Positions 1 through 64,000 of a stretch of DNA of 64,000 bases are shown piece by piece. How positions within the stretch are numbered: position 1 is the first letter of the stretch; every line of letters begins with the position of its first letter. Location of the stretch: assembly GCA_018400755.1 (NCBI GenBank), contig JAGYLU010000001.1:62001-126000 (forward strand), in the 5' to 3' direction. Both the position numbers and the translations under genes were made by a program. The notes below the pieces were generated by a model, which saw only the letters and a program-made list of their open reading frames with translations, was not told the origin of the DNA and searched no databases. The stretch comes from Acholeplasmataceae bacterium (GTDB lineage Bacteria; Bacillota_I; Bacilli_A; Acholeplasmatales; Acholeplasmataceae).

Positions 1-1114
1 TGTATAAAAACGGTTCCCAACGGTCACATAAGAGATGCCATAGAAGGCATCACCACGTTCAAAGAGACCGGTGACGTAGGCGTGTCTGATGTGTGTCTGA
101 CCATCATAGACACTGATCAGACCCCCAACCATGGCATAGGTGGTTCCAATCAACTGCGCGTTCACATACGCATGTTCGATGACATTGATCGGGGTAATCA
201 GCGGATCCCTATCAGGATAACGTTCGATCATGAAGCCACTGTGAAATCCGAGTAGCCCGCCAATATAAGCCCCTTGGGCACTGATCGTACCTTCAAATGA
301 GACATAGCGATAAACCGATCCATATGATGCACCAACCAGACCCCCGATGGTCCCATACTTTGCCCCGGTGATTGTGCCTTCGACATGGGTGTTGGTGATG
401 ATTGAATCATAGGCCTCCGATGCCAAAACGCCTGCCACCATCGTGGTTGTTCCCGGATCAAAACCTTCAAGATCGATCAACGCGTCTTCGATGATCAGAC
501 CATCGATCTGGGCTTCATCCAAGACTTTGAAAATGCCTTGTGTCGTCGAATGATCGATGGCGTTGACCCCGCGGATGACAAACCCTTCAGGATTCACAAT
601 CACGCCTGAGAACCGGGGAATCTGAACCCTTTGATGCGTCAAGTCGATGTCTTCCGTCAGATAGAAGCGGCCATCTGGCATCGAACTTAAGGCTGAGACG
701 AAATTCTCTGATGTCAGTTCATTCCAGGAAGGATGGTGTTGTTCATACTGGATCCGGTAACCAAGCGCGACCTCGGCGACCAATTGATCGTTCTCATAAA
801 GATAAAGGGTATAGTTGACGATGCCGTGACGTAGCACGGTATATTCAAACCGGTGATTTGAATACGCATATGGGTCTGTCGCATTCGTCTCGGTCGGTCG
901 GTTGTTGCCAAGAATCACCCGGTTGAATGTATAGATTGAAGCCAGTTCGTCAAGCTTCAGATCCAATGACTCACCGACGCCGACAAAAAGTGCGTCCGCC
1001 ACCTGATCGTCATAACTGAAATCAATCTGCTTTTGATGGTCAACAATCTTGACTGGAATCATCGCCAATCCGATCATCACATACACGAGGAATGAATACC
1101 TTGTTCATATTCAT
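1..1114 (-). CDS. GLUG-motif surface/secreted protein, C-terminus beyond the window
   Basis: The minus strand is open in one frame from about 1104 to the left edge, roughly 365 codons. After a short hydrophobic N-terminus (VYVMIGLAMIP) comes an extracellular-looking region. From about residue 200 there are GLUG-like turns typical of beta-helical adhesins, such as TIGGLVGASYGSVYRYVSFEG, GAYIGGLLGFHSG and YAMVGGLISVYDG. The natural start is probably the ATG at 1114, which overlaps the stop of the upstream ABC ATPase gene (ATGA). That start is one base out of frame with the long ORF, so a small indel near 1095 is likely; in-frame alternatives are GTG 1086 and ATG 1077. Coupling to an ABC ATPase suggests a membrane-linked or exported product. 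Function is unknown; the family call rests on repeat pattern only. Confidence 0.6.
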
Positions 1115-1830
1115 ATGGCCAACCTCTTCATCTCATCTTTCACGTATTCTTCAACCGACATATGATACTCAGATCTGATCGTCTCGACATCAATCACTTC
1201 AATCTCAGAAGGTGATTTGATGAAGAGCACCTTTCCGGCAACGGTCTCAAACTGATTGATCTGGTGGGTGGCAATCACAAACGCCTTGTCCTCATCTGCC
1301 CGATTCAAGCATCATCTTTCTCAAACGTCTCATCAAAGACTTATATCGGACATTTGGAAATGGCTCATCAATCAAAATAGAGAACATCATAAGAGCAAAG
1401 GACATGGCTCAAGATTTTCTTCTGGCCATCGGATAGCCGTCTGACCGTCTGGTGGTATCAATCTTGAAGGCATCAAGAAGCGCTTTCGCACTCTTATGGA
1501 AAAAGGTGGGGTTCACCAAACGATGGAAATCAAGCAAGTCGCTCACGCCTGAGAGGGGTAATAGGCCGTATGTGATGGCATGTAACTTTGCTCATTCTTT
1601 GTGTGATGGACCATATTCTAACGTGTCACGGTGGTTGCGCCAATCCTCGCAAGCACTTTTGAGCAAAGGTTGATTTCCAATCCCGTTTCTTCCAAACAAG
1701 CAAATAAATCTCATCGCGCAAGATGGTGATTGCGCTTGAAGACAATTTTGATGTCATCACCATATATTCCTGTAAAGACTACCTTGATGATTAGCCTTTT
1801 GCCCTCCTTGACTCTCTTTGAAGACATGGT
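1111..1830 (-). pseudogene. ABC transporter ATP-binding subunit, multiply frameshifted
   Basis: All ABC ATPase motifs can be read on the minus strand but in different frames. The Walker A region near 1670-1695 reads GRNGIG then loses frame; GGAAATCAACC appears where GGAAAATCAACC would give GKST, a one-base loss in an A run. The signature LSDGQKKIL lies near 1400-1440 and the Walker B/D-loop remnant LIDEPF near 1355-1380. The C-terminal part with the H-loop (VIATHQINQFE) is intact at 1111-1308. The 5' boundary is uncertain. It would supply ATP hydrolysis for an exporter or lipoprotein-type transporter, and its stop overlaps the GLUG gene start. Broken by at least three indels; real decay or consensus error are both possible. 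Confidence 0.65.
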
Positions 1831-1839
1831 CGATGTCAG

Positions 1840-2369
1840 CTTTACAAGCTTTCGTAACATCGACATATGCCTTGGTTTTCTTCTCACTTAAATAAACCAG
1901 CTTTGTTGTTCAATCGTTGTCCTTCATCCTCGGTCACAAAGTTCAAGGTGCCATTGGGTATGATCAGTCCGTCCGAAAGCAACGCCCGATAAACCCGCCT
2001 TCATCGTGTTCGGATTGACTTCAAGCTCTCGACCGCCATATCCCTGATGGAGGGAAACATCTTTTGAGCCTGGTTTCCTTTGACCACTGTGCATGCCGAT
2101 GCGCAAAAGCATCAGCAAGCCGACACATAGATGGAGATGTTGGGGTCAATTCTAAGATCCGATCCCTCCTGTGCCATCTAGGTAGTACAGTGATATCATA
2201 TAAAGAAAACGCTTTTGACAAGCGTCTTTTTAGCACTTTCATTGATTTGATCAAAACGACGCATCACCCCCAAGTCAAAACCGTCCGGATGTATAGGCTC
2301 GTTGTTTGATGATGGGCTGTGAGTCTCTTCATCGCCTTTTTCAAAACGCGTGCGGAAGACTGATGTCAT
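1840..2369 (-). other. Broken unrecognised coding region
   Basis: Between the U32 tail and the ABC ATPase the minus strand shows protein-like stretches, for instance an ATG at about 2369 followed by a charged ~60-residue peptide, then YVDVTKACKADIDHVFKE near 1820-1870. No frame stays open and no family was recognised. It may be another transporter component or an extension of the ATPase gene. No RNA structure or repeat was seen. Confidence 0.3.
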
Positions 2370-2385
2370 CTCTTAACACAGCGAT

Positions 2386-4579
2386 TCAGTTGTGAACTCT
2401 AGCACCGAATTCTTGATGTTGGCTTTCGATCGACGCTGACATGAGCTTACCGATTGAGTGGTTTGTCGTTTGTATCCGATGTTGCAGGCGCGAATCCCTG
2501 ACCAATGGGAACCAAAGATCGACACGGTCTGAGCGAGTAGGGATCCTTTCACACAAATGGCAATCCCTTTTGGTCATGAACGTTTTGGCAATCGACAATA
2601 TTTGGGAGATCATCGTGTCAACTCTGTCATAGACCAATATCCTGATTGATGCGCTTGTAATGTTTGAAATAGTCATAGCGAAAGACGCGCCGCCGATGCT
2701 TCCGAGACAATACCTTGTTGACGTGATGATTTGACAAGAGGGCGGCACTATGAATGTTCGTGACGTTCATGTATTGGCCGGCACTTTCTGCGCCGATCGA
2801 TCCTGCAAGACGATCAGCGGTGTTGTTGATGACAACTGATGCTTTGGAAGACTCAATGTGATGGGTTTTGACGGGTCGCATCATCCAAGATGCCAAGCGA
2901 TCAGTTTCTGAAAGCCGGTCATCCACATAGACGGTCTTGATGCCCAGTTTTGGCAAGGTGTACATCAGCCTCGAGCAGTAAGGTCGACGATACCAAAATT
3001 TATCAGTTCCAGCACGGGCGCCATATCTTCGCGCTTGTTCCGGTGATTGGCCAAACACGCCATTGCTCGCGCGTTTCTCGCGTGCGCTTGTGATCAAGAG
3101 AATGGCCTCACGTCTGATCTCGTTTAGCACTTTCACAGGGACAAACAGATCTTTTGCCATGACCACCTTCAAGGCCTTGATCATATAAGGGGTATTGCCT
3201 AGTTTGGAGAGTTGCAAGGTGACTTGTGCCGCGGATGTTTCTTGGGTGATCGCGGCCTCAACCACATGCTTTGAACACACCTCAATTGGATGTGTGCCAT
3301 CGGTGACCTTAAGACAAACCGGTCTGTCTTTCTCAATCACGACAACAAACTCAAGGGCAATCAACATCCTGTTCGGATCAAGATAGACGCTTAACTGTTT
3401 CTCAAGATCGATATCGGTCGTCTTCATCACTTTGGAACCGACTGTCATCCGCTTTTTGACATCAAGGGTGATGACATCGCCGGCCTTGGCGTGACTGACG
3501 ATGCCCTGATCGGTTAGGATCCTTGAGACCGACTCCCCATCATCAGTGGTGGGACTGATGATCCGATAGCCATCATGAAGGCTGAGATCATCAGAGAGCT
3601 TGATGGTCACTTTGTGGTTGGTTGAAGCAATCACTTGCCCAATTTGAACCCCTTGGTGATTGGGCCTGAAATCACTGACGATCTCATTTGGTGGCGCATC
3701 AAAGAGATATCCTTTTGTAAAAGACCGATTGAACACCCTTTTCAAGGCATCTATCTCTTTGTCTTTGTCAATCGGCTCTTGGTCCAAAATCGCTTTGACG
3801 GCCTTCTTATAGGACAACACGGCTTGGATGACATACGTCGGTTTTCGCATCCGTCCCTCGATCTTCATGGCATCCACACCGGCATCAATGAGTTTTTCCA
3901 CATGGTCGATGGTCATAAGATCTTTGGCGGAAAGCAGGTAGGTCTTCTCTGATACCTGTTGATTGCCCTTGTAGAGCGTATAAGGCAGGCGACATGGTTG
4001 GGCACATTCCCCGCGGTTTCCTGAACGTCCGCCAAGCATTGAACTCATCAGGCATTGTCCGGAATAACCGATACAAAGCGCGCCGTGGACAAAGACCTCA
4101 ATCTCAATCTCGACTTCCTTCTTGATGGCTTTGATGGTCTCAATTGAGGTCTCCCGGGCAAGGACAATCCGTTTGACACCGAGCGTTTTCAGGAAACGGA
4201 CCTGATCGATGTGATGGGTATTTGATTGGGTGGAGACATGAATGTCAACCGCCGGATAGCGTTTTGTAAAAAGTTGGATCAGGCCCAAGTCGGAAACGAT
4301 GAAGGCATCGACATGATGGCTTGCCAACATGTCGGTATAGACCAAAAGGTCATCGATCTCATCATCAAAGACGAGCGTATTGATGGTGACATAGACCAAA
4401 ACACCACGCACATGCGCATAGCGGATGACCTCTAACAGCTCATCATCTTGAAAATTGTCCGCATACGCCCGCGCGCCAAACCTTTTGCCTGCCAGATAGA
4501 TGGCGTCAGCCCCACTGTTGATCGCCCCGATCAAAGATGCCATACTGCCGGCAGGAGCAAGGATTTCGATGTTTTTCAA
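2386..4579 (-). pseudogene. U32-family peptidase with DUF3656-like tail, frameshifted near its C-terminus
   Basis: The first 650 codons (4579 to 2627) are intact: EILAPAGSM at the start, HGALCIGYSGQC and RGECAQPCR cysteine motifs characteristic of U32 proteins, then DAMKIEGRMR. U32 members act as collagenase-like peptidases or in tRNA/ubiquinone hydroxylation; long Firmicutes forms carry a C-terminal extension. That extension continues in another frame from about 2640 to 2386, with VYDRV, AKTF, CHLC and FPLVRDSR matching the family's usual C-terminal zinc-binding-like block. One indel near 2630 therefore separates the tail. Possible products are a truncated 650-residue protein or, if the indel is an assembly error, a protein of about 730 residues. 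Confidence 0.8.
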
Positions 4580-4665
4580 AAAGTGTCACCTCAGATTCTG
4601 ATGAGACCATTATACACGCAAATTGATCTTTATAGGGGCAACATCACCATCAAAAACGTGAACCC

Positions 4666-5745
4666 TCAGACAAACATGGGTTCAATGATCGTGATGGTCT
4701 TCTGGTCAAAGTCAACCGCTGTCTTCACGCCATACGGCAAGACCGTCCGCGGATACGCGTGACCAACGTTCACATTCATCAACGTCGGACAATCATATTG
4801 ACGGGATATGTGCTCCAGGACCCTCTTGTACGCTTCATAATGGACTTCATTTTGAGGTTTTCCAACGATCATCCCTTGGATGACTTCTAAGATCCCGCGA
4901 TTACCAAGTTCGCTTAACATGGTCTCAAACAGCTTTAGGTGAGGGTTGTTCCTCGCTTAACTTCATAATGAAAGGATAGTTGATGCCCATGCCTCGAGTG
5001 CGATGACCAACCCATAGTCATATGGTTTTCTGCTCACTGATATTCGATCCGGTGGCAGCATCAAGTAGCACCCGCGCATCCCTCCATAGAGCGTCCCGCG
5101 TAAGAGATGATGCCGTGCCCGTGAACGTTGTTTCTATAACCCCGTTTTTCAACGTGTTCGCTGCGTTTTGTCCCAAGCGCATGAATGGAAAAATCATCTG
5201 CTCCCGCGACTTACGGGACTAGATGCGATCGTAATTGAACGTCGAGCCAAAGAAACAAGAAAGCCTCTTCGGTATAGGAAGCATGTTATCCCGGCCTGGA
5301 AAGACGCTTAGGACATTCGGGGCCATAGTAACTTGTCGCTAAGTTTGTAAAACATCAGGTGGTTGTTGGTCGTATCGAAACCGGTGAAATTTCTTGGGCG
5401 TGTTCATCACGGCATCAAGAAGGCCTTGTCTTCCATCGTATACGCAAGTAACAACGGTACGTCTCATCGCCTCCGATAAATGATGCCTCTCGATGTCGTG
5501 ACGAAAACGCCTGTTTCAAATCGCTCGCCCTGGCTTCAGGATGCTCTTCGAGATAGCTTGTCCCTTTCAGGTGTTTTTCCATCAGTGACAAGTTCAAGTC
5601 CAAATGACCTGAGCTTGATGCCAAGGTCCAACTGATGCTTCAAATCCTTTTCCCCAAGAATCCCTGAGGAGAGACTCACAATCGCGACTTTGTCTCCTTC
5701 TTTCAAGTGTCTGGGTTTGTTCCAACTTTTCTCATCGGCTCTTGA
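4666..5745 (-). pseudogene. S66 LD-carboxypeptidase / MccF-like protein, frameshifted
   Basis: The N-terminal block (KPRHLKEGDKVAIVSLSSG) at 5745-5650 and the following LKGTSYLEEHPEARASDLKQAF match the S66 family start. The C-terminal block is open from 4920 to 4666, with QGMIVGKPQNEVHYEAY and NVNVGHAYPRTVLPYG containing the conserved GHA-P segment. In between, the frame changes several times. S66 enzymes cleave the L,D bond of murein tetrapeptides in the cytoplasm or give immunity to peptide-nucleotide antibiotics. The gene runs toward the U32 gene with a short gap. At least three indels or stops break it. Confidence 0.7.
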
Positions 5746-5779
5746 CCAAAAGCACCTTTCAAACATACCATCCATAGCG

Positions 5780-6890
5780 GGACGAACACAATGATGAACA
5801 CATTCAGCACGGTGTCATACCATGAGTGTAGTCATTGCACTCAAATCAAAATAAGACTGATGATAGAAATTCCTTCACGCCAAAAATGTACATGCTGCTA
5901 ACGTATATAAAGACCTGGGATAATGACATTTATCATTTGAGTAAAAACGATTTGAAACCTAACCTGGATAAAGGGATGGTCTTGTAAGGTTCTCACAATA
6001 TTCTGCATGATTTTCACATTTGTGTATTTTTTCTTTTCGGAATCAAGTAAATGAGAAAATAGTTGTTGCCTTATCAATCGTCTCTTCTGCATTTTGTATC
6101 AATTTCGCTTCTCAAGTTCCAGCTTTGCCTTAGAGTATAATCTCTTAAAAGAAGCGATTTATTGGTCAACTCAGTTGTACATCAAGCTCTTGATTTTTTG
6201 AATACCGGTGTTCATGCAAATCAGCGAGCCAACAAAATCACCTTGAAGATATTTCCTTATTTGCTTAGGGATTTTGGACACGGATAAAATAGTTTGTTTT
6301 TCTATAACCTGTCTCTTCAAACAATCGATCACTTGATCTCCTGTGACTCTTCTTCAAAAACTGCAACATCATAATCACCAACTCTCGACTGCCACCCGCC
6401 CTATCAAAATGGACAGACCGTAATCGTAGACATCTTCATTGGTCTCGCAAATGAATACTTTGGTACTGTTAAGCTTTGAACAAAGCATAAGCTTTGTCGA
6501 ATTGTTTTTCATGGATGTATAGCGATGCCTTAATCGAATCAAGCAATCCAAGCTTTACTTTAACCTTATAACCAGCATCTATGCATCTTTTGATTTCTTG
6601 CTGATTGTTCAATCACAGATACCCCTCTTCAGGCATATCCATCGCCACATATGAATAAATCGTAACCCCAGTGAAATCCAAATATCTTTCAATCGTCTCG
6701 GATGTTACGAATATCTGTAATCTTTGAAACGCTTCTTCCAAATGTTCAATGGAGTCATTGGTGAACCGCTTTAAGAAAATATATGTGAAGTTTCAATAAA
6801 CTGAGAATTTTATATGCGATATCGTACTCATTCGATTTGCTCTTTTTAGTTCTTTATTATAATAATTTCAATCCCTTGGAGAAATTTGAG
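5780..6890 (-). other. Degenerate AT-rich stretch with TPR-like fragments
   Basis: No long ORF exists. Minus-strand fragments read as helical, TPR-like protein: LLDSIKASLYIHEKQFDKAYALFK near 6590-6470 resembles a tetratricopeptide repeat, and EEAFQRLQIFVTSETIERYL lies near 6750-6690. Pieces are joined by frameshifts and stops. They may be the C-terminal repeat region of the NACHT gene just upstream or a separate TPR regulator. A 64-codon open fragment (6092-5898) ends the stretch. Confidence 0.3.
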
Positions 6891-8230
6891 ACTCCACTCA
6901 ACTTGCGGTTCATTTAGCGACCAATCCATCTTTATCGGAAGATTCAAACAACTCTGCAAAATACGCTTTCAACTTTCCTCGTACATCTCATGCCCGCATT
7001 CATCTGCCACTGTCAAGACTTCAAAAAATAAGCCAAAAAAACCATTGTCTTATAATCATTGTATTCAAACTTGAATTGTAGTGTCAAATCTTTGATTTGT
7101 GAAAACAAATCACTCAATGTCTGCTTTGTTGTCAACGCCCATGCTTTGAGAAATTGAATGTTTTCGATGTGAGACCCTGAATGTGTTCCCCCTTGCATCT
7201 GGATGATAAAACATCCTGATTGAATTGATGAAGCTCAAGCATCCAAAACTTGAATTCCCATTCTCAATCAAATTGGCCAAAATCATCAATTGTCAATGAA
7301 TCGTTTGTCACGATCAATATCATGAGAATTTGGACAAATTTGTTAAAATACTTGTCGCCATACTTGCTCTTAATCGTAGTGAAATAGTCTTCATAGGAGA
7401 TCTGCTGTCAACATGAAGTTAATGCTTGGCTCGATTTCTCTTGCTCCCGCAATCTCGCTCACAGGAATTCTAAGCGAAACCAATTCTTTTTATATTGTTG
7501 TTCTAGGATATAGTATACTCTCATATCTCATGGACTCGGAAATTGTCTCCCTGATGACTGCAGTCAAATCAAAGTACTCCTTTTCTTCCCCAAGTAATCG
7601 GCTAAAGTCACTAAAACTGATTCTTCCAAATATTGTTGTTTAAACTCGACATACTCATCTTGATTCAACGTCCACTAAACTTTGGTACATCATCAAATCT
7701 CCAAACATTCCACATATTATAGCCATAAAGCCCATCTTGTCAGGCGTTCTTGATGATGACAATGAAGATGCCCTCATCTAGGAGACTGGTGTCACTTGGA
7801 ATAAAGTCAATAATATTGTTTCCGATTTGCTCTTTGAGTTCATCAAGCCCATCGAATAAAAAAAAAATGATTGACATTTTTAAAGAAACTACTCTTGGTT
7901 TAGTACTCAAGAGTTCTTTGCCTGGCGAATCTGATTCAATATTGAGATAAGGAATTCTTCCGACCTTTTCCCTGATTATCATCATGACTAAAATTTCATA
8001 TAAGGTGTTTTGAAACTCATACACTTTTGCTGCCAAAAGCAGTTAATTGACATAATACGTTCTGATGGATGTTGGGAATGTGAATCTTGTTCATGGAAAT
8101 GCATCCAAGGCTCTAATAAATGTTGACTTCCCATACCCTTCCCATTTGAATCATACCGATCTTTGATTTTGATTCAATAATATCTTCCAACCAATTGACT
8201 AAAAATCTCGGTTCAACAAATCCTCAATAT
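6890..8230 (-). pseudogene. NACHT-type P-loop NTPase remnant (possible defence gene)
   Basis: Minus-strand motifs appear in the order of NACHT/STAND proteins. FVEPRFLVNWLEDIIES (8220-8161) is the typical pre-P-loop segment. It is followed about 20 residues later by Walker A EGYGKSTFIRALDAF (EGYGKST at 8141-8121), then Walker B IIFFLFDGLDEL near 7875-7835 and IDFIPSDTSLLDEGIFIVI after it, where NACHT proteins usually have an ITSR sensor. Frames change between motifs, so no intact protein is encoded. Downstream fragments (7198-7013 and 7680-7480) are helical and could belong to the same gene. Bacterial NACHT proteins often act in anti-phage defence; that role is inferred. N-terminal effector and true ends were not identified. 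Confidence 0.6.
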
Positions 8231-11040
8231 TGAGGACTTTTTTCCCCAATCTCCTTCTCTCAAAGATAAATATCGTCATGACGAAGAAGATGCCATCGCT
8301 GGTGGAAGTTTGTCGATTAATTGAGCAAAATCATTGTTGCGGAATATTTCTCTTTTCCCTTTAAATTGATCATGTTCATGGGATTCTTTTCTCGAAATGA
8401 AACTATCAAGGTACGGAAAAACTGGCGGGATAATCGTGCTAAAATTTTTTGATTATGATTTTCGGAGTTTCTCATCCTTTAGTAAAATAAACTTGAATAC
8501 CTGCTAAATCGAGTAGCTGTAATCCCTTCCCCTTTGCCCTAAACATGATTTGAGTAATAGTCCTGATGCGCGCATCAAAACTCAGTTATTTCCATTAATC
8601 TGGACTTGTACATCGTCATACATAATACTATCATCTTCGAGCATGAGGGCAATTACGTTAATAGTCTTGTTACGCCAATGGACAATATCGACCTTGTCAA
8701 CCTGAGCTTGATGATGCGAATACAACCGTTTCGGACACAATGTTATGAATGACCTCAATTGTATTTTTTATATTGTTTAAGTAACTTCTCAAAATTTGAA
8801 CCAAATAACTTCTCCAATCTCCTAATGAATGTTTTTTTTGAGTTAAAGGACTAAGAAAACGGTTGTTTGGTCATCCGCGTATGCGTCTTGGTTAACGATT
8901 GAGGCAAATATAAGGACTGGAATTCGTAAGAATTTCGGGTATATGTCTTTGATTTGAAACATTGCTCCATAGATTTGCTTGTTTTCAATCGTGGTTTTCA
9001 ATTTAAAATACTCGTATGCGATGATGAAATTGTAATCCTGATAATGCCAAGCTGTAATTCCTCTTCATTGCCAAGGATGATTTCCGCCCAAGTCTTGTGA
9101 CACTTTTTTGCATTTCAATACACCCGATCATAAACAAGCGTTTTTCATTTCATGATTACAATGACATCCGTATCCAATCCCCCAATCACTCGGTTTCCTG
9201 AGTCATTTCTTTCTTTTGACACAATAAATAATGAGTTCATACAAAGCAGTCCTATCAAGCATGCGATAAACAAATAAGCATCATTGGTAATGAGGATGTT
9301 TCTATGGACAACTCGCATAACTTGGAAACAACTGTATTGAAATTTGGCAAAAAGCAAATTATAGCGACAATCAACCCGATTTTTGCTATTCTTCTTATTG
9401 CTGTCTCGATTCTTATTCTCTCTATTCGATTCTAATGTCATATTCCAACCTAGGGATTTGCTCGCCTTGTTCCAATCCGCTAACTTTGACATGATAATCT
9501 AAAAGCAAGGCATCGATATTCAATTGAATGGTAATGCATTGTAATAATTCTTATAATTTGTATTGTTTTATAAATCATAATGAATATGATTGACGTAAAT
9601 TTCCAATTGCCATTTTTAATACGCACAAGACTCATGGCGTATTCAATCACATGCTCACTCATTTTTCTACCGAATATTCTTTTTCAATATCCCCATTGAT
9701 ATGCAACAATGTGTATCTTTGATTTAGTAACACTAAATAAATCATGAAGTATATTTTATTAAGGGCGCCATTCTTTGTAAAAAATTACTTGTTATGTGAT
9801 TATATTATCGTCGTTTGTCAACGAAACGAAACATGATACCTTCAAGTTGATGTACCTAACGTCATATTGTCAAAACCCTGAAAGAACAAAGGACTTGACT
9901 TCATTCCTAGATATTTTATAGGATTGTTTATAACCCTCTCGATAATATGGCAGCTGTCTTACCAACATCGTCTCATCATACTGCCATGACACAACAGTGG
10001 TAAATGGATGTGCCCTCACTTGCTATGTACCTCTATGAACCTGACATAACCCGAGTCTGTCCAAAATAGCACTATATAGAAACTTTAGATTAACTTCTCC
10101 ACTCGTAAGAGTCTTTATCAATCTTCTTTTAAAAATGATATTCTGAAGTTTTGATTTTATCATCTTCAAAAAATAGTTCGTTTTTATCGCTTTGATATTG
10201 ATTTCGATAAGATATCGAAATGAGAATTCAAACCCACATTTTTGGAAAACACATAAATGAGATGTTTACATAAACCGAGAGAGGTGAATCTCCCTTGATT
10301 TCCAGAATACTCAACGTGATTCGTCTTCTCGTGTTAGCGATTCGTATACAAACATCATTATCATGATTAGAAAGGCAATAGATCGACCTTCGACAATAAT
10401 TGCTCTCGATTGAAATTCTATATGATGTAATCGTTTAAAACCAATGTCATCATCGCTGACCAGACATTGGTACATATCTCATAGCGATGAATCACTGAAT
10501 CTTAGCAAGTAAAAATGTGTCAAAATCCCCTGGTAACTAAATGGTATAACGTGTTTGATATGCTCGCAATTATTTCACCATGAAATACCCATCAATAAGT
10601 CAAACTGAATATTAGTCATGGATTCACGATTCGACATTACTAAAAACATACCAAATATGGTATTAATCATACCATAAAGCACTAAATCACATAACCAGGT
10701 ATGTCCGAAAAGCGGCAGTATACATGTTCTAGCACTATTTTCTTTGCCTTTAAAACTTAATATGGATCAGCTGTGCAATCCTGTATGTGGAAAGGCGGAC
10801 CATTTTCTTGATAACTAAGGGGTTATGTGGGACACAATCATAAATAATCACAATATATTTAATGTATTATACCATATTTGAATAATCAATTAATCAATCT
10901 CCGATACTATTCCGCCTACTTGTTGGCAAACCAATTGTTGTCTTTCTTCATATCATGATGTTAGGTTGAAGATCTCAACTATTGTCCCCATACTTCCAAA
11001 CAAATCGAAACAACTTGTTTCTCAACAATTGCTTTAGTAC
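8231..11040. other. Gene-poor degenerate accessory stretch
   Basis: The stretch is AT-rich with only short ORFs. The longest (minus, 9492-9145, 115 codons; minus, 9662-9480) encode lysine/asparagine-rich peptides without recognisable motifs and may be the broken N-terminal effector part of the NACHT gene. No tRNA, CRISPR or transposase was seen. One clear palindrome is recorded separately at 10656-10676. I see nothing else that can be supported. Confidence 0.35.
10656..10676. repeat. Short palindrome TATGGTAT-N5-ATACCATA
   Basis: Perfect 8-bp arms separated by five bases. It resembles a protein-binding operator more than a terminator because no T-run follows. The TGGTAT half-site also occurs before the Phd antitoxin gene near 34340-34365, so both could be toxin-antitoxin-type operators. 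Confidence 0.35.
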
Positions 11041-11088
11041 GTGCATTTCTCGATGAGATTACTCGATAAGTCATCTGTCATACCTCCT
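10993..11088 (-). pseudogene. Small ORF with a strong ribosome binding site, probably a gene start remnant
   Basis: A GAGGAGG sequence at about 11085-11091 (minus strand) precedes two overlapping ATGs. The frame starting MTYRVISSRNAR runs about 31 codons to a stop. The strong ribosome site and short frame suggest the 5' end of a broken gene. No family can be assigned. Confidence 0.25.
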
Positions 11089-11239
11089 CGTCCACCTGCC
11101 TAATTTATTCAAATGGGTAAATTTATCATTTTTGATTTCATGGCTGTTTTGTTAATCAGCTTTATGCGTCAATAAAAACCTCCGTATCAAAGTTTATGTT
11201 TATCGACAATGAAATCTTACTGCTTCCTTTCTTCCCACA

Positions 11240-11793
11240 ACTCACCATGTAAACCTTTTCAGTTGCTTCACAGTCCGCTGCCATGACAACGCCACTTGTG
11301 ACTTCCAACATGGTATAGACGGTATGTCTGTAGGTATAAAAACACGGATGCCATAAATATCCAGGTCACTTGAGTTTCTAGAGTCTTTCAATTCTTTATT
11401 GGTTATTGTTTCAATAATGCCGCCTGCTGGACTTTCAAGCTGTTCCTTGTTCTTGTGCATGACAAGCATCTGGAAACGGGCTTTCGTGATTGGCAATCTG
11501 ACATCTTTTGAGAGTCCCATCGGACCCTTTCGATTTCAAAAACCGTCACATCGGAAAACGGTGCCTCAAAGAGAATCTTTTGGGGTTTTCCACATCCCGT
11601 GTTGAACCGTATACAATGTATCCTTGCCAATCTACAAATAGGCTTCTGCGGAAACGTGCTGGTGATAGGGCCGATCAGATTCTTTCGGATTCATCCTTCT
11701 GACTTGCTTGACTTGAGTCTTCACAAAAAGCTCGCGATCATCAAGATAAGACTCTTTCTTCATGATCTCAATCACTTGATTTTGTTTCATTGT
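11240..11793 (-). pseudogene. Unrecognised protein gene, frameshifted
   Basis: A GGGGAG ribosome site precedes ATG at about 11790, giving MKQNQVIEIMKKESYLDDRE and about 50 open codons. Protein-like sequence then continues in other frames (11630-11510, then 11520-11242). The pieces are collinear and together would give about 180 residues. No motif was recognised. It is separated from the macro-domain gene by a short AT-rich gap. Confidence 0.4.
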
Positions 11794-11910
11794 TTCTCCC
11801 CTTTTCGCGATTAAATTGTCCTTTAACTCTCTTGTTACATGTTTATTATAGACCGAGGTTAAGAAAAAAGTAAATAGTGATTCGGTGTTTTAAAACACTT
11901 TTTGGTGCTT

Positions 11911-12885
11911 TTAGTCCAGCGAACCCAAGGTTTTCTGTTTGAACGCGAAAAGGATCTGGTTGACCTCATAGAGATCGTATGTGCGATGGAGGATCATGTA
12001 CCTGATGATCAGGTCGAATTTGGAACTGCTCGAAAGGGCATAACCCGCCCTGGCAATGAAGGTTATGGTGTCTTCCAAACTGAGTTCAAGGGCGAGAGCA
12101 AAGGCAATCGCGGTCCGTTTGCTTGGCTGATAGTCAAGATTGCTTTTCATCTTTGAAAACAGTTTGCGATCGATATTGGCTTTCTTGTATACCGTGACAT
12201 CATCGAGACCCAATCTGTCGATGTGGTCAAAAAGACTTTCTACAAACCCTTGGTCAGGATCAAACATATCCTCGTCAAACATCTCACGCTCGACCAGGCG
12301 TGAGGGTTGCTTGTCAAACATATCGGCAACCGGCAGAATCTCGGAATCATTGTCAAAGGTGTCTTCGTCTTCAAGGTATGACCTGACACGATCGAAAAAT
12401 GTCAAAGACGCCTGATAAGCTTTCTCATCATAGACAATCAGATAAACGTCCATCTCATCATCTTCAAGAAATGTTTTGATCGCTTTGATGGCAATCTTAA
12501 GCGCAAGCCCTTTTGGAAACCCTAGGTTTCCAGAAGTGATCAACGGAATAGCAATCGTTGAGATCTGGTTTTTTCGAGCCAATCCAAGGACATTCATGTA
12601 TGTCTCATAGAGGCGGATCTCTTCTTGATGACTGCCATCGACATAGACCGGGGCGACGACATGGATGACCCAGGTCGCTTTGAGGTTGTATCCTTGGGTG
12701 ATCACCGGCTCACTGATGTTCAACTGTCCAAATGCTTTGCGGGCGGAAAAAAGCAACGGACCAGCCGCATCGTTGATCTTCTTTTCAACACCTTGTCCAA
12801 TCGATGGGGTTTGTCCGGTTGAATTGACAACGGCATGGACATCCATGACCGTCACATCATGTCGTTGAATGTCAAATGGCATCAC
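11911..12885 (-). CDS. Macro-domain protein with C-terminal helical domain
   Basis: Residues ~1-170 form a macro (Appr-1''-p/ADP-ribose binding) domain: VNSTGQTPSIGQGVEKKI corresponds to the ligand loop, and IAIPLITSGNLGFPKGLALKIA is the second phosphate-binding loop. An acidic linker (~175-225) leads to a C-terminal ~90-residue helical domain (YKKANIDRKLFSKMKSN, then TAIAFALALELSLEDT) resembling a DNA/RNA-binding or signalling helix bundle found with macro domains in Firmicutes. Likely role is reading or removing ADP-ribose marks or related nucleotides. The ORF opens with GTG 12885; ATG 12882 with GAGGAG upstream is equally good. It is transcribed away from addB, so the 110-bp gap holds divergent promoters. 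Confidence 0.8.
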   Translation of the reverse strand: MMPFDIQRHDVTVMDVHAVVNSTGQTPSIGQGVEKKINDAAGPLLFSARKAFGQLNISEPVITQGYNLKATWVIHVVAPVYVDGSHQEEIRLYETYMNVLGLARKNQISTIAIPLITSGNLGFPKGLALKIAIKAIKTFLEDDEMDVYLIVYDEKAYQASLTFFDRVRSYLEDEDTFDNDSEILPVADMFDKQPSRLVEREMFDEDMFDPDQGFVESLFDHIDRLGLDDVTVYKKANIDRKLFSKMKSNLDYQPSKRTAIAFALALELSLEDTITFIARAGYALSSSSKFDLIIRYMILHRTYDLYEVNQILFAFKQKTLGSLD

Positions 12886-12967
12886 GCATCTCCTCGCTTG
12901 TTCTTCGCCTTCATTCTATCATATAAGGTCTCTCCTTGGAACAATGACCGATCCGGTGCCTTTATGC

Positions 12968-12973
12968 TATAAT
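12968..12973 (+). promoter_or_regulatory. Extended -10 promoter for addBA
   Basis: TGCTATAAT at 12965-12973 is an extended -10 element 25 bases before the addB ATG at 12999. The -35 region is weak, which suits an extended -10 promoter. An AGGGGGA ribosome site at 12987-12993 follows. Confidence 0.6.
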
Positions 12974-12998
12974 GAGCCTAACCAACAGGGGGACCCTT

Positions 12999-15476
12999 AT
13001 GACATCAATCCTCACCAAACTGAATCAACTCGGACGGGTGGTCGTGATCTCTCCACCCGACATCAAAGTCGGACTGTTGAAAGCTGTCACAAACGCAAAA
13101 CTCATCCCTGATGTGCTTTGGCTCTCAAGGGAGACATTCATCACCTTGATGACTTATGAGGAAGCACCATTGACGTTGGCCAAAGCTGCGAGACATCTCA
13201 ATGTGATCCCAGCAATTGCCGATGACATGATCTCTTTTTTGCCTCTGATTGATCTTGAAAAGACCTATGATTCACCCAGACTAGATGTCTTGAGAGCATT
13301 GAAGAAAGATCTTTTTGATCTTGGTGCGTTAATCTTGAATCCAACCACCAAGGACCGTCTTAAAAATGATCCCATCATGGTTCTGGGTTATAAAGCAATC
13401 GACCGGTTTTTCCTTGGACTTCTGGAGACCTTGAAAGACACCCATCAGATCATTTGGCCTCTGGATGAACCCATCAAGACAAGTGCCATCACCCTAGATG
13501 TCTATCCGAATGACATCGATGAAATCATTGGTTTGGCTCACGCCATCGCGGATTTGCATCATCACGGTGTCTCTTTTGACCACATCAAGGTCCACTCGAC
13601 CAACCCCGAAGACCACCCCCTGATCAGGCTCATCTTCAACCGTTTCAACCTGATTGCCAATATCAGACATGGCCACAACCTGGCCTCACTTCCCATGGCA
13701 AAGACCCTATTTGACCATGTCTGGATCGGTCAGACCATCGCGGATGACATCCAGACCGTCCATGAGAGATTAAGCACGCTTGCCAAACAGTCGGCGGATA
13801 AGGCATCAATCGCATCTCGTTGTCTGGATGTGATCGCTAAGTACGCTGAGATGCCGGGTCGTCTTGATGACTATCACGAAGTCATCACCTATGAGATGTC
13901 AAAAACAACCATCCAGATGCCCATGTATGACCAAGGCATCCTGATCACCGATCTCCTAACGGCTGATCTCAGGCAAGAGGATCATCTCTTCATCATCAAA
14001 GCCAATGCCGGTATTTTGCCAAAGGTACACCAAAACAACGCTTATCTCGACGACAATGACAAAAAAATCCTTGGTGTTGAGTGTTCTTTCGAAGAGAACC
14101 GTTTGGAGAAAACAAGGTTGCTCGGTCTCATCCACACCTATGATCATATCCACCTTTCATATTCTGAGATGAACCAGTCCGATGAGCTTTATCCCTCTTT
14201 CCTCATCGAAGACATCCAAAGACCTATCACCAAAACAGTCAGAACCGGATCGGGTCACACCCCCTACTCCAGGTCTCAGGATCTGCTCACCTTATCTAAA
14301 GCCATCGATGACCACACTTCCTACGGCGTCTCATCACCAGTACTGAAACAGCTTTACGGTGCGCTTTACAAACATCTTCCAAAACCTTATGACAATGCCT
14401 TCTCACCCTTGAGCGAGCAAACGACCAATGCGCTTCTCAATCCGATCAAGACCCTTTCCTATTCGACTTTGAACACCTACTTCGAGTGTCCTTTCAAATT
14501 TCTGATGGCCCACCTATTAAAGCTCGATCCCTATGATGGTGAAAGCCTTCCCTTAAGCCTTGGAAACCTGTTTCACGATGTCTTAAAGGATATCACTGAT
14601 CTTCCTGATGCTGAAGAAGACCTCAAAGACGATCTCGAAGGACGTCTGTCTCAGTTTATCAACTCAAAACCAGATGACATCTCCGCTCATGATGTGTTCT
14701 ATCTGAACCATGCCTTGACGCAGCTCAAGGAAGTCATTCTTTGGATCAAAGCCATCGATCAGGCTTCCGCCTTTGATGTCTCAACCACAGAAGCGCGTGT
14801 CGAGCTCTCATTACCTGGAAAGCACATCACAACTTTGGTCGGAAAAATCGACAAGATCAAATCAACCAATCCTACCACCAATACGTTCTATGTTGTTGAC
14901 TATAAGACTGGTCGGGCGGCATACCCCCTAGACTACATCACCTCAGGCCTCTATGCCCAATTGATGTTCTACCTCTTGTTCTTGTCAAGAACACATGACC
15001 ATCCGACATTTTTAGGCTTCTATTACCAAAACGTCCATACCGGCGTCTTGAAAGCTGAAGCCGGTGTGTCCTATCAGGATCTGTTGCGCAAAGCATGGCG
15101 GCTCGATGGTTATACCATCAATAACGATTTTGCCCAAATGATCGACTCTGATGCCATGGCCAGAAACACCTTTGCCCATTACCGGATCAAAAAGGATGGC
15201 ACCCCTGACAAACGGTCTTGGACATACGATCATGACCAACTCATCAAAGTCATCAACGCCTTTGAGTCCTTGATCCATGAGACCATCGAAAAAATCGAAT
15301 CCGGTGACTTTCCTGTCCAGCCAAAGATGCTTGGCGGCAAGTTTTCAGATCGTCCGGGATGTCGGTTCTGCAGTTTCAAGGATATCTGTTTCATGCGGAT
15401 TGACGATGTCCAAAATGCCCCCAAAGACAACCCCTTGAAAGTCAGTGAAAGCGAGGACACCGATGATGTTGCCTGA
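12999..15476 (+). CDS. addB: ATP-dependent nuclease subunit B (AddB-like)
   Basis: Partner of AddA in double-strand break end resection before RecA loading. The C-terminal half holds a RecB-type nuclease: STLNTYFECPFKF with Cys497, VVDYKTG with Asp634/Lys636, and GCRFCSFKDIC with Cys788, Cys791 and Cys797. The four cysteines match the AddB iron-sulfur cluster that staples the nuclease domain. About 825 residues is clearly shorter than the ~1150 of B. subtilis AddB, and the N-terminus shows no Walker A. ATG 12999 is chosen over an upstream ATG at 12972 because the ribosome site and promoter sit between them. It overlaps addA by a few bases, indicating translational coupling. Confidence 0.9.
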   Translation: MTSILTKLNQLGRVVVISPPDIKVGLLKAVTNAKLIPDVLWLSRETFITLMTYEEAPLTLAKAARHLNVIPAIADDMISFLPLIDLEKTYDSPRLDVLRALKKDLFDLGALILNPTTKDRLKNDPIMVLGYKAIDRFFLGLLETLKDTHQIIWPLDEPIKTSAITLDVYPNDIDEIIGLAHAIADLHHHGVSFDHIKVHSTNPEDHPLIRLIFNRFNLIANIRHGHNLASLPMAKTLFDHVWIGQTIADDIQTVHERLSTLAKQSADKASIASRCLDVIAKYAEMPGRLDDYHEVITYEMSKTTIQMPMYDQGILITDLLTADLRQEDHLFIIKANAGILPKVHQNNAYLDDNDKKILGVECSFEENRLEKTRLLGLIHTYDHIHLSYSEMNQSDELYPSFLIEDIQRPITKTVRTGSGHTPYSRSQDLLTLSKAIDDHTSYGVSSPVLKQLYGALYKHLPKPYDNAFSPLSEQTTNALLNPIKTLSYSTLNTYFECPFKFLMAHLLKLDPYDGESLPLSLGNLFHDVLKDITDLPDAEEDLKDDLEGRLSQFINSKPDDISAHDVFYLNHALTQLKEVILWIKAIDQASAFDVSTTEARVELSLPGKHITTLVGKIDKIKSTNPTTNTFYVVDYKTGRAAYPLDYITSGLYAQLMFYLLFLSRTHDHPTFLGFYYQNVHTGVLKAEAGVSYQDLLRKAWRLDGYTINNDFAQMIDSDAMARNTFAHYRIKKDGTPDKRSWTYDHDQLIKVINAFESLIHETIEKIESGDFPVQPKMLGGKFSDRPGCRFCSFKDICFMRIDDVQNAPKDNPLKVSESEDTDDVA

Positions 15477-18400
15477 AAAGCCAAAGAACAGTCATTTCAC
15501 TGATGAGCAGTGGCAAGCCATCCATCTCGAGAGTTCCGACATCATTGTCAGTGCCGGAGCCGGGAGCGGCAAGACCTCGGTCCTGACCGAACGTGTCATC
15601 CATCACCTGCTCAAAGGACACCCCATCACCTCCTTGTTGATCCTTACCTTCACGAAGGCCGCGGCCCTGGAGATGAAAGTCCGGATCCGCAAGGCCCTCA
15701 AAAAAGAAATCGAAAACGGTCAGACGATTCTAAAAGACGAACTTGAGCGTCTTGATGCCGCGCATATCAACACCTTTGATGGCTACTGTCTCTATCTGGT
15801 CAAGACATACAACAGTGTTTTAGGCATCTCAAAACAGATTGAGATCGGTGATCCAATCATCTTTGATATCGCCAAATCAACAATCATGGAAGATCTCTTT
15901 GACCGTCGTTTCAAAGACCATGACCCTGATTTCGAGGCTTATCTGAAGACATACACGACCAAGAACAGCAAACTTCTGGCCGAGCAGGTCACCGTCTTGA
16001 ATGACCTCTTGATGAAAGAGAATCTGGGTGACGGGTTCTTTTCGACCTATTCAGACACCTATGAGACCGAAGACTATCTTGAGATGGTCCTAAACGACCA
16101 GTCAGATGAACTGAATAGGCTTCAGATAGCGCTTAACAAAGCGCTTCTTGAGATGATGGATGCAGACACTGAATCACCCGAGGCGAAGACCACAAAAGAC
16201 CTTTGGATGACTCTCGTTGGAGCCCATAGCAAGGCTCTCTCCTATGATGACTTCCATGAGGCCATCTCAAAGAAGACAAGTCTCACATTTGCAAGAAAGA
16301 TACTCGACTCAGACAAAGAGATTCTGAAACCTTACCGAGAACGGATCAAAGCGACCCTTGAAGCCATGGAACAGATCTGCTATCAGTCAAAGGAAGACAA
16401 TGCCCGGGCCTTAAGATCCATCAGACCACACATCCACACCCTTCTTGATCTCACCAAGTCTTTCCGTGATCAATACCGCCGCTATCAGGATCAACATCAC
16501 ATCTATGATTTTCAGACCATCCAGATGCTTTCAATCAAGATTCTCAAGGAACACCCATCGATCCAAAAAGAGGTCAAGGCATCATTTCATGAGATTCTCG
16601 TCGACGAATACCAAGATACCAGCACCCTTCAAAACGATCTGATCGATGCCATCTCAAACAACAATGTCTTCATGGTCGGAGACATCAAACAATCGATCTA
16701 TGGGTTTCGGGACGCTGTCCCCAAACTGTTTCTAGACAAGTACCATGCCTATGAAAGACATGATCATCCTGGCACCAAGATTGACCTCACGAAGAATTTC
16801 AGATCACGCAAAAGCATCATCGATGGTCTGAACGCTTTGTTTTCTGTCACCATGGACACCCATGTCGGTGGTGTCACTTATGACGACAGCCAAGCGCTCT
16901 CCTACGGAAACAAAGCCTATGACGTCCACGCTCTCTCAGATGCCCAATATGGCCTATCGCTCTACCGTATCAATGATCCAGACATCCTCGGACAACACCA
17001 GATGCACATGAAGACCACCGGTGGCAGTTTGCGTGAGCTCAGATCGGAAGACATGCATGCTCAAGTGATCGCCCATGACATCCTGACCAAGATCAATCAA
17101 GGATTCATGGTCTTTGATAAGGACCTTGGAGAACTGAGACCGTGTCAATTTGATGACTTTGTCATCCTCGTTGATCGCAAAAAAGAGTTCACCAACTACA
17201 AGAACATCTTTGAAAGCCATCAAATTCCTCTCTATCCCCACAGCGATCGTCCTTTTATTGAAAATGATGACATCATGGTGATGAAGAGTCTGCTTCAACT
17301 CCTTGAATGCTACATGGACCAAACGTATGCCAACATCCACTTCAGGCATGCCTTCGCCAGTCTCTTCAGATCGTTTCTCTTCAATCTTGAAGATGAGGTC
17401 ATCGTCAAAGCCCTTCTAAAGATCCATACCAAGCGGCTTGACGTGATCCATGATGCCAAAGCCTTTGATCATCCGGTGATTGATCGGGCACTTGATACCT
17501 TGAAAGCCATCGCCAAGGACGCAGCGACAGAACCCATTGACCGGATCATGACCCGTCTTGTCCTGGCGTTTGACATCATTGAGCGGGCCATCGCTCTCGG
17601 TCAGACCGAGGCTGTCGAACAACGTATCCTCTATCTCATCAAAAAAGCCGCCAGCTTATCACATCTGAATTATCATCTGTCTGATCTCTTGGACTATTTC
17701 GATCACATCATCGATCACAATCTCGACATCGAATACAGTGGTGGCTCAAAACTCCAAAAAGGCATGTGCAACATCATGACCATCCATAAGTCCAAAGGGC
17801 TTGAGTTTCCGGTGGTCTACTATCCGATGCTCTTCTTGAAATGGCATAAGAACAAAAGTCAGAACATCTACTTCGACAGACGCTATGGGATCATCATCAA
17901 AGCCTTCGAAGAAGGTCTTGTCGATACCTCACCTAAGCATCTGATGCATCTCAAAGCGCACCGTGAACACGTTTCCGAACACTTGAGATTGCTTTATGTC
18001 GCGCTCACAAGAGCACGCGAGATGGCGATTGTGATTCTTTCATCCCCTGAAGAAGGCCGGATCAGCCACGCTATAAGACATGATGTCCTTGACCTCGAAC
18101 AAAGAGAGTCCTATGCCTGTTTCCAAGACATCCTTGACTCCGTCTTTGGAAACATCAACGCCCATCATCAGACCATACCTTATGACCCTCAGATCTTCAA
18201 CACCAACCATATGACGACTCAAAAGAAGATCGTATTGCCAGACCATGACAGCGGATCACTTAGCTATCATGAGCTCAAAGCCTTTGAAAAAGTGACCAAG
18301 ACCGCCCGTTACAGCGCATCCGGACTGACACGTTTGTCAGCACATGATCTGAAGATGATGAGGCTTGGCACGAGACTTCACCACATCCTTGAGCTGATCG

Positions 18401-18780
18401 ATTTCAAACAAGACGTCACCGAAGAAATCCATCGCTACGCATCCTCTTTTGAAGAAGCATCCATGTTGATGCCGATTGTCTCTTGGCCAATGATCGCTCA
18501 CGCCCAATCCGGAAAAGTCTATAAGGAATTCGAGTTCGCAACCCAAGAAGGCGATACGTTCAAACACGGGGTCATTGACCTCTTGATTGAAACCGAAGAC
18601 ACCTTCTATCTCATTGATTACAAACTACATGAGACCGATAAAGACAGTTATATGAAGCAAGTCCGCGGATACATGGGCTACATCGCGTCACTTTCTGATA
18701 AACACGTCAAAGGCTATCTTTACTCGATATTGAAGCAAGATCTGATCGAAGTCATGATGACATCATCTTCCTCTGACTGA
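15463..18780 (+). CDS. addA: ATP-dependent helicase/nuclease subunit A (AddA)
   Basis: UvrD/Rep-type superfamily 1 helicase with a C-terminal nuclease, the motor of the AddAB DNA end-processing complex. Motifs in order: Walker A SAGAGSGKT (~residues 30-38), Walker B LVDEYQDTS, motif III MVGDIKQSIYGFR, motif V TIHKSKGLEFPVVY, motif VI LLYVALTRAR, and nuclease signature GVIDLLIE...LIDYK near residue 1050. About 1105 residues, somewhat shorter than the ~1230 of B. subtilis. Start ATG 15463 (or 15466) lies inside the end of addB with GAGGAC upstream; the ORF could open further 5' but that overlaps addB more. The gene is intact and ends just before a bidirectional hairpin terminator. Confidence 0.95.
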   Translation: MMLPEKPKNSHFTDEQWQAIHLESSDIIVSAGAGSGKTSVLTERVIHHLLKGHPITSLLILTFTKAAALEMKVRIRKALKKEIENGQTILKDELERLDAAHINTFDGYCLYLVKTYNSVLGISKQIEIGDPIIFDIAKSTIMEDLFDRRFKDHDPDFEAYLKTYTTKNSKLLAEQVTVLNDLLMKENLGDGFFSTYSDTYETEDYLEMVLNDQSDELNRLQIALNKALLEMMDADTESPEAKTTKDLWMTLVGAHSKALSYDDFHEAISKKTSLTFARKILDSDKEILKPYRERIKATLEAMEQICYQSKEDNARALRSIRPHIHTLLDLTKSFRDQYRRYQDQHHIYDFQTIQMLSIKILKEHPSIQKEVKASFHEILVDEYQDTSTLQNDLIDAISNNNVFMVGDIKQSIYGFRDAVPKLFLDKYHAYERHDHPGTKIDLTKNFRSRKSIIDGLNALFSVTMDTHVGGVTYDDSQALSYGNKAYDVHALSDAQYGLSLYRINDPDILGQHQMHMKTTGGSLRELRSEDMHAQVIAHDILTKINQGFMVFDKDLGELRPCQFDDFVILVDRKKEFTNYKNIFESHQIPLYPHSDRPFIENDDIMVMKSLLQLLECYMDQTYANIHFRHAFASLFRSFLFNLEDEVIVKALLKIHTKRLDVIHDAKAFDHPVIDRALDTLKAIAKDAATEPIDRIMTRLVLAFDIIERAIALGQTEAVEQRILYLIKKAASLSHLNYHLSDLLDYFDHIIDHNLDIEYSGGSKLQKGMCNIMTIHKSKGLEFPVVYYPMLFLKWHKNKSQNIYFDRRYGIIIKAFEEGLVDTSPKHLMHLKAHREHVSEHLRLLYVALTRAREMAIVILSSPEEGRISHAIRHDVLDLEQRESYACFQDILDSVFGNINAHHQTIPYDPQIFNTNHMTTQKKIVLPDHDSGSLSYHELKAFEKVTKTARYSASGLTRLSAHDLKMMRLGTRLHHILELIDFKQDVTEEIHRYASSFEEASMLMPIVSWPMIAHAQSGKVYKEFEFATQEGDTFKHGVIDLLIETEDTFYLIDYKLHETDKDSYMKQVRGYMGYIASLSDKHVKGYLYSILKQDLIEVMMTSSSSD

Positions 18781-18791
18781 TCACATATGAA

Positions 18792-18825
18792 AACCCCAGA
18801 CACAGAATCACTGATGTCTGGGGTT
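18792..18825. terminator. Bidirectional terminator between addA and the lipoprotein gene
   Basis: An 11-bp perfect stem (AACCCCAGACA with TGTCTGGGGTT) and 12-base loop lie between convergent genes. On the minus strand the stem is followed by TTTTC; on the plus strand by ATTTGTG. It can serve both addA and the 893-codon lipoprotein gene. Confidence 0.85.
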
Positions 18826-18852
18826 ATTTGTGTGAAGCACCTCACTTTGTGT

Positions 18853-21534
18853 TCAGGTGCCTAGTTCAAATGATACCGTCGTCCCGACCGGTCGGTGACT
18901 CAGATACATGACAACGATATAGTAAGTCCCGGCATCCAAGGTCACGCTGGTTGTGTCATAGGTCTGCTTCACAAGCGCATCCGTTGTTCGATATATTGAA
19001 ACAAACGTCGAGGTGCTTAGATTGATTGAAAGCGTTGTAGTCTGATCAATGACCACTTTGACAATCTCAAAATCATCCGCGTACTCTTTCTCAAAGACAT
19101 AAACCTCATCAAGTGCGATTTCGAAGACATTGTTGGGATCATAGGACACATCGTCTTCTAGGACAATGGGATCAATCACATATGTGACAGCAATCTCCTT
19201 GGTTGCGATGCGTTTCTCTTCATTGACTCCAAACCGAATCTCATAGGTCCCCGGATCGAGACAATAGACTTGGTCATGGGTGTGATAAATGAAGGTCAGA
19301 TGATTCCCGAAATCGTCATAGAGATGGTAAAAATTGACATCAGTCAGTTGATCAATGAAGACAAAGGTCTTCTGATCAAGGGTGAACCGAAGGGTCTTTT
19401 CAAAGCCGGGATAATGACGATATGCGTTCATATACGCATCCGAGTTCATGAGATACTGGCTCATATCCGACACCGTCTCAGGTTCAATCAAGACCAACGT
19501 TTCCGGATCGATCGAAGACCATGTGCCTTTGATCTTCATGCTTGTCAGCATGGATCCCAACACACGAAGCTCATATGAGCCTTCGGGAAGAAAGATCTCA
19601 CGTTGGTCTATGACACTGAAACTGATATAGAGTTCCTTTGATGTCTTCTCTTCATCATAGACGTATACTTGCATCGACTTACCGTTTGTCGGAAGAACCA
19701 TGAACACATCAAGTTCCACTGCAAAGGTCATCACACCAGCTTCCGGCACATCAAACTGATACTTGATCTCAGTATCAGGCGTCGCAACAACAAAGTCTTC
19801 TGGAAAAACCTCCAAAAGCGTCGCGCTTTGATCAGGTGCGCTTCCATATGTCTCAACGTCAAACGTCACTTCCGTAGGGTCAAATGCCCTGAACAAGACC
19901 TTGTTCTCCCCTGGAGATAACGGAATATAGATGGCTTCTTCAGTCACCGCGAGATAATATGTGACAAAATCGCCATCATGGCCGGAGACATATATCAGTC
20001 CATCATAAGGAGATTGCGGGGTCAGTTTCAGAATACCGCCCTCCGGGGCGTCAAACGAGGCAAGCACCAGATCATCTTGACCTTCGATCACCAAATGATA
20101 TGTATCCTCTTCGATCACCTCAGGATTCAAAGGATCAATCAGTGTGTCATAGATCTCATGAAGAGGCACAAACTGAAGGTCGTATAGGAAATCCATGTCA
20201 TATGGCGATGAGACTTCGAGGATATAAATGCCTCCTTGAATGTCATAAATATGGTCGAATCCATCAATCAGACCGTATGTTGGTGAGGGCATCAGACTGA
20301 CCCGGTTTCCGTTCTCATCGTATAAGACCAAATCGATCAGAGGCTGATCCGCAATCGCATAGGTGCCCTCTTCAAGCATGATGGCGTAGTAGTTTGGATA
20401 TCCGCTATTGTAAACTTGGCTTCCGAGAGGACTTGTGATGTTTGTCAACTCGTCGATCAGCGCTGGGTTCTGAGGCGGCATCTTCAGGTATCCCACAAGA
20501 TCGAGATGCTCTGCCACCCCATAATCATAGAGCGTTGTGATGTCAACCGTCTGGTCACCGCTAACAATGGTCGTCTTCACACTGATGCTGTGATCACCAA
20601 GGATATCGAAACGCATCTCAATCGTGGTCGATCCAAAAAACTGCAAAATCTCGTTTGCGAGATCCTCGTCTTCGACAAGAAAGTGAATCATGTCAGTCAG
20701 GAGAGCTGTCACCACATAGGTATCTTCTTGAAGCTCATAAAGCCAATCCGGTTCAAAATCATCCAAGCCAAAGTCCAAGGACAACTGAAGTGGTGCGGTT
20801 TCAAAGACATCAGCCAAACGGAAATAGTCGATCCCTTCAAACTGGGAAAGTCCAACCATCACATAGATGCCCTCGACTTCCTCGATGATCAGTCCCTCAA
20901 ATCCGAAAACAACACTGGCATAATAGAAGGCCTCCTGGTCGAACACGTTTATCATGGTGGTCGTTTCTGTGATTGTGTCTTTGGAGAGCACGAGTGTTGT
21001 GTTGGTCGTGAGTCGAATGTGATTGGAGACGACCGGAAGCATCGCTTCCTTGAATTGATCCATCGTCAATGGCACACCGCCATCATCGTCAATAGGCTCA
21101 TCAATATACTCATGAAATGTGTTGGTGTTGATGGTTCCGCTGATATCGGTGATGAACACATCGACAAGCGTTGCGAGTCCCGAATATGTGACTTCGATGA
21201 TGTGGTCTGAAGATCCGTTCATCGTTGTCTCATGCTCATCATAGGATATGGTCTCTTCAATGATGTTCACGACTTTCTTGATTTTGAAGGCGATCAGCAC
21301 ATCCGATGCCTCTGAATCCTCAAGAAGTGAAAACGTGATTTTCACTCGTTTGTCAACAGTCGCCATCGGAAGATGCTCATACTCAAACGCGACAAAGGTA
21401 TCGAGTCTCTCCATATCAAGTTGATAGCTGTAATCATAGGTGACAGGCAAGATGGGATCATCATCCTCAATCTCATCACACGAAACCAAGAGTAAAACGA
21501 AAAACATCAAAACAAACATCCACTGTTTTCTCAT
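18853..21534 (-). CDS. Large surface lipoprotein of unknown function
   Basis: An 893-residue protein with a lipoprotein signal: MRKQWMFVLMFFVLLLVSC, Cys19 in lipobox LVSC, followed by acidic DEIEDDD. The mature part is rich in acidic and beta-forming residues and appears built of several Ig- or PPC-like beta domains. Several segments show the pattern aromatic...GTY...VV, as in ILEV, YEIRF and TYYIVVMYL. No catalytic motif was seen. A GAAAGGATT ribosome site precedes the ATG. It stands alone on the minus strand, ending at the shared terminator. Probably a membrane-anchored, outward-facing binding or structural protein; function not inferred further. Confidence 0.75.
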   Translation of the reverse strand: MRKQWMFVLMFFVLLLVSCDEIEDDDPILPVTYDYSYQLDMERLDTFVAFEYEHLPMATVDKRVKITFSLLEDSEASDVLIAFKIKKVVNIIEETISYDEHETTMNGSSDHIIEVTYSGLATLVDVFITDISGTINTNTFHEYIDEPIDDDGGVPLTMDQFKEAMLPVVSNHIRLTTNTTLVLSKDTITETTTMINVFDQEAFYYASVVFGFEGLIIEEVEGIYVMVGLSQFEGIDYFRLADVFETAPLQLSLDFGLDDFEPDWLYELQEDTYVVTALLTDMIHFLVEDEDLANEILQFFGSTTIEMRFDILGDHSISVKTTIVSGDQTVDITTLYDYGVAEHLDLVGYLKMPPQNPALIDELTNITSPLGSQVYNSGYPNYYAIMLEEGTYAIADQPLIDLVLYDENGNRVSLMPSPTYGLIDGFDHIYDIQGGIYILEVSSPYDMDFLYDLQFVPLHEIYDTLIDPLNPEVIEEDTYHLVIEGQDDLVLASFDAPEGGILKLTPQSPYDGLIYVSGHDGDFVTYYLAVTEEAIYIPLSPGENKVLFRAFDPTEVTFDVETYGSAPDQSATLLEVFPEDFVVATPDTEIKYQFDVPEAGVMTFAVELDVFMVLPTNGKSMQVYVYDEEKTSKELYISFSVIDQREIFLPEGSYELRVLGSMLTSMKIKGTWSSIDPETLVLIEPETVSDMSQYLMNSDAYMNAYRHYPGFEKTLRFTLDQKTFVFIDQLTDVNFYHLYDDFGNHLTFIYHTHDQVYCLDPGTYEIRFGVNEEKRIATKEIAVTYVIDPIVLEDDVSYDPNNVFEIALDEVYVFEKEYADDFEIVKVVIDQTTTLSINLSTSTFVSIYRTTDALVKQTYDTTSVTLDAGTYYIVVMYLSHRPVGTTVSFELGT

Positions 21535-21737
21535 GCTGCCAATCCTTTCATAATGTGGTATATGTCACCTGCTGACATTGACACAAACACGACTTGCTTC
21601 CACTTAACAATCATCGTCTGTTGACAAACTGATGACCTAAAGGTTAAAAGGATGAGCAATCGTGTCGCTTCATGTCCAAAACAACAAAGCAAATGGCAAA
21701 AAAGTCTTCTTGATCAATCAGGTGAATCACTTCTTTC

Positions 21738-22964
21738 TCAAAGGGCTTCGATCGCTCCAAGCCTTTCCGATATGGTCGGATGATTGTACTTAAGCGCGAC
21801 ATAAAGCGGATGCGGGGTCAAATTGGAAAAGTTTTCAACCGCCAACACCTTGAGTGCGCCTTCCATGGCTTCCTTGCTTGTCTCATGCGCCGCGAATGCA
21901 TCAGCCTTGTATTCATAGATGCGGGAGAGCCAATTGGTCAGAAAACCAATCGGGACACTGATCGGTTCAAGCAAAACCGTCATCAAAATCAATCCGAAAC
22001 CGACATGGATACCGTCTAGTCCAAAGCTTGTGTGCAAGACGCTTTGTGAGAGAATCAGACCAAGCAACATGACATAAACGCCAATGATCAAGATCTGTGT
22101 GATCAGAAGTTTGAGCGTATCCTTATGGGTTGCGTGTCCGAGCTCATGGGCAAGAACAGCGATGATCTGTTCTTCCGACGTCTTTTGAATCAAGGTGTCA
22201 TATAAGACGACTTCCCTGGTCTTTCCAAGACCACTGAAGAACGCATTCAGCTTGGTTGAGCGTTTCGAGGCATCCATGGTGTAGATTTTCTTGACTGAGA
22301 AACCAAGTTTCTCACCCAAAGCGTCAATCTTTTCCTTGAGACTGCCTTCTTCCAATGGCGTGAGCTTGTTAAACCATCTGATCATGACACCATTGAGCAA
22401 GAAGATGGCAAGCATGATCACCACAATCGCACCATACGCGCCTAAGATAAATGTCCAGATCTGTGATGATAAGCCACTGTAGAGTGAATAGATCAGCGCG
22501 ACAAGACCACCGCCGAAGACGATCGTCAGAACCATTTGTTTCACTTGATCGGTGATGAAGAGTTTCTTCGTGGTCTTGTTGAAGCCAAAGCGTTCCTCAA
22601 TCACAAAAACGTGATAGTAACTGAAGGGCAATCCGATAACAAATTGGATGATGAAGAACCCACCCATGAAATATAACGTCTGAAGCAAACCGGAATCAGA
22701 GAGTCCCTTGGTGAACCCTTCAAGCGCCCCAAAGAATCCAAAAGCAAGAAGGACCAGCAATACCACCGTCGTGAGAGTGTGATTGAGTAATCCAAACTTG
22801 AAGTTTGCCATTGTATACTCAAGCCAAGACTGATACTTGTCCTCATCGTAGAGACCTTTGACGTTCTCAGGCAGTGGTTCGTTTCGGTGCTTGTAATTCA
22901 GGACTTGGACTGTCACCTCAAATGCGAACATCACAAGGATGATCGCCAAAATCAAAAAGTTCAT
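21738..22964 (-). CDS. M48 (Ste24-like) membrane zinc metallopeptidase
   Basis: 408 residues with several membrane segments and the zinc motif VLAHELGHATH (HExxH). The third ligand lies in the later region LLEPISVPIGFLTNWLSRIYEYKADAFAA (ExxxD). N-terminal layout matches CAAX prenyl protease 1 family members: TM segment, then YDEDKYQSWLEYTMANFKFGLL. In bacteria such enzymes take part in membrane protein quality control. Intact, single gene; the ribosome site AGGAGAAAGC precedes the ATG. Confidence 0.9.
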   Translation of the reverse strand: MNFLILAIILVMFAFEVTVQVLNYKHRNEPLPENVKGLYDEDKYQSWLEYTMANFKFGLLNHTLTTVVLLVLLAFGFFGALEGFTKGLSDSGLLQTLYFMGGFFIIQFVIGLPFSYYHVFVIEERFGFNKTTKKLFITDQVKQMVLTIVFGGGLVALIYSLYSGLSSQIWTFILGAYGAIVVIMLAIFLLNGVMIRWFNKLTPLEEGSLKEKIDALGEKLGFSVKKIYTMDASKRSTKLNAFFSGLGKTREVVLYDTLIQKTSEEQIIAVLAHELGHATHKDTLKLLITQILIIGVYVMLLGLILSQSVLHTSFGLDGIHVGFGLILMTVLLEPISVPIGFLTNWLSRIYEYKADAFAAHETSKEAMEGALKVLAVENFSNLTPHPLYVALKYNHPTISERLGAIEAL

Positions 22965-23013
22965 ATGCTTTCTCCTAATCTCTTCTATTTTCTGATGACC
23001 ATCTGATGATCAT

Positions 23014-23793
23014 TCATGATTCCGACAGATCCGTGATGTCAAACGGGTGTTCAATCGCTTGCCTGGCGATGGCTTTGATCCTAGTCCATTCAAACTCATC
23101 CAGTTCTTCAGCTGGTGGCTTGGAAATGGACAGATCACCTTGAACCAGACTCAAAAACCATGTTGTTGCCGCGATCACTCTCCCGATTGGAAGACTCAAG
23201 TGAAACCCATCCCTGGTCAAAACATCTCCGTAAACCGTTCTGGCATTCTGGATCGCGGTCCCTGTGGGAATCACTTTTTTAATCCGAGGATGGCTTGAAA
23301 CAACGCTTTTCACGGCATCATGGATGCCCTCTATCATCTTCTCTTGACTGTGATCATAAAACGCGAAGCCCCCATGTTTACTGTCCTGTTGATAGGCCCA
23401 TGTCATATGAAACATGATAGTCGCTTTGGCATTTCTCTTGTATTTATTGATCGATATGGTCGATCCAGGCGGTCCAGATCGGGCTGATACGTCTCTTTGA
23501 TCCCACTCAACCCTGAGACCTGCTGGACCGTGATGACATCCCAAAGCTCATCTTCGAGCCCATATGTCAACGTCACATCGGGTTCAAGTCTCCACGTCCC
23601 ATCGTGGATTTGAGGTATTGATAGGCATGATGATCATGGGTCAGATTCTCGTGATGGTCCAAGGCTCAGCGCCTCCAATCATGAGGTGCCCAAGCATCAC
23701 GGTCGAAGCCACTGTCTTTGATCAGTGGCCGGAATATACCAACTGTCCTCACCTGAAACTGTTTCCAATGGAGAGAATCCGAAACGAACGCAT
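23014..23793 (-). pseudogene. DUF4886-type SGNH hydrolase, frameshifted
   Basis: ATG 23793 starts MRSFRILSIGNSF, where GNSFS is the block I nucleophile serine of SGNH hydrolases. After a frame change, SEDSW, LGHLMIGGA, YQYLKSTMGRGDL and LWDVITVQQVSG follow in different frames. The last ~140 codons (to 23014) are open, with MFHMTWAYQQDSKHGGFAFYDH and the Asp-His block DGFHLSLPIG. At least three indels break the gene. The family removes acyl or acetyl groups, often from glycans. No signal peptide is visible, so a cytoplasmic esterase is the best reading. Confidence 0.7.
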
Positions 23794-23967
23794 GGGTCAG
23801 AACTCCGATCTTGAGGTATTTCTTTTGTCATTTCTATGAACAAGGATGACCATTGTCTCATACTATCGTATCACTTTTTGTCTTTGAGCACAAGAAACCC
23901 CTGATTCATTGACCGTTGATCATGGCATGCCATCCGAAAGGTTTGCTGCCAACTTCTTGTCCTTTTC

Positions 23968-25116
23968 TTAATCGATCATGAACCTATCAAGCAGTTTCAG
24001 TACCTCTTTCGACTCATAAGCAACATCGCGTTTGCGATCACCAATCGGTTGGATGATACCGACTTTGACCAAAGCTTCGATGTTGTTTCTGACTGCTTGA
24101 TCGTTTGCCTTGTGCTTTTCTTTGATATATTTCACATCAAAGACAGGTTGAACCATAATGTCATCAAGCATCTTCCATACAAGCGCATCTTGGCGAAGAT
24201 TGAGTTGACTTAGCCATGATTGTTTTAATGCGATAAGTTGTTCAAGCGTATGATAAACTTTCGGGATCAAACCAAGTGCGTTTGTCAAGATGACGATGAT
24301 CATAGGTTCGTATAGACCCAATTTGAAGTCATCAAGGGCACTGATATAATCCTTTTGATCTTTGACAATCCCAACTGAAAAAGGCATGGACAACTGTTCA
24401 AGAAAGGACTTTTCTTTAAGAATCAATTGAATCAAGATGCGTCCTGTGCGACCATTGCCATCTTCAAATGGATGAATGATTTCAAAATAGGCATGGGCAA
24501 ACGCAGCTTGTAGAAGGGGATGAATATCTTGTCGATTACAAAAAGTAATGAGTTGGTGCATGTATTGTTCAAGATGATCCGGATGGGGGGGCACATAAGT
24601 TGCTTCATGGGGAACTGAATGAGGCTTCCCAATCCAGTTGATTCGTTTTCTGATTCCGATGTGTTCGTCATTGAGCAACGTCCGATTCACATCAATGATG
24701 GTATCGATGTTCATTCTTCCTTTAGAGGATATGCCCCTGATCAAGGATTCCAAGTTTGATTTGATGATGACTGATTCAGCAGACTGCTTCCGATTGATTT
24801 GTGCAAGTGCCACATTTCTGTTTGAAGCACTGTAATGTTCAATCTGCGAACTTGACAATGCCTCAGTTCTAAGCAGCAACATCGGAAACGCTGCGAGTTT
24901 ATCCTTGACATACCCATCAAGCTTGGACAAGCTTTCAATCGTTTCTAATAACATGCTTTGCGTGCTCTCACTGAGTTCAATGGTGATGTCAGACAAATCT
25001 CGAAGCGTGGCACTCAAATAGGGTTCTTCAATCAATTGTCTCTGTCTTCTAGACAAATAATAGAGTGAACCCTCTGCAAAGTATCGTCTTTGCTCATAAG
25101 TCACAAACGGTTTCAT
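23968..25116 (-). CDS. Fic-domain protein with C-terminal winged helix
   Basis: Fic motif HPFEDGNGRTGR is complete, so AMPylation (AMP transfer from ATP to a hydroxyl) is expected. N-terminal Fic_N-like region (RRYFAEGSLYYLSRRQRQLIEEPYLSATL) contains the stretch SSQIEHYSAS, which resembles the inhibitory S/TxxxE(G/N) helix but is not a perfect match. The C-terminus (NNIEALVKVGIIQPIGDRKRDVAY) looks like a winged helix. ATG 25116 is preferred, preceded by AGAGGTGG; an earlier in-frame start would lack a ribosome site. Transcription starts from a near-consensus promoter covered by two inverted repeats, suggesting autorepression or another repressor. Confidence 0.88.
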   Translation of the reverse strand: MKPFVTYEQRRYFAEGSLYYLSRRQRQLIEEPYLSATLRDLSDITIELSESTQSMLLETIESLSKLDGYVKDKLAAFPMLLLRTEALSSSQIEHYSASNRNVALAQINRKQSAESVIIKSNLESLIRGISSKGRMNIDTIIDVNRTLLNDEHIGIRKRINWIGKPHSVPHEATYVPPHPDHLEQYMHQLITFCNRQDIHPLLQAAFAHAYFEIIHPFEDGNGRTGRILIQLILKEKSFLEQLSMPFSVGIVKDQKDYISALDDFKLGLYEPMIIVILTNALGLIPKVYHTLEQLIALKQSWLSQLNLRQDALVWKMLDDIMVQPVFDVKYIKEKHKANDQAVRNNIEALVKVGIIQPIGDRKRDVAYESKEVLKLLDRFMID

Positions 25117-25140
25117 ACCATAACCACCTCTGTTGTCTAT

Positions 25141-25169
25141 AGTATAATATAATAACATAGAATAAACAA
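25141..25169 (-). promoter_or_regulatory. Promoter of the Fic gene
   Basis: On the minus strand, -35 TTGTTT (25169-25164) and -10 TATACT (25146-25141) are separated by exactly 17 bases, about 25 bases from the ATG. The -35 box lies in the centre of the proximal inverted repeat and one arm fills the spacer, so a bound repressor would block RNA polymerase. Confidence 0.7.
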
Positions 25170-25188
25170 CCATCTTATTCTATGTTAT
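25152..25188. promoter_or_regulatory. Inverted-repeat operator 1 (14-bp arms)
   Basis: ATAACATAGAATAA (25152-25165) and its exact reverse complement (25175-25188) flank a 9-base spacer. It overlaps the Fic promoter. Confidence 0.7.
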
Positions 25189-25197
25189 GCTGATATC

Positions 25198-25224
25198 GTA
25201 GAATAATGAATCCCCTTGTTCTAC
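25198..25224. promoter_or_regulatory. Inverted-repeat operator 2
   Basis: GTAGAATAA (25198-25206) and TTGTTCTAC (25216-25224) form 9-bp arms with one mismatch and the same 9-base spacer as operator 1. The centre lies 41 bp from that of operator 1, about four helical turns, so two dimers could bind on one DNA face. The shared half-site is TAGAATAA. Confidence 0.65.
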
Positions 25225-25530
25225 AATCAGGATGTTTATGCTGTTGTTCTGATTCTTTGATCGTTATGCAAATCCATGTTTATATGATGATTTACATACT
25301 CTGAAATTCATGTCTTTTCTAAGGTTTTTGATGCATGATTGTCATCAAACGCTCGTTGCAAAACACGCCTCGATGTTCGAAGTTAACCAATGCAGTCTAA
25401 AAAATGACAGTTATTCTTGCTTATGCCTCAAAAATAGAACCACAAATGACACAATCAAGAGATCAAAAACACCAATGAGACATATATCCGATATGATCAC
25501 AGTGATTTGAGATGGCCTGAAAAACGGCTA
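25225..25530. other. Intergenic stretch without a recognised feature
   Basis: Between the Fic operator array and the downstream end of the GNAT gene. Only short random-looking ORFs; no RNA, terminator with T-run or repeat was identified. Confidence 0.4.
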
Positions 25531-25536
25531 TGCGAA

Positions 25537-25941
25537 TCAATCAACCTTGAAAACAGACCCTGCTTTCTGATACCCCAGTTTGTCATAATAAGGATCAACG
25601 TCACTCATCACGTAAACTGTTTGGTCTTTATGGATCGTCTTGACATGTTTCAGAAGTGCTTGGCCAATCGCTTGGCCCCGATCGGATTGTCTGACCAGAA
25701 GATCATAGACATAGACGCCAAATCCGTCATCATCACGGGCTCGCACATAACCGACAAGTCTGTCCTTGTCAAACGCCAGATAAGACACACTTTCTCTCAA
25801 GGCTTTCATATAGCGTGGCCAACCAAGGCTGCCAGAATATGTCTCCCAGCCGCTGCCTTCTTCAATCAGCATATCCTTAAGCGCGTTCGCGTCTTCTTCT
25901 TTATAGGCTCTGATCATCATATCATCATCCTTACTGTTCAT
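25537..25941 (-). CDS. GNAT-family N-acetyltransferase
   Basis: 134 residues. IRAYKEEDANAL is the first GNAT strand/helix; VYVYDLLVRQSDRGQAIGQALLKHV holds motif A (Q/RxxGxG/A: RGQAIG) for acetyl-CoA pyrophosphate; DVDPYYDKLGYQKAG is the C-terminal motif B end. Substrate unknown. The ORF start overlaps the DUF3795 gene by 11 bases; internal ATG near 25920 is an alternative (MMIRAY). Probably last gene of a minus-strand group mscL - GNAT - DUF3795 - GNAT. Confidence 0.85.
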   Translation of the reverse strand: MNSKDDDMMIRAYKEEDANALKDMLIEEGSGWETYSGSLGWPRYMKALRESVSYLAFDKDRLVGYVRARDDDGFGVYVYDLLVRQSDRGQAIGQALLKHVKTIHKDQTVYVMSDVDPYYDKLGYQKAGSVFKVD

Positions 25942-26380
25942 TCCAACGATACTTTCTGTTTTTGATCAATGTCTCAACCTCACAATGAAGACATAATCCG
26001 TTGTGGCAACAAATGGGACTGCCACATGTCGGGCATGCCCATTTGGTTTCTTGTTGTTTCAAAAAGGCATCAAGGCCTTTGGTCTTGATGATTTCAAGGT
26101 TTTCAATCATGCTCATGTGATACTTTGTCCGGTAACGTTTGTCAAGTCCTTTCAGCTGTTTGCAAGGGTAATGGTCACATGATGTGCAAAACCTGATTGA
26201 AGGGGTCTTGTGCAAGGTACAATTCTCGCCCATGTAAAGACATCCTTTGGCGCGGTCAATACATCCTGGGCAATAGAGTCGGTTGAATCCCTTCTGATTG
26301 ATGTCATATGCCCTGAACTGATAGTGGACACAAAGTGCACAATTCATCCCACAAGGTGCGATCATTGTCTCAGTCATGCC
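25931..26380 (-). CDS. DUF3795 cysteine-rich protein
   Basis: About 149 residues from MTETMIAPCGMNCALC; an earlier ATG at 26407 adds nine residues. Characteristic DUF3795 pattern: APCGMNCALC, CPGC, CLYMGENCTLHK, FCTSCDHYPC, plus a C-terminal extra zinc-ribbon-like WACPTCGSPICCHNGLCLHC. The many cysteine pairs suggest metal (zinc) binding. Biochemical role is unknown. Coupled with the downstream GNAT gene. Confidence 0.8.
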   Translation of the reverse strand, partial: GMTETMIAPCGMNCALCVHYQFRAYDINQKGFNRLYCPGCIDRAKGCLYMGENCTLHKTPSIRFCTSCDHYPCKQLKGLDKRYRTKYHMSMIENLEIIKTKGLDAFLKQQETKWACPTCGSPICCHNGLCLHCEVETLIKNRKYRWNEQ

Positions 26381-26443
26381 AATTCCAGACTTTTGCAGAT
26401 GGGTCATAACATCACCTGTTTTTGTTTTTGTTGAACATCAAAG

Positions 26444-27268
26444 TCATAACCGTTTGGCCATCGAATAGTTTTGATAGCCTTTTGGATAGTCATCTCTTGT
26501 CATGAGGACCTCATACCCGAGTTTCTCATAAAAGCCTTTGGCCTGAAATTCACATGTTCCAAGTTCGATGACTGCGATGTTCTGTTTGACCGCTTCCTCT
26601 TGAACCATGGTCATCAAGGTTTTTCCGATTCCTTTTCCCCGATACTCTTCGTCTACGACAAGCCAACTGACATAGATTGTGTCACCATAGAGGTCACAGG
26701 TGACACCACCAATCAATCGATCATTCTCCGTGGCGACAATCCTCAAGACTCCGCTCTTGGGTGTGACATGGCTTTCTTGATAGAATGTGTCCATGTGCCC
26801 ATCAATCTTCTTCTGATACTCTTCGATGGGTTCTGTTGTTGTGATGACATCAGCGTCATGAGTTCTCGGTACCGGGATTGTTATGAGATCCGCGTGATAC
26901 CAGTCCGGAGAGACTCTGGTTCCGGGTATTGTTCCAACGTGTTTGAATCCGACCTCAAGGAAGTCAGCGAAGCGCTTCTTCTCTGGTGCTTGGACCTTGA
27001 TACCTTGAACCCGATCTGCGAAGTGCCGATAGACCTGATCAACCATATCCTTCAAATGATCAATATGGGTATAGAAATGATTGCCGATGGTCACCCAATC
27101 CCAGAAGGATGTCGCTTTGAGTCCGGCAACCAACACGTCTTTTTCTATGATATAAACATAAAAATGCTCAGCTTTGCAGACCCCTGTGAATTGATCATTA
27201 TAGGCACCCAAGGCATCTCCGATCAAATCGTGGTAACGCCCCTCTTGGTCATGTTTGTATGTGATCAT
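26444..27268 (-). CDS. Tandem GNAT acetyltransferase
   Basis: Two GNAT-like halves. The second is complete, with VSWLVVDEEYRGKGIGKTLM (motif A, RGKGIG) and AKGFYEKLGYEVL (motif B). The first (~1-140) lacks a clear RxxGxG and may be non-catalytic. Start ATG 27268 (MITYKHDQEGRYHD) is favoured with AGAAGGAGAC upstream, although the frame is open to 27337, overlapping mscL. Substrate not predictable; intact. Confidence 0.8.
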   Translation of the reverse strand: MITYKHDQEGRYHDLIGDALGAYNDQFTGVCKAEHFYVYIIEKDVLVAGLKATSFWDWVTIGNHFYTHIDHLKDMVDQVYRHFADRVQGIKVQAPEKKRFADFLEVGFKHVGTIPGTRVSPDWYHADLITIPVPRTHDADVITTTEPIEEYQKKIDGHMDTFYQESHVTPKSGVLRIVATENDRLIGGVTCDLYGDTIYVSWLVVDEEYRGKGIGKTLMTMVQEEAVKQNIAVIELGTCEFQAKGFYEKLGYEVLMTRDDYPKGYQNYSMAKRL

Positions 27269-27317
27269 GTTGATTTGTCTGTCTCCTTCTTTTGTGTCGA
27301 CCAATACAATGACCGAC

Positions 27318-27809
27318 TTACTCTTTTGACTCGGCACTTTTAGCCAAGAGTGTCCTGATATCGATCAATAAGTCTTCAACGGATGGTTTGGGTGGTGCCT
27401 GGATGGTTTGTTCCAAAACCAACCGCTTCTTTTCCGCTTCCGCCTTCAGTTCTTCCTCACGCAACTTAAGCAATGCACGCTCCTTTAACACGTCAAGATG
27501 GGCGAATACCCGAATGATGATAAACACCACGAGTGCGATGATCAGAAAATCAACGACGCTTTGGATGAACAACCCCCAGTAGATGGCATTCTCAGTGATC
27601 CCGAGCGCTTCATCCGCAGGGGTCAACACCGTCTTGATGTCTTCGAAACTTCTCTTGCCAGCCACCAAAGAGATCACTGGCATCAAAATATGATTCACGA
27701 GGCTCGCGGTGATCTTCCCGAATGCGCCACCAATGACCACTGCTGCGGCGAGTTCGATCACATTGCCTTTCGAGATGAATGTCTTGAAATCCTTGAAGAA
27801 CTTTTTCAT
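27318..27809 (-). CDS. mscL: Large-conductance mechanosensitive channel MscL
   Basis: Emergency osmotic valve. MKKFFKDFKTFISKGNVIELAAAVVIGGAFGKITASLVNHILMPVISL is the N-terminal amphipathic helix plus TM1; TM2 is FIQSVVDFLIIALVVFIIIRVF; the C-terminal charged helix bundle follows. About 163 residues, longer than the E. coli protein owing to the C-terminal tail with PKPSVEDLLIDIRTLLAK. ATG 27809 follows GGAGGG; an upstream frame extension lacks support. Confidence 0.93.
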   Translation of the reverse strand: MKKFFKDFKTFISKGNVIELAAAVVIGGAFGKITASLVNHILMPVISLVAGKRSFEDIKTVLTPADEALGITENAIYWGLFIQSVVDFLIIALVVFIIIRVFAHLDVLKERALLKLREEELKAEAEKKRLVLEQTIQAPPKPSVEDLLIDIRTLLAKSAESKE

Positions 27810-27876
27810 GTTGGATCCCTCCGAAAACGCCATATCCAAAATGGCTTTTATTAGAAATATTTGATTGCATAACCTC

Positions 27877-27894
27877 TTTCATGATATCATGAAA
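27877..27894. promoter_or_regulatory. 18-bp perfect palindrome in a divergent promoter region
   Basis: TTTCATGATATCATGAAA lies between divergent mscL and the methyltransferase-like gene. No loop or T-run, so an operator is more likely than a terminator. Confidence 0.5.
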
Positions 27895-27963
27895 TCGACA
27901 TAAAACGTCCATTGAAAGGGGGATTGCCGCAACCCATATGTAAGGGTTCGGCATCAAAAAACA

Positions 27964-28560
27964 ATGCTTTTAAGTGCTTTGATTCTGATTTTGTTATCTT
28001 CTTTTGGTCTTGGTTGGTTTTACACGATGAGTGTCCAACCACTACGCTACCTACAAAAAGGCAACAAACGCGCCTATGAGACATGCGCGTCTTATCGCAG
28101 CTTATCCGGTGTCTTTGAGTTGTTGATATTGGTCGGATACGCCCTCTATTTCTCCGCCGATGATCCGCTCATCAACACAATCTTCACGAGCCTTTGGCCC
28201 GCCTTGGTCATCGGTGTCATCCTAGTCATTGGCGGTGGTATCATGATGGTTCTTGGCATGCAGTCCGCCGGCAAGGAAACCATGACACCCAATGAGACAA
28301 CCACCATGTTTGGCGGAATCTACAAACGCATCAGACATCCCCAAACGACCGCCACAATGCTGATGTGGATCGGCTTTTCCATTGGCTTCAACCGCTGGGC
28401 GCTCGTGATTCATGCCATCGTCCTATCCCTTGTCTATATCTACGCCACCTTCAAAGAAGAACAGGACCTCATCCGGAAGTTCGGTGATGACTATGCCCTT
28501 TACAAACGAAAGACCAATCGATTTATCCCCAGCATAAAACATCAGTATCCGATGGACTGA
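27964..28560 (+). CDS. Membrane methyltransferase-like protein (ICMT/NnrU/PEMT-type)
   Basis: 198 residues with about five hydrophobic segments. GGIYKRIRHPQTTATM and the C-terminal EEQDLIRKFGDDYALYKRKTNRFIP match the SAM-binding RHP...EE(x)...Y signature of isoprenylcysteine carboxyl methyltransferase-like and phospholipid methyltransferase families. Substrate unknown. No convincing ribosome site precedes ATG 27964, so the start may differ. A palindrome lies upstream; a hairpin terminator follows. Confidence 0.75.
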   Translation: MLLSALILILLSSFGLGWFYTMSVQPLRYLQKGNKRAYETCASYRSLSGVFELLILVGYALYFSADDPLINTIFTSLWPALVIGVILVIGGGIMMVLGMQSAGKETMTPNETTTMFGGIYKRIRHPQTTATMLMWIGFSIGFNRWALVIHAIVLSLVYIYATFKEEQDLIRKFGDDYALYKRKTNRFIPSIKHQYPMD

Positions 28561-28588
28561 TTGCAATCAAATCATTGTCACACATTCA

Positions 28589-28625
28589 ACAAAACAGGTT
28601 TCCCTCGTTTGGGAACTTGTTTTGT
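28589..28625 (+). terminator. Terminator after the membrane methyltransferase-like gene
   Basis: ACAAAACAGGTTTCCC and GGGAACTTGTTTTGT form a long stem with one bulge/mismatch around a six-base loop, 28 bases after the stop codon. Confidence 0.6.
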
Positions 28626-28639
28626 TATCTTGTCTGATG

Positions 28640-28890
28640 AACAACCCTAAATCTTCACGTGAGAACAAGACCGGAATCGAACAGCTCATTATCTGATGTG
28701 CGTCGTTGTCAACTGTTTAGTTCCATCTTTGATTGCCCGTATGAAGGATTAGTCTCAAGAAAATGAAGGACGCAGAGAAGACGATGCGACTCACTTTTGT
28801 TCAATCAATCATAACAAGTGGGGAAGTAAACGAATGACACGATTCAATGTATAATGAATGTAATCAATCACGAACGCCTTAGGAGGCAAC
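28640..28890. other. Intergenic stretch; possible promoter for a broken lipoprotein gene
   Basis: TATAAT at about 28852 precedes the AGGAGG-led ATG at about 28893. No other feature was recognised. Confidence 0.35.
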
Positions 28891-28892
28891 AC

Positions 28893-29075
28893 GATGAAAA
28901 GCTTTCGTCAGTTATCTTAATCAGTAGCGGTGCTCGTCACAGCACTATTTCTAATATCATGTGGAGTATACTGCTGAGTTTACCATCAATGTCAATAGTC
29001 ACGATGGTCAACAGATTGACAGTATGACTGTTAAAAGAGCGATATCCACGCATTTGAAACGAACAAACGCATCTT
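28893..29075 (+). pseudogene. Broken small lipoprotein gene
   Basis: A perfect AGGAGG precedes ATG (MKSFRQLS), an in-frame TAA follows, and then SVAVLVTALFLISCG continues as a typical signal peptide with lipobox LISC. After one frame change YTAEFTINVNSHDGQQIDSM reads on. At least one stop and one indel break it. The 3' part runs into the AbiEi-like remnant on the other strand, so a rearrangement may have cut it. Confidence 0.5.
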
Positions 29076-29200
29076 GAGTCGTGATGTGCTCGTTTTTTGA
29101 ATCATCTCTTTCAATTTATCCTTTGACATCTTAACGCTTCCTTATCACATGTGCTCTGATTCAGTGCGACATTGGTTGGGTTTGTCAACTCATGTGCACT
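29035..29200 (-). pseudogene. Second, decayed copy of the abiEi promoter and 5' end
   Basis: ATG 29129 gives MSKDKLKEMIQK, then in another frame EHITTQDA, matching MSKDKLEELILKNHGYITTQDA of the abiEi gene at 30709. The 70 bases upstream also align, with TTGACA retained but the -10 changed to CTGAAT. Only about 30 codons remain. Confidence 0.6.
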
Positions 29201-29315
29201 ATGACACTTCTTGAGAAGTTATCATCATAATCGAATGACGATGAGCAAAACCATGGTCACAAGCTTGCATGGTTTTTGCTATTGTGACGAACTCATGATG
29301 TCATTCATCATTGAC

Positions 29316-30120
29316 CTAGTCGAATTGATCATCACACCAGTTATTGCTGGCAAATGAATAACTGTTTTGATAAGTTTCCCATAACTTGACCATTTTGAAT
29401 GTCTTGTTCAATGGATAATATGATTGCAAATCCATCGCTCTGATACGATTGTGTGTGTTTCGATATTTTGACGTGTTAATGAATGCATTCTTAAGCATGT
29501 TCCTATCTATCTCTTCTTTTCTAAGTTCCCATAAAAGATGGACATCATAAAAATCGCGCATTCTAGTATTGAGTGCTCCTCGAGACAAATCGTTTCAATC
29601 TTTTCGGCTAACACAGTTTCTATGTTATATGCCTTTAATTCAATATTAGTGCCATATATGACGGTTCTATATGTAAGCTTACCTCTCTAGGGGTAAGTAC
29701 ATCGCCCGTTGTAAAATCAATCTTTATGGTTTCTTTCAAGCCATCAAAATATACGATGATTGACACTCTCTCAAACGCTATGATCGCATCTTCATGTATT
29801 TCTTCAATACGAAGTAATTCATGGCCAGCTTGTCGTGCGTTGGAATTGAGATTATTTCTTCTATGTACGTTCTCATGTGATCGTTTTTGAATGGATAAAG
29901 TTTTTCAATGTAGCATCTAGGTGCATTGTTGTTCTGGAAATCAATTTTGGTCATCGCTGAAACTAAGAAACCACCTTTGATAATGAATCTATCATATATT
30001 TCGTTTGATAGCTTTTCTGAAAAAATTCAAAAATAACTGTCCTTAGGACAATATTCAGTTATTTTTGAGTTGTTTTGATTTATTTCGGATCGAGCCTTTT
30101 ACTTGGTCACTTGTCATCAT
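29316..30120 (-). pseudogene. abiEii: AbiEii-type nucleotidyltransferase toxin, frameshifted
   Basis: The start ATGATG overlaps the abiEi stop (ATGA). Recognisable blocks: TSDQVKGSIRNKSKQLKN at the N-terminus, DRFIIKGGFLVSAM (the KGG motif of the DNA polymerase-beta-like fold), EEIISIPTHDKLAMNYFVL, and the intact C-terminal 90 codons with LSRGALNTRMRDFYDVHLLW. The family transfers nucleotides to tRNA or other targets, blocking growth, and is neutralised by AbiEi transcriptional control (type IV system). Several indels lie between 29590 and 30060. If these are consensus errors, the pair would be functional. Confidence 0.75.
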
Positions 30121-30709
30121 AATAAAATCCCCATATAGTTTCTTAACACATTTTCAATACCCTCGTCTTGAGCATACTTTGATAGTTGAATTAAGTTTCT
30201 AGATGAATCATTAACATATCGCTTAATCCCATTATTTAGAATTTGCTTATCAATACGATTTTGCTTGGAGCGGATGATATCACAAACCGTTCTCTCTTTG
30301 TCATAAACAAGAATATCATTCCATATAGGTGACTTGATGTGATTCTTCCAAGTTCAAACAGCCTGGCTTAATCGTATGAGTCACCAAATCAACCTCTTTG
30401 ATTTGAGATGTATTATAACCGGTGGGTAGTGTCACATGATATTTGATTGGATCTCTGTCCGATAGACCATGCAGGTATAGGCTGTGTCATGTGAATAAAT
30501 CATTCTTGTCTTCTTCTGTTGAACATTATAAAGTCTATCTTCCCATGCTTCTGGCGTTTACAGGCTTTTTCAGGTGACCTCTAATGAGCTTTTCCTCTTC
30601 AACAAACATTGTTAAATACTCACGATGAATACCCTCCTGTTTCGCATCTTGAGTCGTGATGTATCCATGATTCTTTAGAATAAGCTCCTTCCAATTTGTC
30701 CTTGGACAT
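30117..30709 (-). pseudogene. abiEi: AbiEi-type antitoxin/repressor, frameshifted
   Basis: MSKDKLE then, after a one-base shift, ELILKNHGYITTQDAKQEGIHREYLTMFVEEEKLI: the winged-helix DNA-binding domain of AbiEi_4 antitoxins. The C-terminal domain VYDKERTVCDIIRSKQNRIDKQI and LSKYAQDEGIENVLKNYMGILL is also readable. About 197 codons in total, normal for the family. It normally binds inverted repeats in its own promoter and represses the operon. At least two indels break it. GGGAG precedes the ATG. Confidence 0.75.
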
Positions 30710-30738
30710 CTTAACACTCCCTTGTCATATGTGCTTTT

Positions 30739-30767
30739 ATTATATGCGATATTAGTTATTTTGTCAA
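30739..30767 (-). promoter_or_regulatory. Consensus sigma-70 promoter of the abiE operon
   Basis: Minus strand -35 TTGACA (30767-30762), 17-base spacer, -10 TATAAT (30744-30739), about 30 bases before the ATG. Both hexamers are perfect consensus. Strong promoters of this kind fit an autorepressed toxin-antitoxin operon. Confidence 0.85.
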
Positions 30768-31039
30768 CATGTGTGTGTGATATGACGGAGTCTCGAGAAA
30801 CCAACATCAGAAATGATGGATAGCCCGTCGTTTGCTTATCCCTTGTATCTGTATCCTCATACGACATCAATACCCACAAAAATCATCACCAAGACTCAGA
30901 ATCCCGACAAGGTCATCTCACAAGACGTCAAGGGAATGGAAAAAACCAAAAAACCGGATCCCATATCACATAGTGACTTGATAGGTCATTGGATGAATCA
31001 ATTGATCAAAATGATATGAGATGTCTGACCTTGGAATCA

Positions 31040-32620
31040 TCAAACCTCTTCTGGTGTTCTTGCCAATCGGAACCCATATCCATCATGTACCAAAATGGGA
31101 AGAACATTGCTGATGAGCCCTGATTGCATGTAAAGCAAACTGACCCCAAACGCGCCCCCACGTACAATCCGATACGTCCCTTCATAGGATGGATACCAAT
31201 CAAAGCAGAACTCCCAGACGTTTCCAGCCATATCATAAAGACCAAGTGCATTGGCAAGTTTGGTTCCGACATCCTGAGTCTTCTTGAGATCATCAGGATA
31301 ATCCGGACTTTCATCAAACCATCCGACAAGACTCAATTTGGCAACATCACTCCAGCTGTCCACGCTACCGCTGGCATCAGAGCCTGCTGTCCAGTGGCGT
31401 CCCTCTATCGCAACGGATGCGTCATTTCCTTCATTTAGCCACCTGGCTGCCATTTCCCATTCATTGCTGGTCGGAAGCCGGTAACCGTTGTGTGCGGTCT
31501 GGAGGATAGCGTCTGCTGTTTTTGCTTGATCAATTGCTCTTATGATATCATTCGTGGTACGGTAAACCGGTTCAAGACCGGCCATTTCAGAAAGAGCGTT
31601 TGTCCATATGATGGCATCATACCAAGAGATGGATGTTACCGGTTCATGCTTCTTGGCGGTTGGGGTTGCACCTTCAATGCCGGTACTTCCTTCTTTGCCT
31701 AACCGACCAAAGACATAGCCATTGGCCTCAGCCCACACCCTGACCTTATACCAGAGTTCATAGGTGGTCTCGGTCGTCGCCATCATAAATCCTCCGCTGA
31801 CTTGCGCGGAACCGCTGTCATCGATCTCTGTTGGGATGGTGTATGTGACCCCTGCTTCACCGACAGCAACTTCTGAAAACAAGTCATCTAGTGACTCTGA
31901 CGTATATCTGGCCTGAAGATAGACGTCATGCGCGGGCATGGTCTCAGGCAGAGGTTCCCAACCATCAAAGGAGAATCCCTCAATCACAGCAGGCAATACC
32001 GTCATATGCGAAGACAACTCAACGCCATAGTCATACGTGGTTCTTTGAACTTCGGTGATACCATCTTGTTCTAAATAGACCAACTGATAGGATTCGATTT
32101 GCCAGAAGGCATAAAGAACGACATTTGATGTCACCACATCGGCATCAAAATCCCATGGTGTTGTAAACGTTTCGCCCCCATCATCGCTTAAATACCATCC
32201 CAGAAGGGTATGACCGGTATGACCAATCTCGATCGCTGTCACCTTTTGATTGTCGTTTGCGCTGACCTCGATGGGATCATCCCCATTGTTGGGTTCGAAA
32301 ATGACCAGATAGGTCACCTGAACAGGTGCCTCTTCCCATTTCGCATAAAGGGTCTGATTCGCGGTTATCGGCTCAATCAGAAAGACGCTCGGATCGAATG
32401 GTTGTGTCAAATCGGAGTCCTGATACCAATCGACAAAGACGTAGCCTTCACGGGATGGGTCATCGGGCAAGGTGATGATGGTTTTTCCATCAAATGTGAT
32501 GGATGGCACCTCAGTGCCTCCATTTGATTCGAATCGGATCAAGATGTTCCCCTGATCCACACAAGCGGATGTGAGAACCATCAATAAGATGATCATACCG
32601 GCAGTCCATGTTCGTTTCAT
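31040..32620 (-). CDS. Lipoprotein with InlB B-repeats and a formylglycine-generating-enzyme-like domain
   Basis: MKRTWTAGMIILLMVLTSAC is a lipoprotein signal (lipobox TSAC). Residues ~25-240 hold three InlB B-type (Flg_new) repeats, each ending in the G-W-Y/F ... LYAKW/LYAFW pattern. The C-terminal ~260 residues are an FGE-sulfatase/SUMF1 fold: GGFMMATTETTYELWYKV, GYRLPTSNEWEMAARW, LYDMAGNVWEFCFDWY and RIVRGGAFG. I do not see the paired catalytic cysteines of true FGE, so it is more likely a binding relative. ATG 32620 follows AAGGAG; the frame is open 16 codons upstream. Surface-exposed; partner unknown. Confidence 0.85.
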   Translation of the reverse strand: MKRTWTAGMIILLMVLTSACVDQGNILIRFESNGGTEVPSITFDGKTIITLPDDPSREGYVFVDWYQDSDLTQPFDPSVFLIEPITANQTLYAKWEEAPVQVTYLVIFEPNNGDDPIEVSANDNQKVTAIEIGHTGHTLLGWYLSDDGGETFTTPWDFDADVVTSNVVLYAFWQIESYQLVYLEQDGITEVQRTTYDYGVELSSHMTVLPAVIEGFSFDGWEPLPETMPAHDVYLQARYTSESLDDLFSEVAVGEAGVTYTIPTEIDDSGSAQVSGGFMMATTETTYELWYKVRVWAEANGYVFGRLGKEGSTGIEGATPTAKKHEPVTSISWYDAIIWTNALSEMAGLEPVYRTTNDIIRAIDQAKTADAILQTAHNGYRLPTSNEWEMAARWLNEGNDASVAIEGRHWTAGSDASGSVDSWSDVAKLSLVGWFDESPDYPDDLKKTQDVGTKLANALGLYDMAGNVWEFCFDWYPSYEGTYRIVRGGAFGVSLLYMQSGLISNVLPILVHDGYGFRLARTPEEV

Positions 32621-32689
32621 GTCATTCTCCTTGTTCATGTTGTGATCCATCAATATCCAGACCATCATCCTACACTTGTCTTGACGTTT

Positions 32690-33060
32690 TTCATAGGTTC
32701 GTGATATTGACTTGATGATTGATGGTCGTTATCCTTCATTATATCCTAGGGTCATCCATTTTGTATCTCTCCATTTTGTTGAGGCTTCTCTTCGTCACTT
32801 TCTTTAGGGCAAGCACCAAGAAGACATATGGGTCTATTCACTGCTGACTTTTTTGAACAAGTGGTGAATGATTCTCCTCGAAAAGAAAAGGGACTATATC
32901 ATCCATGAGCGTCATCGAGCGCTCATCTCGTTACAGTCCCGGTTCATATCATCATGTTTGACCCGTAGGGATTCACGTTTTTTTCAGTGTCTAACAAGCT
33001 AGACTGATATATATCTTTAGTTCACAATTCATTATAGTTAAGCTGTGTGATACATTAATT
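32690..33060. other. Intergenic stretch holding one structured element
   Basis: No ORF of note. It contains the nested hairpin recorded at 32886-32940; nothing else was recognised. Confidence 0.4.
32886..32940 (-). terminator. Nested hairpin, likely terminator of the Phd/RhuM-Fic operon
   Basis: Outer stem GGGACT/AGTCCC (32890-32895 with 32935-32940) encloses a 7-bp inner stem ATGAGCG/CGCTCAT (32905-32911 with 32920-32926). Read on the minus strand it ends in TTTTCTTTT, fitting a terminator about 130 bases after the RhuM-Fic gene. The two-tiered shape is unusual for a simple terminator. Confidence 0.45.
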
Positions 33061-33073
33061 TTTGGCAACTTTG

Positions 33074-34080
33074 CTAATTATTTTGATTGATTAAGTTTAT
33101 GATAACCTTTACTATGGTATCTTTTTCGTTCGGATGAGATAAAGCAATCCTCTAAAGTACTTTGATTGCGACCAATGCATTATCATCAAGCATTCTTGAG
33201 CCGTTTTTGTAAAAAATGCCATAAATATCTAAAAACCATAAGAAGATCGATGCGGCAATCCCTTGTTTCCATCATAAAAAGCATGGTCTTTCACAGCCAA
33301 AATATAGAAGATTAGCAGCTTTTCTTCAATGGATGGATAAACTTCTTCACCAAAGGCAGTTTGATAAATCGCATTCAGTGCGCCATGAAATGAATGGTCT
33401 TTCTCTTTACCAAACCATTGTGTTTTCCGTAATCAGGTAATCCTTTTATTTCTTTGATTGCATCTTCATATTCCAGTTTTATTTTCTTATCGTCTTTTGT
33501 AATATTTATAATGGTTAGTGATTGATGATCATACTTATCTAAAGTTTCAAGTGCATAAGCATATTTAGAAGTGATTTGAAGCAAACTCTTTGATTCTTCG
33601 GCTTCAAGTTCTTTTCGCTCAATTAAATCAGCAATCAATTTGACTGAGTTAGTGAATGCCTTATAGTATTCTTTATGTTTGATGAGTCTTTCTTTATCTA
33701 CTAAATAGCCTTTGTAAATAAATTCTTTAAAAATTTGATTTGCCCATTTTCTAAAAATAATACCGCGTTTCGACTTCACTCTGTAACCTACAGATATTGC
33801 AACATCAAGATTATAGAGATTAGTCTTGTACTTTTTTCCATCAGATGCAGTTACCGAGGATTTCTCGGTTTACTGAACTTGCAATGGAGTTCTTCTTCCT
33901 TAAATATTTCTTATATGCAAGCCAATATTATCTGTCGTCACATCAAAAGTTCACCCATTTGCTTTTGAGTTAACCATACAGTATCTCTTTCATGATCAAT
34001 TGTGACGTCTATTTCAAGCCGCCATCTCTAAATGCGATTACATGACTTGCTTTGTTGGATGATTCATTTTCATTTTCCAT
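33074..34080 (-). pseudogene. RhuM-family / Fic-Doc fusion toxin, frameshifted
   Basis: N-terminal RhuM-like DNA-binding region: DTVWLTQKQMGELF and NIGLHIRNIFKEEEL. The RhuM core GYRVKSKRGIIFRKWANQIFKEFIYKGY starts the intact 134-codon stretch (33779-33375), followed by ALETLDKYDHQSL. The C-terminal Fic/Doc domain reads HSFHGALNAIYQT, then VKDHAFYDGNKG, which corresponds to the HxFxDGNKR motif; the exact terminal residues are obscured by a frame change. Such proteins behave as Doc-like toxins or filamentation factors. The Phd gene overlaps upstream, forming a toxin-antitoxin pair. At least four indels. Confidence 0.7.
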
Positions 34081-34331
34081 ATTTTAACTTTCATTTCATT
34101 TAAAAGCATCATGTCATCATTCTTCTGACTAGAATGATTTTCGTCTTCAAGTGAATCATTGATTTGTCCAATTGTCTGTTTTTAGCAAATTCTCTCTCAT
34201 AGACTTCCAAACTCATGATCACCATTGACCCATATCCATTTTTAGTAACAAAAACTGGTTCATTGGTTTCTTCCACATACTTGAAATGGATGCTGTGTTC
34301 TTTAGTTCTCTTATTGGTATGATTTTGGCAT
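34070..34331 (-). pseudogene. Phd/YefM-type antitoxin, frameshifted
   Basis: ATG 34331 with AAGGAG nine bases upstream; the frame is lost at once (ATGCCAAAATC where one more base gives MAKIIPIRELKNTASIS). EETNEPVFVTKNGYGSMVIMSLEVYERE is the Phd/YefM core, and LLNEMK(V/L)KYGK is a typical end. About 87 residues. The stop would overlap the RhuM-Fic start by about ten bases. A TGGTAT direct repeat near 34340-34365 may be its operator. Phd proteins bind and inactivate Doc-type toxins and repress the operon. Confidence 0.65.
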
Positions 34332-34374
34332 GATCAATATCTCCTTTTTATACCATAATGATACCAATTTTTTT

Positions 34375-34530
34375 AAAATCCTCATTTTATGCGATCTCTT
34401 TCCATCTTCAAAAGCATCTGCATTCATAGAATCAATTTCTTCTATGGCGACACCCTTGCAACCGAAAAGCGATGTGATTGTCAGTAGCTTTTAAGAAGGC
34501 TCTCAACCATGTCAGAAGTATCCGTGTTGA
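34375..34530 (-). other. Fragment of an unrecognised gene end
   Basis: The minus strand reads GCKGVAIEEIDSMNADAFEDGK and nearby pieces in other frames between the GGDEF gene and the Phd promoter. No family recognised; probably a broken remnant. Confidence 0.25.
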
Positions 34531-34540
34531 ATCAGATCGA

Positions 34541-35515
34541 TCAATGGTCTTTTGAAGCCCTTTTATGGACATACATCAATTGATCGGCCTTTCTGATCGC
34601 TTCAGAGACATCATGGTCCTGATTCATCTTGCTGTCAACGACTTCGATCATGCCATAGGCCAAGCTCGCGATGGTTGATTGCTTTGAGAATTCGTCATTG
34701 ATGCGTTTCATCAGTGCCTCAGTTCCATCGACACCCATATCGCTCAATACCAAAATGAACTCATCTCCACCATGACGGAAAACGATGCCCTGATCGCCAA
34801 TCAGGGTTTTGGCAATCCGGACAAACAAGATGAGTAGCCGATCTCCGGCATCATGACCAAGTCGGTCATTGATTGCTTTGAAGTGATTGAAATCAATCAT
34901 GACATACGTCCTGATGATCTCTTGTTGGGAAGGGAGAACGGTCTCCCGCATATAGTCATAGAAGTATCTTCTGTTATAACATCCCGTCAGTGCGTCTTCG
35001 ATGGCCATCTGCCTGAGCAACGTGTTGAAGTTCATGAGCTCAGCGTTCTGCTTCTCAATGATCCGTTTCGAGTTCAAGAGCTCATTATTGAGTTTGGTCA
35101 TTTTGTTATAGACTTCAAAATCATTGTTCTGATGTGTTTTATACATCTTTCTGAGCTCATTGACCTGTTGGCTGTTGATGGTCATCATTCTCTTCAGGAC
35201 TTCCTGGTCGTCATATCGATCGAACAACACAATCAGGACATAAGTCACGCCATCTTGATATCCGTTGAAGAAACAGGGATAGCGCACACCTTCATGTGTC
35301 AATGCCATATTGAAATTGAGTGACATATGGTTCTCTTTGAGCTCTTCACAGAACGCCCTGTAGCGAACCACATCTCGATCATCCATGATCAGCGTCACCG
35401 GTTGACCAATCATCGGCTCGAACTTGGAGTCATTTGGTATCACTGTCCTGATCAGATCGTCACTGTCGATGATCATCAGGAAGTCACGATGAGGACATGT
35501 CCGACACTCAGACAT
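34541..35515 (-). CDS. Diguanylate cyclase with N-terminal PAS-like sensor
   Basis: Makes cyclic di-GMP from two GTP. Residues ~1-105 resemble a PAS domain that starts with Cys-rich SECRTCPHRDFL. A coiled coil (~115-155, NNELLNSKRIIEKQNAEL) leads to the GGDEF domain: DALTGCYNRRYF, YVMIDFNHFKAINDRLGHDAGD, and HGGDEFIL with the active GGDEF intact. The inhibitory RxxD site is absent (IGDQ at that position), so product feedback is not expected. ATG 35515 overlaps the stop of the B12-domain gene; GTG 35524 is the alternative. Translational coupling suggests the B12 protein and cyclase work together. Confidence 0.88.
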   Translation of the reverse strand: MSECRTCPHRDFLMIIDSDDLIRTVIPNDSKFEPMIGQPVTLIMDDRDVVRYRAFCEELKENHMSLNFNMALTHEGVRYPCFFNGYQDGVTYVLIVLFDRYDDQEVLKRMMTINSQQVNELRKMYKTHQNNDFEVYNKMTKLNNELLNSKRIIEKQNAELMNFNTLLRQMAIEDALTGCYNRRYFYDYMRETVLPSQQEIIRTYVMIDFNHFKAINDRLGHDAGDRLLILFVRIAKTLIGDQGIVFRHGGDEFILVLSDMGVDGTEALMKRINDEFSKQSTIASLAYGMIEVVDSKMNQDHDVSEAIRKADQLMYVHKRASKDH

Positions 35516-36536
35516 CAGACTCACCTACCAATAGACGGGCCATCAAGACCGCCTGCTCAGCATCCGCTGCGTATGCGTCAGCGTTGATCCGTTGCCATAG
35601 ATCAGGTGTGTCGTTGAAGACTTTACCACCGACCATGATCTTGATGGTTTTCAAGTCAGGGTGTTCTTTGACCGTTTCGATCAACGTCCGGACCTCAATC
35701 AGATGCTGTGATGTGGTTGCGGATATGGCCAGCAGATCACTCGGATGGCTGAGTAGGTGTTCAACCACCATCTCAATGGGGAGGTTCGAGCCCAAAAAGA
35801 CCGAGTCCCAACCCGACATCTCAAAAAAGTCCGCAACCATTCTCATTCCAATCTCATGAAGCTCCTCACCAGCACAGACAGCTGTCACCGAATAAGGTGA
35901 TCGCTTTTTGTTTTGAAACAACAAAGGATATAATTTGCCTATGATGTGCTGAATCGCGGCGGTGATGTAGTGCTCTTTGGCCACCGATATCTGTCTTTGA
36001 TGCCATAATTCACCAACCGTATAAAGGGTTGGTTGAAGGATTGAAAGATAGACATCCTTGAGGGTTGTCCCTTCATTGATTTTCTGATTGACATATTGAT
36101 AAGCCTGATCGCTTTCCATGTTCATCAGAAGTTCAAGAAACCGGTTAGGAGAGGGATCAACAGGTGTTGTTGTCAAGTATGCTTGCTTAAATGCATCGAC
36201 ACCTGAGACAAAGATGTCATGTCCTCTCTCGGAGATCTCTTTCTCAACATGTGTGGTCAATACGGATTCAAAGATATCGAAGTGCCGTCTCATCGCATCC
36301 AGATTGAATCTCAAGTGGCATGCGAGACCCCCAAACCACTTCATGTACTGATCAAAGATCATTGGCTCTTTGACCTCGATCGCAATCCTTAGAAACTTCA
36401 GGGTGTATGTCACATCCATCAGATATTTATCTTTGATGCCGGTCAGTGTTGGTTCCTGTCTAGAATCAATGTCATAGATCATTGTTGCCAAACGTTCGAA
36501 ATGATTCATCAAAATACGGTCGTCTCGCCCTGCCAT
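35508..36536 (-). CDS. Cobalamin-binding photosensor-like protein (CarH-type B12 module)
   Basis: 342 residues. Residues ~130-210 form the four-helix B12-binding-2 domain; ~215-340 the Rossmann B12-binding domain. W178-H179-x8-E188-H189 fits the W-x9-EH signature of light-responsive CarH proteins, where the Trp caps adenosylcobalamin. E225-L-H227-x2-G230 fits the ExHxxG motif carrying the lower axial His ligand. CarH has an N-terminal MerR helix-turn-helix; here the first ~125 residues are instead an unrecognised helical domain, so direct DNA binding is not evident. Located between an alpha-toroid gene and a GGDEF gene with 17-base gap or overlap. Light/B12 control of c-di-GMP is inferred. 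Confidence 0.82.
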   Translation of the reverse strand: MAGRDDRILMNHFERLATMIYDIDSRQEPTLTGIKDKYLMDVTYTLKFLRIAIEVKEPMIFDQYMKWFGGLACHLRFNLDAMRRHFDIFESVLTTHVEKEISERGHDIFVSGVDAFKQAYLTTTPVDPSPNRFLELLMNMESDQAYQYVNQKINEGTTLKDVYLSILQPTLYTVGELWHQRQISVAKEHYITAAIQHIIGKLYPLLFQNKKRSPYSVTAVCAGEELHEIGMRMVADFFEMSGWDSVFLGSNLPIEMVVEHLLSHPSDLLAISATTSQHLIEVRTLIETVKEHPDLKTIKIMVGGKVFNDTPDLWQRINADAYAADAEQAVLMARLLVGESDV

Positions 36537-36553
36537 GCTTGATCACCCTTTCT

Positions 36554-37468
36554 TCACTCGATGAGTGATTCATCAATCATTGAATCGTATAGAGATTGAT
36601 CATACGTCTTAAGAACAATCAGTCCATTCAGCGTATTCATCCGTCTGATGTCCATTGGATCCAACACAAAGTGATGTCTTCCCGTGTGGGTTGGTCCTTT
36701 GGGCAGTCTGCCATCTTTGAAACGCTTCTTCAAAAGATCCATCGCCTCATCCATTCGGTTGTCATAAGGCACTTTCGCTTTGGCAAAATAGACGAGTGCC
36801 CTGAGCACATCATATTTCCATCTTGTCGGGTAATGAAACTTGTCAATATAGGAAAACATCAACGCATTGTCCCGCTCTCGTCTCATCAAGTGCTTTTGAA
36901 GGAGAAATGCCTGAGCCTCACGTTCAATCTTGATCCGTCTCTCATGATCGTGGTCATTATCACTTTGTCCAAGCGCAGATAGCCCTTCCAACACCGTCAA
37001 GGTCGTATGGACTGAACTGCTTTTGACCTCTTTGAACGTGTATTCACAATTGAACCCACCATCAGGAAGTTGCGAAGACATCAACCTTTCTGCAAGCGAT
37101 GAGATCGTCACCTGATCCGCTTTGGCATGCACACACATGCTCAAGAGCATACCGACCACGCACAGGTCATCCTCTTTCCATAAAGATGCATGCCACATCC
37201 GTTCAAGCAAGGTCTTGAGACCTTCCTGATAGATCTGATGATCAGCGTTCACTTCCAAAATGGTCAGTTCCCGCATCGTGTAAAATGTTGAGATCCATTT
37301 GGGGCTATAGATGCCCTTGCCCCACTCTTTTTTCTCATGGTCAAAGAGATCAAGATACGTCTTGATCCAACCCTCATGAAGCACCTTAGAATCCTGATCC
37401 AACAGATACTTCATCGCCAACCTTTTGATGGCGGGATCCCCTGCCATCAACCATGTCAATGTCTCCAT
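36554..37468 (-). CDS. Alpha-toroid (terpene cyclase/prenyltransferase-fold) protein
   Basis: 304 residues predicted all helical with repeating pairs of helices. QLPDGGFNCEY resembles the QW-type/prenyltransferase repeats (QxxDGGWxCE), and SSSVHTTLTVLEGLSAL and RHHFVLDPMDIRRMNTLNGLIVL are family-like. No DxDD or DDxD catalytic motif of squalene cyclases was seen, so catalysis is doubtful. Proteins of this shape are common in Firmicutes with unknown roles. First gene of the operon with the B12 and GGDEF genes; AAAGGACC precedes the ATG. Confidence 0.7.
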   Translation of the reverse strand: METLTWLMAGDPAIKRLAMKYLLDQDSKVLHEGWIKTYLDLFDHEKKEWGKGIYSPKWISTFYTMRELTILEVNADHQIYQEGLKTLLERMWHASLWKEDDLCVVGMLLSMCVHAKADQVTISSLAERLMSSQLPDGGFNCEYTFKEVKSSSVHTTLTVLEGLSALGQSDNDHDHERRIKIEREAQAFLLQKHLMRRERDNALMFSYIDKFHYPTRWKYDVLRALVYFAKAKVPYDNRMDEAMDLLKKRFKDGRLPKGPTHTGRHHFVLDPMDIRRMNTLNGLIVLKTYDQSLYDSMIDESLIE

Positions 37469-37904
37469 ATCAAATGGTCCTTTCTATAGATCTGCCTATA
37501 CCCAATCGTCTAAATCCTCTATGACTTATAGAACCGTAAGAAGCGATTGAGATGGTGTTGACATCATAAAAGCATGGACATTCCTAAAGATAAATCATTC
37601 ATCAAACGCCTATATCAATTTCATCAATCAGATGTCAAAAATCATTCCATTATAAATGTAAAGAATTAATCATCAACCCGTTATGTCCAATTTGAACTGC
37701 CAGATGAATACTCACACATGGTTGGCTTCATTATACAACATATCACTTGTCTAGGTAACCATTGGTGTGTCATCATCATACCAAAGAGTCTTGATGATCG
37801 TATTCCTTCGTTCTGTGATGGTGATTTTAGCTTAAAGAAGACCCTTTGAGCTCAAAAATCTATGTTGAATCATTAAAATGAATTGACGGAATCGCTTCAT
37901 TAAT

Positions 37905-37947
37905 AACCATTTTGATGAGTATATCACAAAAACTCATCAAAATGGTT
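37905..37947. repeat. 16-bp inverted repeat, candidate operator of the sugar locus
   Basis: AACCATTTTGATGAGT (37905-37920) and its exact reverse complement (37932-37947) flank 11 bases. A near copy of the left arm and following bases recurs at the promoter (38113-38135). No T-run follows, arguing for an operator rather than a terminator. Confidence 0.65.
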
Positions 37948-38112
37948 TTGTCTGGATTGAGCATATTGCACAAATACACTAAAACGCCCAATGAAAGGGT
38001 TATCATTTCAATTGATTAGATATTTCAGACCTGAACTATGGTGATTCTTTATTTCTATTTCTATGAAATCATCAACATATTAGCCTAATTTTCCATTAAT
38101 TTGGTTTATTAA

Positions 38113-38146
38113 ATAACCATTTTGATGAATATATCAATGATATAAT
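38113..38146 (+). promoter_or_regulatory. Sugar-locus promoter with overlapping operator repeat
   Basis: ATAACCATTTTGATGAATAT repeats the upstream arm with one change and ends just before the extended -10 TGATATAAT (38138-38146), 24 bases before the first gene. The repeat occupies the -35 position, which is otherwise poor, fitting an activator-dependent promoter such as that of an AraC protein. Confidence 0.65.
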
Positions 38147-38169
38147 AGAGGAAAGAAAGAGGCGTTGAT

Positions 38170-39078
38170 ATGATCAATCTAGTCATCGATACTGACATCG
38201 GTAACGACTGTGACGATGCCGGTGCATTGGCGATTGCCCACAATCTGGCCAATCAATCAATGTGCGATATTCTGGCATTCACGAGCAATACATCACGTCG
38301 AGACGGTGCCCAGGCCATTCAAATCATCAATCATCATTATCATCGGACAGTGCCAGTTGGAATGACCAACCGTACGTCGTTTTTAGCTGAGGAACACGGT
38401 TACGGGGCATACTCCCGAGGTTTGGTCAGCGCATATGGACATTACCTGAACGGACAACCCATTGAAGATGCGGTCACGTTGTTGCGCCGAACCCTTGTGG
38501 CTTCACCCACAAAAGTTCGGATTGTCTGTATTGGTCCTCTCAATAACATCGCTGACTTGATGCGGTCTGAAGCGTGTCTCGAGTCTCATCTCAACGGACG
38601 TGAACTGATCAAAGAGAAAATGGAGTCTTTCGTCATCATGAGTGGGGAATTTCAGAAAAACCGCACTTTTGTCGTTGACGGACACCCAATGACTGCCGAA
38701 TGGAATATCATCCAGGATTTGTCTTCAGCACGGTATGTAATCAGTCATTTGGACATCCCAGCTGTCTTCATTCCTTATTCTGTCGGTCTGATTGAAACCG
38801 GACAATCCTTGTTTGATACACCCAATTACGATTCCCCCATCAAGTTATCCTATCAGATCCATAGCAATGGTCCGAGATACAGTTGGGACCCTATCACCAT
38901 CTATTATGCGGTCATGGGCGAAAGTGAGCTGTTCAACATCAGTGCTCCCGGAATCGTCTCGATTGATCAACAAGGGATTACCTCTTTCACAGAAGATTCC
39001 AGCGGAAAACATCGCTATGTGAGGCATTTGAATCATAAACAGACTGTCATCGACATCCTCAATGGTCTCATGTTATGA
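38170..39078 (+). CDS. Inosine/uridine-preferring nucleoside hydrolase-like protein
   Basis: 302 residues. The N-terminal DTDIGNDCDDAGAL is the calcium-binding aspartate cluster of the nucleoside hydrolase family (DTDxGxDxDDA). IVCIGPLNNIADLM and FVIMSGEF match the second ligand strand, and AEWNIIQDLSSARYV the substrate region. These enzymes hydrolyse N-ribosides, but family members in glycan loci may act on other N-glycosides. First gene of the locus, 24 bases after the -10; its stop overlaps the first permease ATG. A ribokinase-like gene at 51280 could take up released ribose. Confidence 0.82.
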   Translation: MINLVIDTDIGNDCDDAGALAIAHNLANQSMCDILAFTSNTSRRDGAQAIQIINHHYHRTVPVGMTNRTSFLAEEHGYGAYSRGLVSAYGHYLNGQPIEDAVTLLRRTLVASPTKVRIVCIGPLNNIADLMRSEACLESHLNGRELIKEKMESFVIMSGEFQKNRTFVVDGHPMTAEWNIIQDLSSARYVISHLDIPAVFIPYSVGLIETGQSLFDTPNYDSPIKLSYQIHSNGPRYSWDPITIYYAVMGESELFNISAPGIVSIDQQGITSFTEDSSGKHRYVRHLNHKQTVIDILNGLML

Positions 39079-39983
39079 AAATGAAAAAAACAAAACGGGA
39101 CCGATTGTCGTTCTACTTGTTCATCAGTCCTTGGATTATTGGGTTTTTGTTGTTCTCAATTTTGCCAATGATGACTTCACTCTATTACAGTTTCACAGAG
39201 GTCACAGTTCTTGGTTTAGGTAGAAGGACTCCTGAACTTGTTGGTTTTGCCAACTATCAAAGCGTCATATTTGATGATCCGATCTTCATGCAATCAATCA
39301 CAAATACGTTTGTTTATTCATTTGTCCGAGTATTTTCCGGTGTCTTTCTGGCATTGTTGCTCGCCGTCCTTCTCAATGGCAAGATACCGGGTAGAAATAT
39401 CTATAGAACACTGATTTATCTACCAGCGATTATTCCGATTGTCGGATCAGCCATGCTTTGGAAACAACTCTTTAGTACTGACTTCAGTTTGTTCAATTAC
39501 ATGATGTCCTGGATTGGGATTGCTCCTAGGGAGTGGCTGAACTACGACAATGCCATGAGTTCAGTCATCCTGATGAGCATATGGTCAGGATTGGGTCCAA
39601 CGATGATCATCTGTCTGGCCTCTTTGCAAAATGTTCCAAAGGATTTGGTTGAAGCCGCCGAGATTGATGGCGCTGGCAAAGTCAACCGGTTTCGTCACAT
39701 CACGATTCCGATGATCAGCCCGACCCTTGTCTATTTGCTTGTCACTGGGTTTATCGGTGCGCTTCAAGCGTATGCCGAAATGGATTTGTTGACCGGTGGC
39801 GGACCAGGGAACCGAACAACCACAATGGCCATGAATGTCGTCTTCCATGCTTTTGATGGTCGTGGCATGGGCTATGCGTCAGCTCAGGCATGGATCATCT
39901 TCATCATTATTCTGGTATTCTCAATCTTCTTCTTCAAAATCGTCAATAAACGCGCATATTACGAAAGTGCTGATGAACAATGA
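39075..39983 (+). CDS. Sugar ABC transporter permease, MalF type
   Basis: 302 residues, six membrane segments. Starts MKMKKTKRDRLSFYLFISPWIIGFLLF, typical of the family, and carries the EAA loop EAAEIDGAGKVNRFRHITIPMISP for contact with the ATPase. Overlaps both neighbours by ATGA. Forms a heterodimer with the next permease and receives sugar from the binding lipoprotein at 42117. No ATPase gene occurs in the locus. Confidence 0.93.
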   Translation: MKMKKTKRDRLSFYLFISPWIIGFLLFSILPMMTSLYYSFTEVTVLGLGRRTPELVGFANYQSVIFDDPIFMQSITNTFVYSFVRVFSGVFLALLLAVLLNGKIPGRNIYRTLIYLPAIIPIVGSAMLWKQLFSTDFSLFNYMMSWIGIAPREWLNYDNAMSSVILMSIWSGLGPTMIICLASLQNVPKDLVEAAEIDGAGKVNRFRHITIPMISPTLVYLLVTGFIGALQAYAEMDLLTGGGPGNRTTTMAMNVVFHAFDGRGMGYASAQAWIIFIIILVFSIFFFKIVNKRAYYESADEQ

Positions 39984-40828
39984 CCATAACGAAACGGCGT
40001 CGTGAACAAGTCAATCTCGGTGTTCGAACCACAGCATCAGTGCTGATTGCGACCATCATTGCCATCCCCTTTTTCTGGATGCTTTTATCATCTTTTCACG
40101 CATCATCTTTCGATCTGTTCCAGTCTCCGCCTAAGCTTCCCTCGCCTTTTTCACCCAGCAATTATCCCGAAGCGATCGCGGTCATCGACATGTTCAAACT
40201 GATTTTCAATACCCTGGTGATTGTCTTTTGGAATATGGTTCTCTCCATCATGTCATCGATTCTGGTCGCCTATGGCTTCGCCCGATTCAAAGTCAAGGAA
40301 AGCAATACCATCTTCTTTATTCTTCTTGCGACCATGATGCTTCCCTGGGTTGTCACTTTGGTTCCCTCATACATCATCTACACCCGTCTGGGATTTGTTG
40401 GCACAAGACTGCCTCTGATTCTTCCGGCAATCGGTGGAAACGCCTTCTTCATCTTCCTGCTCCGGCAATACATGCTAGGTATTCCCAAGAGTCTTGATGA
40501 AGCTGCGGAAATTGATGGCTGTTCGAAACTTGGGATTCTGTTTAAAATCATCCTTCCGCAATGCAAACCCATTCTCGCGACTCTCATTGTCTTTAGTTTT
40601 GTCGGATCTTGGAGTGACTATGTCGGTCCGCGAATCTATTTGGCCAGCAATCCTGGGTTGCAGACGCTATCCGTTGGATTGCGCTATTTCCAAAGTACCA
40701 CGTCTGTCATGCCATGGCATCTGTTGATGGCAGCCTGTGTGATATTCACAATTCCGATGGTCGTGACGATGTTTGTCTCTCAAAGAGCGTTCACCGAAGG
40801 CATTGTCACAACCGGATTGAAAGGATAA
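39980..40828 (+). CDS. Sugar ABC transporter permease, MalG type
   Basis: 282 residues with six membrane segments and EAA loop EAAEIDGCSKLGILFKIILPQCKP. The C-terminus AFTEGIVTTGLKG is the normal MalG family ending. Partner of the MalF-type permease; start codon overlaps its stop. Confidence 0.93.
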   Translation: MTITKRRREQVNLGVRTTASVLIATIIAIPFFWMLLSSFHASSFDLFQSPPKLPSPFSPSNYPEAIAVIDMFKLIFNTLVIVFWNMVLSIMSSILVAYGFARFKVKESNTIFFILLATMMLPWVVTLVPSYIIYTRLGFVGTRLPLILPAIGGNAFFIFLLRQYMLGIPKSLDEAAEIDGCSKLGILFKIILPQCKPILATLIVFSFVGSWSDYVGPRIYLASNPGLQTLSVGLRYFQSTTSVMPWHLLMAACVIFTIPMVVTMFVSQRAFTEGIVTTGLKG

Positions 40829-40830
40829 CG

Positions 40831-42120
40831 ATGATGATCAATATCGCAATCATCGGATTGGGTGCCCGTGGTGGTGAGGTCTATGGCGATTATATCAAAC
40901 AACATCCCGAACTCGCCAGGGTTGTCGCCATTGCTGATCCCAATCCAGAAAAAAGAGTCAAATACCAAACCTTGTTTGATCTTGATGATTCATGTGTGTT
41001 TGACAGTGGTGCATCTCTTTTGCAAGCCAAACCTGAAGTCCAAGCGGTCATTATCGCATCACCTGATCAAAGTCATCACGTTGACGCTCTCAAGGCAATC
41101 GAATCAGGCTATGACCTTCTTTTGGAAAAACCAATTGCTACCACCCTTGAAGCTTGCCTTGAAATCAGGGATGCCGCCGTCAGAAACCATCGTCGTGTTG
41201 TCCTCTGTCATGTCCTGAGATACGCACCTTTGTATCGAAAAATCAAGGACATCCTTGATGAGAAAATCATTGGAGACATCGTGTTGATGCATCAAATTGA
41301 GCATATCGGATACTGGCACTTTGCCCATTCATTCGTCCGTGGCAATTGGCGAAACTCACAGACATCGGCCCCGATAGTACTTGCCAAGACATCCCATGAT
41401 CTTGATATCATTCTTTGGTATATGGGTGTTGATGTTGATTCGGTTTCCTCATTTGGAGGTTTATATCACTTCCATCCGAAACATGCGCCATCCAATGCAC
41501 CTTCCCATTGCATCAAAGGATGTCCAATCAAAAACACCTGTCCTTATGATGCTGAAAAGATTTACATGAACAATTTCAAGGCCTACCCGCTTGAGCACAA
41601 CAAAGTGTGGCCCTTCACAGTTCTTGATGTCAATCCCACAGAGTCATCACTCAACAAGGCCTTGCTTGGCCCTTACGGAAGGTGTGTCTACCTCTGTGAC
41701 AATGATGTCATGGATCATCAGCTTGTCAATATCGCTTTCAAGAACGGTTCTCACGCCCATTTGACGCTTTCCGCATTCAGTGGAAGCACCCATCGCCAAA
41801 TTAAGATCATGGGTACCAAAGGTGAGATCAATGCTGACGATCTGACCCAAGTGATCACCGTGAAGACCTATGATGGCCGATTTGATGTCACGCCTGTGAT
41901 CTATGACATCCGGAAAATGAGTGAATCGCTGAAAGGGCATGGTGGTGGTGATGAACGGATGATGTATGATTTTCTCACCGGTCTTTCAAGTTCTGAGAAA
42001 ACATCGATTTCATCATCGATTGAGCACACTGTGACCAGTCATGTTCTCGCTTTCAAAGCCGAGGAATCACGTTGCCATCAAGGCACACGAATCACGATGA
42101 ATGAGGAGGATACACGATGA
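40831..42120 (+). CDS. Gfo/Idh/MocA-family oxidoreductase
   Basis: About 429 residues. N-terminal Rossmann fold IAIIGLGARGGEVYGDYI binds NAD(P); LLLEKPIATT contains the catalytic EKP lysine. An unusual Cys-rich insertion (HCIKGCPIKNTCPYDA) lies in the C-terminal domain, as in a subfamily found in glycan loci. Members oxidise sugars or, through transient oxidation, cleave glycosides; which applies here cannot be told. ATG 40831 follows AAAGGA, three bases after the permease stop; the frame is open further upstream but inside the permease. Confidence 0.87.
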   Translation: MMINIAIIGLGARGGEVYGDYIKQHPELARVVAIADPNPEKRVKYQTLFDLDDSCVFDSGASLLQAKPEVQAVIIASPDQSHHVDALKAIESGYDLLLEKPIATTLEACLEIRDAAVRNHRRVVLCHVLRYAPLYRKIKDILDEKIIGDIVLMHQIEHIGYWHFAHSFVRGNWRNSQTSAPIVLAKTSHDLDIILWYMGVDVDSVSSFGGLYHFHPKHAPSNAPSHCIKGCPIKNTCPYDAEKIYMNNFKAYPLEHNKVWPFTVLDVNPTESSLNKALLGPYGRCVYLCDNDVMDHQLVNIAFKNGSHAHLTLSAFSGSTHRQIKIMGTKGEINADDLTQVITVKTYDGRFDVTPVIYDIRKMSESLKGHGGGDERMMYDFLTGLSSSEKTSISSSIEHTVTSHVLAFKAEESRCHQGTRITMNEEDTR

Positions 42121-43493
42121 AAAAATCAATGATCATCATAGTCATCTTGCTGATGCTTGTCATGCTCTCAGGATGCAAGAAAAGGAAAGATATCACCGGC
42201 AATGATGGTGATATTGAACTGACATATTATGTCTGGGGAAACAATACCGAAGTCAATGCCATCCAAAATGTCATCGATCTCTTCGAAGCAGAAAATCCTG
42301 GCATCTTTGTCAACATCGAAAGAGCGGGAGACAACTACTTCCTTGATCTCAAGATGAAATTCGCAAGTGGTCGTGGCCCTGATGTGTTTCTCATGGATCC
42401 GGGTGAGATCAGACCATTTCTGGATGAAGACCTGATTCAAGAACTCGATGATTATATTGCCCAAAGCAGCAGTTTATCACTTGATGACCTTTGGGATGTC
42501 AACAACGGTTACCGGTTTGACGGCAATCAGATGGGTCAAGGTAGCCTATATGCTTTGATTAAGGACTGGACTCCTGACTTCATGTTGATCTATAACAAGA
42601 GTCAGGTCAACGCGTATCGTAATCAGGTCCCAGATGCTTTTCCTTACCTTGAATCTGATGAACCGATGACATGGAGCCAATTCAGCGCATTTGCTTCGGC
42701 GATGACCATCGGAAGCGGGACAACCGTCACCCGTTATGGAACAACAATGGATTTCGTCCCCTACAAACACTTGTATGAATGGATCCAAATGAGCGGAGAG
42801 TCGATGTTCATCGAGAATCAAACTGTCTTCAACAGAGACGCACAAGGTGTGATTGATGCTTTCGAATTCTTCATCTCCCTTCAGGAAGGTGCAAATGCGC
42901 CCGCGCCTTACAAAGGATCCTCATCATTGGCGGTAGGCGGGGAACGGTTCACACTTGGTACCGTATCAAGCGTCTTTCTTGGCCGATGGGCTTTTGTTGC
43001 CTATGGCTGGAACAATGTCGATTTTGACATCGGAATTCTTCCTCCTCCAGTCCCCGACAACAGAGTCACCGACGAGCATGGCAAACGCTTGCCATATGCT
43101 GGTGTGTCCGGGATGATTGCCAATGCCATCAATAAGGACTCAGAACACAAAGATGCCGCGTTCAAATTCATCGAATTCTACCAAACTGTCGGTATGGAAA
43201 GCCTGGCAGAACTCGGATACAACATTCCGGGAAACAAAACAATTGCCCGTGATGTCTTCTTGTCGGTTGAAGATCCAAAGATCAGAAGCATCAATGAGAT
43301 CTTCCTTGATGCTGCCGTCTCCTACTCATATCCAATCGAATATAATCCTTATCTATCAACGACAACGATTGAAAGAATCATCGGTAGAAGCATGGGTTTG
43401 TACTTTGAACGACGAGAGGGTCTAACAACCATCGAAGCACTTCTTGATCAGATTGAACAAGATCTCAACGACGAAATACGTCGTATAAGATAA
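42117..43493 (+). CDS. Sugar-binding lipoprotein of the ABC transporter
   Basis: 458 residues. MKKSMIIIVILLMLVMLSGC is a lipoprotein signal (lipobox LSGC). The mature protein follows the family 1 solute-binding pattern: ELTYYVWGNNTEVNAIQNVIDLFEAENPGI, FASGRGPDVFLMDPGEIRPF, LGRWAFVAYGWNNVDFDIGILPPP and GMIANAINKDSEHKDAAFKF. Captures an oligosaccharide outside the membrane and delivers it to the two permeases. Starts inside the stop of the oxidoreductase gene. Confidence 0.92.
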   Translation: MKKSMIIIVILLMLVMLSGCKKRKDITGNDGDIELTYYVWGNNTEVNAIQNVIDLFEAENPGIFVNIERAGDNYFLDLKMKFASGRGPDVFLMDPGEIRPFLDEDLIQELDDYIAQSSSLSLDDLWDVNNGYRFDGNQMGQGSLYALIKDWTPDFMLIYNKSQVNAYRNQVPDAFPYLESDEPMTWSQFSAFASAMTIGSGTTVTRYGTTMDFVPYKHLYEWIQMSGESMFIENQTVFNRDAQGVIDAFEFFISLQEGANAPAPYKGSSSLAVGGERFTLGTVSSVFLGRWAFVAYGWNNVDFDIGILPPPVPDNRVTDEHGKRLPYAGVSGMIANAINKDSEHKDAAFKFIEFYQTVGMESLAELGYNIPGNKTIARDVFLSVEDPKIRSINEIFLDAAVSYSYPIEYNPYLSTTTIERIIGRSMGLYFERREGLTTIEALLDQIEQDLNDEIRRIR

Positions 43494-43513
43494 ACATAGA
43501 AAAGGAGAAAATT

Positions 43514-46051
43514 ATGAAACGAGTGCTCATTTTAGCCGTTTTCCTTGCGGGTGGCATGCTCTTCTTCGGCTTTGACGCCTCAGCTTCCGGTCCACCGGTG
43601 AGATTCTATGAACCGGCGACAGTGTTCTTTGAAGATTTCGAAGGTGACACTGAGATTGCCCATTATGATCATTTATTCACTGGGCATGAAGCGGATATCA
43701 CAACCGAGAATGCCATTTCGGGAACCCAATCCTTGACGACTTACGTGGTGAACGCACCCGGTCAATGGGTTGACACGTTGGCCATCAAAAAGGATTTCAC
43801 CCAAATCGAGGGTGCCAATGCCTTTTTGGTGACAGGTAAGATTCAGACCTCAAACTATCAGCAAATGATGGTTGAGGTCAGAAAGAATTATGATGGAAAC
43901 ACCGTTGAAAACATGCCTTATGAATTCATTCTGACCATCAATGAGGCAAACAAGACCGTTCAAAGGCCTTGTTTCAATGGTTGGTACAATGCCTGTACGA
44001 CACTTGATCTTCACAATGAACTCTTCAGCATTGATTCAGAGGGTGTCATCGATTTTGAGTTTGAGTTTTCCTCAGACGAACCGGTCACCTTCACATTCAG
44101 AGGCGTCATCGCCGACATCAATCAGGTTGCTGTGATGACTTTCGATGATCTTGGCATATCTGAAAAACCGGTCATGACTGAAGACTTCGAGGTTGTCATG
44201 GGCAATTTCTGGGAAGGGACCGCCTTTTGGGCAAATGCTGGTGGTATTGAAACCGATCCCGTGAAGGTTGTTTCCGGAACTCAGTCACTTCGTTATGACA
44301 TCAATGACTGGGTCTTAGGTGGCATTACAAACACCAAGTTCCAACCACCACAGGAAGTTCCTCTCAAATTGACCTTCGAAGTCAGAGCTGTCAATGGAAA
44401 AGTCTTTCTGATGGCGACACCTTGGAGCCCTCTTTATTTCGAGTTCCAATATGACTTCGAAACCAATGTTTTGTCTCATCCGGGGCTTGCTGCCGCATCT
44501 GCAACCATGATTGGTGATGTGCTTCATGCTGAGATGTTCTTCACCGTTCCGGCATCGGTTGACCTTCAGACGTTCAACTTCTACGGAAGCAAACTCAACG
44601 GTGAGGCACCTGGCCACTACATCCTTGACAACTTTGCGGTCGAAGTGCTTGAAAAAGACCCGATGGTCGTTCCGGAGTTCAATGTCGGATACGCCATTAC
44701 CAAAACGGAAGCCATGGCCTATCGTACCAATTTGCTCGCTGCTGACATTCTCTCTGTCTCTCTTGGTGAAGAAATACTCGATGAAAGCGCTTATGTCCTT
44801 ACGGATTACGGCTTTGCCTTCCAAAACGCCTATCTTGATGGATTGGAAGCCCAACTTGGCCTTGAATTCACGCTTGAGACAACATATGGGACTCATGTGA
44901 TCCTTTTGGATCTCTATGATGTCCGTCCAATCGTCGTTCCTGATTCGCTTGTTTACCAGAAATCCCTACAACAAAACGTTGCTCTTGAGCTGGATCTGGT
45001 TGACCATGCATTCGTTTCATTGTCACTAAACGGTGCTTTGATTGGTCAAGACAAGTATGTGATTGAAGAGGACAGTCTTGTGCTTGATGCCGCTTTGTTC
45101 CTCGCCCTCGAGAATGGTGAACACCTTCTATCTGTTATTTCCGAAGGGGGAACAAGAACACTGTCCGTCACAGTTGAAACCGGTGGACCCGCAGTCCTTG
45201 AAGCATCCTATGACTATCAAAAAGGTGTGGACAATGACCTCGACATCGGAATCAATCTGACATCCGACCATATCACTGGTATCAGTGTTTCTGAAACCCC
45301 ACTTCAACCTGTGGACTACACTCTGAGCGAAGGCATCCTGACCCTCAATGACTCATTCTTGATGACCTTACCTGCTGGTTTGACAGAGTTCACCATTGAA
45401 ACTAGTACCCCAGGTATCACTTTTGATTTCAGCGTAAATGTTATGGTCTTTGGACCAATCACCGATGTTACTTCTGTGACTTACGATGTCCATATAGACG
45501 ATATCCTGGAGATCATCATCGACTTGAATGGTATGGCCATCACCACTGTGCTCCTTGATGATGTCACGCTTGAATCAGGCTACGAATACATTCTCGGTGC
45601 GCTTGAACTTGATGCCTCTGTCTTTTCCAATCTTGCAATAGGCACTTACACACTTTCAATCAGCACTGCCGGTGGCACTGTCGAAATCGACCTGTCCATT
45701 GTGAACTCAGCCTTTCTAAACGATGTCATCATCATCACTGTTCCATCTTCAGTCGTGACAATCACCAAAGGTGCCACATATGATCCTCTTGCCGACATCA
45801 CCCACAGCAATGCTGTCGGTGACGTGACTGTCAGTCTTTCCGATCATTTGAATGTCAATACCCCAGGCCGTTACGTTGTCACTGTTGTCATATCAGATGA
45901 ACAAGGAAACACATCTTTTGCTTATTATGTTGTCCGTGTGTCTGGTGTTCTCTATTCCGTCACCATCACTTATGACATACTGACCAAAGAAAGGGGTGTC
46001 ATTGATGAAGCGATTCTTGATTCTGATCGTAAGCATCATTTCAGTTTTTAG
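43514..46051 (+). CDS. Secreted multidomain glycan-binding-like protein
   Basis: 845 residues with an N-terminal signal peptide (MKRVLILAVFLAGGMLFFGFDASAS). Residues ~35-375 contain two jelly-roll-like modules each marked by EDFE near the start and GTQSL about 40 residues later, a carbohydrate-binding pattern. Residues ~385-720 hold about four ~80-residue X2/Ig-like repeats (LxGxxL...Y...xLxLxxxFLxxLxxGxxxL). A DUF5011/Ig-like domain (~725-810) closes it. No catalytic motif or anchor was seen. AAGGAG precedes the ATG. The 3' end overlaps the next ORF by 47 bases. Likely displays or captures the glycan for the neighbouring enzymes. Confidence 0.78.
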   Translation: MKRVLILAVFLAGGMLFFGFDASASGPPVRFYEPATVFFEDFEGDTEIAHYDHLFTGHEADITTENAISGTQSLTTYVVNAPGQWVDTLAIKKDFTQIEGANAFLVTGKIQTSNYQQMMVEVRKNYDGNTVENMPYEFILTINEANKTVQRPCFNGWYNACTTLDLHNELFSIDSEGVIDFEFEFSSDEPVTFTFRGVIADINQVAVMTFDDLGISEKPVMTEDFEVVMGNFWEGTAFWANAGGIETDPVKVVSGTQSLRYDINDWVLGGITNTKFQPPQEVPLKLTFEVRAVNGKVFLMATPWSPLYFEFQYDFETNVLSHPGLAAASATMIGDVLHAEMFFTVPASVDLQTFNFYGSKLNGEAPGHYILDNFAVEVLEKDPMVVPEFNVGYAITKTEAMAYRTNLLAADILSVSLGEEILDESAYVLTDYGFAFQNAYLDGLEAQLGLEFTLETTYGTHVILLDLYDVRPIVVPDSLVYQKSLQQNVALELDLVDHAFVSLSLNGALIGQDKYVIEEDSLVLDAALFLALENGEHLLSVISEGGTRTLSVTVETGGPAVLEASYDYQKGVDNDLDIGINLTSDHITGISVSETPLQPVDYTLSEGILTLNDSFLMTLPAGLTEFTIETSTPGITFDFSVNVMVFGPITDVTSVTYDVHIDDILEIIIDLNGMAITTVLLDDVTLESGYEYILGALELDASVFSNLAIGTYTLSISTAGGTVEIDLSIVNSAFLNDVIIITVPSSVVTITKGATYDPLADITHSNAVGDVTVSLSDHLNVNTPGRYVVTVVISDEQGNTSFAYYVVRVSGVLYSVTITYDILTKERGVIDEAILDSDRKHHFSF

Positions 46052-46391
46052 TCTGATTGCCTGTGAAAGCCCTGTAACCAATGATTTTCAGGCAACCGTT
46101 GTTTTTGAAGAAGTCACGATCGAAGCCATCACAGTTCATGCTGTGATCACAGAAGACATGACGAGTCTCGACGCTCTCGCATTCATTGCCAATGAGCTTG
46201 CGGTCGATACATATCAGAAGCATATTGAAACCATCGCATTGAATGCCATGACGCTGACTGTCTATCTCTATGACTCAACAGCATCATACAATGCCGAATC
46301 CGACACATACGGATTCATGGTCTTCAATTTGAATGCTGAAAACACTCCGGGCGTCAGTCACGCGAACAATCAACTGACCCTCGGGGCATAA
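46005..46391 (+). CDS. Small lipoprotein of unknown function
   Basis: 128 residues from MKRFLILIVSIISVFSLIAC, a lipoprotein signal with lipobox LIAC. The mature part is acidic and beta-rich with no recognised domain. ATG 46005 lies within the 3' end of the preceding gene; GAAAGGGG upstream is a plausible ribosome site. A frame change could join the two ORFs, but the clear signal peptide argues for a separate protein. Possibly a partner of the surface proteins on either side. Confidence 0.65.
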   Translation: MKRFLILIVSIISVFSLIACESPVTNDFQATVVFEEVTIEAITVHAVITEDMTSLDALAFIANELAVDTYQKHIETIALNAMTLTVYLYDSTASYNAESDTYGFMVFNLNAENTPGVSHANNQLTLGA

Positions 46392-46404
46392 AAGAGGAGA
46401 AACG

Positions 46405-49400
46405 ATGACATTGAAACGACTCGTCTCAATCATCGTTATGGTTATGGTGTATGCACTCGCAACGTCTTTTGTTGTGAGTGCATCACCCCCTTCGGGGATC
46501 TACCAGACGATACATGATGAAACATTTGAAACAGTCCAAGGTGCACTTCATGCCGAAACTGTTTATTGGTCGAATCACGCTGAAAGTGGTGTCTCGACAG
46601 TTAACGTCATTGACGGCAACAAATCCCTGAACTATGTCTTTGATGCATCTATTGGAACCTTTGTGACGCTGGGCGGTACAAGTGTCAACGCGATCGTCCT
46701 TAAAGATGATCTGTACCGCGTGTCCATGGAACTCAAAGGCGATGGTGTTGACTTTTTTAGTGTCAAGATCGAACAATCATCAACTTGGGATGCTTATCAC
46801 AGCTTCCATATCAATCCCAAAACCGGAAATCGTCTTGATGATGATGGCCTCCCGATCAACCTATCTGAGGACGAGAGTCTCTCATATTCCGAAGAGACTG
46901 GTGTCTCTTCCTTATCGTTTGTTTTCAAAGCACGTCCGACTCACCCAAGCTACATCATCTTTGATGCCAAAGTTTCGGACAGTGATCCGTTGATCGTCAT
47001 CGACAACGTCAAAATTGAAAAATATACGGAATCCCTTGACTTCAAGACCACGGTCGTTGATCATTTTGACAACGCTTCAGGAGAGATTCATCTGAACTCG
47101 GTCTTCTTTCTAAATGATGATGAAGGTACCACGGGATCCTTTGAAGATACACCAGGTATCGCCATTGAAAACCGCTCTCTGTTGTTTGGCATCCAAAAAG
47201 TAGGATGGGATATCCTTGGAGGAACACAAGGTAGTGAACTGAGCATTGAAGGCGGACACACCTATCAGGTCAGCTTTGATTTGCGTTTGACCAATGTCAG
47301 CCACTTTGTTGTGAAAGCCAAGAAGATTGCTGATGACACCAATATCTATGAGATGTATGTCAACGATCAAGGCCAAAGGTTACCAGGGTCTATTCCAATC
47401 ACGAATGTTGAAACGGTTACCGTTAGTGATTCAATCATCCACGTTTCATTTGAGTTCAGTTCTTTGATCAGTGACGGTATATATCTTTTCTTCGAAGCAC
47501 AAAGTCAGGCAGTTGGTGGCATCGTCGCAATTGACCATTTTGTAGTTCGCGAAGAGATTGTCAATCTTGAACAACACTCATATGGGATTTTTCATGAAGC
47601 CACATTCGAAGGGGTTCCTTCTGAAACTGATCCTCTTGTCCATTTTGGTCTGACAAATGGCTCCACAGCCAAACCATATGCTCTGACTGAGTCGACAGCA
47701 CTCCGTGGTGACCAGTCTTTGGTCTACGATGAGCTCACCCGTTTTCAATGGAATGAACTCGTCAAAACTGATCAGGTAGCCCTTAGAAACAACGCCTTCA
47801 AATTCCACATGAAGGCCGTTTTCGATGGTATCCTGAATGTCAAGATGTCGCTTACAGATGCTCATGGTGAGATCATCCATGAACTATTCTTTAACGCCGT
47901 CACTCTCAAACGGACGCAAACCTACGGCAAAGCATACATGGATCAGGGATTACTCATCGAAAACCGTGGGACACTCTATATTGACTATGTCTTCCCAGAA
48001 CTCGAAGATGATCTTGATCATGTATGGACACTCTCAGTCTATCCACAAGTCTCCGATGCCAGAGTCATCATCGATGACATTACCTTTCTTGTCAGAAAAG
48101 ATGCGCAATTGATCGATGAGACACTTCCTGCCATTCCTGGACTTCCAGAGAATGTCAGTGACCCAATCCCGACCGGAAAGGATGACGCTTACATGATTGG
48201 TTCGATGCTTTCAGGTAGTTCGACCATCGCACTTGTCGTGATTTCCTCAGTGTCGGTGATGTCGCTTGCTGCTGGTGTTGCCGGTGTGTGGCTCGTCATA
48301 AAGAAGGTCACGATCATTGCCAAAAAGGCTGTTTTCGCATCACTGATCGGCCTCGCATCCCTTGGTCTAGCATTCGGTACATTCTTTGGTTGTGCCAAGT
48401 TCGACCAGTCGGTCGAGGATGTACTTGATGACGCGTCCCCTAACATATCAAATTATCAATATGTCTATCCTGAGAAGTTATCAGGAAATCTGAACAATCC
48501 CGGTATGGGTTGGGTCACACTAGAAGAACCGACTTATGGCGGACACCCTGATATGGGCACTAGCGGACCACTTCCTGAAGTCTCAAATGTCTCTCTTTCA
48601 ACTTCATGGGCCAGAATCGAAGTTGAGGAAGGCGTTTATGATTGGACATTGATGGACCAAATCATTGATTATTATGTAGTAAGGGGGAAACGGATCAATT
48701 TCAGAATCGTCACCGATTCCTTGATGTTACCTAACACCTATTCTGGAACGCCACAGTGGCTATTTGACAAATATGACGTTGCTTATGAGATACATAACTA
48801 TACCATTCAAAGGACCTTGTCAGGACCTTCCGAGTCGTTGATACCCGAAACGAGGACTACCAACGTCATCTGTCACTTTTTTTGGAAGCTCTTGCAGACA
48901 AATACAAAGACAACACATTGATTGATGTCGTTGAGATCAGGGGATGGGGAAACTGGGGAGAATGGCATTCCGGATTCTCCTATCCAACCATTGAAAACCG
49001 TATGCATGCCCTTGCTGAAATCATTGATGCTTATGTCGATGCCTTCAAAGAAACGAACAAGTTGCTTGTTCTCTCAGCGGCATGGGATCCCTACTTCATG
49101 CCCTATGACAGCTATGATGATTACGTCACATATTCGGCTTTTGACTATCTATGGCGCTTAGACAATACAACTTTCCGAAGAGATTCCGGTGCCAATCTCA
49201 TGAACTATCCAACCGATGAACGGTTAATGTCCGATGCCTTTCGGTCAGGTAAGCGTCTCCCCTTGCTTGGAGAATACTCAAGTGGTGTCGAACAGGCTTA
49301 CAGTGAGGCATTTGGTTTTGATCTGATGGGTGGTATTGACGATATCTTGTTCAAGATGCGTCCCAACTATTCAACTGTCCTAGGCTGGGTCAACGCCAAT

Positions 49401-51194
49401 GTCGCCCGTGTCGTAGATGATGGTAACGGAAGCCTATGGGAACGCGGGAATGAAAAACTTGGTTATCGTCTCGCAGTCGATCTTGCGCGATTCCCAAACA
49501 AAGCAGAACAAGGCACTGATATGGACATTCTTCTATCGTTCTCAAATAGTGCTGTTGGCCGTTTTTGGTACACCCATCCACTAAAGGTCTCACTAATGGA
49601 TCAGGACAACAACGAAGTCTTTAGCTATGTCGAAGACAATTTCGATGCCAGAACATTTGTTTTGGGGGAAACCACGAACATCTACACAACAATGACCATC
49701 CCTGCTTCTCTTGCGTCGGGTGATTATACACTGGCTATATCCATCATCGATGAAACCGGAACACCTTCCATCAGGCTTGGGATGGCCGGAGAAATCGATG
49801 ACTCGATGGTTTATGCTCTTGGCTCGGTCAATATTGACACAAGCAACACAACACCTGATCCAGTTCATGAATCGATGTCATTTGATGATGCCAAAGCCTA
49901 CCCTTTCAAACCAAAGACGACCTATGCCATCACCTTTGATTACACCCCTCATTTTGAACTTGAAAACTATCATTTTGCTGATACCAACGGATATGTCTTC
50001 GCCCTGATGAGTGCCAAGGGTGGCGATGGTGCAACCACTGGTTACCATAAATGGCAGGATGTCTCTGGTGAAAAAGGCACAAAAACCATCCATGTCACAA
50101 CCCATGACCATGATGATTATGTTCTCAACATCGTTAGCGAAGGGTATGATGACATTGATATCCATGATGTCAAGATCGAGGTCATCAATGGGTACTATGA
50201 ACATTTCGAGGACTATGATTTCACGTTGATTGATGCTCTCTATCTACCCGTGAACAGTAGAAATGCCTATTTGACAAGAACGAACAACATCAAAGGCTCG
50301 CAAAGCATAGAAATCACATCCAATTCGCGCGGTGACAGCGAAGGTCTCAAATTCGACACCAACGTTTACGCCCTAGAGCCCAATACCAATTACACCGTCT
50401 CATTTCAATTCGAGTCGATTGCTCTTGTTGGCAAGGGTGGTTACATGTTTTTGAACCTGATTGATGAGTTATCGGATCAAAGGGAGCGGATTGGTGAATG
50501 GTACGAGCGAAACGATCGCGGTGTGACCACCAAAACATTCAATTTCACAACTGGATCCTCCACCAAGCAGACGATTGCCTGGGGTATCAAAAACGGTGGC
50601 GCTTATGTCATTGATGACATCATCCTCACCAAAAACCCAACTGGCACCATCGTTGACGGAGTTGATTATGGACACCCGCAAAACGAAAGACCAGCAATTG
50701 ATCTTATTGGGCTTGGTGAAACAGAAGGGTTCGAAGCATTCTCATTCAACGAAACCGCTTATGATTGGGGACAATTCGGATGGGGACAGTTCACTTTTGA
50801 TCCGCGGTACGTCATCACTGGTGATAGCTCTTTGATGGGGCAAATCGAACCCGAAGCGCTCGGAAATGAATGGTTCGAATTTGCAAGAAGCAAGCCTGAA
50901 GCGCTTGATCTTCAACCAAACACAACTTATGAAATCTCATTCTCATACCGGATTGTCAAAAATCCGATCAACAACGGTTTCTTCTACATCCTGATGCGCG
51001 ATTTAGGTGTCGGTCTTCCCAGTGACGTCGGATTCAACATCATCCCCAATGCATCACAAAACGACCTCATGGATATCAAGACCCTCACTGTTCAGATCAC
51101 AACCGGCAATCACGAGAACTATCAGTTCATCTTTGGCATGCATATGCTCGGAGAAATCGTGATTGACGATGTGCTGATCGAAGAGAAACCATAA
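46405..51194 (+). pseudogene. Giant surface DUF4832/DUF4874-type putative glycosidase, one frameshift
   Basis: About 1,596 codons in two frames. Frame 1 (46405-48800): signal peptide, then three jelly-roll modules marked by FE...SL, then two hydrophobic segments near 48230-48400 separated by KKVTIIAKK, then the start of the catalytic-like domain (NNPGMGWVTLEEP). Frame 2 (from about 48801 to 51194): the domain continues with FRVVDTRNEDYQRHLSLFLEALADKY, RGWGNWGEWHSGF and LPLLGEYSSG, then DUF4832-like beta region and two further modules. The shift lies between 48790 and 48810, where ACTATACC may carry an extra TA. Conserved Glu residues in GEWH and LGEY suggest a TIM-barrel retaining glycosidase; unproven. 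Confidence 0.7.
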
Positions 51195-51218
51195 ATAGTC
51201 TTAAGCCATTTAACAACA

Positions 51219-51253
51219 ACTTCCGGTGCGTGGTAAACAAACGCACCGGAAGT
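51219..51253 (+). terminator. Strong intercistronic hairpin
   Basis: A 13-bp perfect stem (ACTTCCGGTGCGT with ACGCACCGGAAGT) and 9-base loop lie 25 bases after the DUF4832 stop. No T-run follows, so it may be a partial terminator or a 3'-end stabiliser rather than a full stop. Confidence 0.6.
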
Positions 51254-51279
51254 CGTTATCGTCACAGGGAGGTTGACCT

Positions 51280-52148
51280 ATGATCTATGTCTTGGGAAGT
51301 ATCAATATGGACCTTGTCATACGCTCCGCCAGTTTGCCTCGTCAAGGTGAGACGGTCATTGGGAGCGGTTTCTTCATCAATCATGGTGGTAAAGGAGCAA
51401 ATCAGGCGGTCGCGGCAGCAAAATCAGGCGCTGATGTTGCCATGATTGGTGCCGTTGGAGATGATGCTTTTGGCGATCAGGCTCTGGAATCACTTGGGCA
51501 TCACAGCATCAACACCTCCCATGTCTTCCGTTTGGGACACCCTACTGGAGTGGCCTCGATCTGGATTACCGATCGTGATAACAGAATCATCATCGACCCA
51601 GGTGCGAACGCCTATCTGACAACGTGTATGGTTGATCATGGTCTCGCGCACGCCACCGAAAATGATACTCTGATTGTTCAATATGAAATTGATCCTCTCA
51701 TTGTCGGTTATGGTCTTCATCAAGCGAAACCAAGGGCATGACAACCCTCTTCAATCCCGCCCCTATGGGTCCTTTGTCGGATACGATCCTAGAAAACACA
51801 GACATCCTGTGCGCCAACGACCTAGAGATGAAAGCCATCAATCAAACCCTTTCCGGACAACTTCCAATGATCATCATCAACACCCACGGATCCAAAGGTG
51901 TATCTTTTGAGACCAACGGTTCGATCACCCGCATTGATGCCTATGATGTCACGGCAAGAGACACAACTGCCGCTGGTGACACCTTCATTGGGGCATTCAT
52001 CGCTGAATACACCCGTCTTCGCTCACTAGAAAAAGCCATCCGTTATGCAAACGCAGCCGCTGCGATTTCAGTCACTAGGGATGGTGCTCAAAAGAGCATC
52101 CCGACCCGTGAAGAGATCAATCGCTTTCAAGGAGGAGATCACTCATGA
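51280..52148 (+). pseudogene. Ribokinase-like PfkB sugar kinase, one frameshift
   Basis: MIYVLGSINMDLVIRSASLPRQGETV and GGKGANQAVAAAKSG (the PfkB glycine motif) begin a ribokinase fold. The frame breaks near 51735, where GCGAAACCAAGGGC lacks one base relative to an A-K-A-K-G reading. It resumes as MTTLFNPAPMGPL and continues with DTTAAGDTFIGAF, which holds the catalytic Asp. About 290 residues if repaired, normal for ribokinase. Phosphorylates a sugar, possibly ribose from the nucleoside hydrolase-like enzyme. AGGGAGG precedes the ATG. Stop overlaps the AraC start. Confidence 0.8.
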
Positions 52149-52936
52149 AAACCGAACTACAGTCATTTATCCACTACAGTCATCCTCCTCTCGACTATGT
52201 CCTTCCTCAGGCTCATAGTTGTTACGAAATCGTCTTTTACAAGAATGGCCATGGCCGAACCACCGTCAACAATGAAATCTACAATTATCATGACATGGAC
52301 ATGGTGATCATCCCTCCCAACATCGTCCATGATGAGAAATCAGAAGTATCCACTGAAGTCTATTGTGTGCTGTTCAAACTCGATGGAATCGATCTTCCAT
52401 CCGCCTTTTACACACATGAACCTGGCTTTTCGGCAGCTATTTTTGAAAAGATGGTTGAGATCAAAGAGTCATATTTGGCACGTGAGCCTTATTTTGAGTC
52501 CTATATCAGCAGTCTTATCCAGCAAATCGTCGTCATGTTGTTGCGTCATGAGAATGCGGCGACATCATCTGTCAGCATGGATGAGCAAAACAAACGGGCC
52601 ATTGAACTGTCCAAGAAACTGCTCAAAGAGAAAATTCACTTGAACACTGATTTTTCTGTCATTGCTGAAAATATAGGCTACAGTTATGACTACTTTCGGC
52701 ACTTGTTCACAGCCTATGTCGGTATGAGTCCCAAACAATATCAGCTTGAGCAAAAAATGAACAAAGCCAAAGATCTTTTGCTCAACACCGGCATGCCCGT
52801 CTATGAAATCGCCAAGATCTGTGGTTTCAGCAACGGTATCGCATTCAATGATTTCTTTAAACGCAAACTGAAAATCACTCCTTTGAGATTCCGACATCTC
52901 GGTCTAGAGCAAGTCGACAAAGTCCAATTAGAATGA
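52145..52936 (+). CDS. AraC-family transcriptional regulator
   Basis: 263 residues. N-terminal cupin sugar-sensing domain (HSCYEIVFYKNGHG...MDMVIIPPNIVHDEK) and C-terminal double helix-turn-helix: FSVIAENIGYSYDYFRHLFTAYVGMSPKQYQL and PVYEIAKICGFSNGIAFNDFFKRKLKITPLRFR. It sits inside the locus, so it probably controls the promoter at 38113 via the repeated ACCATTTTGATGA elements, since AraC proteins commonly bind direct repeats. GGAGG precedes the ATG, and the start overlaps the ribokinase stop. Confidence 0.9.
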   Translation: MKTELQSFIHYSHPPLDYVLPQAHSCYEIVFYKNGHGRTTVNNEIYNYHDMDMVIIPPNIVHDEKSEVSTEVYCVLFKLDGIDLPSAFYTHEPGFSAAIFEKMVEIKESYLAREPYFESYISSLIQQIVVMLLRHENAATSSVSMDEQNKRAIELSKKLLKEKIHLNTDFSVIAENIGYSYDYFRHLFTAYVGMSPKQYQLEQKMNKAKDLLLNTGMPVYEIAKICGFSNGIAFNDFFKRKLKITPLRFRHLGLEQVDKVQLE

Positions 52937-52943
52937 GGCCATC

Positions 52944-54038
52944 ATGACCCAAATCATAACACTGTTTGCCATTGAAGGCACACCCATCAGCTGTGAGCGA
53001 TACGGTGAGGGTCATATCAATGACACCTTTCTCGTCAAATGTGAGAACCCCAACCGGTCATACATCCTTCAAAGAATCAACAATTTTGTTTTCAAAGACA
53101 TCCCTTCACTGATGGAAAACTATGCCATGGTAACCTCATATATGGCCTATGTCTTGATCAATCAAGGGATCAATCCCCATGACCGAGTCCTTGAACTCAT
53201 ACCGACAACATCAGGTGATGCGTTCGTTTATTGCGACCGTGGGTATTTTCGGATGCTCCGTTTTGTCGCAGACTCAATCACTCTCCAAAGGGCTCAGAAT
53301 GCCACACAGATGATGCTTGCAGGACATGCGTTTGGAACATTCCAAAACCTTTTGTCGTCTCTAGACGCAAGCAAACTCCATGAGACCATCCCGGATTTCC
53401 ATCATACGCCCAAACGTTACTCTCAGTTTCTGGTTGCCCTTGAAAAAGCAACGCCTGAACGTCTAGGAAAGGCTTCTGACCTGATTACGTATGTGCTCAG
53501 TCAAAAACATGTCATCTCCATCATCCAAGATGCGCTTGATGACCAAAGTATCAAACTTAGGGTGACTCATAATGACACCAAACTAAACAACCTGCTCTTC
53601 GCACAAGACCTAGAATCGGTCAAATGTGTCATTGACCTCGACACCATCATGCCTGGAAGCTTGTTATTTGATTTTGGGGATGCAATCCGCTTTGGCTGCA
53701 ATACAGCCCCTGAGGATGATCCTGATTCCAACCATATCGCTTTTGATATGCCCTATTTCATCGCGTACGCAACAGGATTCATCAGTGCTTTGAAAGAAAC
53801 CTTGACAAACAAGGAAGCTTCCATGCTCGTCGATGGCGCGCTTATGATGACTTTCGAGGTCGGAATCCGTTTCTTGACTGACTATCTTCAAAACGATCCA
53901 TACTTCAAAACCCATCGTCCTGACCACAATCTTGACCGGGCATTGAACCAACTGACCTTATACCGAGTCATGCGTGAACAAGAAAGTGCGATGCGCCAAC
54001 AAATTGACGTGCTTAGAAGGAGTCTTCTTCATGGCTGA
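52944..54038 (+). CDS. N-acetylhexosamine 1-kinase-like (APH-fold) phosphotransferase
   Basis: 364 residues, near the length of bifidobacterial NahK. GEGHINDTFLV is the nucleotide-loop start, YILQRINNFVFKDI the lysine strand, VTHNDTKLNNLLF the Brenner-type catalytic loop (H-x-D-x4-N) and VIDLDTIMPGSLLFDFGD the metal-binding Asp segment. NahK phosphorylates GalNAc/GlcNAc at C1 in the galacto-N-biose/lacto-N-biose pathway. Here it sits immediately before a class II GalT, the same pairing as in that pathway. Overlaps the GalT start. Substrate inferred, not seen. Confidence 0.8.
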   Translation: MTQIITLFAIEGTPISCERYGEGHINDTFLVKCENPNRSYILQRINNFVFKDIPSLMENYAMVTSYMAYVLINQGINPHDRVLELIPTTSGDAFVYCDRGYFRMLRFVADSITLQRAQNATQMMLAGHAFGTFQNLLSSLDASKLHETIPDFHHTPKRYSQFLVALEKATPERLGKASDLITYVLSQKHVISIIQDALDDQSIKLRVTHNDTKLNNLLFAQDLESVKCVIDLDTIMPGSLLFDFGDAIRFGCNTAPEDDPDSNHIAFDMPYFIAYATGFISALKETLTNKEASMLVDGALMMTFEVGIRFLTDYLQNDPYFKTHRPDHNLDRALNQLTLYRVMREQESAMRQQIDVLRRSLLHG

Positions 54039-55497
54039 TCTATCAACATGCCTGATTGAGTACGCAATCAAATATCTGCATTTCAATCCAAAAGATCAGA
54101 ACAAGACATCAGGGATATTGTCATCACTGATTGGTTCTTCGGTTTCTTTTGATGCTGTTCCTGAGACACCAATCCCATTTATCAATGTGTTCAAAGACCT
54201 CATCAAGCGCGAATCTCCCATTCAGTTCGAACGTACTGTTGATCACATCTTCGCACTATTGACACCTTCTCAGCCCAATGTCAATCAGACGTTTTGGTCT
54301 TTATATGACAAGAGTCCCCAGACGGCAACCTCGTTCCTCTATACGCTTGGTCATTTGAACCATTATATCCAAAGCGACAAGATTCGTCTGAATCGACATT
54401 ACCACAGTCATGATCTGATCGTCACCATCAATCTCTCAAAAGAAGAAAAAGATCATCGGCGTGTGTTGGCAGACATGAAACAATCGGCATCTGTTTATCC
54501 AATGTGCCCCTTATGCTATGAGAACGTTGGCTATCCTGGAATAGGTGAACAACCTCCCCGGGAAACGCTCAGAGTGGCCCATATGACGCTTGATGGTGAT
54601 CCTTGGTTTATGCAGTTTTCGCCATATCCATATTTCGAGGAACATGCGATCTTCATCGATCGGATCCACCGCCCAATGAACGTTGATGTCAAAGCCTTGA
54701 GGCAACTTGTTGACATCGTTGATCTCTTCCCCCATTACTTTGTCGGATGCAATGCTGCGATGCCCATCACCGGAGGTTCAATCCTGTCACATGCCCACTT
54801 CCAAGGGGGCAAGAATGTTGGTTTCCCCTTGCTCAAAGCCCCTTTTGAACAGGCCTTTTCGATGCCTGATTATCCTGATGTGATTGCTGAAACGGTTGAT
54901 TGGCCGACCTTTGTCGTCCGTTTGACATCGGTTGATCGAGACCAACTCGTGAACGCATCAATGACCATCCTCAAGACTTGGAAATCCTTTGAGTCAAAAG
55001 ACATCAATCTGATTCCAGAAACCGATGGGGTACCTCATCATGGAATGGCGGCAATCATACACAAACCCGATGACCGTTATGTGATGCATCTGGTTTTGCG
55101 GTCGAACCTGACCAATCATGATTACCCTGAAGGCGTTTTCCATGCTCATCCAAAACATCATCACATCAAAAAGGAGGGCGTCGGTCTGATTGAAGCGCTA
55201 GGTATGTTCATCCTTCCAGGGAGACTGGCCTCGGTCATGGATACTTTCGTGAAGATGGGTAATCATCAGGATTTCATTGTTCTAAAAGAAGAACATCCAA
55301 TCCATGAGGATTGGTTCAACCGTTTCAAGACAATAACAACCTATGACCCAACAACCCTTCATCAATTGTTTCTAACCGAACTAGAGCATGTCTGTCAAGA
55401 CATTCTTCATCACATATCCGTGTTCAAAAACGATACGTCCGGTGTCCGTGCAAAACAACAATTCCTTTCTCTTATATCCGGAGGACAACATGTTTAA
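54031..55497 (+). CDS. galT: Class II galactose-1-phosphate uridylyltransferase-like enzyme (GalT)
   Basis: 488 residues, the length of Firmicutes-type GalT (class II). MCPLCYENVGYPG is the Cys pair block, ILSHAHFQGGKNVGFPL holds the H-x-H-x-QGG catalytic motif, and HGMAAIIHKPD is present. It exchanges UMP between UDP-hexose and Gal-1-P or HexNAc-1-P; coupled with the upstream kinase, a HexNAc-1-P substrate is likely. ATG 54031 follows AAGGAG and overlaps the kinase stop; the frame is open 57 bases upstream within the kinase. Confidence 0.9.
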   Translation: MADLSTCLIEYAIKYLHFNPKDQNKTSGILSSLIGSSVSFDAVPETPIPFINVFKDLIKRESPIQFERTVDHIFALLTPSQPNVNQTFWSLYDKSPQTATSFLYTLGHLNHYIQSDKIRLNRHYHSHDLIVTINLSKEEKDHRRVLADMKQSASVYPMCPLCYENVGYPGIGEQPPRETLRVAHMTLDGDPWFMQFSPYPYFEEHAIFIDRIHRPMNVDVKALRQLVDIVDLFPHYFVGCNAAMPITGGSILSHAHFQGGKNVGFPLLKAPFEQAFSMPDYPDVIAETVDWPTFVVRLTSVDRDQLVNASMTILKTWKSFESKDINLIPETDGVPHHGMAAIIHKPDDRYVMHLVLRSNLTNHDYPEGVFHAHPKHHHIKKEGVGLIEALGMFILPGRLASVMDTFVKMGNHQDFIVLKEEHPIHEDWFNRFKTITTYDPTTLHQLFLTELEHVCQDILHHISVFKNDTSGVRAKQQFLSLISGGQHV

Positions 55498-56806
55498 GCT
55501 GACATTCATTGGTGCTGGAAGCACCATCTTTGCCAAAAATGTGATTGGTGATATCCTGATCACACCTGAACTCAAAGACTATGAAATCGCACTATTTGAT
55601 ATTGATCCCACAAGACTTGATGATTCCTATCAAATTCTCTCTGCCATGAATAAGCGATATGGAGAGAGGGCTCGTATCTTGACGTATGCTGACCGTAAAA
55701 AAGCCCTTGACCAGGCGGATTTCATCGTCAATGCCATTCAAGTCGGAGGCTATGAACCAGCCACTGTCACCGACTTTGAGATTCCCAAACGATTCGGGCT
55801 TAGACAGACCATTGGTGACACCCTCGGGATCGGCGGCATCTTTCGAGCACTTCGGACCATACCGGTCTTGGAAGAGATTGCTCTTGAGATCAAAGAGGTG
55901 TGCCCGAACGCTTTGTTTTTGAACTATACCAATCCGATGGCGATTCTAACCGGATATCTAGAACGTTATTTGGGCATCAGAACCATTGGGCTCTGCCACA
56001 GTGTCCAGGCATGCGTGCCCGAACTCTTTAGAACACTCGAGATGGACGATCTGCTTGAAGGACATCAATCAACCATCGCTGGCATCAATCACCAGGCTTG
56101 GCTTCTGAACATCTGTGATCAAGACGGAACAGACCTTTATCCATTAATCAAGACAAGGTCCAAGAATCCAAACTATGACAAAACCTGGGATCTTGTCAGG
56201 CATGACATGATGGATAAGTTTGGATACTATCTGACAGAATCATCCGAGCACACCGCCGAGTATGTCCCTTTCTACATCAAATCGACACACCCAGAACTGA
56301 TTGAGAGATTCCATATTCCTCTAGATGAGTATCCAAGACGCTGTGAACAACAGATCAGAGATTGGAATGCCTTGAAAGTGACGATTCTTCAAGATGATCA
56401 CCTTGAACACGTTGCCAGCAACGAATACGCCCTTTCAATCATCAAAGCGGTCATCTTCAATGAGCCGGTCACCATTCACGGTAATGTCATGAATCAAGGA
56501 TTCATTCCCAACCTTCCAAAAGATGCCTGTGTTGAAGTTCCATGCACCATTGATCAAACTGGCATTCACCCCCATATGATGGATGCGCTGCCGCACCAAT
56601 GCGCAGCACTCAATATGACCAACATCAATGTTCAGCTTTTGACCATGGAAGGTGCGTACCAAAGAAACAAATCCATGATTGCTCAGGCCGCATTTCTGGA
56701 TCCCCATACCGGAAGTGAACTCTCGATGGATGAGATCAAATCTCTGGTTGACGCCTTATTCGATGCTCACCACCAATATCTTCCCCCATATAAGGAGATG
56801 CCATGA
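55490..56806 (+). CDS. GH4-family NAD-dependent glycosidase, alpha-galactosidase-like
   Basis: 438 residues. N-terminal dinucleotide fold FIGAGSTIFAKNVIGDI; NAIQVGGYEPAT; GIGGIFRALRTIP; NYTNPMAILTGYL; GLCHSVQACVPEL, where the CHSVQ Cys/His pair binds the catalytic Mn2+ as in MelA; and GINHQAWLL. GH4 enzymes cleave glycosides by NAD-assisted oxidation. CHSVQ favours alpha-galactosidase or alpha-galacturonidase over alpha-glucosidase. No signal peptide, so it acts in the cytoplasm on imported sugar. ATG 55490 follows CGGAGG and overlaps galT. Confidence 0.88.
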   Translation: MFKLTFIGAGSTIFAKNVIGDILITPELKDYEIALFDIDPTRLDDSYQILSAMNKRYGERARILTYADRKKALDQADFIVNAIQVGGYEPATVTDFEIPKRFGLRQTIGDTLGIGGIFRALRTIPVLEEIALEIKEVCPNALFLNYTNPMAILTGYLERYLGIRTIGLCHSVQACVPELFRTLEMDDLLEGHQSTIAGINHQAWLLNICDQDGTDLYPLIKTRSKNPNYDKTWDLVRHDMMDKFGYYLTESSEHTAEYVPFYIKSTHPELIERFHIPLDEYPRRCEQQIRDWNALKVTILQDDHLEHVASNEYALSIIKAVIFNEPVTIHGNVMNQGFIPNLPKDACVEVPCTIDQTGIHPHMMDALPHQCAALNMTNINVQLLTMEGAYQRNKSMIAQAAFLDPHTGSELSMDEIKSLVDALFDAHHQYLPPYKEMP

Positions 56807-58158
56807 TTACACACATCACATCAAATGAGACCCTTCTCTTGAACAAAGGCATGGGCTGGGTCATGCATACGTCCATCGAAAAGACCTATATCGATGACAA
56901 TGCCTTCATCCCAAATGACAAAATCCAAGTGGTCGCCCTTCTTTCAAGCTGGGCGAAACTTGAACCGATTGAGGGGACATTCGATTTTCAAGATCTGGAT
57001 GATGCCGTCGAACATTGGAGTCGTCTGGGTAAGGAGATCCATCTACGGATCTCAACCGATCCGATGATCTACCGACAAGAAGCCTGTGGGGTTCTCTAAT
57101 GGGTTTTTGAGACCTATCATGTCCCCTATCAGACAAAACTCATCTATGGCCTAGAAGCCAAGTTCCCTGATTACTTGCATCCCGTCTATCTGGCCAAGGT
57201 TCACCTGTTTATCGATGCCTTGTGTGCCCGTTACGAACGATATCCAAACATTGTTCAAATGGATTTGCGGGGTTATGGGGAATGGGGAGAATGGCATTCC
57301 GGATTCATGCATGCTGACCTTCCCACCCATGTCGAAGCCCTTCGTGCCATTATCCGAACTTGGGATCACGCGTGCAAAGGACGTATTCCGTTGGTATTAT
57401 CAGGGTCGTATGAATGGCGCCGTGACCAAAAACTGGACCTCTTCGCCCCTGCAAGCTATGATGCGTTCAAATATCAGTCCGCTTTTGATTATGCACTCAC
57501 CAAAGAAAACATCACGTTCCGTCGCGATGGTGTTGGCGGTGCCCTGAAAGTCAATGACTATCTGCTCTTTTTGGAATACTTCGAGAAACATCACCGCTTG
57601 CCGCTGACAACCGAGTTCTTTATATCCTATGATCGTCAGAAAGAGGCGGAAGACGGTGTCAGAGGATACTTTGCCGAAGATGCATTGGAAGAAGCACTTG
57701 CCCTGCATCCGAACTACATGATGCTTATGTGGGATAGTGAGGCATTTTTCCGGGAGCGACAAGATCTGATTGATCACGGACTCAGGCGCATGGGTTATCG
57801 GTTATATCCAAGTACCATTCAGACAACAAAAACCGGTGATATGATCACACTCAGACATACGTGGTCAAATGATGGTGTCGGACGTCTCTATCTTCTTCAT
57901 GAGGTTTTATTCAAACTCACCGATGAGGAAGGACATCACATATCAACCACCGATGATCAGGTGAACTTAAGCGATGTGACCGAGGCACAAAAACAGACGT
58001 ATATGACCCATCTGCGAACTGACGGTCTCAAAGGTGCTATCACTCTATCTGTTGGTATCCGTCTCAAACAGGATGGAAGCATGGTCAAATGTCCGCTTGA
58101 AAATGTATCGGATGACGGTTTTTACCCGCTCATCACCCTTGATCACTTGAATTCATGA
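56803..58158 (+). pseudogene. Cytosolic DUF4832-type putative glycosidase with one in-frame TAA
   Basis: 452 codons in a single frame, interrupted only by TAA at 57097-57099 (codon 99). LNKGMGWVM matches NNPGMGWVT of the surface paralogue, LLSSWAKLEPIEGTFDF matches LSTSWARIEVEEGVYDW, RGYGEWGEWHSGF matches RGWGNWGEWHSGF, and LPLTTEFFISY matches LPLLGEYSSG. Conserved Glu163 and Glu271 are candidate acid/base and nucleophile. The paralogue has GTPQW where this reads GVL-stop-W, so a Gln codon may have become TAA. No signal peptide. A product beginning at an internal start after the stop would lack the first barrel strands. Overlaps the GH4 stop; NagB follows. Confidence 0.75.
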
Positions 58159-58165
58159 GGAAAGG

Positions 58166-58927
58166 ATGACAATCGACATGCGTGTGATGATTGGTACAAA
58201 AACCATCATTGATGATCAGGTATCAAAGATCATCATCAATCTTGTCAACACCAATCCAAAGGCCGTCTTAGGGCTTGCGACAGGGTCAACACCTGCTGGA
58301 GTTTATGCTGCTCTGGTCAACGATCACATTACCCATCGGACTGATTATCATCTGATCAAGACCATCAATCTTGATGAGTATGCGAATCTTGATACTGACC
58401 ATCCCAACAGTTATCGCACCTATATGAATAACCATTTATTTGATCACATCAATATCCGACTCGAGCATACCCATTTCCCCGATAGTACCCCATTTGTTGC
58501 TTCGTTTCTCGAACAACACCCTGTGAATCTTCAATTACTGGGCATTGGTAACAATGGTCACATCGGATTCAATGAACCTGGGACACCTTTCGAGAGCAGT
58601 GTCAGACTTGTTTCGTTATCAGATGACACCCTCAGTCAAAATGCCAGATACTTTGAGACACCGGATCAGATGCCAAAGAAGGCATACACACTCGGTATTT
58701 CAGACATCCTCAAAGTTCATCAAATCATCTTGATTGCCACCGGACCTCACAAAGCCAGAATCATCAAGCAGATGATTGAAGGTCCGATCACACCACAACT
58801 TCCAGCATCTGTCCTAAGACGGCATCCTGATGTCACCGTTTATCTTGATCATGATGCCGCAGCTTTACTTGATCAATCACTTGATATCTATACCAAAGGA
58901 GGGGTTGCACTTGACATCATTGCCTAG
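58166..58927 (+). CDS. nagB: Glucosamine-6-phosphate deaminase (NagB)
   Basis: 253 residues. GLATGSTPAGVY (phosphate loop), TINLDEYANLD (catalytic Asp), and GIGNNGHIGFNEPG (His/Glu active-site loop) are complete. Converts GlcN-6-P to fructose-6-P and ammonia. A GalN-6-P relative (AgaS/AgaI) is possible but the motifs are nagB-like. AGGAAAGG precedes the ATG. NagA, its usual partner, is absent; a PIG-L deacetylase lies two genes downstream. Confidence 0.9.
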   Translation: MTIDMRVMIGTKTIIDDQVSKIIINLVNTNPKAVLGLATGSTPAGVYAALVNDHITHRTDYHLIKTINLDEYANLDTDHPNSYRTYMNNHLFDHINIRLEHTHFPDSTPFVASFLEQHPVNLQLLGIGNNGHIGFNEPGTPFESSVRLVSLSDDTLSQNARYFETPDQMPKKAYTLGISDILKVHQIILIATGPHKARIIKQMIEGPITPQLPASVLRRHPDVTVYLDHDAAALLDQSLDIYTKGGVALDIIA

Positions 58928-60293
58928 ACTTCCTCTTGATCCGGATTTCAAACCTATCGCTTTGATCATGAAAGACATGATGGAACAAGCCCAATCTTCT
59001 GAACAAAAACGTGTCATGAGGATTGCCATCCAGCAAGAATTACGAGTTTGTGCTCATTGGATTCCTCTTCCCGATGCATGCACCATGAGTTCGGATCACG
59101 ACCGTTTCATCGAATCCTACGTCAAGACCCTCTTATGGTTGTACGGAGGTCACACGATCTATGTTGACGCCCCCGAGCGGATCTTCAACCGAATCAAACA
59201 AGCCTTCTCACTCTCAGGAAACCGTTCATTTGATGTCAAATTCATGAGTCAAATCTATCAAAGACCTTTTGATGTCATCAAGTCCGATGATCCGATGCGA
59301 TTTGAGACAAATGACCAATCGTCTTCTATTGGAAGGCACATGGATGGATGTCGGATTGGCTTCGATGCAGGGGGAAGCGACCGAAAAGTGTCCGCCGTGA
59401 TGAATGGGGTCGTCATCTATAGCGAAGAAGTGACATGGAGTCCAAAGACAGAATCGGATCCAAACTACCATCTTGAGGGCATCATGTCAGCACTTTCAAC
59501 CGCTGGTTCCAAATTACCTAGAGTGGATGCTGTAGGCATCAGTTCCGCAGGTATCTACATCGATGATGAGACAAGAGTCGCGTCTCTATTCATGAGTGTT
59601 GGACCAAGCGATGTCGATAAGGTCAGAACCATCTATAGGGATGCTGTTAGAAACACCTGGGGTGATGTGCCTTTCGTTGTCGTCAATGACGGTGATGTCA
59701 CCGCATTGTCTGGGTCAATCGGATTGAACCGAAACAACATCCTCGGCATTGCGATGGGCACAAGTGAGGCGGCGGGATATATCAACCCTAAGGGATCTAT
59801 CACCGGTTGGCTGAATGAACTTGCGTTCGTCCCAATTGATATGAATCCCGAGGCTGTCAGAGATGAGTGGTCAAACGACATCGGTTGTGGTGTCAAGTAT
59901 CTGTCTCAGGATGCGGTGATCCGATTGTCCAAACGGGCCGGGATTGACATCAATGACAATTTGACGGCGGCTCAAAGTCTAGAATATGTCCAAAAATTGT
60001 TGCGTGAGGGAAACAGAGAAGCCGAAGAGGTATTCAAAACCATCGGAGTCTATCTTGGCTATGCCATTCTTTACTACCATCATTTCTATGGCATGGATGC
60101 CTTGCTGATTCTTGGAAGGGTTACTTCCGGACTAGGTGGGGATTTGATTCTCTCAAACGCAAAAGCAGTGCTTGAACATGAGAATCCTAGTCTCTTCAAT
60201 CGCTTGTTTATCACACTCCCAGATGAAAAAAGCCGTCGCATCGGACAGTCCGTGGCTGCGGCAAGTTTGCCCAAGATCGGAGGCATCAAATGA
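58911..60293 (+). CDS. ROK/BadF-like sugar kinase with N-terminal extension, TTG start
   Basis: About 461 residues from TTG 58911, chosen because AAAGGAGG (58896-58903) sits seven bases before it; upstream frame extension runs inside nagB. Residues ~150-461 form an ASKHA kinase: RIGFDAGGSDRKVSAVMNG (phosphate 1), VGISSAGIYID, VVVNDGDVTALSGS (Asp motif), GIAMGTSEAAGYI (phosphate 2, atypical) and GRVTSGLGGDLIL. The first ~145 residues are a helical domain not found in simple ROK kinases. Likely makes an amino-sugar 6-phosphate for NagB; specificity unknown. Overlaps nagB by 17 bases. Confidence 0.75.
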   Translation: MTSLPRLPLDPDFKPIALIMKDMMEQAQSSEQKRVMRIAIQQELRVCAHWIPLPDACTMSSDHDRFIESYVKTLLWLYGGHTIYVDAPERIFNRIKQAFSLSGNRSFDVKFMSQIYQRPFDVIKSDDPMRFETNDQSSSIGRHMDGCRIGFDAGGSDRKVSAVMNGVVIYSEEVTWSPKTESDPNYHLEGIMSALSTAGSKLPRVDAVGISSAGIYIDDETRVASLFMSVGPSDVDKVRTIYRDAVRNTWGDVPFVVVNDGDVTALSGSIGLNRNNILGIAMGTSEAAGYINPKGSITGWLNELAFVPIDMNPEAVRDEWSNDIGCGVKYLSQDAVIRLSKRAGIDINDNLTAAQSLEYVQKLLREGNREAEEVFKTIGVYLGYAILYYHHFYGMDALLILGRVTSGLGGDLILSNAKAVLEHENPSLFNRLFITLPDEKSRRIGQSVAAASLPKIGGIK

Positions 60294-61144
60294 TTTCCTT
60301 GAATGTTCATGCTGACCTGTTTGTCCCTAATGGTGATGACCCAAACACCATCATCCCAAAAACAACACACATGGCGATTGCCGCCCATCAAGATGATATT
60401 GAGATCATGGCTTATGATGGCATTCTCAAATGTTTTCACAACAAAGAATACTCATTTTTTGGTGTGGTCGTCACCGATGGTGCTGGAAGTTCACGAATTG
60501 GTCCCTATGGGGCATACACGAATGAAGAGATGGCTGAAATCAGAAAGGCTGAGCAACGAAAAGCTGCTGTGATTGGAGAATATGGGGCTTTGGCACAATT
60601 GAACTATCCCTCATCAACCATCAAGGATCCCAATGACCTAGAATGTATTGATGACCTCACCCATCTGATCAAATTTGCCAAACCAGATGTGATTTACACG
60701 CACAATCTTGCTGATAAGCATGATACTCATATCGGGGTTGCTGTCAAAGTGATCAAAGCGATCAGGTCTTTGTCTGAAGATGAACGCCCAAAATCATTAT
60801 ATGGATGCGAGGTATGGCGAAACCTTGATTGGCTTCAGGATGAGGACAAAGTGGTTTTTGATGTCAGTGATCAACCAAAACTTGCTCAAGATCTGATTGA
60901 AGTCTTTGACTCACAGATTTCTGGTGGTAAGCGTTATGACGCAGCGACCCTCGGCCGAAGACTTGCCAATGCGACGTATCATCAGTCACATCAATCCGAT
61001 CTTGGCAATGCTTTGATCTTTGCGATGGATATGACACCTCTGATCCAGGATGACACACTTGATATCACAAGATATGTACTATCATATATCGATCGGTTCA
61101 AGAACGATGTTGAGCGAAAAATCAAATCCCAAATCTCCAAATAG
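60290..61144 (+). CDS. PIG-L/LmbE-family deacetylase
   Basis: 284 residues. AAHQDDIEIMAYDG is the zinc site (AHPDDxE with Gln for Pro), DGAGSS follows the second strand, and YTHNLADKHDTHIGVAVKVIKAI gives the distal His ligand (HxxDxHxxH-like). Family enzymes remove N-acetyl groups from GlcNAc conjugates or free GlcNAc. Coupled by ATGA to the kinase gene; with no nagA in the locus, this is the best candidate for the deacetylation step. Ends just before a strong terminator. Confidence 0.85.
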   Translation: MISLNVHADLFVPNGDDPNTIIPKTTHMAIAAHQDDIEIMAYDGILKCFHNKEYSFFGVVVTDGAGSSRIGPYGAYTNEEMAEIRKAEQRKAAVIGEYGALAQLNYPSSTIKDPNDLECIDDLTHLIKFAKPDVIYTHNLADKHDTHIGVAVKVIKAIRSLSEDERPKSLYGCEVWRNLDWLQDEDKVVFDVSDQPKLAQDLIEVFDSQISGGKRYDAATLGRRLANATYHQSHQSDLGNALIFAMDMTPLIQDDTLDITRYVLSYIDRFKNDVERKIKSQISK

Positions 61145-61159
61145 CTTTCATAAAAGACA

Positions 61160-61192
61160 TCTCCGAACGCTTTCATCACATGCGTTCGGAGA
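61160..61192 (+). terminator. Terminator of the sugar-utilisation locus
   Basis: An 11-bp perfect stem (TCTCCGAACGC with GCGTTCGGAGA), 11-base loop and TTTTTGTTGTTG tail lie 16 bases after the PIG-L stop. Confidence 0.92.
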
Positions 61193-61263
61193 TTTTTGTT
61201 GTTGTAAAGCATCAATTCCTACATACTGATTCGAGCATCGAGAATTGTCCATCGTCGAAGTGA

Positions 61264-62907
61264 TCAAGTCAAGATGTATAAGACCAAGACGGACATGACC
61301 GTCAGATAAACAATGAACAGTGAGTTGGCATCCTCAAATCCGATTGAAAATGATCTGAGTGATCGAATCGGTTTCGGATCTTTCGTGATGACAAATCGGT
61401 AAATGATGACGCCCAAACCAAGATAAAGCACATAATCCAACCATGACCTCATATCAAAGAGCGTGACACCAGCGATCTCTTGATCAAGCAAGATGGGCCC
61501 AAGAAACGGATACATGATGCCAATCGAAAGACACGCCATGGCAAGCCCAATCATCGCGATATGTTCAAGGATACCTTTGTTGACATGGATGGTTTTCTTC
61601 TTTCCAAACAGGATCGAAGAGAATTTGACGAATGAGGTGACAGTCCCGATATTGATGATGGTATAAACGACCATCTTGATGGGTTCAGCTTTGAAATCAG
61701 CCTTGATCATCGCCTTCGAGACATAGCCATTGAAGAAGGGTGCCCCGGTGATTGAAAGCATCCCGACAATCAAGAGCAAGGCCGTCAAGGGCATCGTCCT
61801 CATCACCCCTTGGATTTCTGTGACTTTCTTTTTCTGATACGCATGGATCACAAACCCTGCTCCTAGGAACAAAAGCGACTTGAACAAGGCATGGTTGACC
61901 AGATGAAGCACCCCACCGGAAAACGACAACGCATAGGTCGATGACAAGCCCATCATAACGATCCCGATCTGCGAGATCGTATGATACGCAAGGATCTGCT
62001 TCAAATCCTTTTGGACAAGCGCGAACATCACACCAACAACACCGGTGATGGCCCCAATCCAGAAAAAGAGCTCTGTCGTGCCGTAACCAGCGTTTTCAAA
62101 CATCATGACCTCAATCCTGACAAACATGTATAAGGCCCCTTTGACAATCAGTCCTGAGAGCAGCGCAGAGATTGGTGTCTGGGCAACCCCGTGCGCTCTT
62201 GGGAGCCATGCGAAGAGCGGGAAAAACGCCGCTTTGATCGAGATCCCTGAAAGCATCATCACGTATGCCAACCTGATGATGGTCTGATCAGCATAAAGAG
62301 CCATTTCCGATGTCAGGATCCTGATATTGATGGTCCCGTAGACGTAATAGATCAAGATGATACCAAGCAGGAAAAACATCGCCCCGACGGTGTTCAGCAG
62401 CAAGTAATAGATACCCGCCCGAAAGGCATTTCCGCTTTTCTTATAGGCAATCAGAATCGTGACCAGAACGGTGACGAGTTCGAGGAAGACAAAGAGGTTG
62501 AAGAGGTCATTGGTTTGGATCAGACCCATGAAAACCCCTTCCAAAAACAGGAAGAAAAAGAGAAACACGTGTTCTGACTTGTGTTCGCGGAAGAGATAGA
62601 TCAGAATCAACGTCCACATGAAGAGTGTCAATCCGACAAAGAGCAACGTCAGCCGGTCAATATAGAAACTGATGGCAAAACGGTCATTCCAACCGCCAAA
62701 CACAATCAATCGGTCAATCCCGTCAACCCATAACACCAGATAGACCACAAAGACAATGATCAGGATCAGCTGAGCGACAAACGCTAGGATCGTCACCCAG
62801 TCAGACTTGATGAGATAGATGATGATCGCAAAGACAATTGGGACCACAACAAAAAGCACCGGGATCATATGGATCATGAGCGGTCCCCCTTCATGATGAC
62901 CTTCCAT
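61264..62907 (-). CDS. mnhD: Mrp-type antiporter subunit D / NuoM-like proton channel protein
   Basis: 547 residues, about 14 membrane segments. IYLFREHKSEHVFLFFFLFLEGVFMGLIQTNDLFNLFVFLELVTV contains the conserved membrane Glu (FxxLELxT), and RLAYVMMLSGISIKAAFFPLFAWLPRAHGVAQTPISALLSGLIVKGALYM is the core of the family with its key lysine residues. Works with the B and C subunits (and an A subunit outside the window) in Na+/H+ exchange or a membrane-bound hydrogenase-type complex. Overlaps the C-subunit gene by 34 bases. Confidence 0.9.
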   Translation of the reverse strand: MEGHHEGGPLMIHMIPVLFVVVPIVFAIIIYLIKSDWVTILAFVAQLILIIVFVVYLVLWVDGIDRLIVFGGWNDRFAISFYIDRLTLLFVGLTLFMWTLILIYLFREHKSEHVFLFFFLFLEGVFMGLIQTNDLFNLFVFLELVTVLVTILIAYKKSGNAFRAGIYYLLLNTVGAMFFLLGIILIYYVYGTINIRILTSEMALYADQTIIRLAYVMMLSGISIKAAFFPLFAWLPRAHGVAQTPISALLSGLIVKGALYMFVRIEVMMFENAGYGTTELFFWIGAITGVVGVMFALVQKDLKQILAYHTISQIGIVMMGLSSTYALSFSGGVLHLVNHALFKSLLFLGAGFVIHAYQKKKVTEIQGVMRTMPLTALLLIVGMLSITGAPFFNGYVSKAMIKADFKAEPIKMVVYTIINIGTVTSFVKFSSILFGKKKTIHVNKGILEHIAMIGLAMACLSIGIMYPFLGPILLDQEIAGVTLFDMRSWLDYVLYLGLGVIIYRFVITKDPKPIRSLRSFSIGFEDANSLFIVYLTVMSVLVLYILT

Positions 62908-63206
62908 TCAATACTTCCAAAATGATGAAAGATCTTGATACAAAGCATCAATGCCAGACTCGTGATGGTCGATCCGATGACGATGGTGGTGATCATGAGG
63001 GCTTGAGGCAGCGGATCGACCATATTGATGCCTACCGCTTCAAGGATTGGAATCAGACCGCCTTCATAGACCCCAAGGTTTAAAAACAGCAAAATCGTGC
63101 CCGCTTCGATGATGGTGACACTGAAGACAGACTTGATGATATTTTTGCTGGTCGACAGGCCATAAAGACCCACCAGGATGACGATGAATGAAAGAATCGG
63201 ATTCAT
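62874..63206 (-). CDS. mnhC: Mrp-type antiporter subunit C / NuoK-like
   Basis: 110 residues with three membrane helices: SFIVILVGLYGL, SVFSVTIIEAGTILLFLNLG and LPQALMITTIVIGSTITSLALMLCI. QALMITTIVIG is a family signature. Directly follows subunit B (stop and start adjacent) and overlaps subunit D. Confidence 0.9.
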   Translation of the reverse strand: MNPILSFIVILVGLYGLSTSKNIIKSVFSVTIIEAGTILLFLNLGVYEGGLIPILEAVGINMVDPLPQALMITTIVIGSTITSLALMLCIKIFHHFGSIEWKVIMKGDRS

Positions 63207-63908
63207 TTAGCGTCCCTCCTTCAGGAAAGCGGTGAAAACCGCCACCAGACCGAGCGCGACCTTCGCCCCGATGATGATATTCAAGACGATCAGGTTCACT
63301 TGCCTGATTCTGACATCCGCATCAAGCGGTACCAGATTCGTGAACAGTTCACCTCTTGTCAAAAGGCTTGTTGATGCCAAAAGCAAGAGAATGATGAATA
63401 AGACTTTCTCAATCGTCAGGATGGTATGGACCTCAATCTCTTTTGAGATATCGATATAGTATAAGATCAGGATCGCGGTCGCAACAATCGCACCACCTTG
63501 GAATCCTCCACCTGGAGAGAGATGCCCGTTGATGATGACATAAAGCCCAAACATCAGCATGACCGGATACAACAGACGACTGAAGGTGATGAAAAGCTCA
63601 GGCGTTTTTTGTTTGTCAATCATGAACGTGGCGTTCTTCTCTTTGATCGTATGTTTTGAGATCCACATGACCCCAGAAACCGCAATCAACAAGATTCCTG
63701 CCTCAAAGAGGCTGTCAAACAAGCGGTAATCAAGATAAATCGCTGTGACCAGATTCCGACTCCCGGTATCAGCGAATCCATTGGTCGTAAAAAAGAGTTT
63801 TCCGTCATTCGCATAAAGGTCCTCAAGGGAGGACATCGCATCGAAAAAGACAAAGAGGAGCACCAAAAGCATCAAACCGAGAACCAGACGTCTAATCAAA
63901 CGCACCAC
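63207..63908 (-). CDS. mnhB: Mrp-type antiporter subunit B with an MbhE-like N-terminus
   Basis: 233 residues. The N-terminal ~110 residues (two hydrophobic segments, TGSRNLVTAIYLDYRLFDSLFEAGILLIAVSGV) match the region that in MrpA/MbhE precedes subunit B. The C-terminal half is MnhB: LYPVMLMFGLYVIINGHLSPGGGFQGGAIVA. Such a fusion is common in MrpA-split operons. Begins with GTG 63908, overlapping the end of the upstream gene. Confidence 0.85.
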   Translation of the reverse strand: MVRLIRRLVLGLMLLVLLFVFFDAMSSLEDLYANDGKLFFTTNGFADTGSRNLVTAIYLDYRLFDSLFEAGILLIAVSGVMWISKHTIKEKNATFMIDKQKTPELFITFSRLLYPVMLMFGLYVIINGHLSPGGGFQGGAIVATAILILYYIDISKEIEVHTILTIEKVLFIILLLLASTSLLTRGELFTNLVPLDADVRIRQVNLIVLNIIIGAKVALGLVAVFTAFLKEGR

Positions 63909-64000
63909 CCTCTTTCAAGGGGATCACTTCGATGAAGGGGTGGTCCTTGCAATGTTTTTTAAGACGATCAACAAGAACCGACGACGCCTTGCCTTTCAGT
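63892..64000 (-). CDS. C-terminus of the next upstream gene in the Mrp operon (partial)
   Basis: The minus strand reads LKGKASSVLVDRLKKHCKD through VIPLKEGGAFD to a stop at 63894-63892, overlapping the mnhB start by 17 bases. Only about 35 codons are in the window. The overlap implies the same operon; the protein could not be assigned. Confidence 0.6.
   Translation of the reverse strand, partial: LKGKASSVLVDRLKKHCKDHPFIEVIPLKEGGAFD

Follow-up and report, generated by a model that had tools for sequence, protein, structure and literature searches.

A composite operon for the putative use of an alpha-galactosyl, amino-sugar-containing glycan in an Acholeplasmataceae bacterium, with three genes interrupted in the assembly

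The window analysed here, the whole 64,000-nt stretch of DNA, carries at positions 38170-61144 an operon whose parts were found separately elsewhere, the core in a Haloplasma MAG and the other modules in relatives; the locus is thus a composite of a rare uptake/GH4 core, a NahK-GalT pair and a family-typical amino-sugar tail. We give about even chances to the reading that these three parts were joined into an inducible operon for the catabolism of an oligo- or polysaccharide that carries alpha-galactosyl and amino-sugar residues. Three of the genes, namely both DUF4832 genes and the PfkB gene, are interrupted in the assembly by two frameshifts and one in-frame TAA, so either the pathway is recently decaying or the sequence is locally wrong.

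Results

Organization and signals of the operon

The operon comprises 17 genes, most of whose junctions overlap or are close-packed. An earlier note on this DNA had described a single strand of mostly overlapping genes followed by a terminator, and both points were borne out: all genes lie on the + strand with overlaps of at least 4 bp at many junctions, and a strong stem with a T run stands directly 3′ of the last gene. The gene families that it had named are present as named; the nucleoside-hydrolase-family, Gfo/Idh/MocA, AraC and ribokinase-type genes had been left out. The genes are as follows, with percentages giving identity to the Haloplasma counterpart.

38170..39078, +: nucleoside-hydrolase-family protein (PF01156, E 1.9e-18; DTDxGxDxDD-type metal motif kept; 43%)
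39075..39983, +: ABC sugar permease 1 (PF00528; 68%)
39980..40828, +: ABC sugar permease 2 (PF00528; 69%)
40831..42120, +: Gfo/Idh/MocA oxidoreductase (PF01408, E 3e-20; 51%)
42117..43493, +: solute-binding lipoprotein of the ABC importer (PF01547; 66%)
43514..46051, +: secreted surface protein carrying CBM_X2 and Ig-like modules (PF03442, E 5e-13; 30%)
45996..46391, +: small lipoprotein of 131 aa (lipobox in the translation; not matched by any gene of the Haloplasma operon)
46405..48921, +: surface DUF4832 protein, N-terminal fragment (signal peptide, repeats, TM hairpin, first portion of a GH42-like barrel)
48882..51194, +: surface DUF4832 protein, C-terminal fragment (remaining barrel with both invariant Glu, C-terminal modules; PF16116, E 3.6e-14; 59% to an intact 1585-aa protein)
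51280..52148, +: PfkB-family (ribokinase-type) kinase gene in two pieces, 51280-51741 and 51738-52148 (PF00294 in both)
52145..52936, +: AraC-family regulator (PF12833, E 2e-20)
52944..54038, +: NahK-type N-acetylhexosamine 1-kinase (PDB 4ocu, a solved NahK, E 1.7e-83; HND and DLD motifs kept)
54031..55497, +: class II UDP-glucose-hexose-1-phosphate uridylyltransferase-like protein, GalT2 (NCBIfam 419 bits against a cut-off of 628; under the curated cut-offs)
55490..56806, +: GH4 glycosidase, alpha-galactosidase type (PRK15076, 596.1 bits against a cut-off of 486; CHSV motif at residue 169)
56803..58158, +: cytosolic DUF4832 protein without a signal peptide (PF02449/PF16116; in-frame TAA at 57097-57099)
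58166..58927, +: NagB-like protein of the glucosamine-6-phosphate deaminase family (TIGR00502, 217.6 bits against a cut-off of 236.9, equivalog not reached)
58911..60293, +: ROK-like sugar kinase bearing an additional N-terminal domain (from an alignment of orthologues; start codon uncertain)
60290..61144, +: PIG-L family deacetylase (PF02585, E 5e-17, Pfam cut-off met; AHQDD and HDTH zinc motif)

The signals in and around the operon are listed below.

37905..37947, no strand assigned: operator-like motif AACCATTTTGATGA as an inverted pair of two half sites, exact copies
38115..38128, +: AACCATTTTGATGA, third copy, some 40 bp upstream of the first gene, a candidate regulator site (AraC?)
51215..51257, +: RNA hairpin within the operon (arms of 17 nt; -26 kcal/mol; z -5.9)
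61152..61200, +: intrinsic terminator with a 12-pair stem and T run (arms 61152-61170/61182-61200; fold z -5.7)

All three exact copies of AACCATTTTGATGA in the 64 kb fall in the gap before the first gene, against 0.12 expected when one mismatch or fewer is allowed. In a comparison with the Haloplasma locus the motif was shared no more than by chance. The very strong internal hairpin is absent from the earlier note.

Three genes are interrupted

The surface DUF4832 gene is broken by a frameshift near 48,800 and the PfkB gene by another near 51,720; codon preference switches frame at both places and continues unbroken through the TAA of the cytosolic DUF4832 gene. Intact single-ORF versions of the surface DUF4832 protein and PfkB (the latter of 306 aa) are found in the Haloplasma MAG. 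The DUF4832 genes had been listed in the earlier note as working parts, its reader having overlooked these lesions, a lesson that the raw sequence read alone can make interrupted genes appear functional.

Programmed frameshifting was rejected, as no slippery heptamer was seen by eye at either place and the Haloplasma copies need none. A reassigned stop codon was likewise discarded, since only one gene has an internal TAA and the others end normally on stops. Nor does frameshift noise across the genome account for the lesions: coding coverage elsewhere is mostly normal, and only 5 split genes stand against about 62 full-length matches among those checked; a local error is possible.

The DUF4832 proteins

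Both DUF4832 proteins passed the Pfam gathering score of PF16116 (53.5 and 30.2 bits against 29.2). In an alignment of 30 diverse proteins, E163, H165, R240 and E271 of the barrel were invariant, and the barrel gave a profile match to GH42 enzymes in the PDB. The predicted models form a (beta/alpha)8 barrel for which the fold search returned TIM-barrel glycosidases, with E163 placed 7-9 residues past strand 4 and E271 on strand 7; for comparison, glycoside hydrolases of clan GH-A have their catalytic carboxylate pair where strands 4 and 7 end. DUF4832 looks like a TIM-barrel glycosidase with two invariant Glu, belonging to an uncharacterised family. This family is widespread and known from gut, rumen and Pel-polysaccharide loci; it has been reported in Pel loci, as an accessory gene without explanation (PMC7112168), and also within a dockerin protein (PMC7480376). 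No DUF4832 was detected in two genomes sampled from this bacterium's genus.

The sugar enzymes

The Gal plus amino-sugar chemistry is supported by the alpha-galactosidase signature of the GH4 protein, the NahK-type kinase with its class II GalT neighbour, and the NagB/ROK-like/PIG-L module. The CHSV signature of GH4 is one that we take to mark alpha-galactosidases. GalT2 did not reach the galT_2 equivalog cut-off of TIGR01239 (391 against 650 bits), although its E value was 9e-117. The ROK-like kinase scored 18.7 bits and so missed the Pfam ROK gathering score of 22.9, 14/14 of its orthologues matched ROK (best E 1.3e-9), and the CxCGxxGCxE zinc motif of ROK kinases was not seen in the alignment.

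Searches with TIGR01179 gave no GalE in the bacterium's own genome, which is 95% complete, so that the gene may sit in the missing part (controls were matched), and galK is also split there; any complete Leloir route is therefore putative. This counts against the catabolic reading, as do the three interrupted genes and the scores of GalT2 and the NagB-like protein under the curated cut-offs. A further, separate NagB-NagA-PTS locus is present in the same genome. Pfam domain searches revealed no GH112 phosphorylase in the operon, and viral contigs scanned with GalT2 gave nothing.

Conservation and origin

By the earlier note's own criterion its reading would fail if relatives did not share the gene set; this was checked and gave a divided answer. 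The whole set occurred in 0/100 relatives, but a ten-gene core with unchanged order was present in one distant genome, the Haloplasma MAG, at about 30-69% identity. No other relative of the core was found. Most of the genes missing from it occur in relatives as separate modules. In many members of this bacterium's family the NagB-like, ROK-like and PIG-L genes are neighbours, and other genomes in the order have NahK next to GalT2, by GH36 and GH123 in one (G088), by PL8 and heparinase-like genes in a second (G051), and followed by a GalE-like gene in a third (G063). The rare core, running from the nucleoside-hydrolase-like gene to the AraC gene plus GH4, may thus have been joined with the NahK-GalT pair and the NagB/ROK-like/PIG-L module. 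An empty-site comparison with two same-genus genomes showed no insertion site, the left-flank gene being absent there.

Discussion

In the route that we propose, the surface proteins would bind the glycan and trim it outside the cell through the DUF4832 barrel, and the fragments would be imported by the ABC importer. Terminal alpha-Gal would be removed by GH4 through its NAD/metal redox route and the remainder cut by the cytosolic DUF4832 barrel. Released HexNAc and Gal could be activated by NahK and the class II GalT via sugar 1-phosphates and UDP-sugars, and the amino sugar presumably converted to fructose-6-phosphate by PIG-L, the ROK-like kinase and the NagB-like protein. A bolder version takes DUF4832 to be an uncharacterised glycoside hydrolase (or phosphorylase) family, with a surface, membrane-hairpin-anchored, double-headed form and an intracellular paralogue, supplying a new alpha-Gal/HexNAc route in which NahK-GalT runs parallel to PIG-L/kinase/NagB. 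We hold this to be doubtful; if true, it would place DUF4832 in a genomic context and offer an active site that can be tested.

The earlier note had proposed a new catabolic system for a Gal plus amino-sugar glycan. The catabolic operon, its chemistry and the unusual combination stand, and literature searches on the GH4 motif and on the modules found no description of such a system; the novelty is reduced by modules found separately in relatives and by three broken genes. Host glycans, mucin and GAG, which it proposed to try, are unsupported as the substrate: nothing favours these over polysaccharide from algae, plants or bacteria. Since amino-sugar genes are missing from the Haloplasma core, the substrate of the core itself may be free of amino sugars.

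The nucleoside-hydrolase-like enzyme and the ribokinase of the core speak against a Gal/HexNAc substrate, which leaves them unexplained. They would find a place if the core imported a bacterial or algal glycan or glycoside with alpha-Gal and ribose, from which the nucleoside-hydrolase-like protein frees ribose for phosphorylation by PfkB while GH4 removes Gal, the HexNAc genes serving further residues. The intact Haloplasma PfkB does exceed the ribokinase cut-off of TIGR02152 (317.5 against 299.65) and shares an operon with a nucleoside-hydrolase-family protein that keeps its metal motif; however, PfkB is interrupted here, and the nucleoside-hydrolase-like protein scores far under every specific NCBIfam cut-off, so its substrate may be something other than ribosides. 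We regard this alternative as unlikely. Still less probable, in our estimate, is a disguised GNB/LNB-type pathway in which the DUF4832 barrel, in place of a GH112 phosphorylase, splits Gal-HexNAc disaccharides upstream of NahK and GalT2. That these two genes lie near a TIM-barrel protein whose two Glu are invariant, in an operon lacking GH112, is consistent with it, but the cytosolic DUF4832 gene is interrupted and there is no sign of phosphorolysis rather than hydrolysis; a genome-wide search gave no GH112 match, with a profile that matched no control genome either.

That the interrupted genes are true pseudogenes, and the pathway is not running in this bacterium, is a serious possibility which we nevertheless place below even odds; it is compatible with the proposed catabolic operon as a past function. 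Three of the 5 split genes lie in the operon and galK is the fourth, DUF4832 is missing from the two sampled same-genus genomes, and the coding signal is intact on either side of each lesion, as expected of recent damage. On the other hand, the lesions are all of single-base scale and may stem from mistakes in the sequencing or assembly of a draft in 239 contigs, and the remaining operon genes are open within a genome of mostly normal coding coverage.

If the proposed catabolic operon is real in function, it would show bacteria near the mollicutes building glycan pathways from portable modules, and its parts can be set beside known systems. The Haloplasma operon (JAENYC010000040.1; L100/L106) has the nucleoside hydrolase, two permeases, MocA, SBP, surface protein, surface DUF4832, PfkB, AraC and GH4 genes in the same order and all intact, but lacks the small lipoprotein, NahK, GalT2, cytosolic DUF4832, NagB, ROK-like kinase and PIG-L genes. 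The NagB/ROK-like/PIG-L module of the family (adjacent genes, about 40-65% identity) stands elsewhere alone or near other genes, in some genomes NagZ- and MurQ-like ones, whereas here it forms the operon tail. With GH42/GH35 beta-galactosidases the DUF4832 barrel has the TIM-barrel fold and a weak profile similarity in common, but identity is about 10-15%, TM scores reach only 0.4-0.54, and an invariant signature of its own, GNWGEWH ... P...E, sets DUF4832 apart. The bifidobacterial galacto-N-biose/lacto-N-biose operon (lnpABCD plus ABC importer) shares a sugar ABC importer, a NahK-type kinase and a hexose-1-phosphate uridylyltransferase, and Gal-HexNAc use is plausible here; unlike it, the present operon has neither GH112 nor GalE, the latter not being found in the genome either, and it adds GH4, DUF4832, PIG-L, ROK-like kinase, nucleoside-hydrolase-like and MocA genes. 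The locus is an interesting variation on a familiar type of system, and not a categorically new one.

Organization of the predicted glycan catabolic operon

ORF calling revealed 17 genes, all on one strand, that fill positions 38170-61144 of the window, with 4-bp ATGA-type overlaps at many of the junctions. Upstream of them lies a 700-bp gap with divergent genes, and it was in this gap that all three exact copies of the operator-like motif AACCATTTTGATGA in the 64 kb were found, against 0.12 expected; two form an inverted pair and the third is located about 40 bp 5′ of the first operon gene. A strong terminator was observed 3′ of the last gene. Taken with the same-strand genes and the overlaps, this indicates that the operon described in the earlier note is real; its terminator was also recovered, but a second strong hairpin, located after the surface DUF4832 gene and before PfkB, had gone unmentioned. 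The family calls made there for the genes proved correct, and the members are listed below.

Members of the operon (window positions 38170-61144, + strand)
Nucleoside-hydrolase-family protein
Two permeases
Gfo/Idh/MocA oxidoreductase
Solute-binding lipoprotein
CBM_X2 surface protein
Small lipoprotein
46405-51194, +, surface DUF4832 protein
51280-52148, +, PfkB
AraC
NahK-type kinase
Class II GalT-like protein, score below the curated equivalog cut-off
GH4, with CHSV; score above the cut-off of the alpha-galactosidase model
56803-58158, +, cytosolic DUF4832 protein
NagB-like protein, score below the curated equivalog cut-off
ROK-like kinase with an additional N-terminal domain
PIG-L deacetylase

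Other features of the window

Outside the operon, an LD-carboxypeptidase-like gene (4666-5775) was found as fragments in different frames, one pair of which was flagged as split when compared with a relative. Positions 5900-11900, about 6 kb at a GC content of 0.35-0.37 versus about 0.46, contain no ORF longer than 150 aa and look like degraded or foreign DNA. The lipoprotein encoded at 31040-32668 carries Listeria-Bacteroides repeats together with a sulfatase-modifying-factor (FGE-like) domain. The divergent cluster at 34541-37468 encodes three proteins, one with a B12-binding domain, one with GGDEF and one that has no Pfam match; relatives of the last were found in another genus of the family and were absent from the two same-genus genomes searched.

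Interrupted genes

The integrity of the operon had been overstated, as interruptions affect three of its genes. Two of them, the surface DUF4832 gene and PfkB, are each split over two frames, with the switch near 48,800 and 51,720, respectively, and the cytosolic DUF4832 gene carries a single in-frame TAA at 57097. When a codon-preference scan was trained on the intact genes of the operon, the preference shifted frame near 48,800 and 51,720 and continued through the TAA at 57097. In a metagenome-assembled genome (MAG) of Haloplasma, the surface DUF4832 gene and PfkB were each present as a single ORF.

In the regions of the own genome that were checked, five split genes were counted versus about 62 full-length matches; three of the five lie in the operon and another is galK. 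These splits suggest that the pathway is decaying. Alternatively, the lesions of the operon may be single-base errors, the own-genome assembly being a draft of 239 contigs. The split galK, the only one detected in the own genome, is interrupted by a frameshift (G000:C169; extracted locus L152, 13649-13885 and 13819-14838) and adjoins galM and a second class II galT.

Distribution of the gene modules

The complete gene set was found in none of 100 relatives, and parts of it were found separately. The NagB-like, ROK-like and PIG-L genes are adjacent in many members of the family, and NahK adjoins the class II galT (GalT2) in three other genomes of the order Acholeplasmatales (G051, G063 and G088), where the neighbours of the pair include GH36, GH123, PL8, heparinase-like and GalE-like genes. 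A GalT2-NahK pair occurs near PL8 lyase, heparinase-like and pectate-lyase-like proteins at extracted locus L054 (483-15105). When 392 phylum-wide and 395 class-wide genomes were scanned, the remaining ten-gene core (nucleoside hydrolase to AraC, then GH4) was recovered with its order kept from a single one, the MAG labelled Haloplasma contractile isolate B5_bin.1 (JAENYC010000040.1). Since the scans cover a sample of species, and relatives are detected by the pattern scan only if they share short exact peptides, further copies of the core may exist. As the modules occur separately in relatives and the whole set in none of the 100, the locus is composite, built from these modules, and the novelty claimed for it in the earlier note was too strong.

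DUF4832 proteins

We consider DUF4832 the most interesting part of the operon. Across 30 DUF4832 proteins, drawn from the own genome, the Haloplasma MAG, rumen Bacteroidales, Lachnospiraceae, Treponema, Fibrobacter and others, residues W50, G159, W161, G162, E163, H165, R240, P267 and E271 (cytosolic numbering) were invariant. Among PDB chains the DUF4832 profile matched GH42/GH35 enzymes (best E 6e-7). The AlphaFold2 models are barrels (mean pLDDT 75 and 71, pTM 0.79 and 0.78), and in Foldseek they matched the TIM-barrel glycosidases GH14, GH35, GH42 and GH5 with TM 0.4-0.54, a similarity at the level of fold only. In the models Glu163 follows strand 4 and Glu271 lies at the end of strand 7; the two may thus sit near the acid/base and nucleophile positions of clan GH-A. 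Both glutamates are kept in the two window copies despite the gene interruptions. The surface protein, in the window and in Haloplasma alike, contains a central hairpin of two TM segments joined by a basic loop, and therefore its binding modules and barrel could both be outward-facing.

In another family of the order, an alpha/beta hydrolase is fused to DUF4874-DUF4832 (L102, 8417-10420). Tandem DUF4832 pairs, very alike between records, are encoded by rumen Bacteroidales as well as by an Elusimicrobiaceae-labelled MAG (L113, L114 and L115).

Candidate substrate and comparison with known operons

The substrate put forward in the earlier note, a glycan of galactose and amino sugar, would fit a GH4 predicted to remove alpha-galactose, the NahK-GalT pair and the amino-sugar exit module; however, amino-sugar genes are missing from the Haloplasma core. 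That core carries an intact ribokinase, scoring above the cut-off, and a nucleoside-hydrolase-family enzyme, neither of which a Gal/HexNAc substrate accounts for; these points leave the proposed substrate uncertain. GalE was not detected in the own genome. NagA is present elsewhere in it with NagB and PTS genes, so the PIG-L module comes on top of the canonical route. A connection of the locus to host glycans was unsupported by any evidence. The operon belongs to a type that is already known, the ABC-fed glycan catabolic operon.

Follow-up and report, generated by a model that had tools for sequence, protein, structure and literature searches.

DUF4832 proteins of an Acholeplasmataceae operon: an invariant acidic signature in a likely glycosidase barrel, possibly of the inverting, beta-amylase-like type

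SIR_1591, a DUF4832 protein of the Streptococcus intermedius pel operon, is the only tested member of its family. The recombinant protein disperses aggregates rich in alpha-GalNAc, as PelA does (mBio 2025, PMC12345266). A search of the text of that paper for the word "catalytic" gave no match, and the catalytic residues of SIR_1591 are therefore apparently not named there. Pel itself is an alpha-1,4-GalNAc polymer (PMC12022489). An initial annotation of the DNA studied here had described its DUF4832 proteins as a possible uncharacterised glycosidase family, a description that is only partly true, because of the activity reported for SIR_1591, although the family has hardly been studied.

The closest described folds are those of the GH14 beta-amylases, which act by single displacement with inversion, and of the retaining enzymes of clan GH-A, such as GH42, GH35 and GH5. 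Clan GH-A enzymes typically cleave beta-glycosides. GH14, GH42 and GH35 all employ one Glu of beta-4 and one Glu of beta-7, and the distance between the two carboxylates is about 5 Å in retaining and about 10 Å in inverting enzymes. For beta-amylase, E186 and E380 are named as catalytic in the titles of PDB entries 1v3h and 1v3i. The GH14 references used here were the enzymes of soybean (1BYB) and B. cereus (1B90); the B. cereus sequence was identical to 1b90, and the soybean sequence, compared with 1bya along 495 residues, differed at two positions, neither of them in the motifs.

The window, i.e. the whole stretch of 64,000 nucleotides that was analyzed (positions 62,001 to 126,000 of contig JAGYLU010000001.1), encodes two DUF4832 proteins, one with a signal peptide and one without. 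Both matched DUF4832 (PF16116), with 53.5 and 29.4 bits against a curated cut-off of 29.2, and no match to DUF4874 (PF16173) was reported for either in Pfam at E 0.01. Both also exceeded the cut-off of PF02449 (GH42), with weak matches restricted to profile positions 31-81 and 14-70 of 376; this match lies in the N-terminal part of the catalytic region and the PF16116 match in the C-terminal part. The open pieces of the two proteins align with 30% identity over 269 positions (BLASTP, E 4e-25), in agreement with the earlier observation that the paralogues align across the domain.

The surface protein (46405-51194, plus strand, as are all features below unless stated otherwise) is a single gene that is now found in two frames, ORFs 46405-48921 and 48882-51194. 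Its start was placed at 46405 because the intact orthologue of Haloplasma contractile (L013:8000-12754), with 39% and 59% identity to the two window pieces, is one chain of 1585 aa. A signal peptide and a beta-sandwich ectodomain are followed by two hydrophobic segments, the catalytic domain and C-terminal beta-sandwich modules. The (beta/alpha)8 and DUF4832 beta domains, with the PF02449 and PF16116 matches, occupy 48445-49865. They contain the putative catalytic acid, Glu of GNWGEWH (48960-48962), an Asp of FRRD at the end of beta-6 (49182-49184) and the putative catalytic base, the beta-7 Glu of LPLLGE (49272-49274). By eye, the two hydrophobic segments, which lie between ectodomains in the middle of the protein (48180-48420, and likewise in the Haloplasma protein), could form a membrane hairpin.

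The cytosolic protein was assigned to 56803-58158, with its start at 56803 and not at the TTG at 57175. Its corresponding residues are Glu163 of GEWGEWH (57289-57291, putative acid), Asp242 of FRRD (57526-57528) and the beta-7 Glu271 of LPLTTE (57613-57615, putative base). The two glutamates had been described as about 108 residues apart in both proteins; both are present, and the separation is 108 residues in the cytosolic copy and 104 in the surface copy.

Neither domain is intact. In the surface copy the reading frame shifts at some point between about 48798 and 48830, and the domain therefore spans the end of ORF 46405-48921 and the start of ORF 48882-51194; the cytosolic gene is interrupted by an in-frame TAA at 57097-57099. 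There is accordingly a considerable possibility, somewhat short of even, that both genes are decaying pseudogenes that give no active enzyme in this organism, which is compatible with any of the readings of the family given below. Decay would also account for the broken ribokinase gene of the same operon, and it is consistent with the intact surface and ribokinase genes of Haloplasma and with 5-7 kb of low-GC DNA in the window that is nearly without ORFs. Against it, the frames are open for hundreds of codons outside the single lesions and have kept both Glu and the Asp, and the assembly is a draft of 239 contigs, so that assembly errors are possible.

Several other parts of the window were noted. 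The region 4921-11910, about 7 kb, has mostly 34-40% GC, compared with about 46% around it, is nearly devoid of ORFs longer than 100 aa and looks decayed; neither Rfam nor tRNA searches gave a hit there or elsewhere in the window. The stretches at 29-31 kb and 33-34 kb are likewise low in GC. A minus-strand ORF at 11911-12885 has a start that reads, by eye, like a macro (ADP-ribose-binding) domain, and a minus-strand protein at 31040-32668 carries List_Bact repeats and an FGE-sulfatase domain. Upstream of the operon (34541-36536), a minus-strand GGDEF protein adjoins a protein with a B12-binding domain.

To compare the family, DUF4832 loci above the cut-off were drawn from Mycoplasmatota/Bacillota, Clostridia, Bacteroidota, Actinomycetota, Hydrogenedentota and Asticcacaulis, and 36 relatives, which represent at least four phyla, were aligned. 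Gly-x-Trp-Gly-Glu, the Asp of RRD or HND and the beta-7 Glu were invariant in 36/36 sequences, with 95-132 residues between the two Glu. Most sequences had been located by a GxxGE-like pattern at each locus, which could favour the first Glu; two loci missed by this pattern (L042 and L046) likewise retain it. Since both Glu are invariant in all 36 sequences, their conservation is far beyond chance, and the alignment confirms a real family-wide active-site signature in DUF4832. The conservation expected earlier for the two Glu was thus observed, and the Asp is a third invariant acidic residue that was absent from the initial annotation.

The Asp could itself be one of the catalytic partners, paired with just one of the two Glu, as it is no less invariant than they are and lies at the mouth of the barrel, on the C-terminal end of beta-6. 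Its context, however, varies by clade (RRD versus HND or FND), as in a binding residue, and the precedent of GH14, GH42 and GH35 is a pair of beta-4 and beta-7 Glu, which makes such a role improbable. The three invariant acidic residues also bear on whether the family is enzymatic at all. Barrel folds can lose activity, and a surface location with carbohydrate-binding-like modules would suit a barrel protein that binds carbohydrate or is non-enzymatic in some other way. This is very improbable in view of the family-wide invariance of the three residues and the reported activity of SIR_1591. A glycosidase role, as had been proposed initially, is supported by the conserved acidic set, the barrel and that activity, and is likely for the DUF4832 proteins, being partly shown already for one relative.

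In the tree the family forms two deep clades, A and B. The cytosolic copy clusters with a protein from Hydrogenedentota (97/97); the surface copy clusters with Haloplasma (100/98). As the window proteins are placed in different parts of clade A, they are old paralogues, and a recent local duplication was rejected. A phage origin was also rejected: a scan of viral contigs with the window type of DUF4832 gave no relative, and a scan with the Bacteroidota type gave one. Members of clade B match DUF4874 (PF16173); there the first Glu falls within the DUF4874 match, and the Asp and the second Glu fall within DUF4832. Because the models show a single barrel, the Pfam boundary between DUF4874 and DUF4832 splits one catalytic domain. 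By eye, the DUF4832 proteins of about 690 aa at L003, L004 and L008 have an N-terminal alpha/beta-hydrolase-like half (GHSLGG) fused to the DUF4832 barrel.

For both the cytosolic protein (pLDDT 70, pTM 0.69; Gln was put in place of the in-frame TAA, solely to model the fold) and the intact Haloplasma domain (L013:9986-11380; pLDDT 79, pTM 0.80), the fold predicted by AlphaFold2 was a (beta/alpha)8 barrel and, C-terminal to it, a beta-sandwich. In both models the first Glu (E176 in the Haloplasma model) lies about 7 residues past beta-4, the second Glu (E280) is on beta-7 and the Asp (D250) is at the C-terminal end of beta-6, while the active-site loops are of low pLDDT. The TIM barrel expected initially, with its Glu after beta-4 and its Glu on beta-7, was therefore obtained. 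In VIA-align, GH14 beta-amylase was the top match of the cytosolic model (Z 20.4, versus 17.6 for the best other family) and of the Haloplasma model (Z 21.4, versus 19.6 for GH35 and 19.3 for GH42), with a margin over GH35 and GH42 in the latter of less than 2 and some GH14 rows tied with them. With Foldseek the top match was beta-amylase for the weaker, cytosolic model and GH35 for the better, Haloplasma model. A shared fold by itself shows no function.

The beta-4 motif of the family (GPWGE, GNWGE or GAWGE) can be likened to GPAGE of beta-amylase (soybean E186, B. cereus E172), and the beta-7 motif (GGE, LGE or similar) to GENAL (soybean E380, B. cereus E367). All members have such motifs, on the strands that carry them in beta-amylase. 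Profile alignment with hhalign to GH14 gave a best E of 0.0013 with a probability of at most 19%. In three alignments, all weak, the beta-4 Glu was paired with E186/E172; of three segment alignments, two paired the beta-7 Glu with E380, not significantly. No match to PF01373 (GH14) was found among the Pfam matches of the window proteins at E 0.01, and a search for GH14 proteins from the same class, sought for a better profile, found none. Differences from beta-amylase include an identity of 10-12%, a Glu-Glu spacing of 194 residues in beta-amylase versus 104-108 in the window proteins, the extra C-terminal beta-sandwich of the DUF4832 proteins and an operon that is not related to starch.

The initial annotation had assigned the proteins to a retaining glycosidase of clan GH-A (GH42/GH35/GH5-like), in which the Glu of GEWH would be the acid/base and that of beta-7 the nucleophile. 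This assignment draws on the PF02449 matches of both window proteins, on a GH42 profile match in the PDB (E 1.7e-9) that is stronger than the similarity to GH14, on the high structural scores of GH35 and GH42 and the first Foldseek rank of GH35 for the better model, and on the beta-7 Glu, whose position is equally compatible with a GH-A nucleophile. The profile matches to GH42 and GH5, however, span beta-1 to beta-4 at most. In HMM alignments of low identity, what stands opposite the clan GH-A Asn-Glu of GH42/GH5 is Arg-Gly or a position without conservation; the Glu that is invariant in the family comes several residues later. The DUF4832 proteins thus share the TIM barrel, the beta-7 Glu and a local profile match with the GH42 and GH35 beta-galactosidases, but are without Asn-Glu at the end of beta-4. 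GH14 was above GH35 and GH42 in VIA-align for both models, and the substrate of SIR_1591 is an alpha-GalNAc polymer. A retaining GH-A mechanism consequently seems unlikely, although it is the chief alternative. An inverting, beta-amylase-like reaction is the likelier of the two, favoured because GH14 is the nearest fold in VIA-align, both motifs resemble those of beta-amylase and the Asn-Glu is absent.

The reading that we favour, with about an even chance of being correct, is that DUF4832 is a TIM-barrel glycosidase with the Glu of GxWGE and the beta-7 Glu as its pair, inverting and GH14-like, and probably cutting an alpha-galactosyl or alpha-hexosaminyl glycan; the conservation, the predicted fold and the operon are shown, and catalysis, inversion and substrate are inferred from them. 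DUF4832, or elsewhere DUF4874 together with DUF4832, would be one glycoside-hydrolase barrel domain to which a beta-sandwich is attached at the C-terminus. The proton donor would be the invariant Glu of GxWGE, in the loop after beta-4, and the base that activates water would be the invariant beta-7 Glu. The reaction would invert configuration in a single displacement, as GH14 enzymes do, and the invariant Asp after beta-6 may serve in substrate binding or positioning.

The streptococcal relative is in line with this inverting reading, since the alpha-GalNAc-rich polymer dissolved by SIR_1591, and the alpha-linkage of Pel, suit an alpha-acting, GH14-like site. SIR_1591 has in common with the window proteins the Pfam domain DUF4832 and a TIM barrel with a 7-stranded beta domain; Glu/Asp/Glu was compared by way of the sequences of pel-linked relatives. 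Two genomes share the gene order pelDEADAFG-cotH-VTC-DUF4956-DUF4832, and their DUF4832 proteins carry Glu/Asp/Glu. By gene order SIR_1591 belongs to clade B (DUF4874 plus DUF4832), whereas the window proteins belong to clade A and are encoded in another operon that has no link to pel. PelG had no match in the window's genome or the Haloplasma genome, both draft assemblies, and a Pel role was rejected for the window proteins for want of PelG in their genome. A wider proposal would make DUF4874/DUF4832 a new family of inverting alpha-glycosidases in a GH14-like clan, remotely sharing the active site of beta-amylase and acting on alpha-linked polymers of galactosamine or galactose, which was recruited for the release of Pel biofilms and, in the clade of the window proteins, for glycan uptake at the surface and inside the cell; this proposal is doubtful.

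Upstream of the DUF4832 genes, the operon encodes a nucleoside-hydrolase-like protein (IU_nuc_hydro in Pfam; 38170-39078), the orthologue of which is first in the Haloplasma operon. It is followed by two ABC sugar-transporter permeases (39075-40828; 68-69% identity to Haloplasma, 43-47% to the Clostridia locus L014), a GFO/IDH/MocA oxidoreductase (40714-42120), the extracellular solute-binding protein of the ABC importer (42117-43493) and a secreted surface protein with a CBM_X2 domain (43514-46051; 29% identity to L013:5612-7972). Between the two DUF4832 genes lie a PfkB ribokinase-like gene split into two frames (51280-52148), an AraC-type regulator (52145-52936), an N-acetylhexosamine/galactose 1-kinase of the NahK type (52944-54038; E 1.7e-83 to N-acetylhexosamine 1-kinase in the PDB), a UDP-glucose--hexose-1-phosphate uridylyltransferase (GalT, class 2; 53974-55497) and a GH4 alpha-galactosidase (55388-56806; PRK15076 over cut-off). 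A NagB-like deaminase, a sugar-kinase-like protein and a PIG-L deacetylase follow (58166-61144); the middle one of these (58830-60293) had no Pfam, NCBIfam or PDB sequence match.

Haloplasma has kept the operon, and Clostridia and Leifsonia have kept part of it. The co-linear Haloplasma genes encode the nucleoside-hydrolase-like protein, two permeases, GFO/IDH, solute-binding and surface proteins, DUF4832, ribokinase, AraC and GH4, all with 29-69% identity to their window counterparts. The Haloplasma ribokinase is intact and passes the NCBIfam ribokinase cut-off, and GH4 exceeds the alpha-galactosidase cut-off in both organisms. Haloplasma carries a NahK homologue elsewhere, together with an epimerase-like gene and GalT. 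An ABC importer is found beside DUF4832 in the window, in Haloplasma and in one Clostridia genome, and a distant permease lies nearby in Leifsonia. The window, Haloplasma and Leifsonia all have a divergent nucleoside-hydrolase-like gene along with DUF4832; in Leifsonia it lies at L015:13100-14053, next to DUF4832.

The bifidobacterial LNB/GNB operon comprises NahK, GalT2 and an ABC importer. The window likewise has a NahK-type kinase and GalT by an oligosaccharide ABC importer, but here DUF4832 and GH4 occupy the places of the hydrolases. GH112 phosphorylase gave no match in the window's genome, and the control likewise gave no match anywhere. The NagB-like and PIG-L genes suggest amino sugars. 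The nucleoside-hydrolase-like gene and the ribokinase gene point to a pentose component and hint at a substrate that contains ribose. Our best guess for the substrate is an alpha-galactosyl or galactosaminyl glycan. The surface DUF4832 copy would cut such an extracellular glycan, probably alpha-galactosyl or alpha-hexosaminyl, and the ABC importer would take up the fragments. The GH4 enzyme, the cytosolic DUF4832 enzyme and the NahK/GalT and NagB/PIG-L enzymes would then complete the breakdown of the fragments.

If the favoured reading is true, it would give a function, a catalytic pair and a mechanism to two Pfam domains of unknown function, which would be halves of one barrel. The mechanism of the newly found Pel-dispersing enzyme of streptococci would become directly testable, and the operon would point to a glycan-uptake system in Haloplasma-like bacteria.
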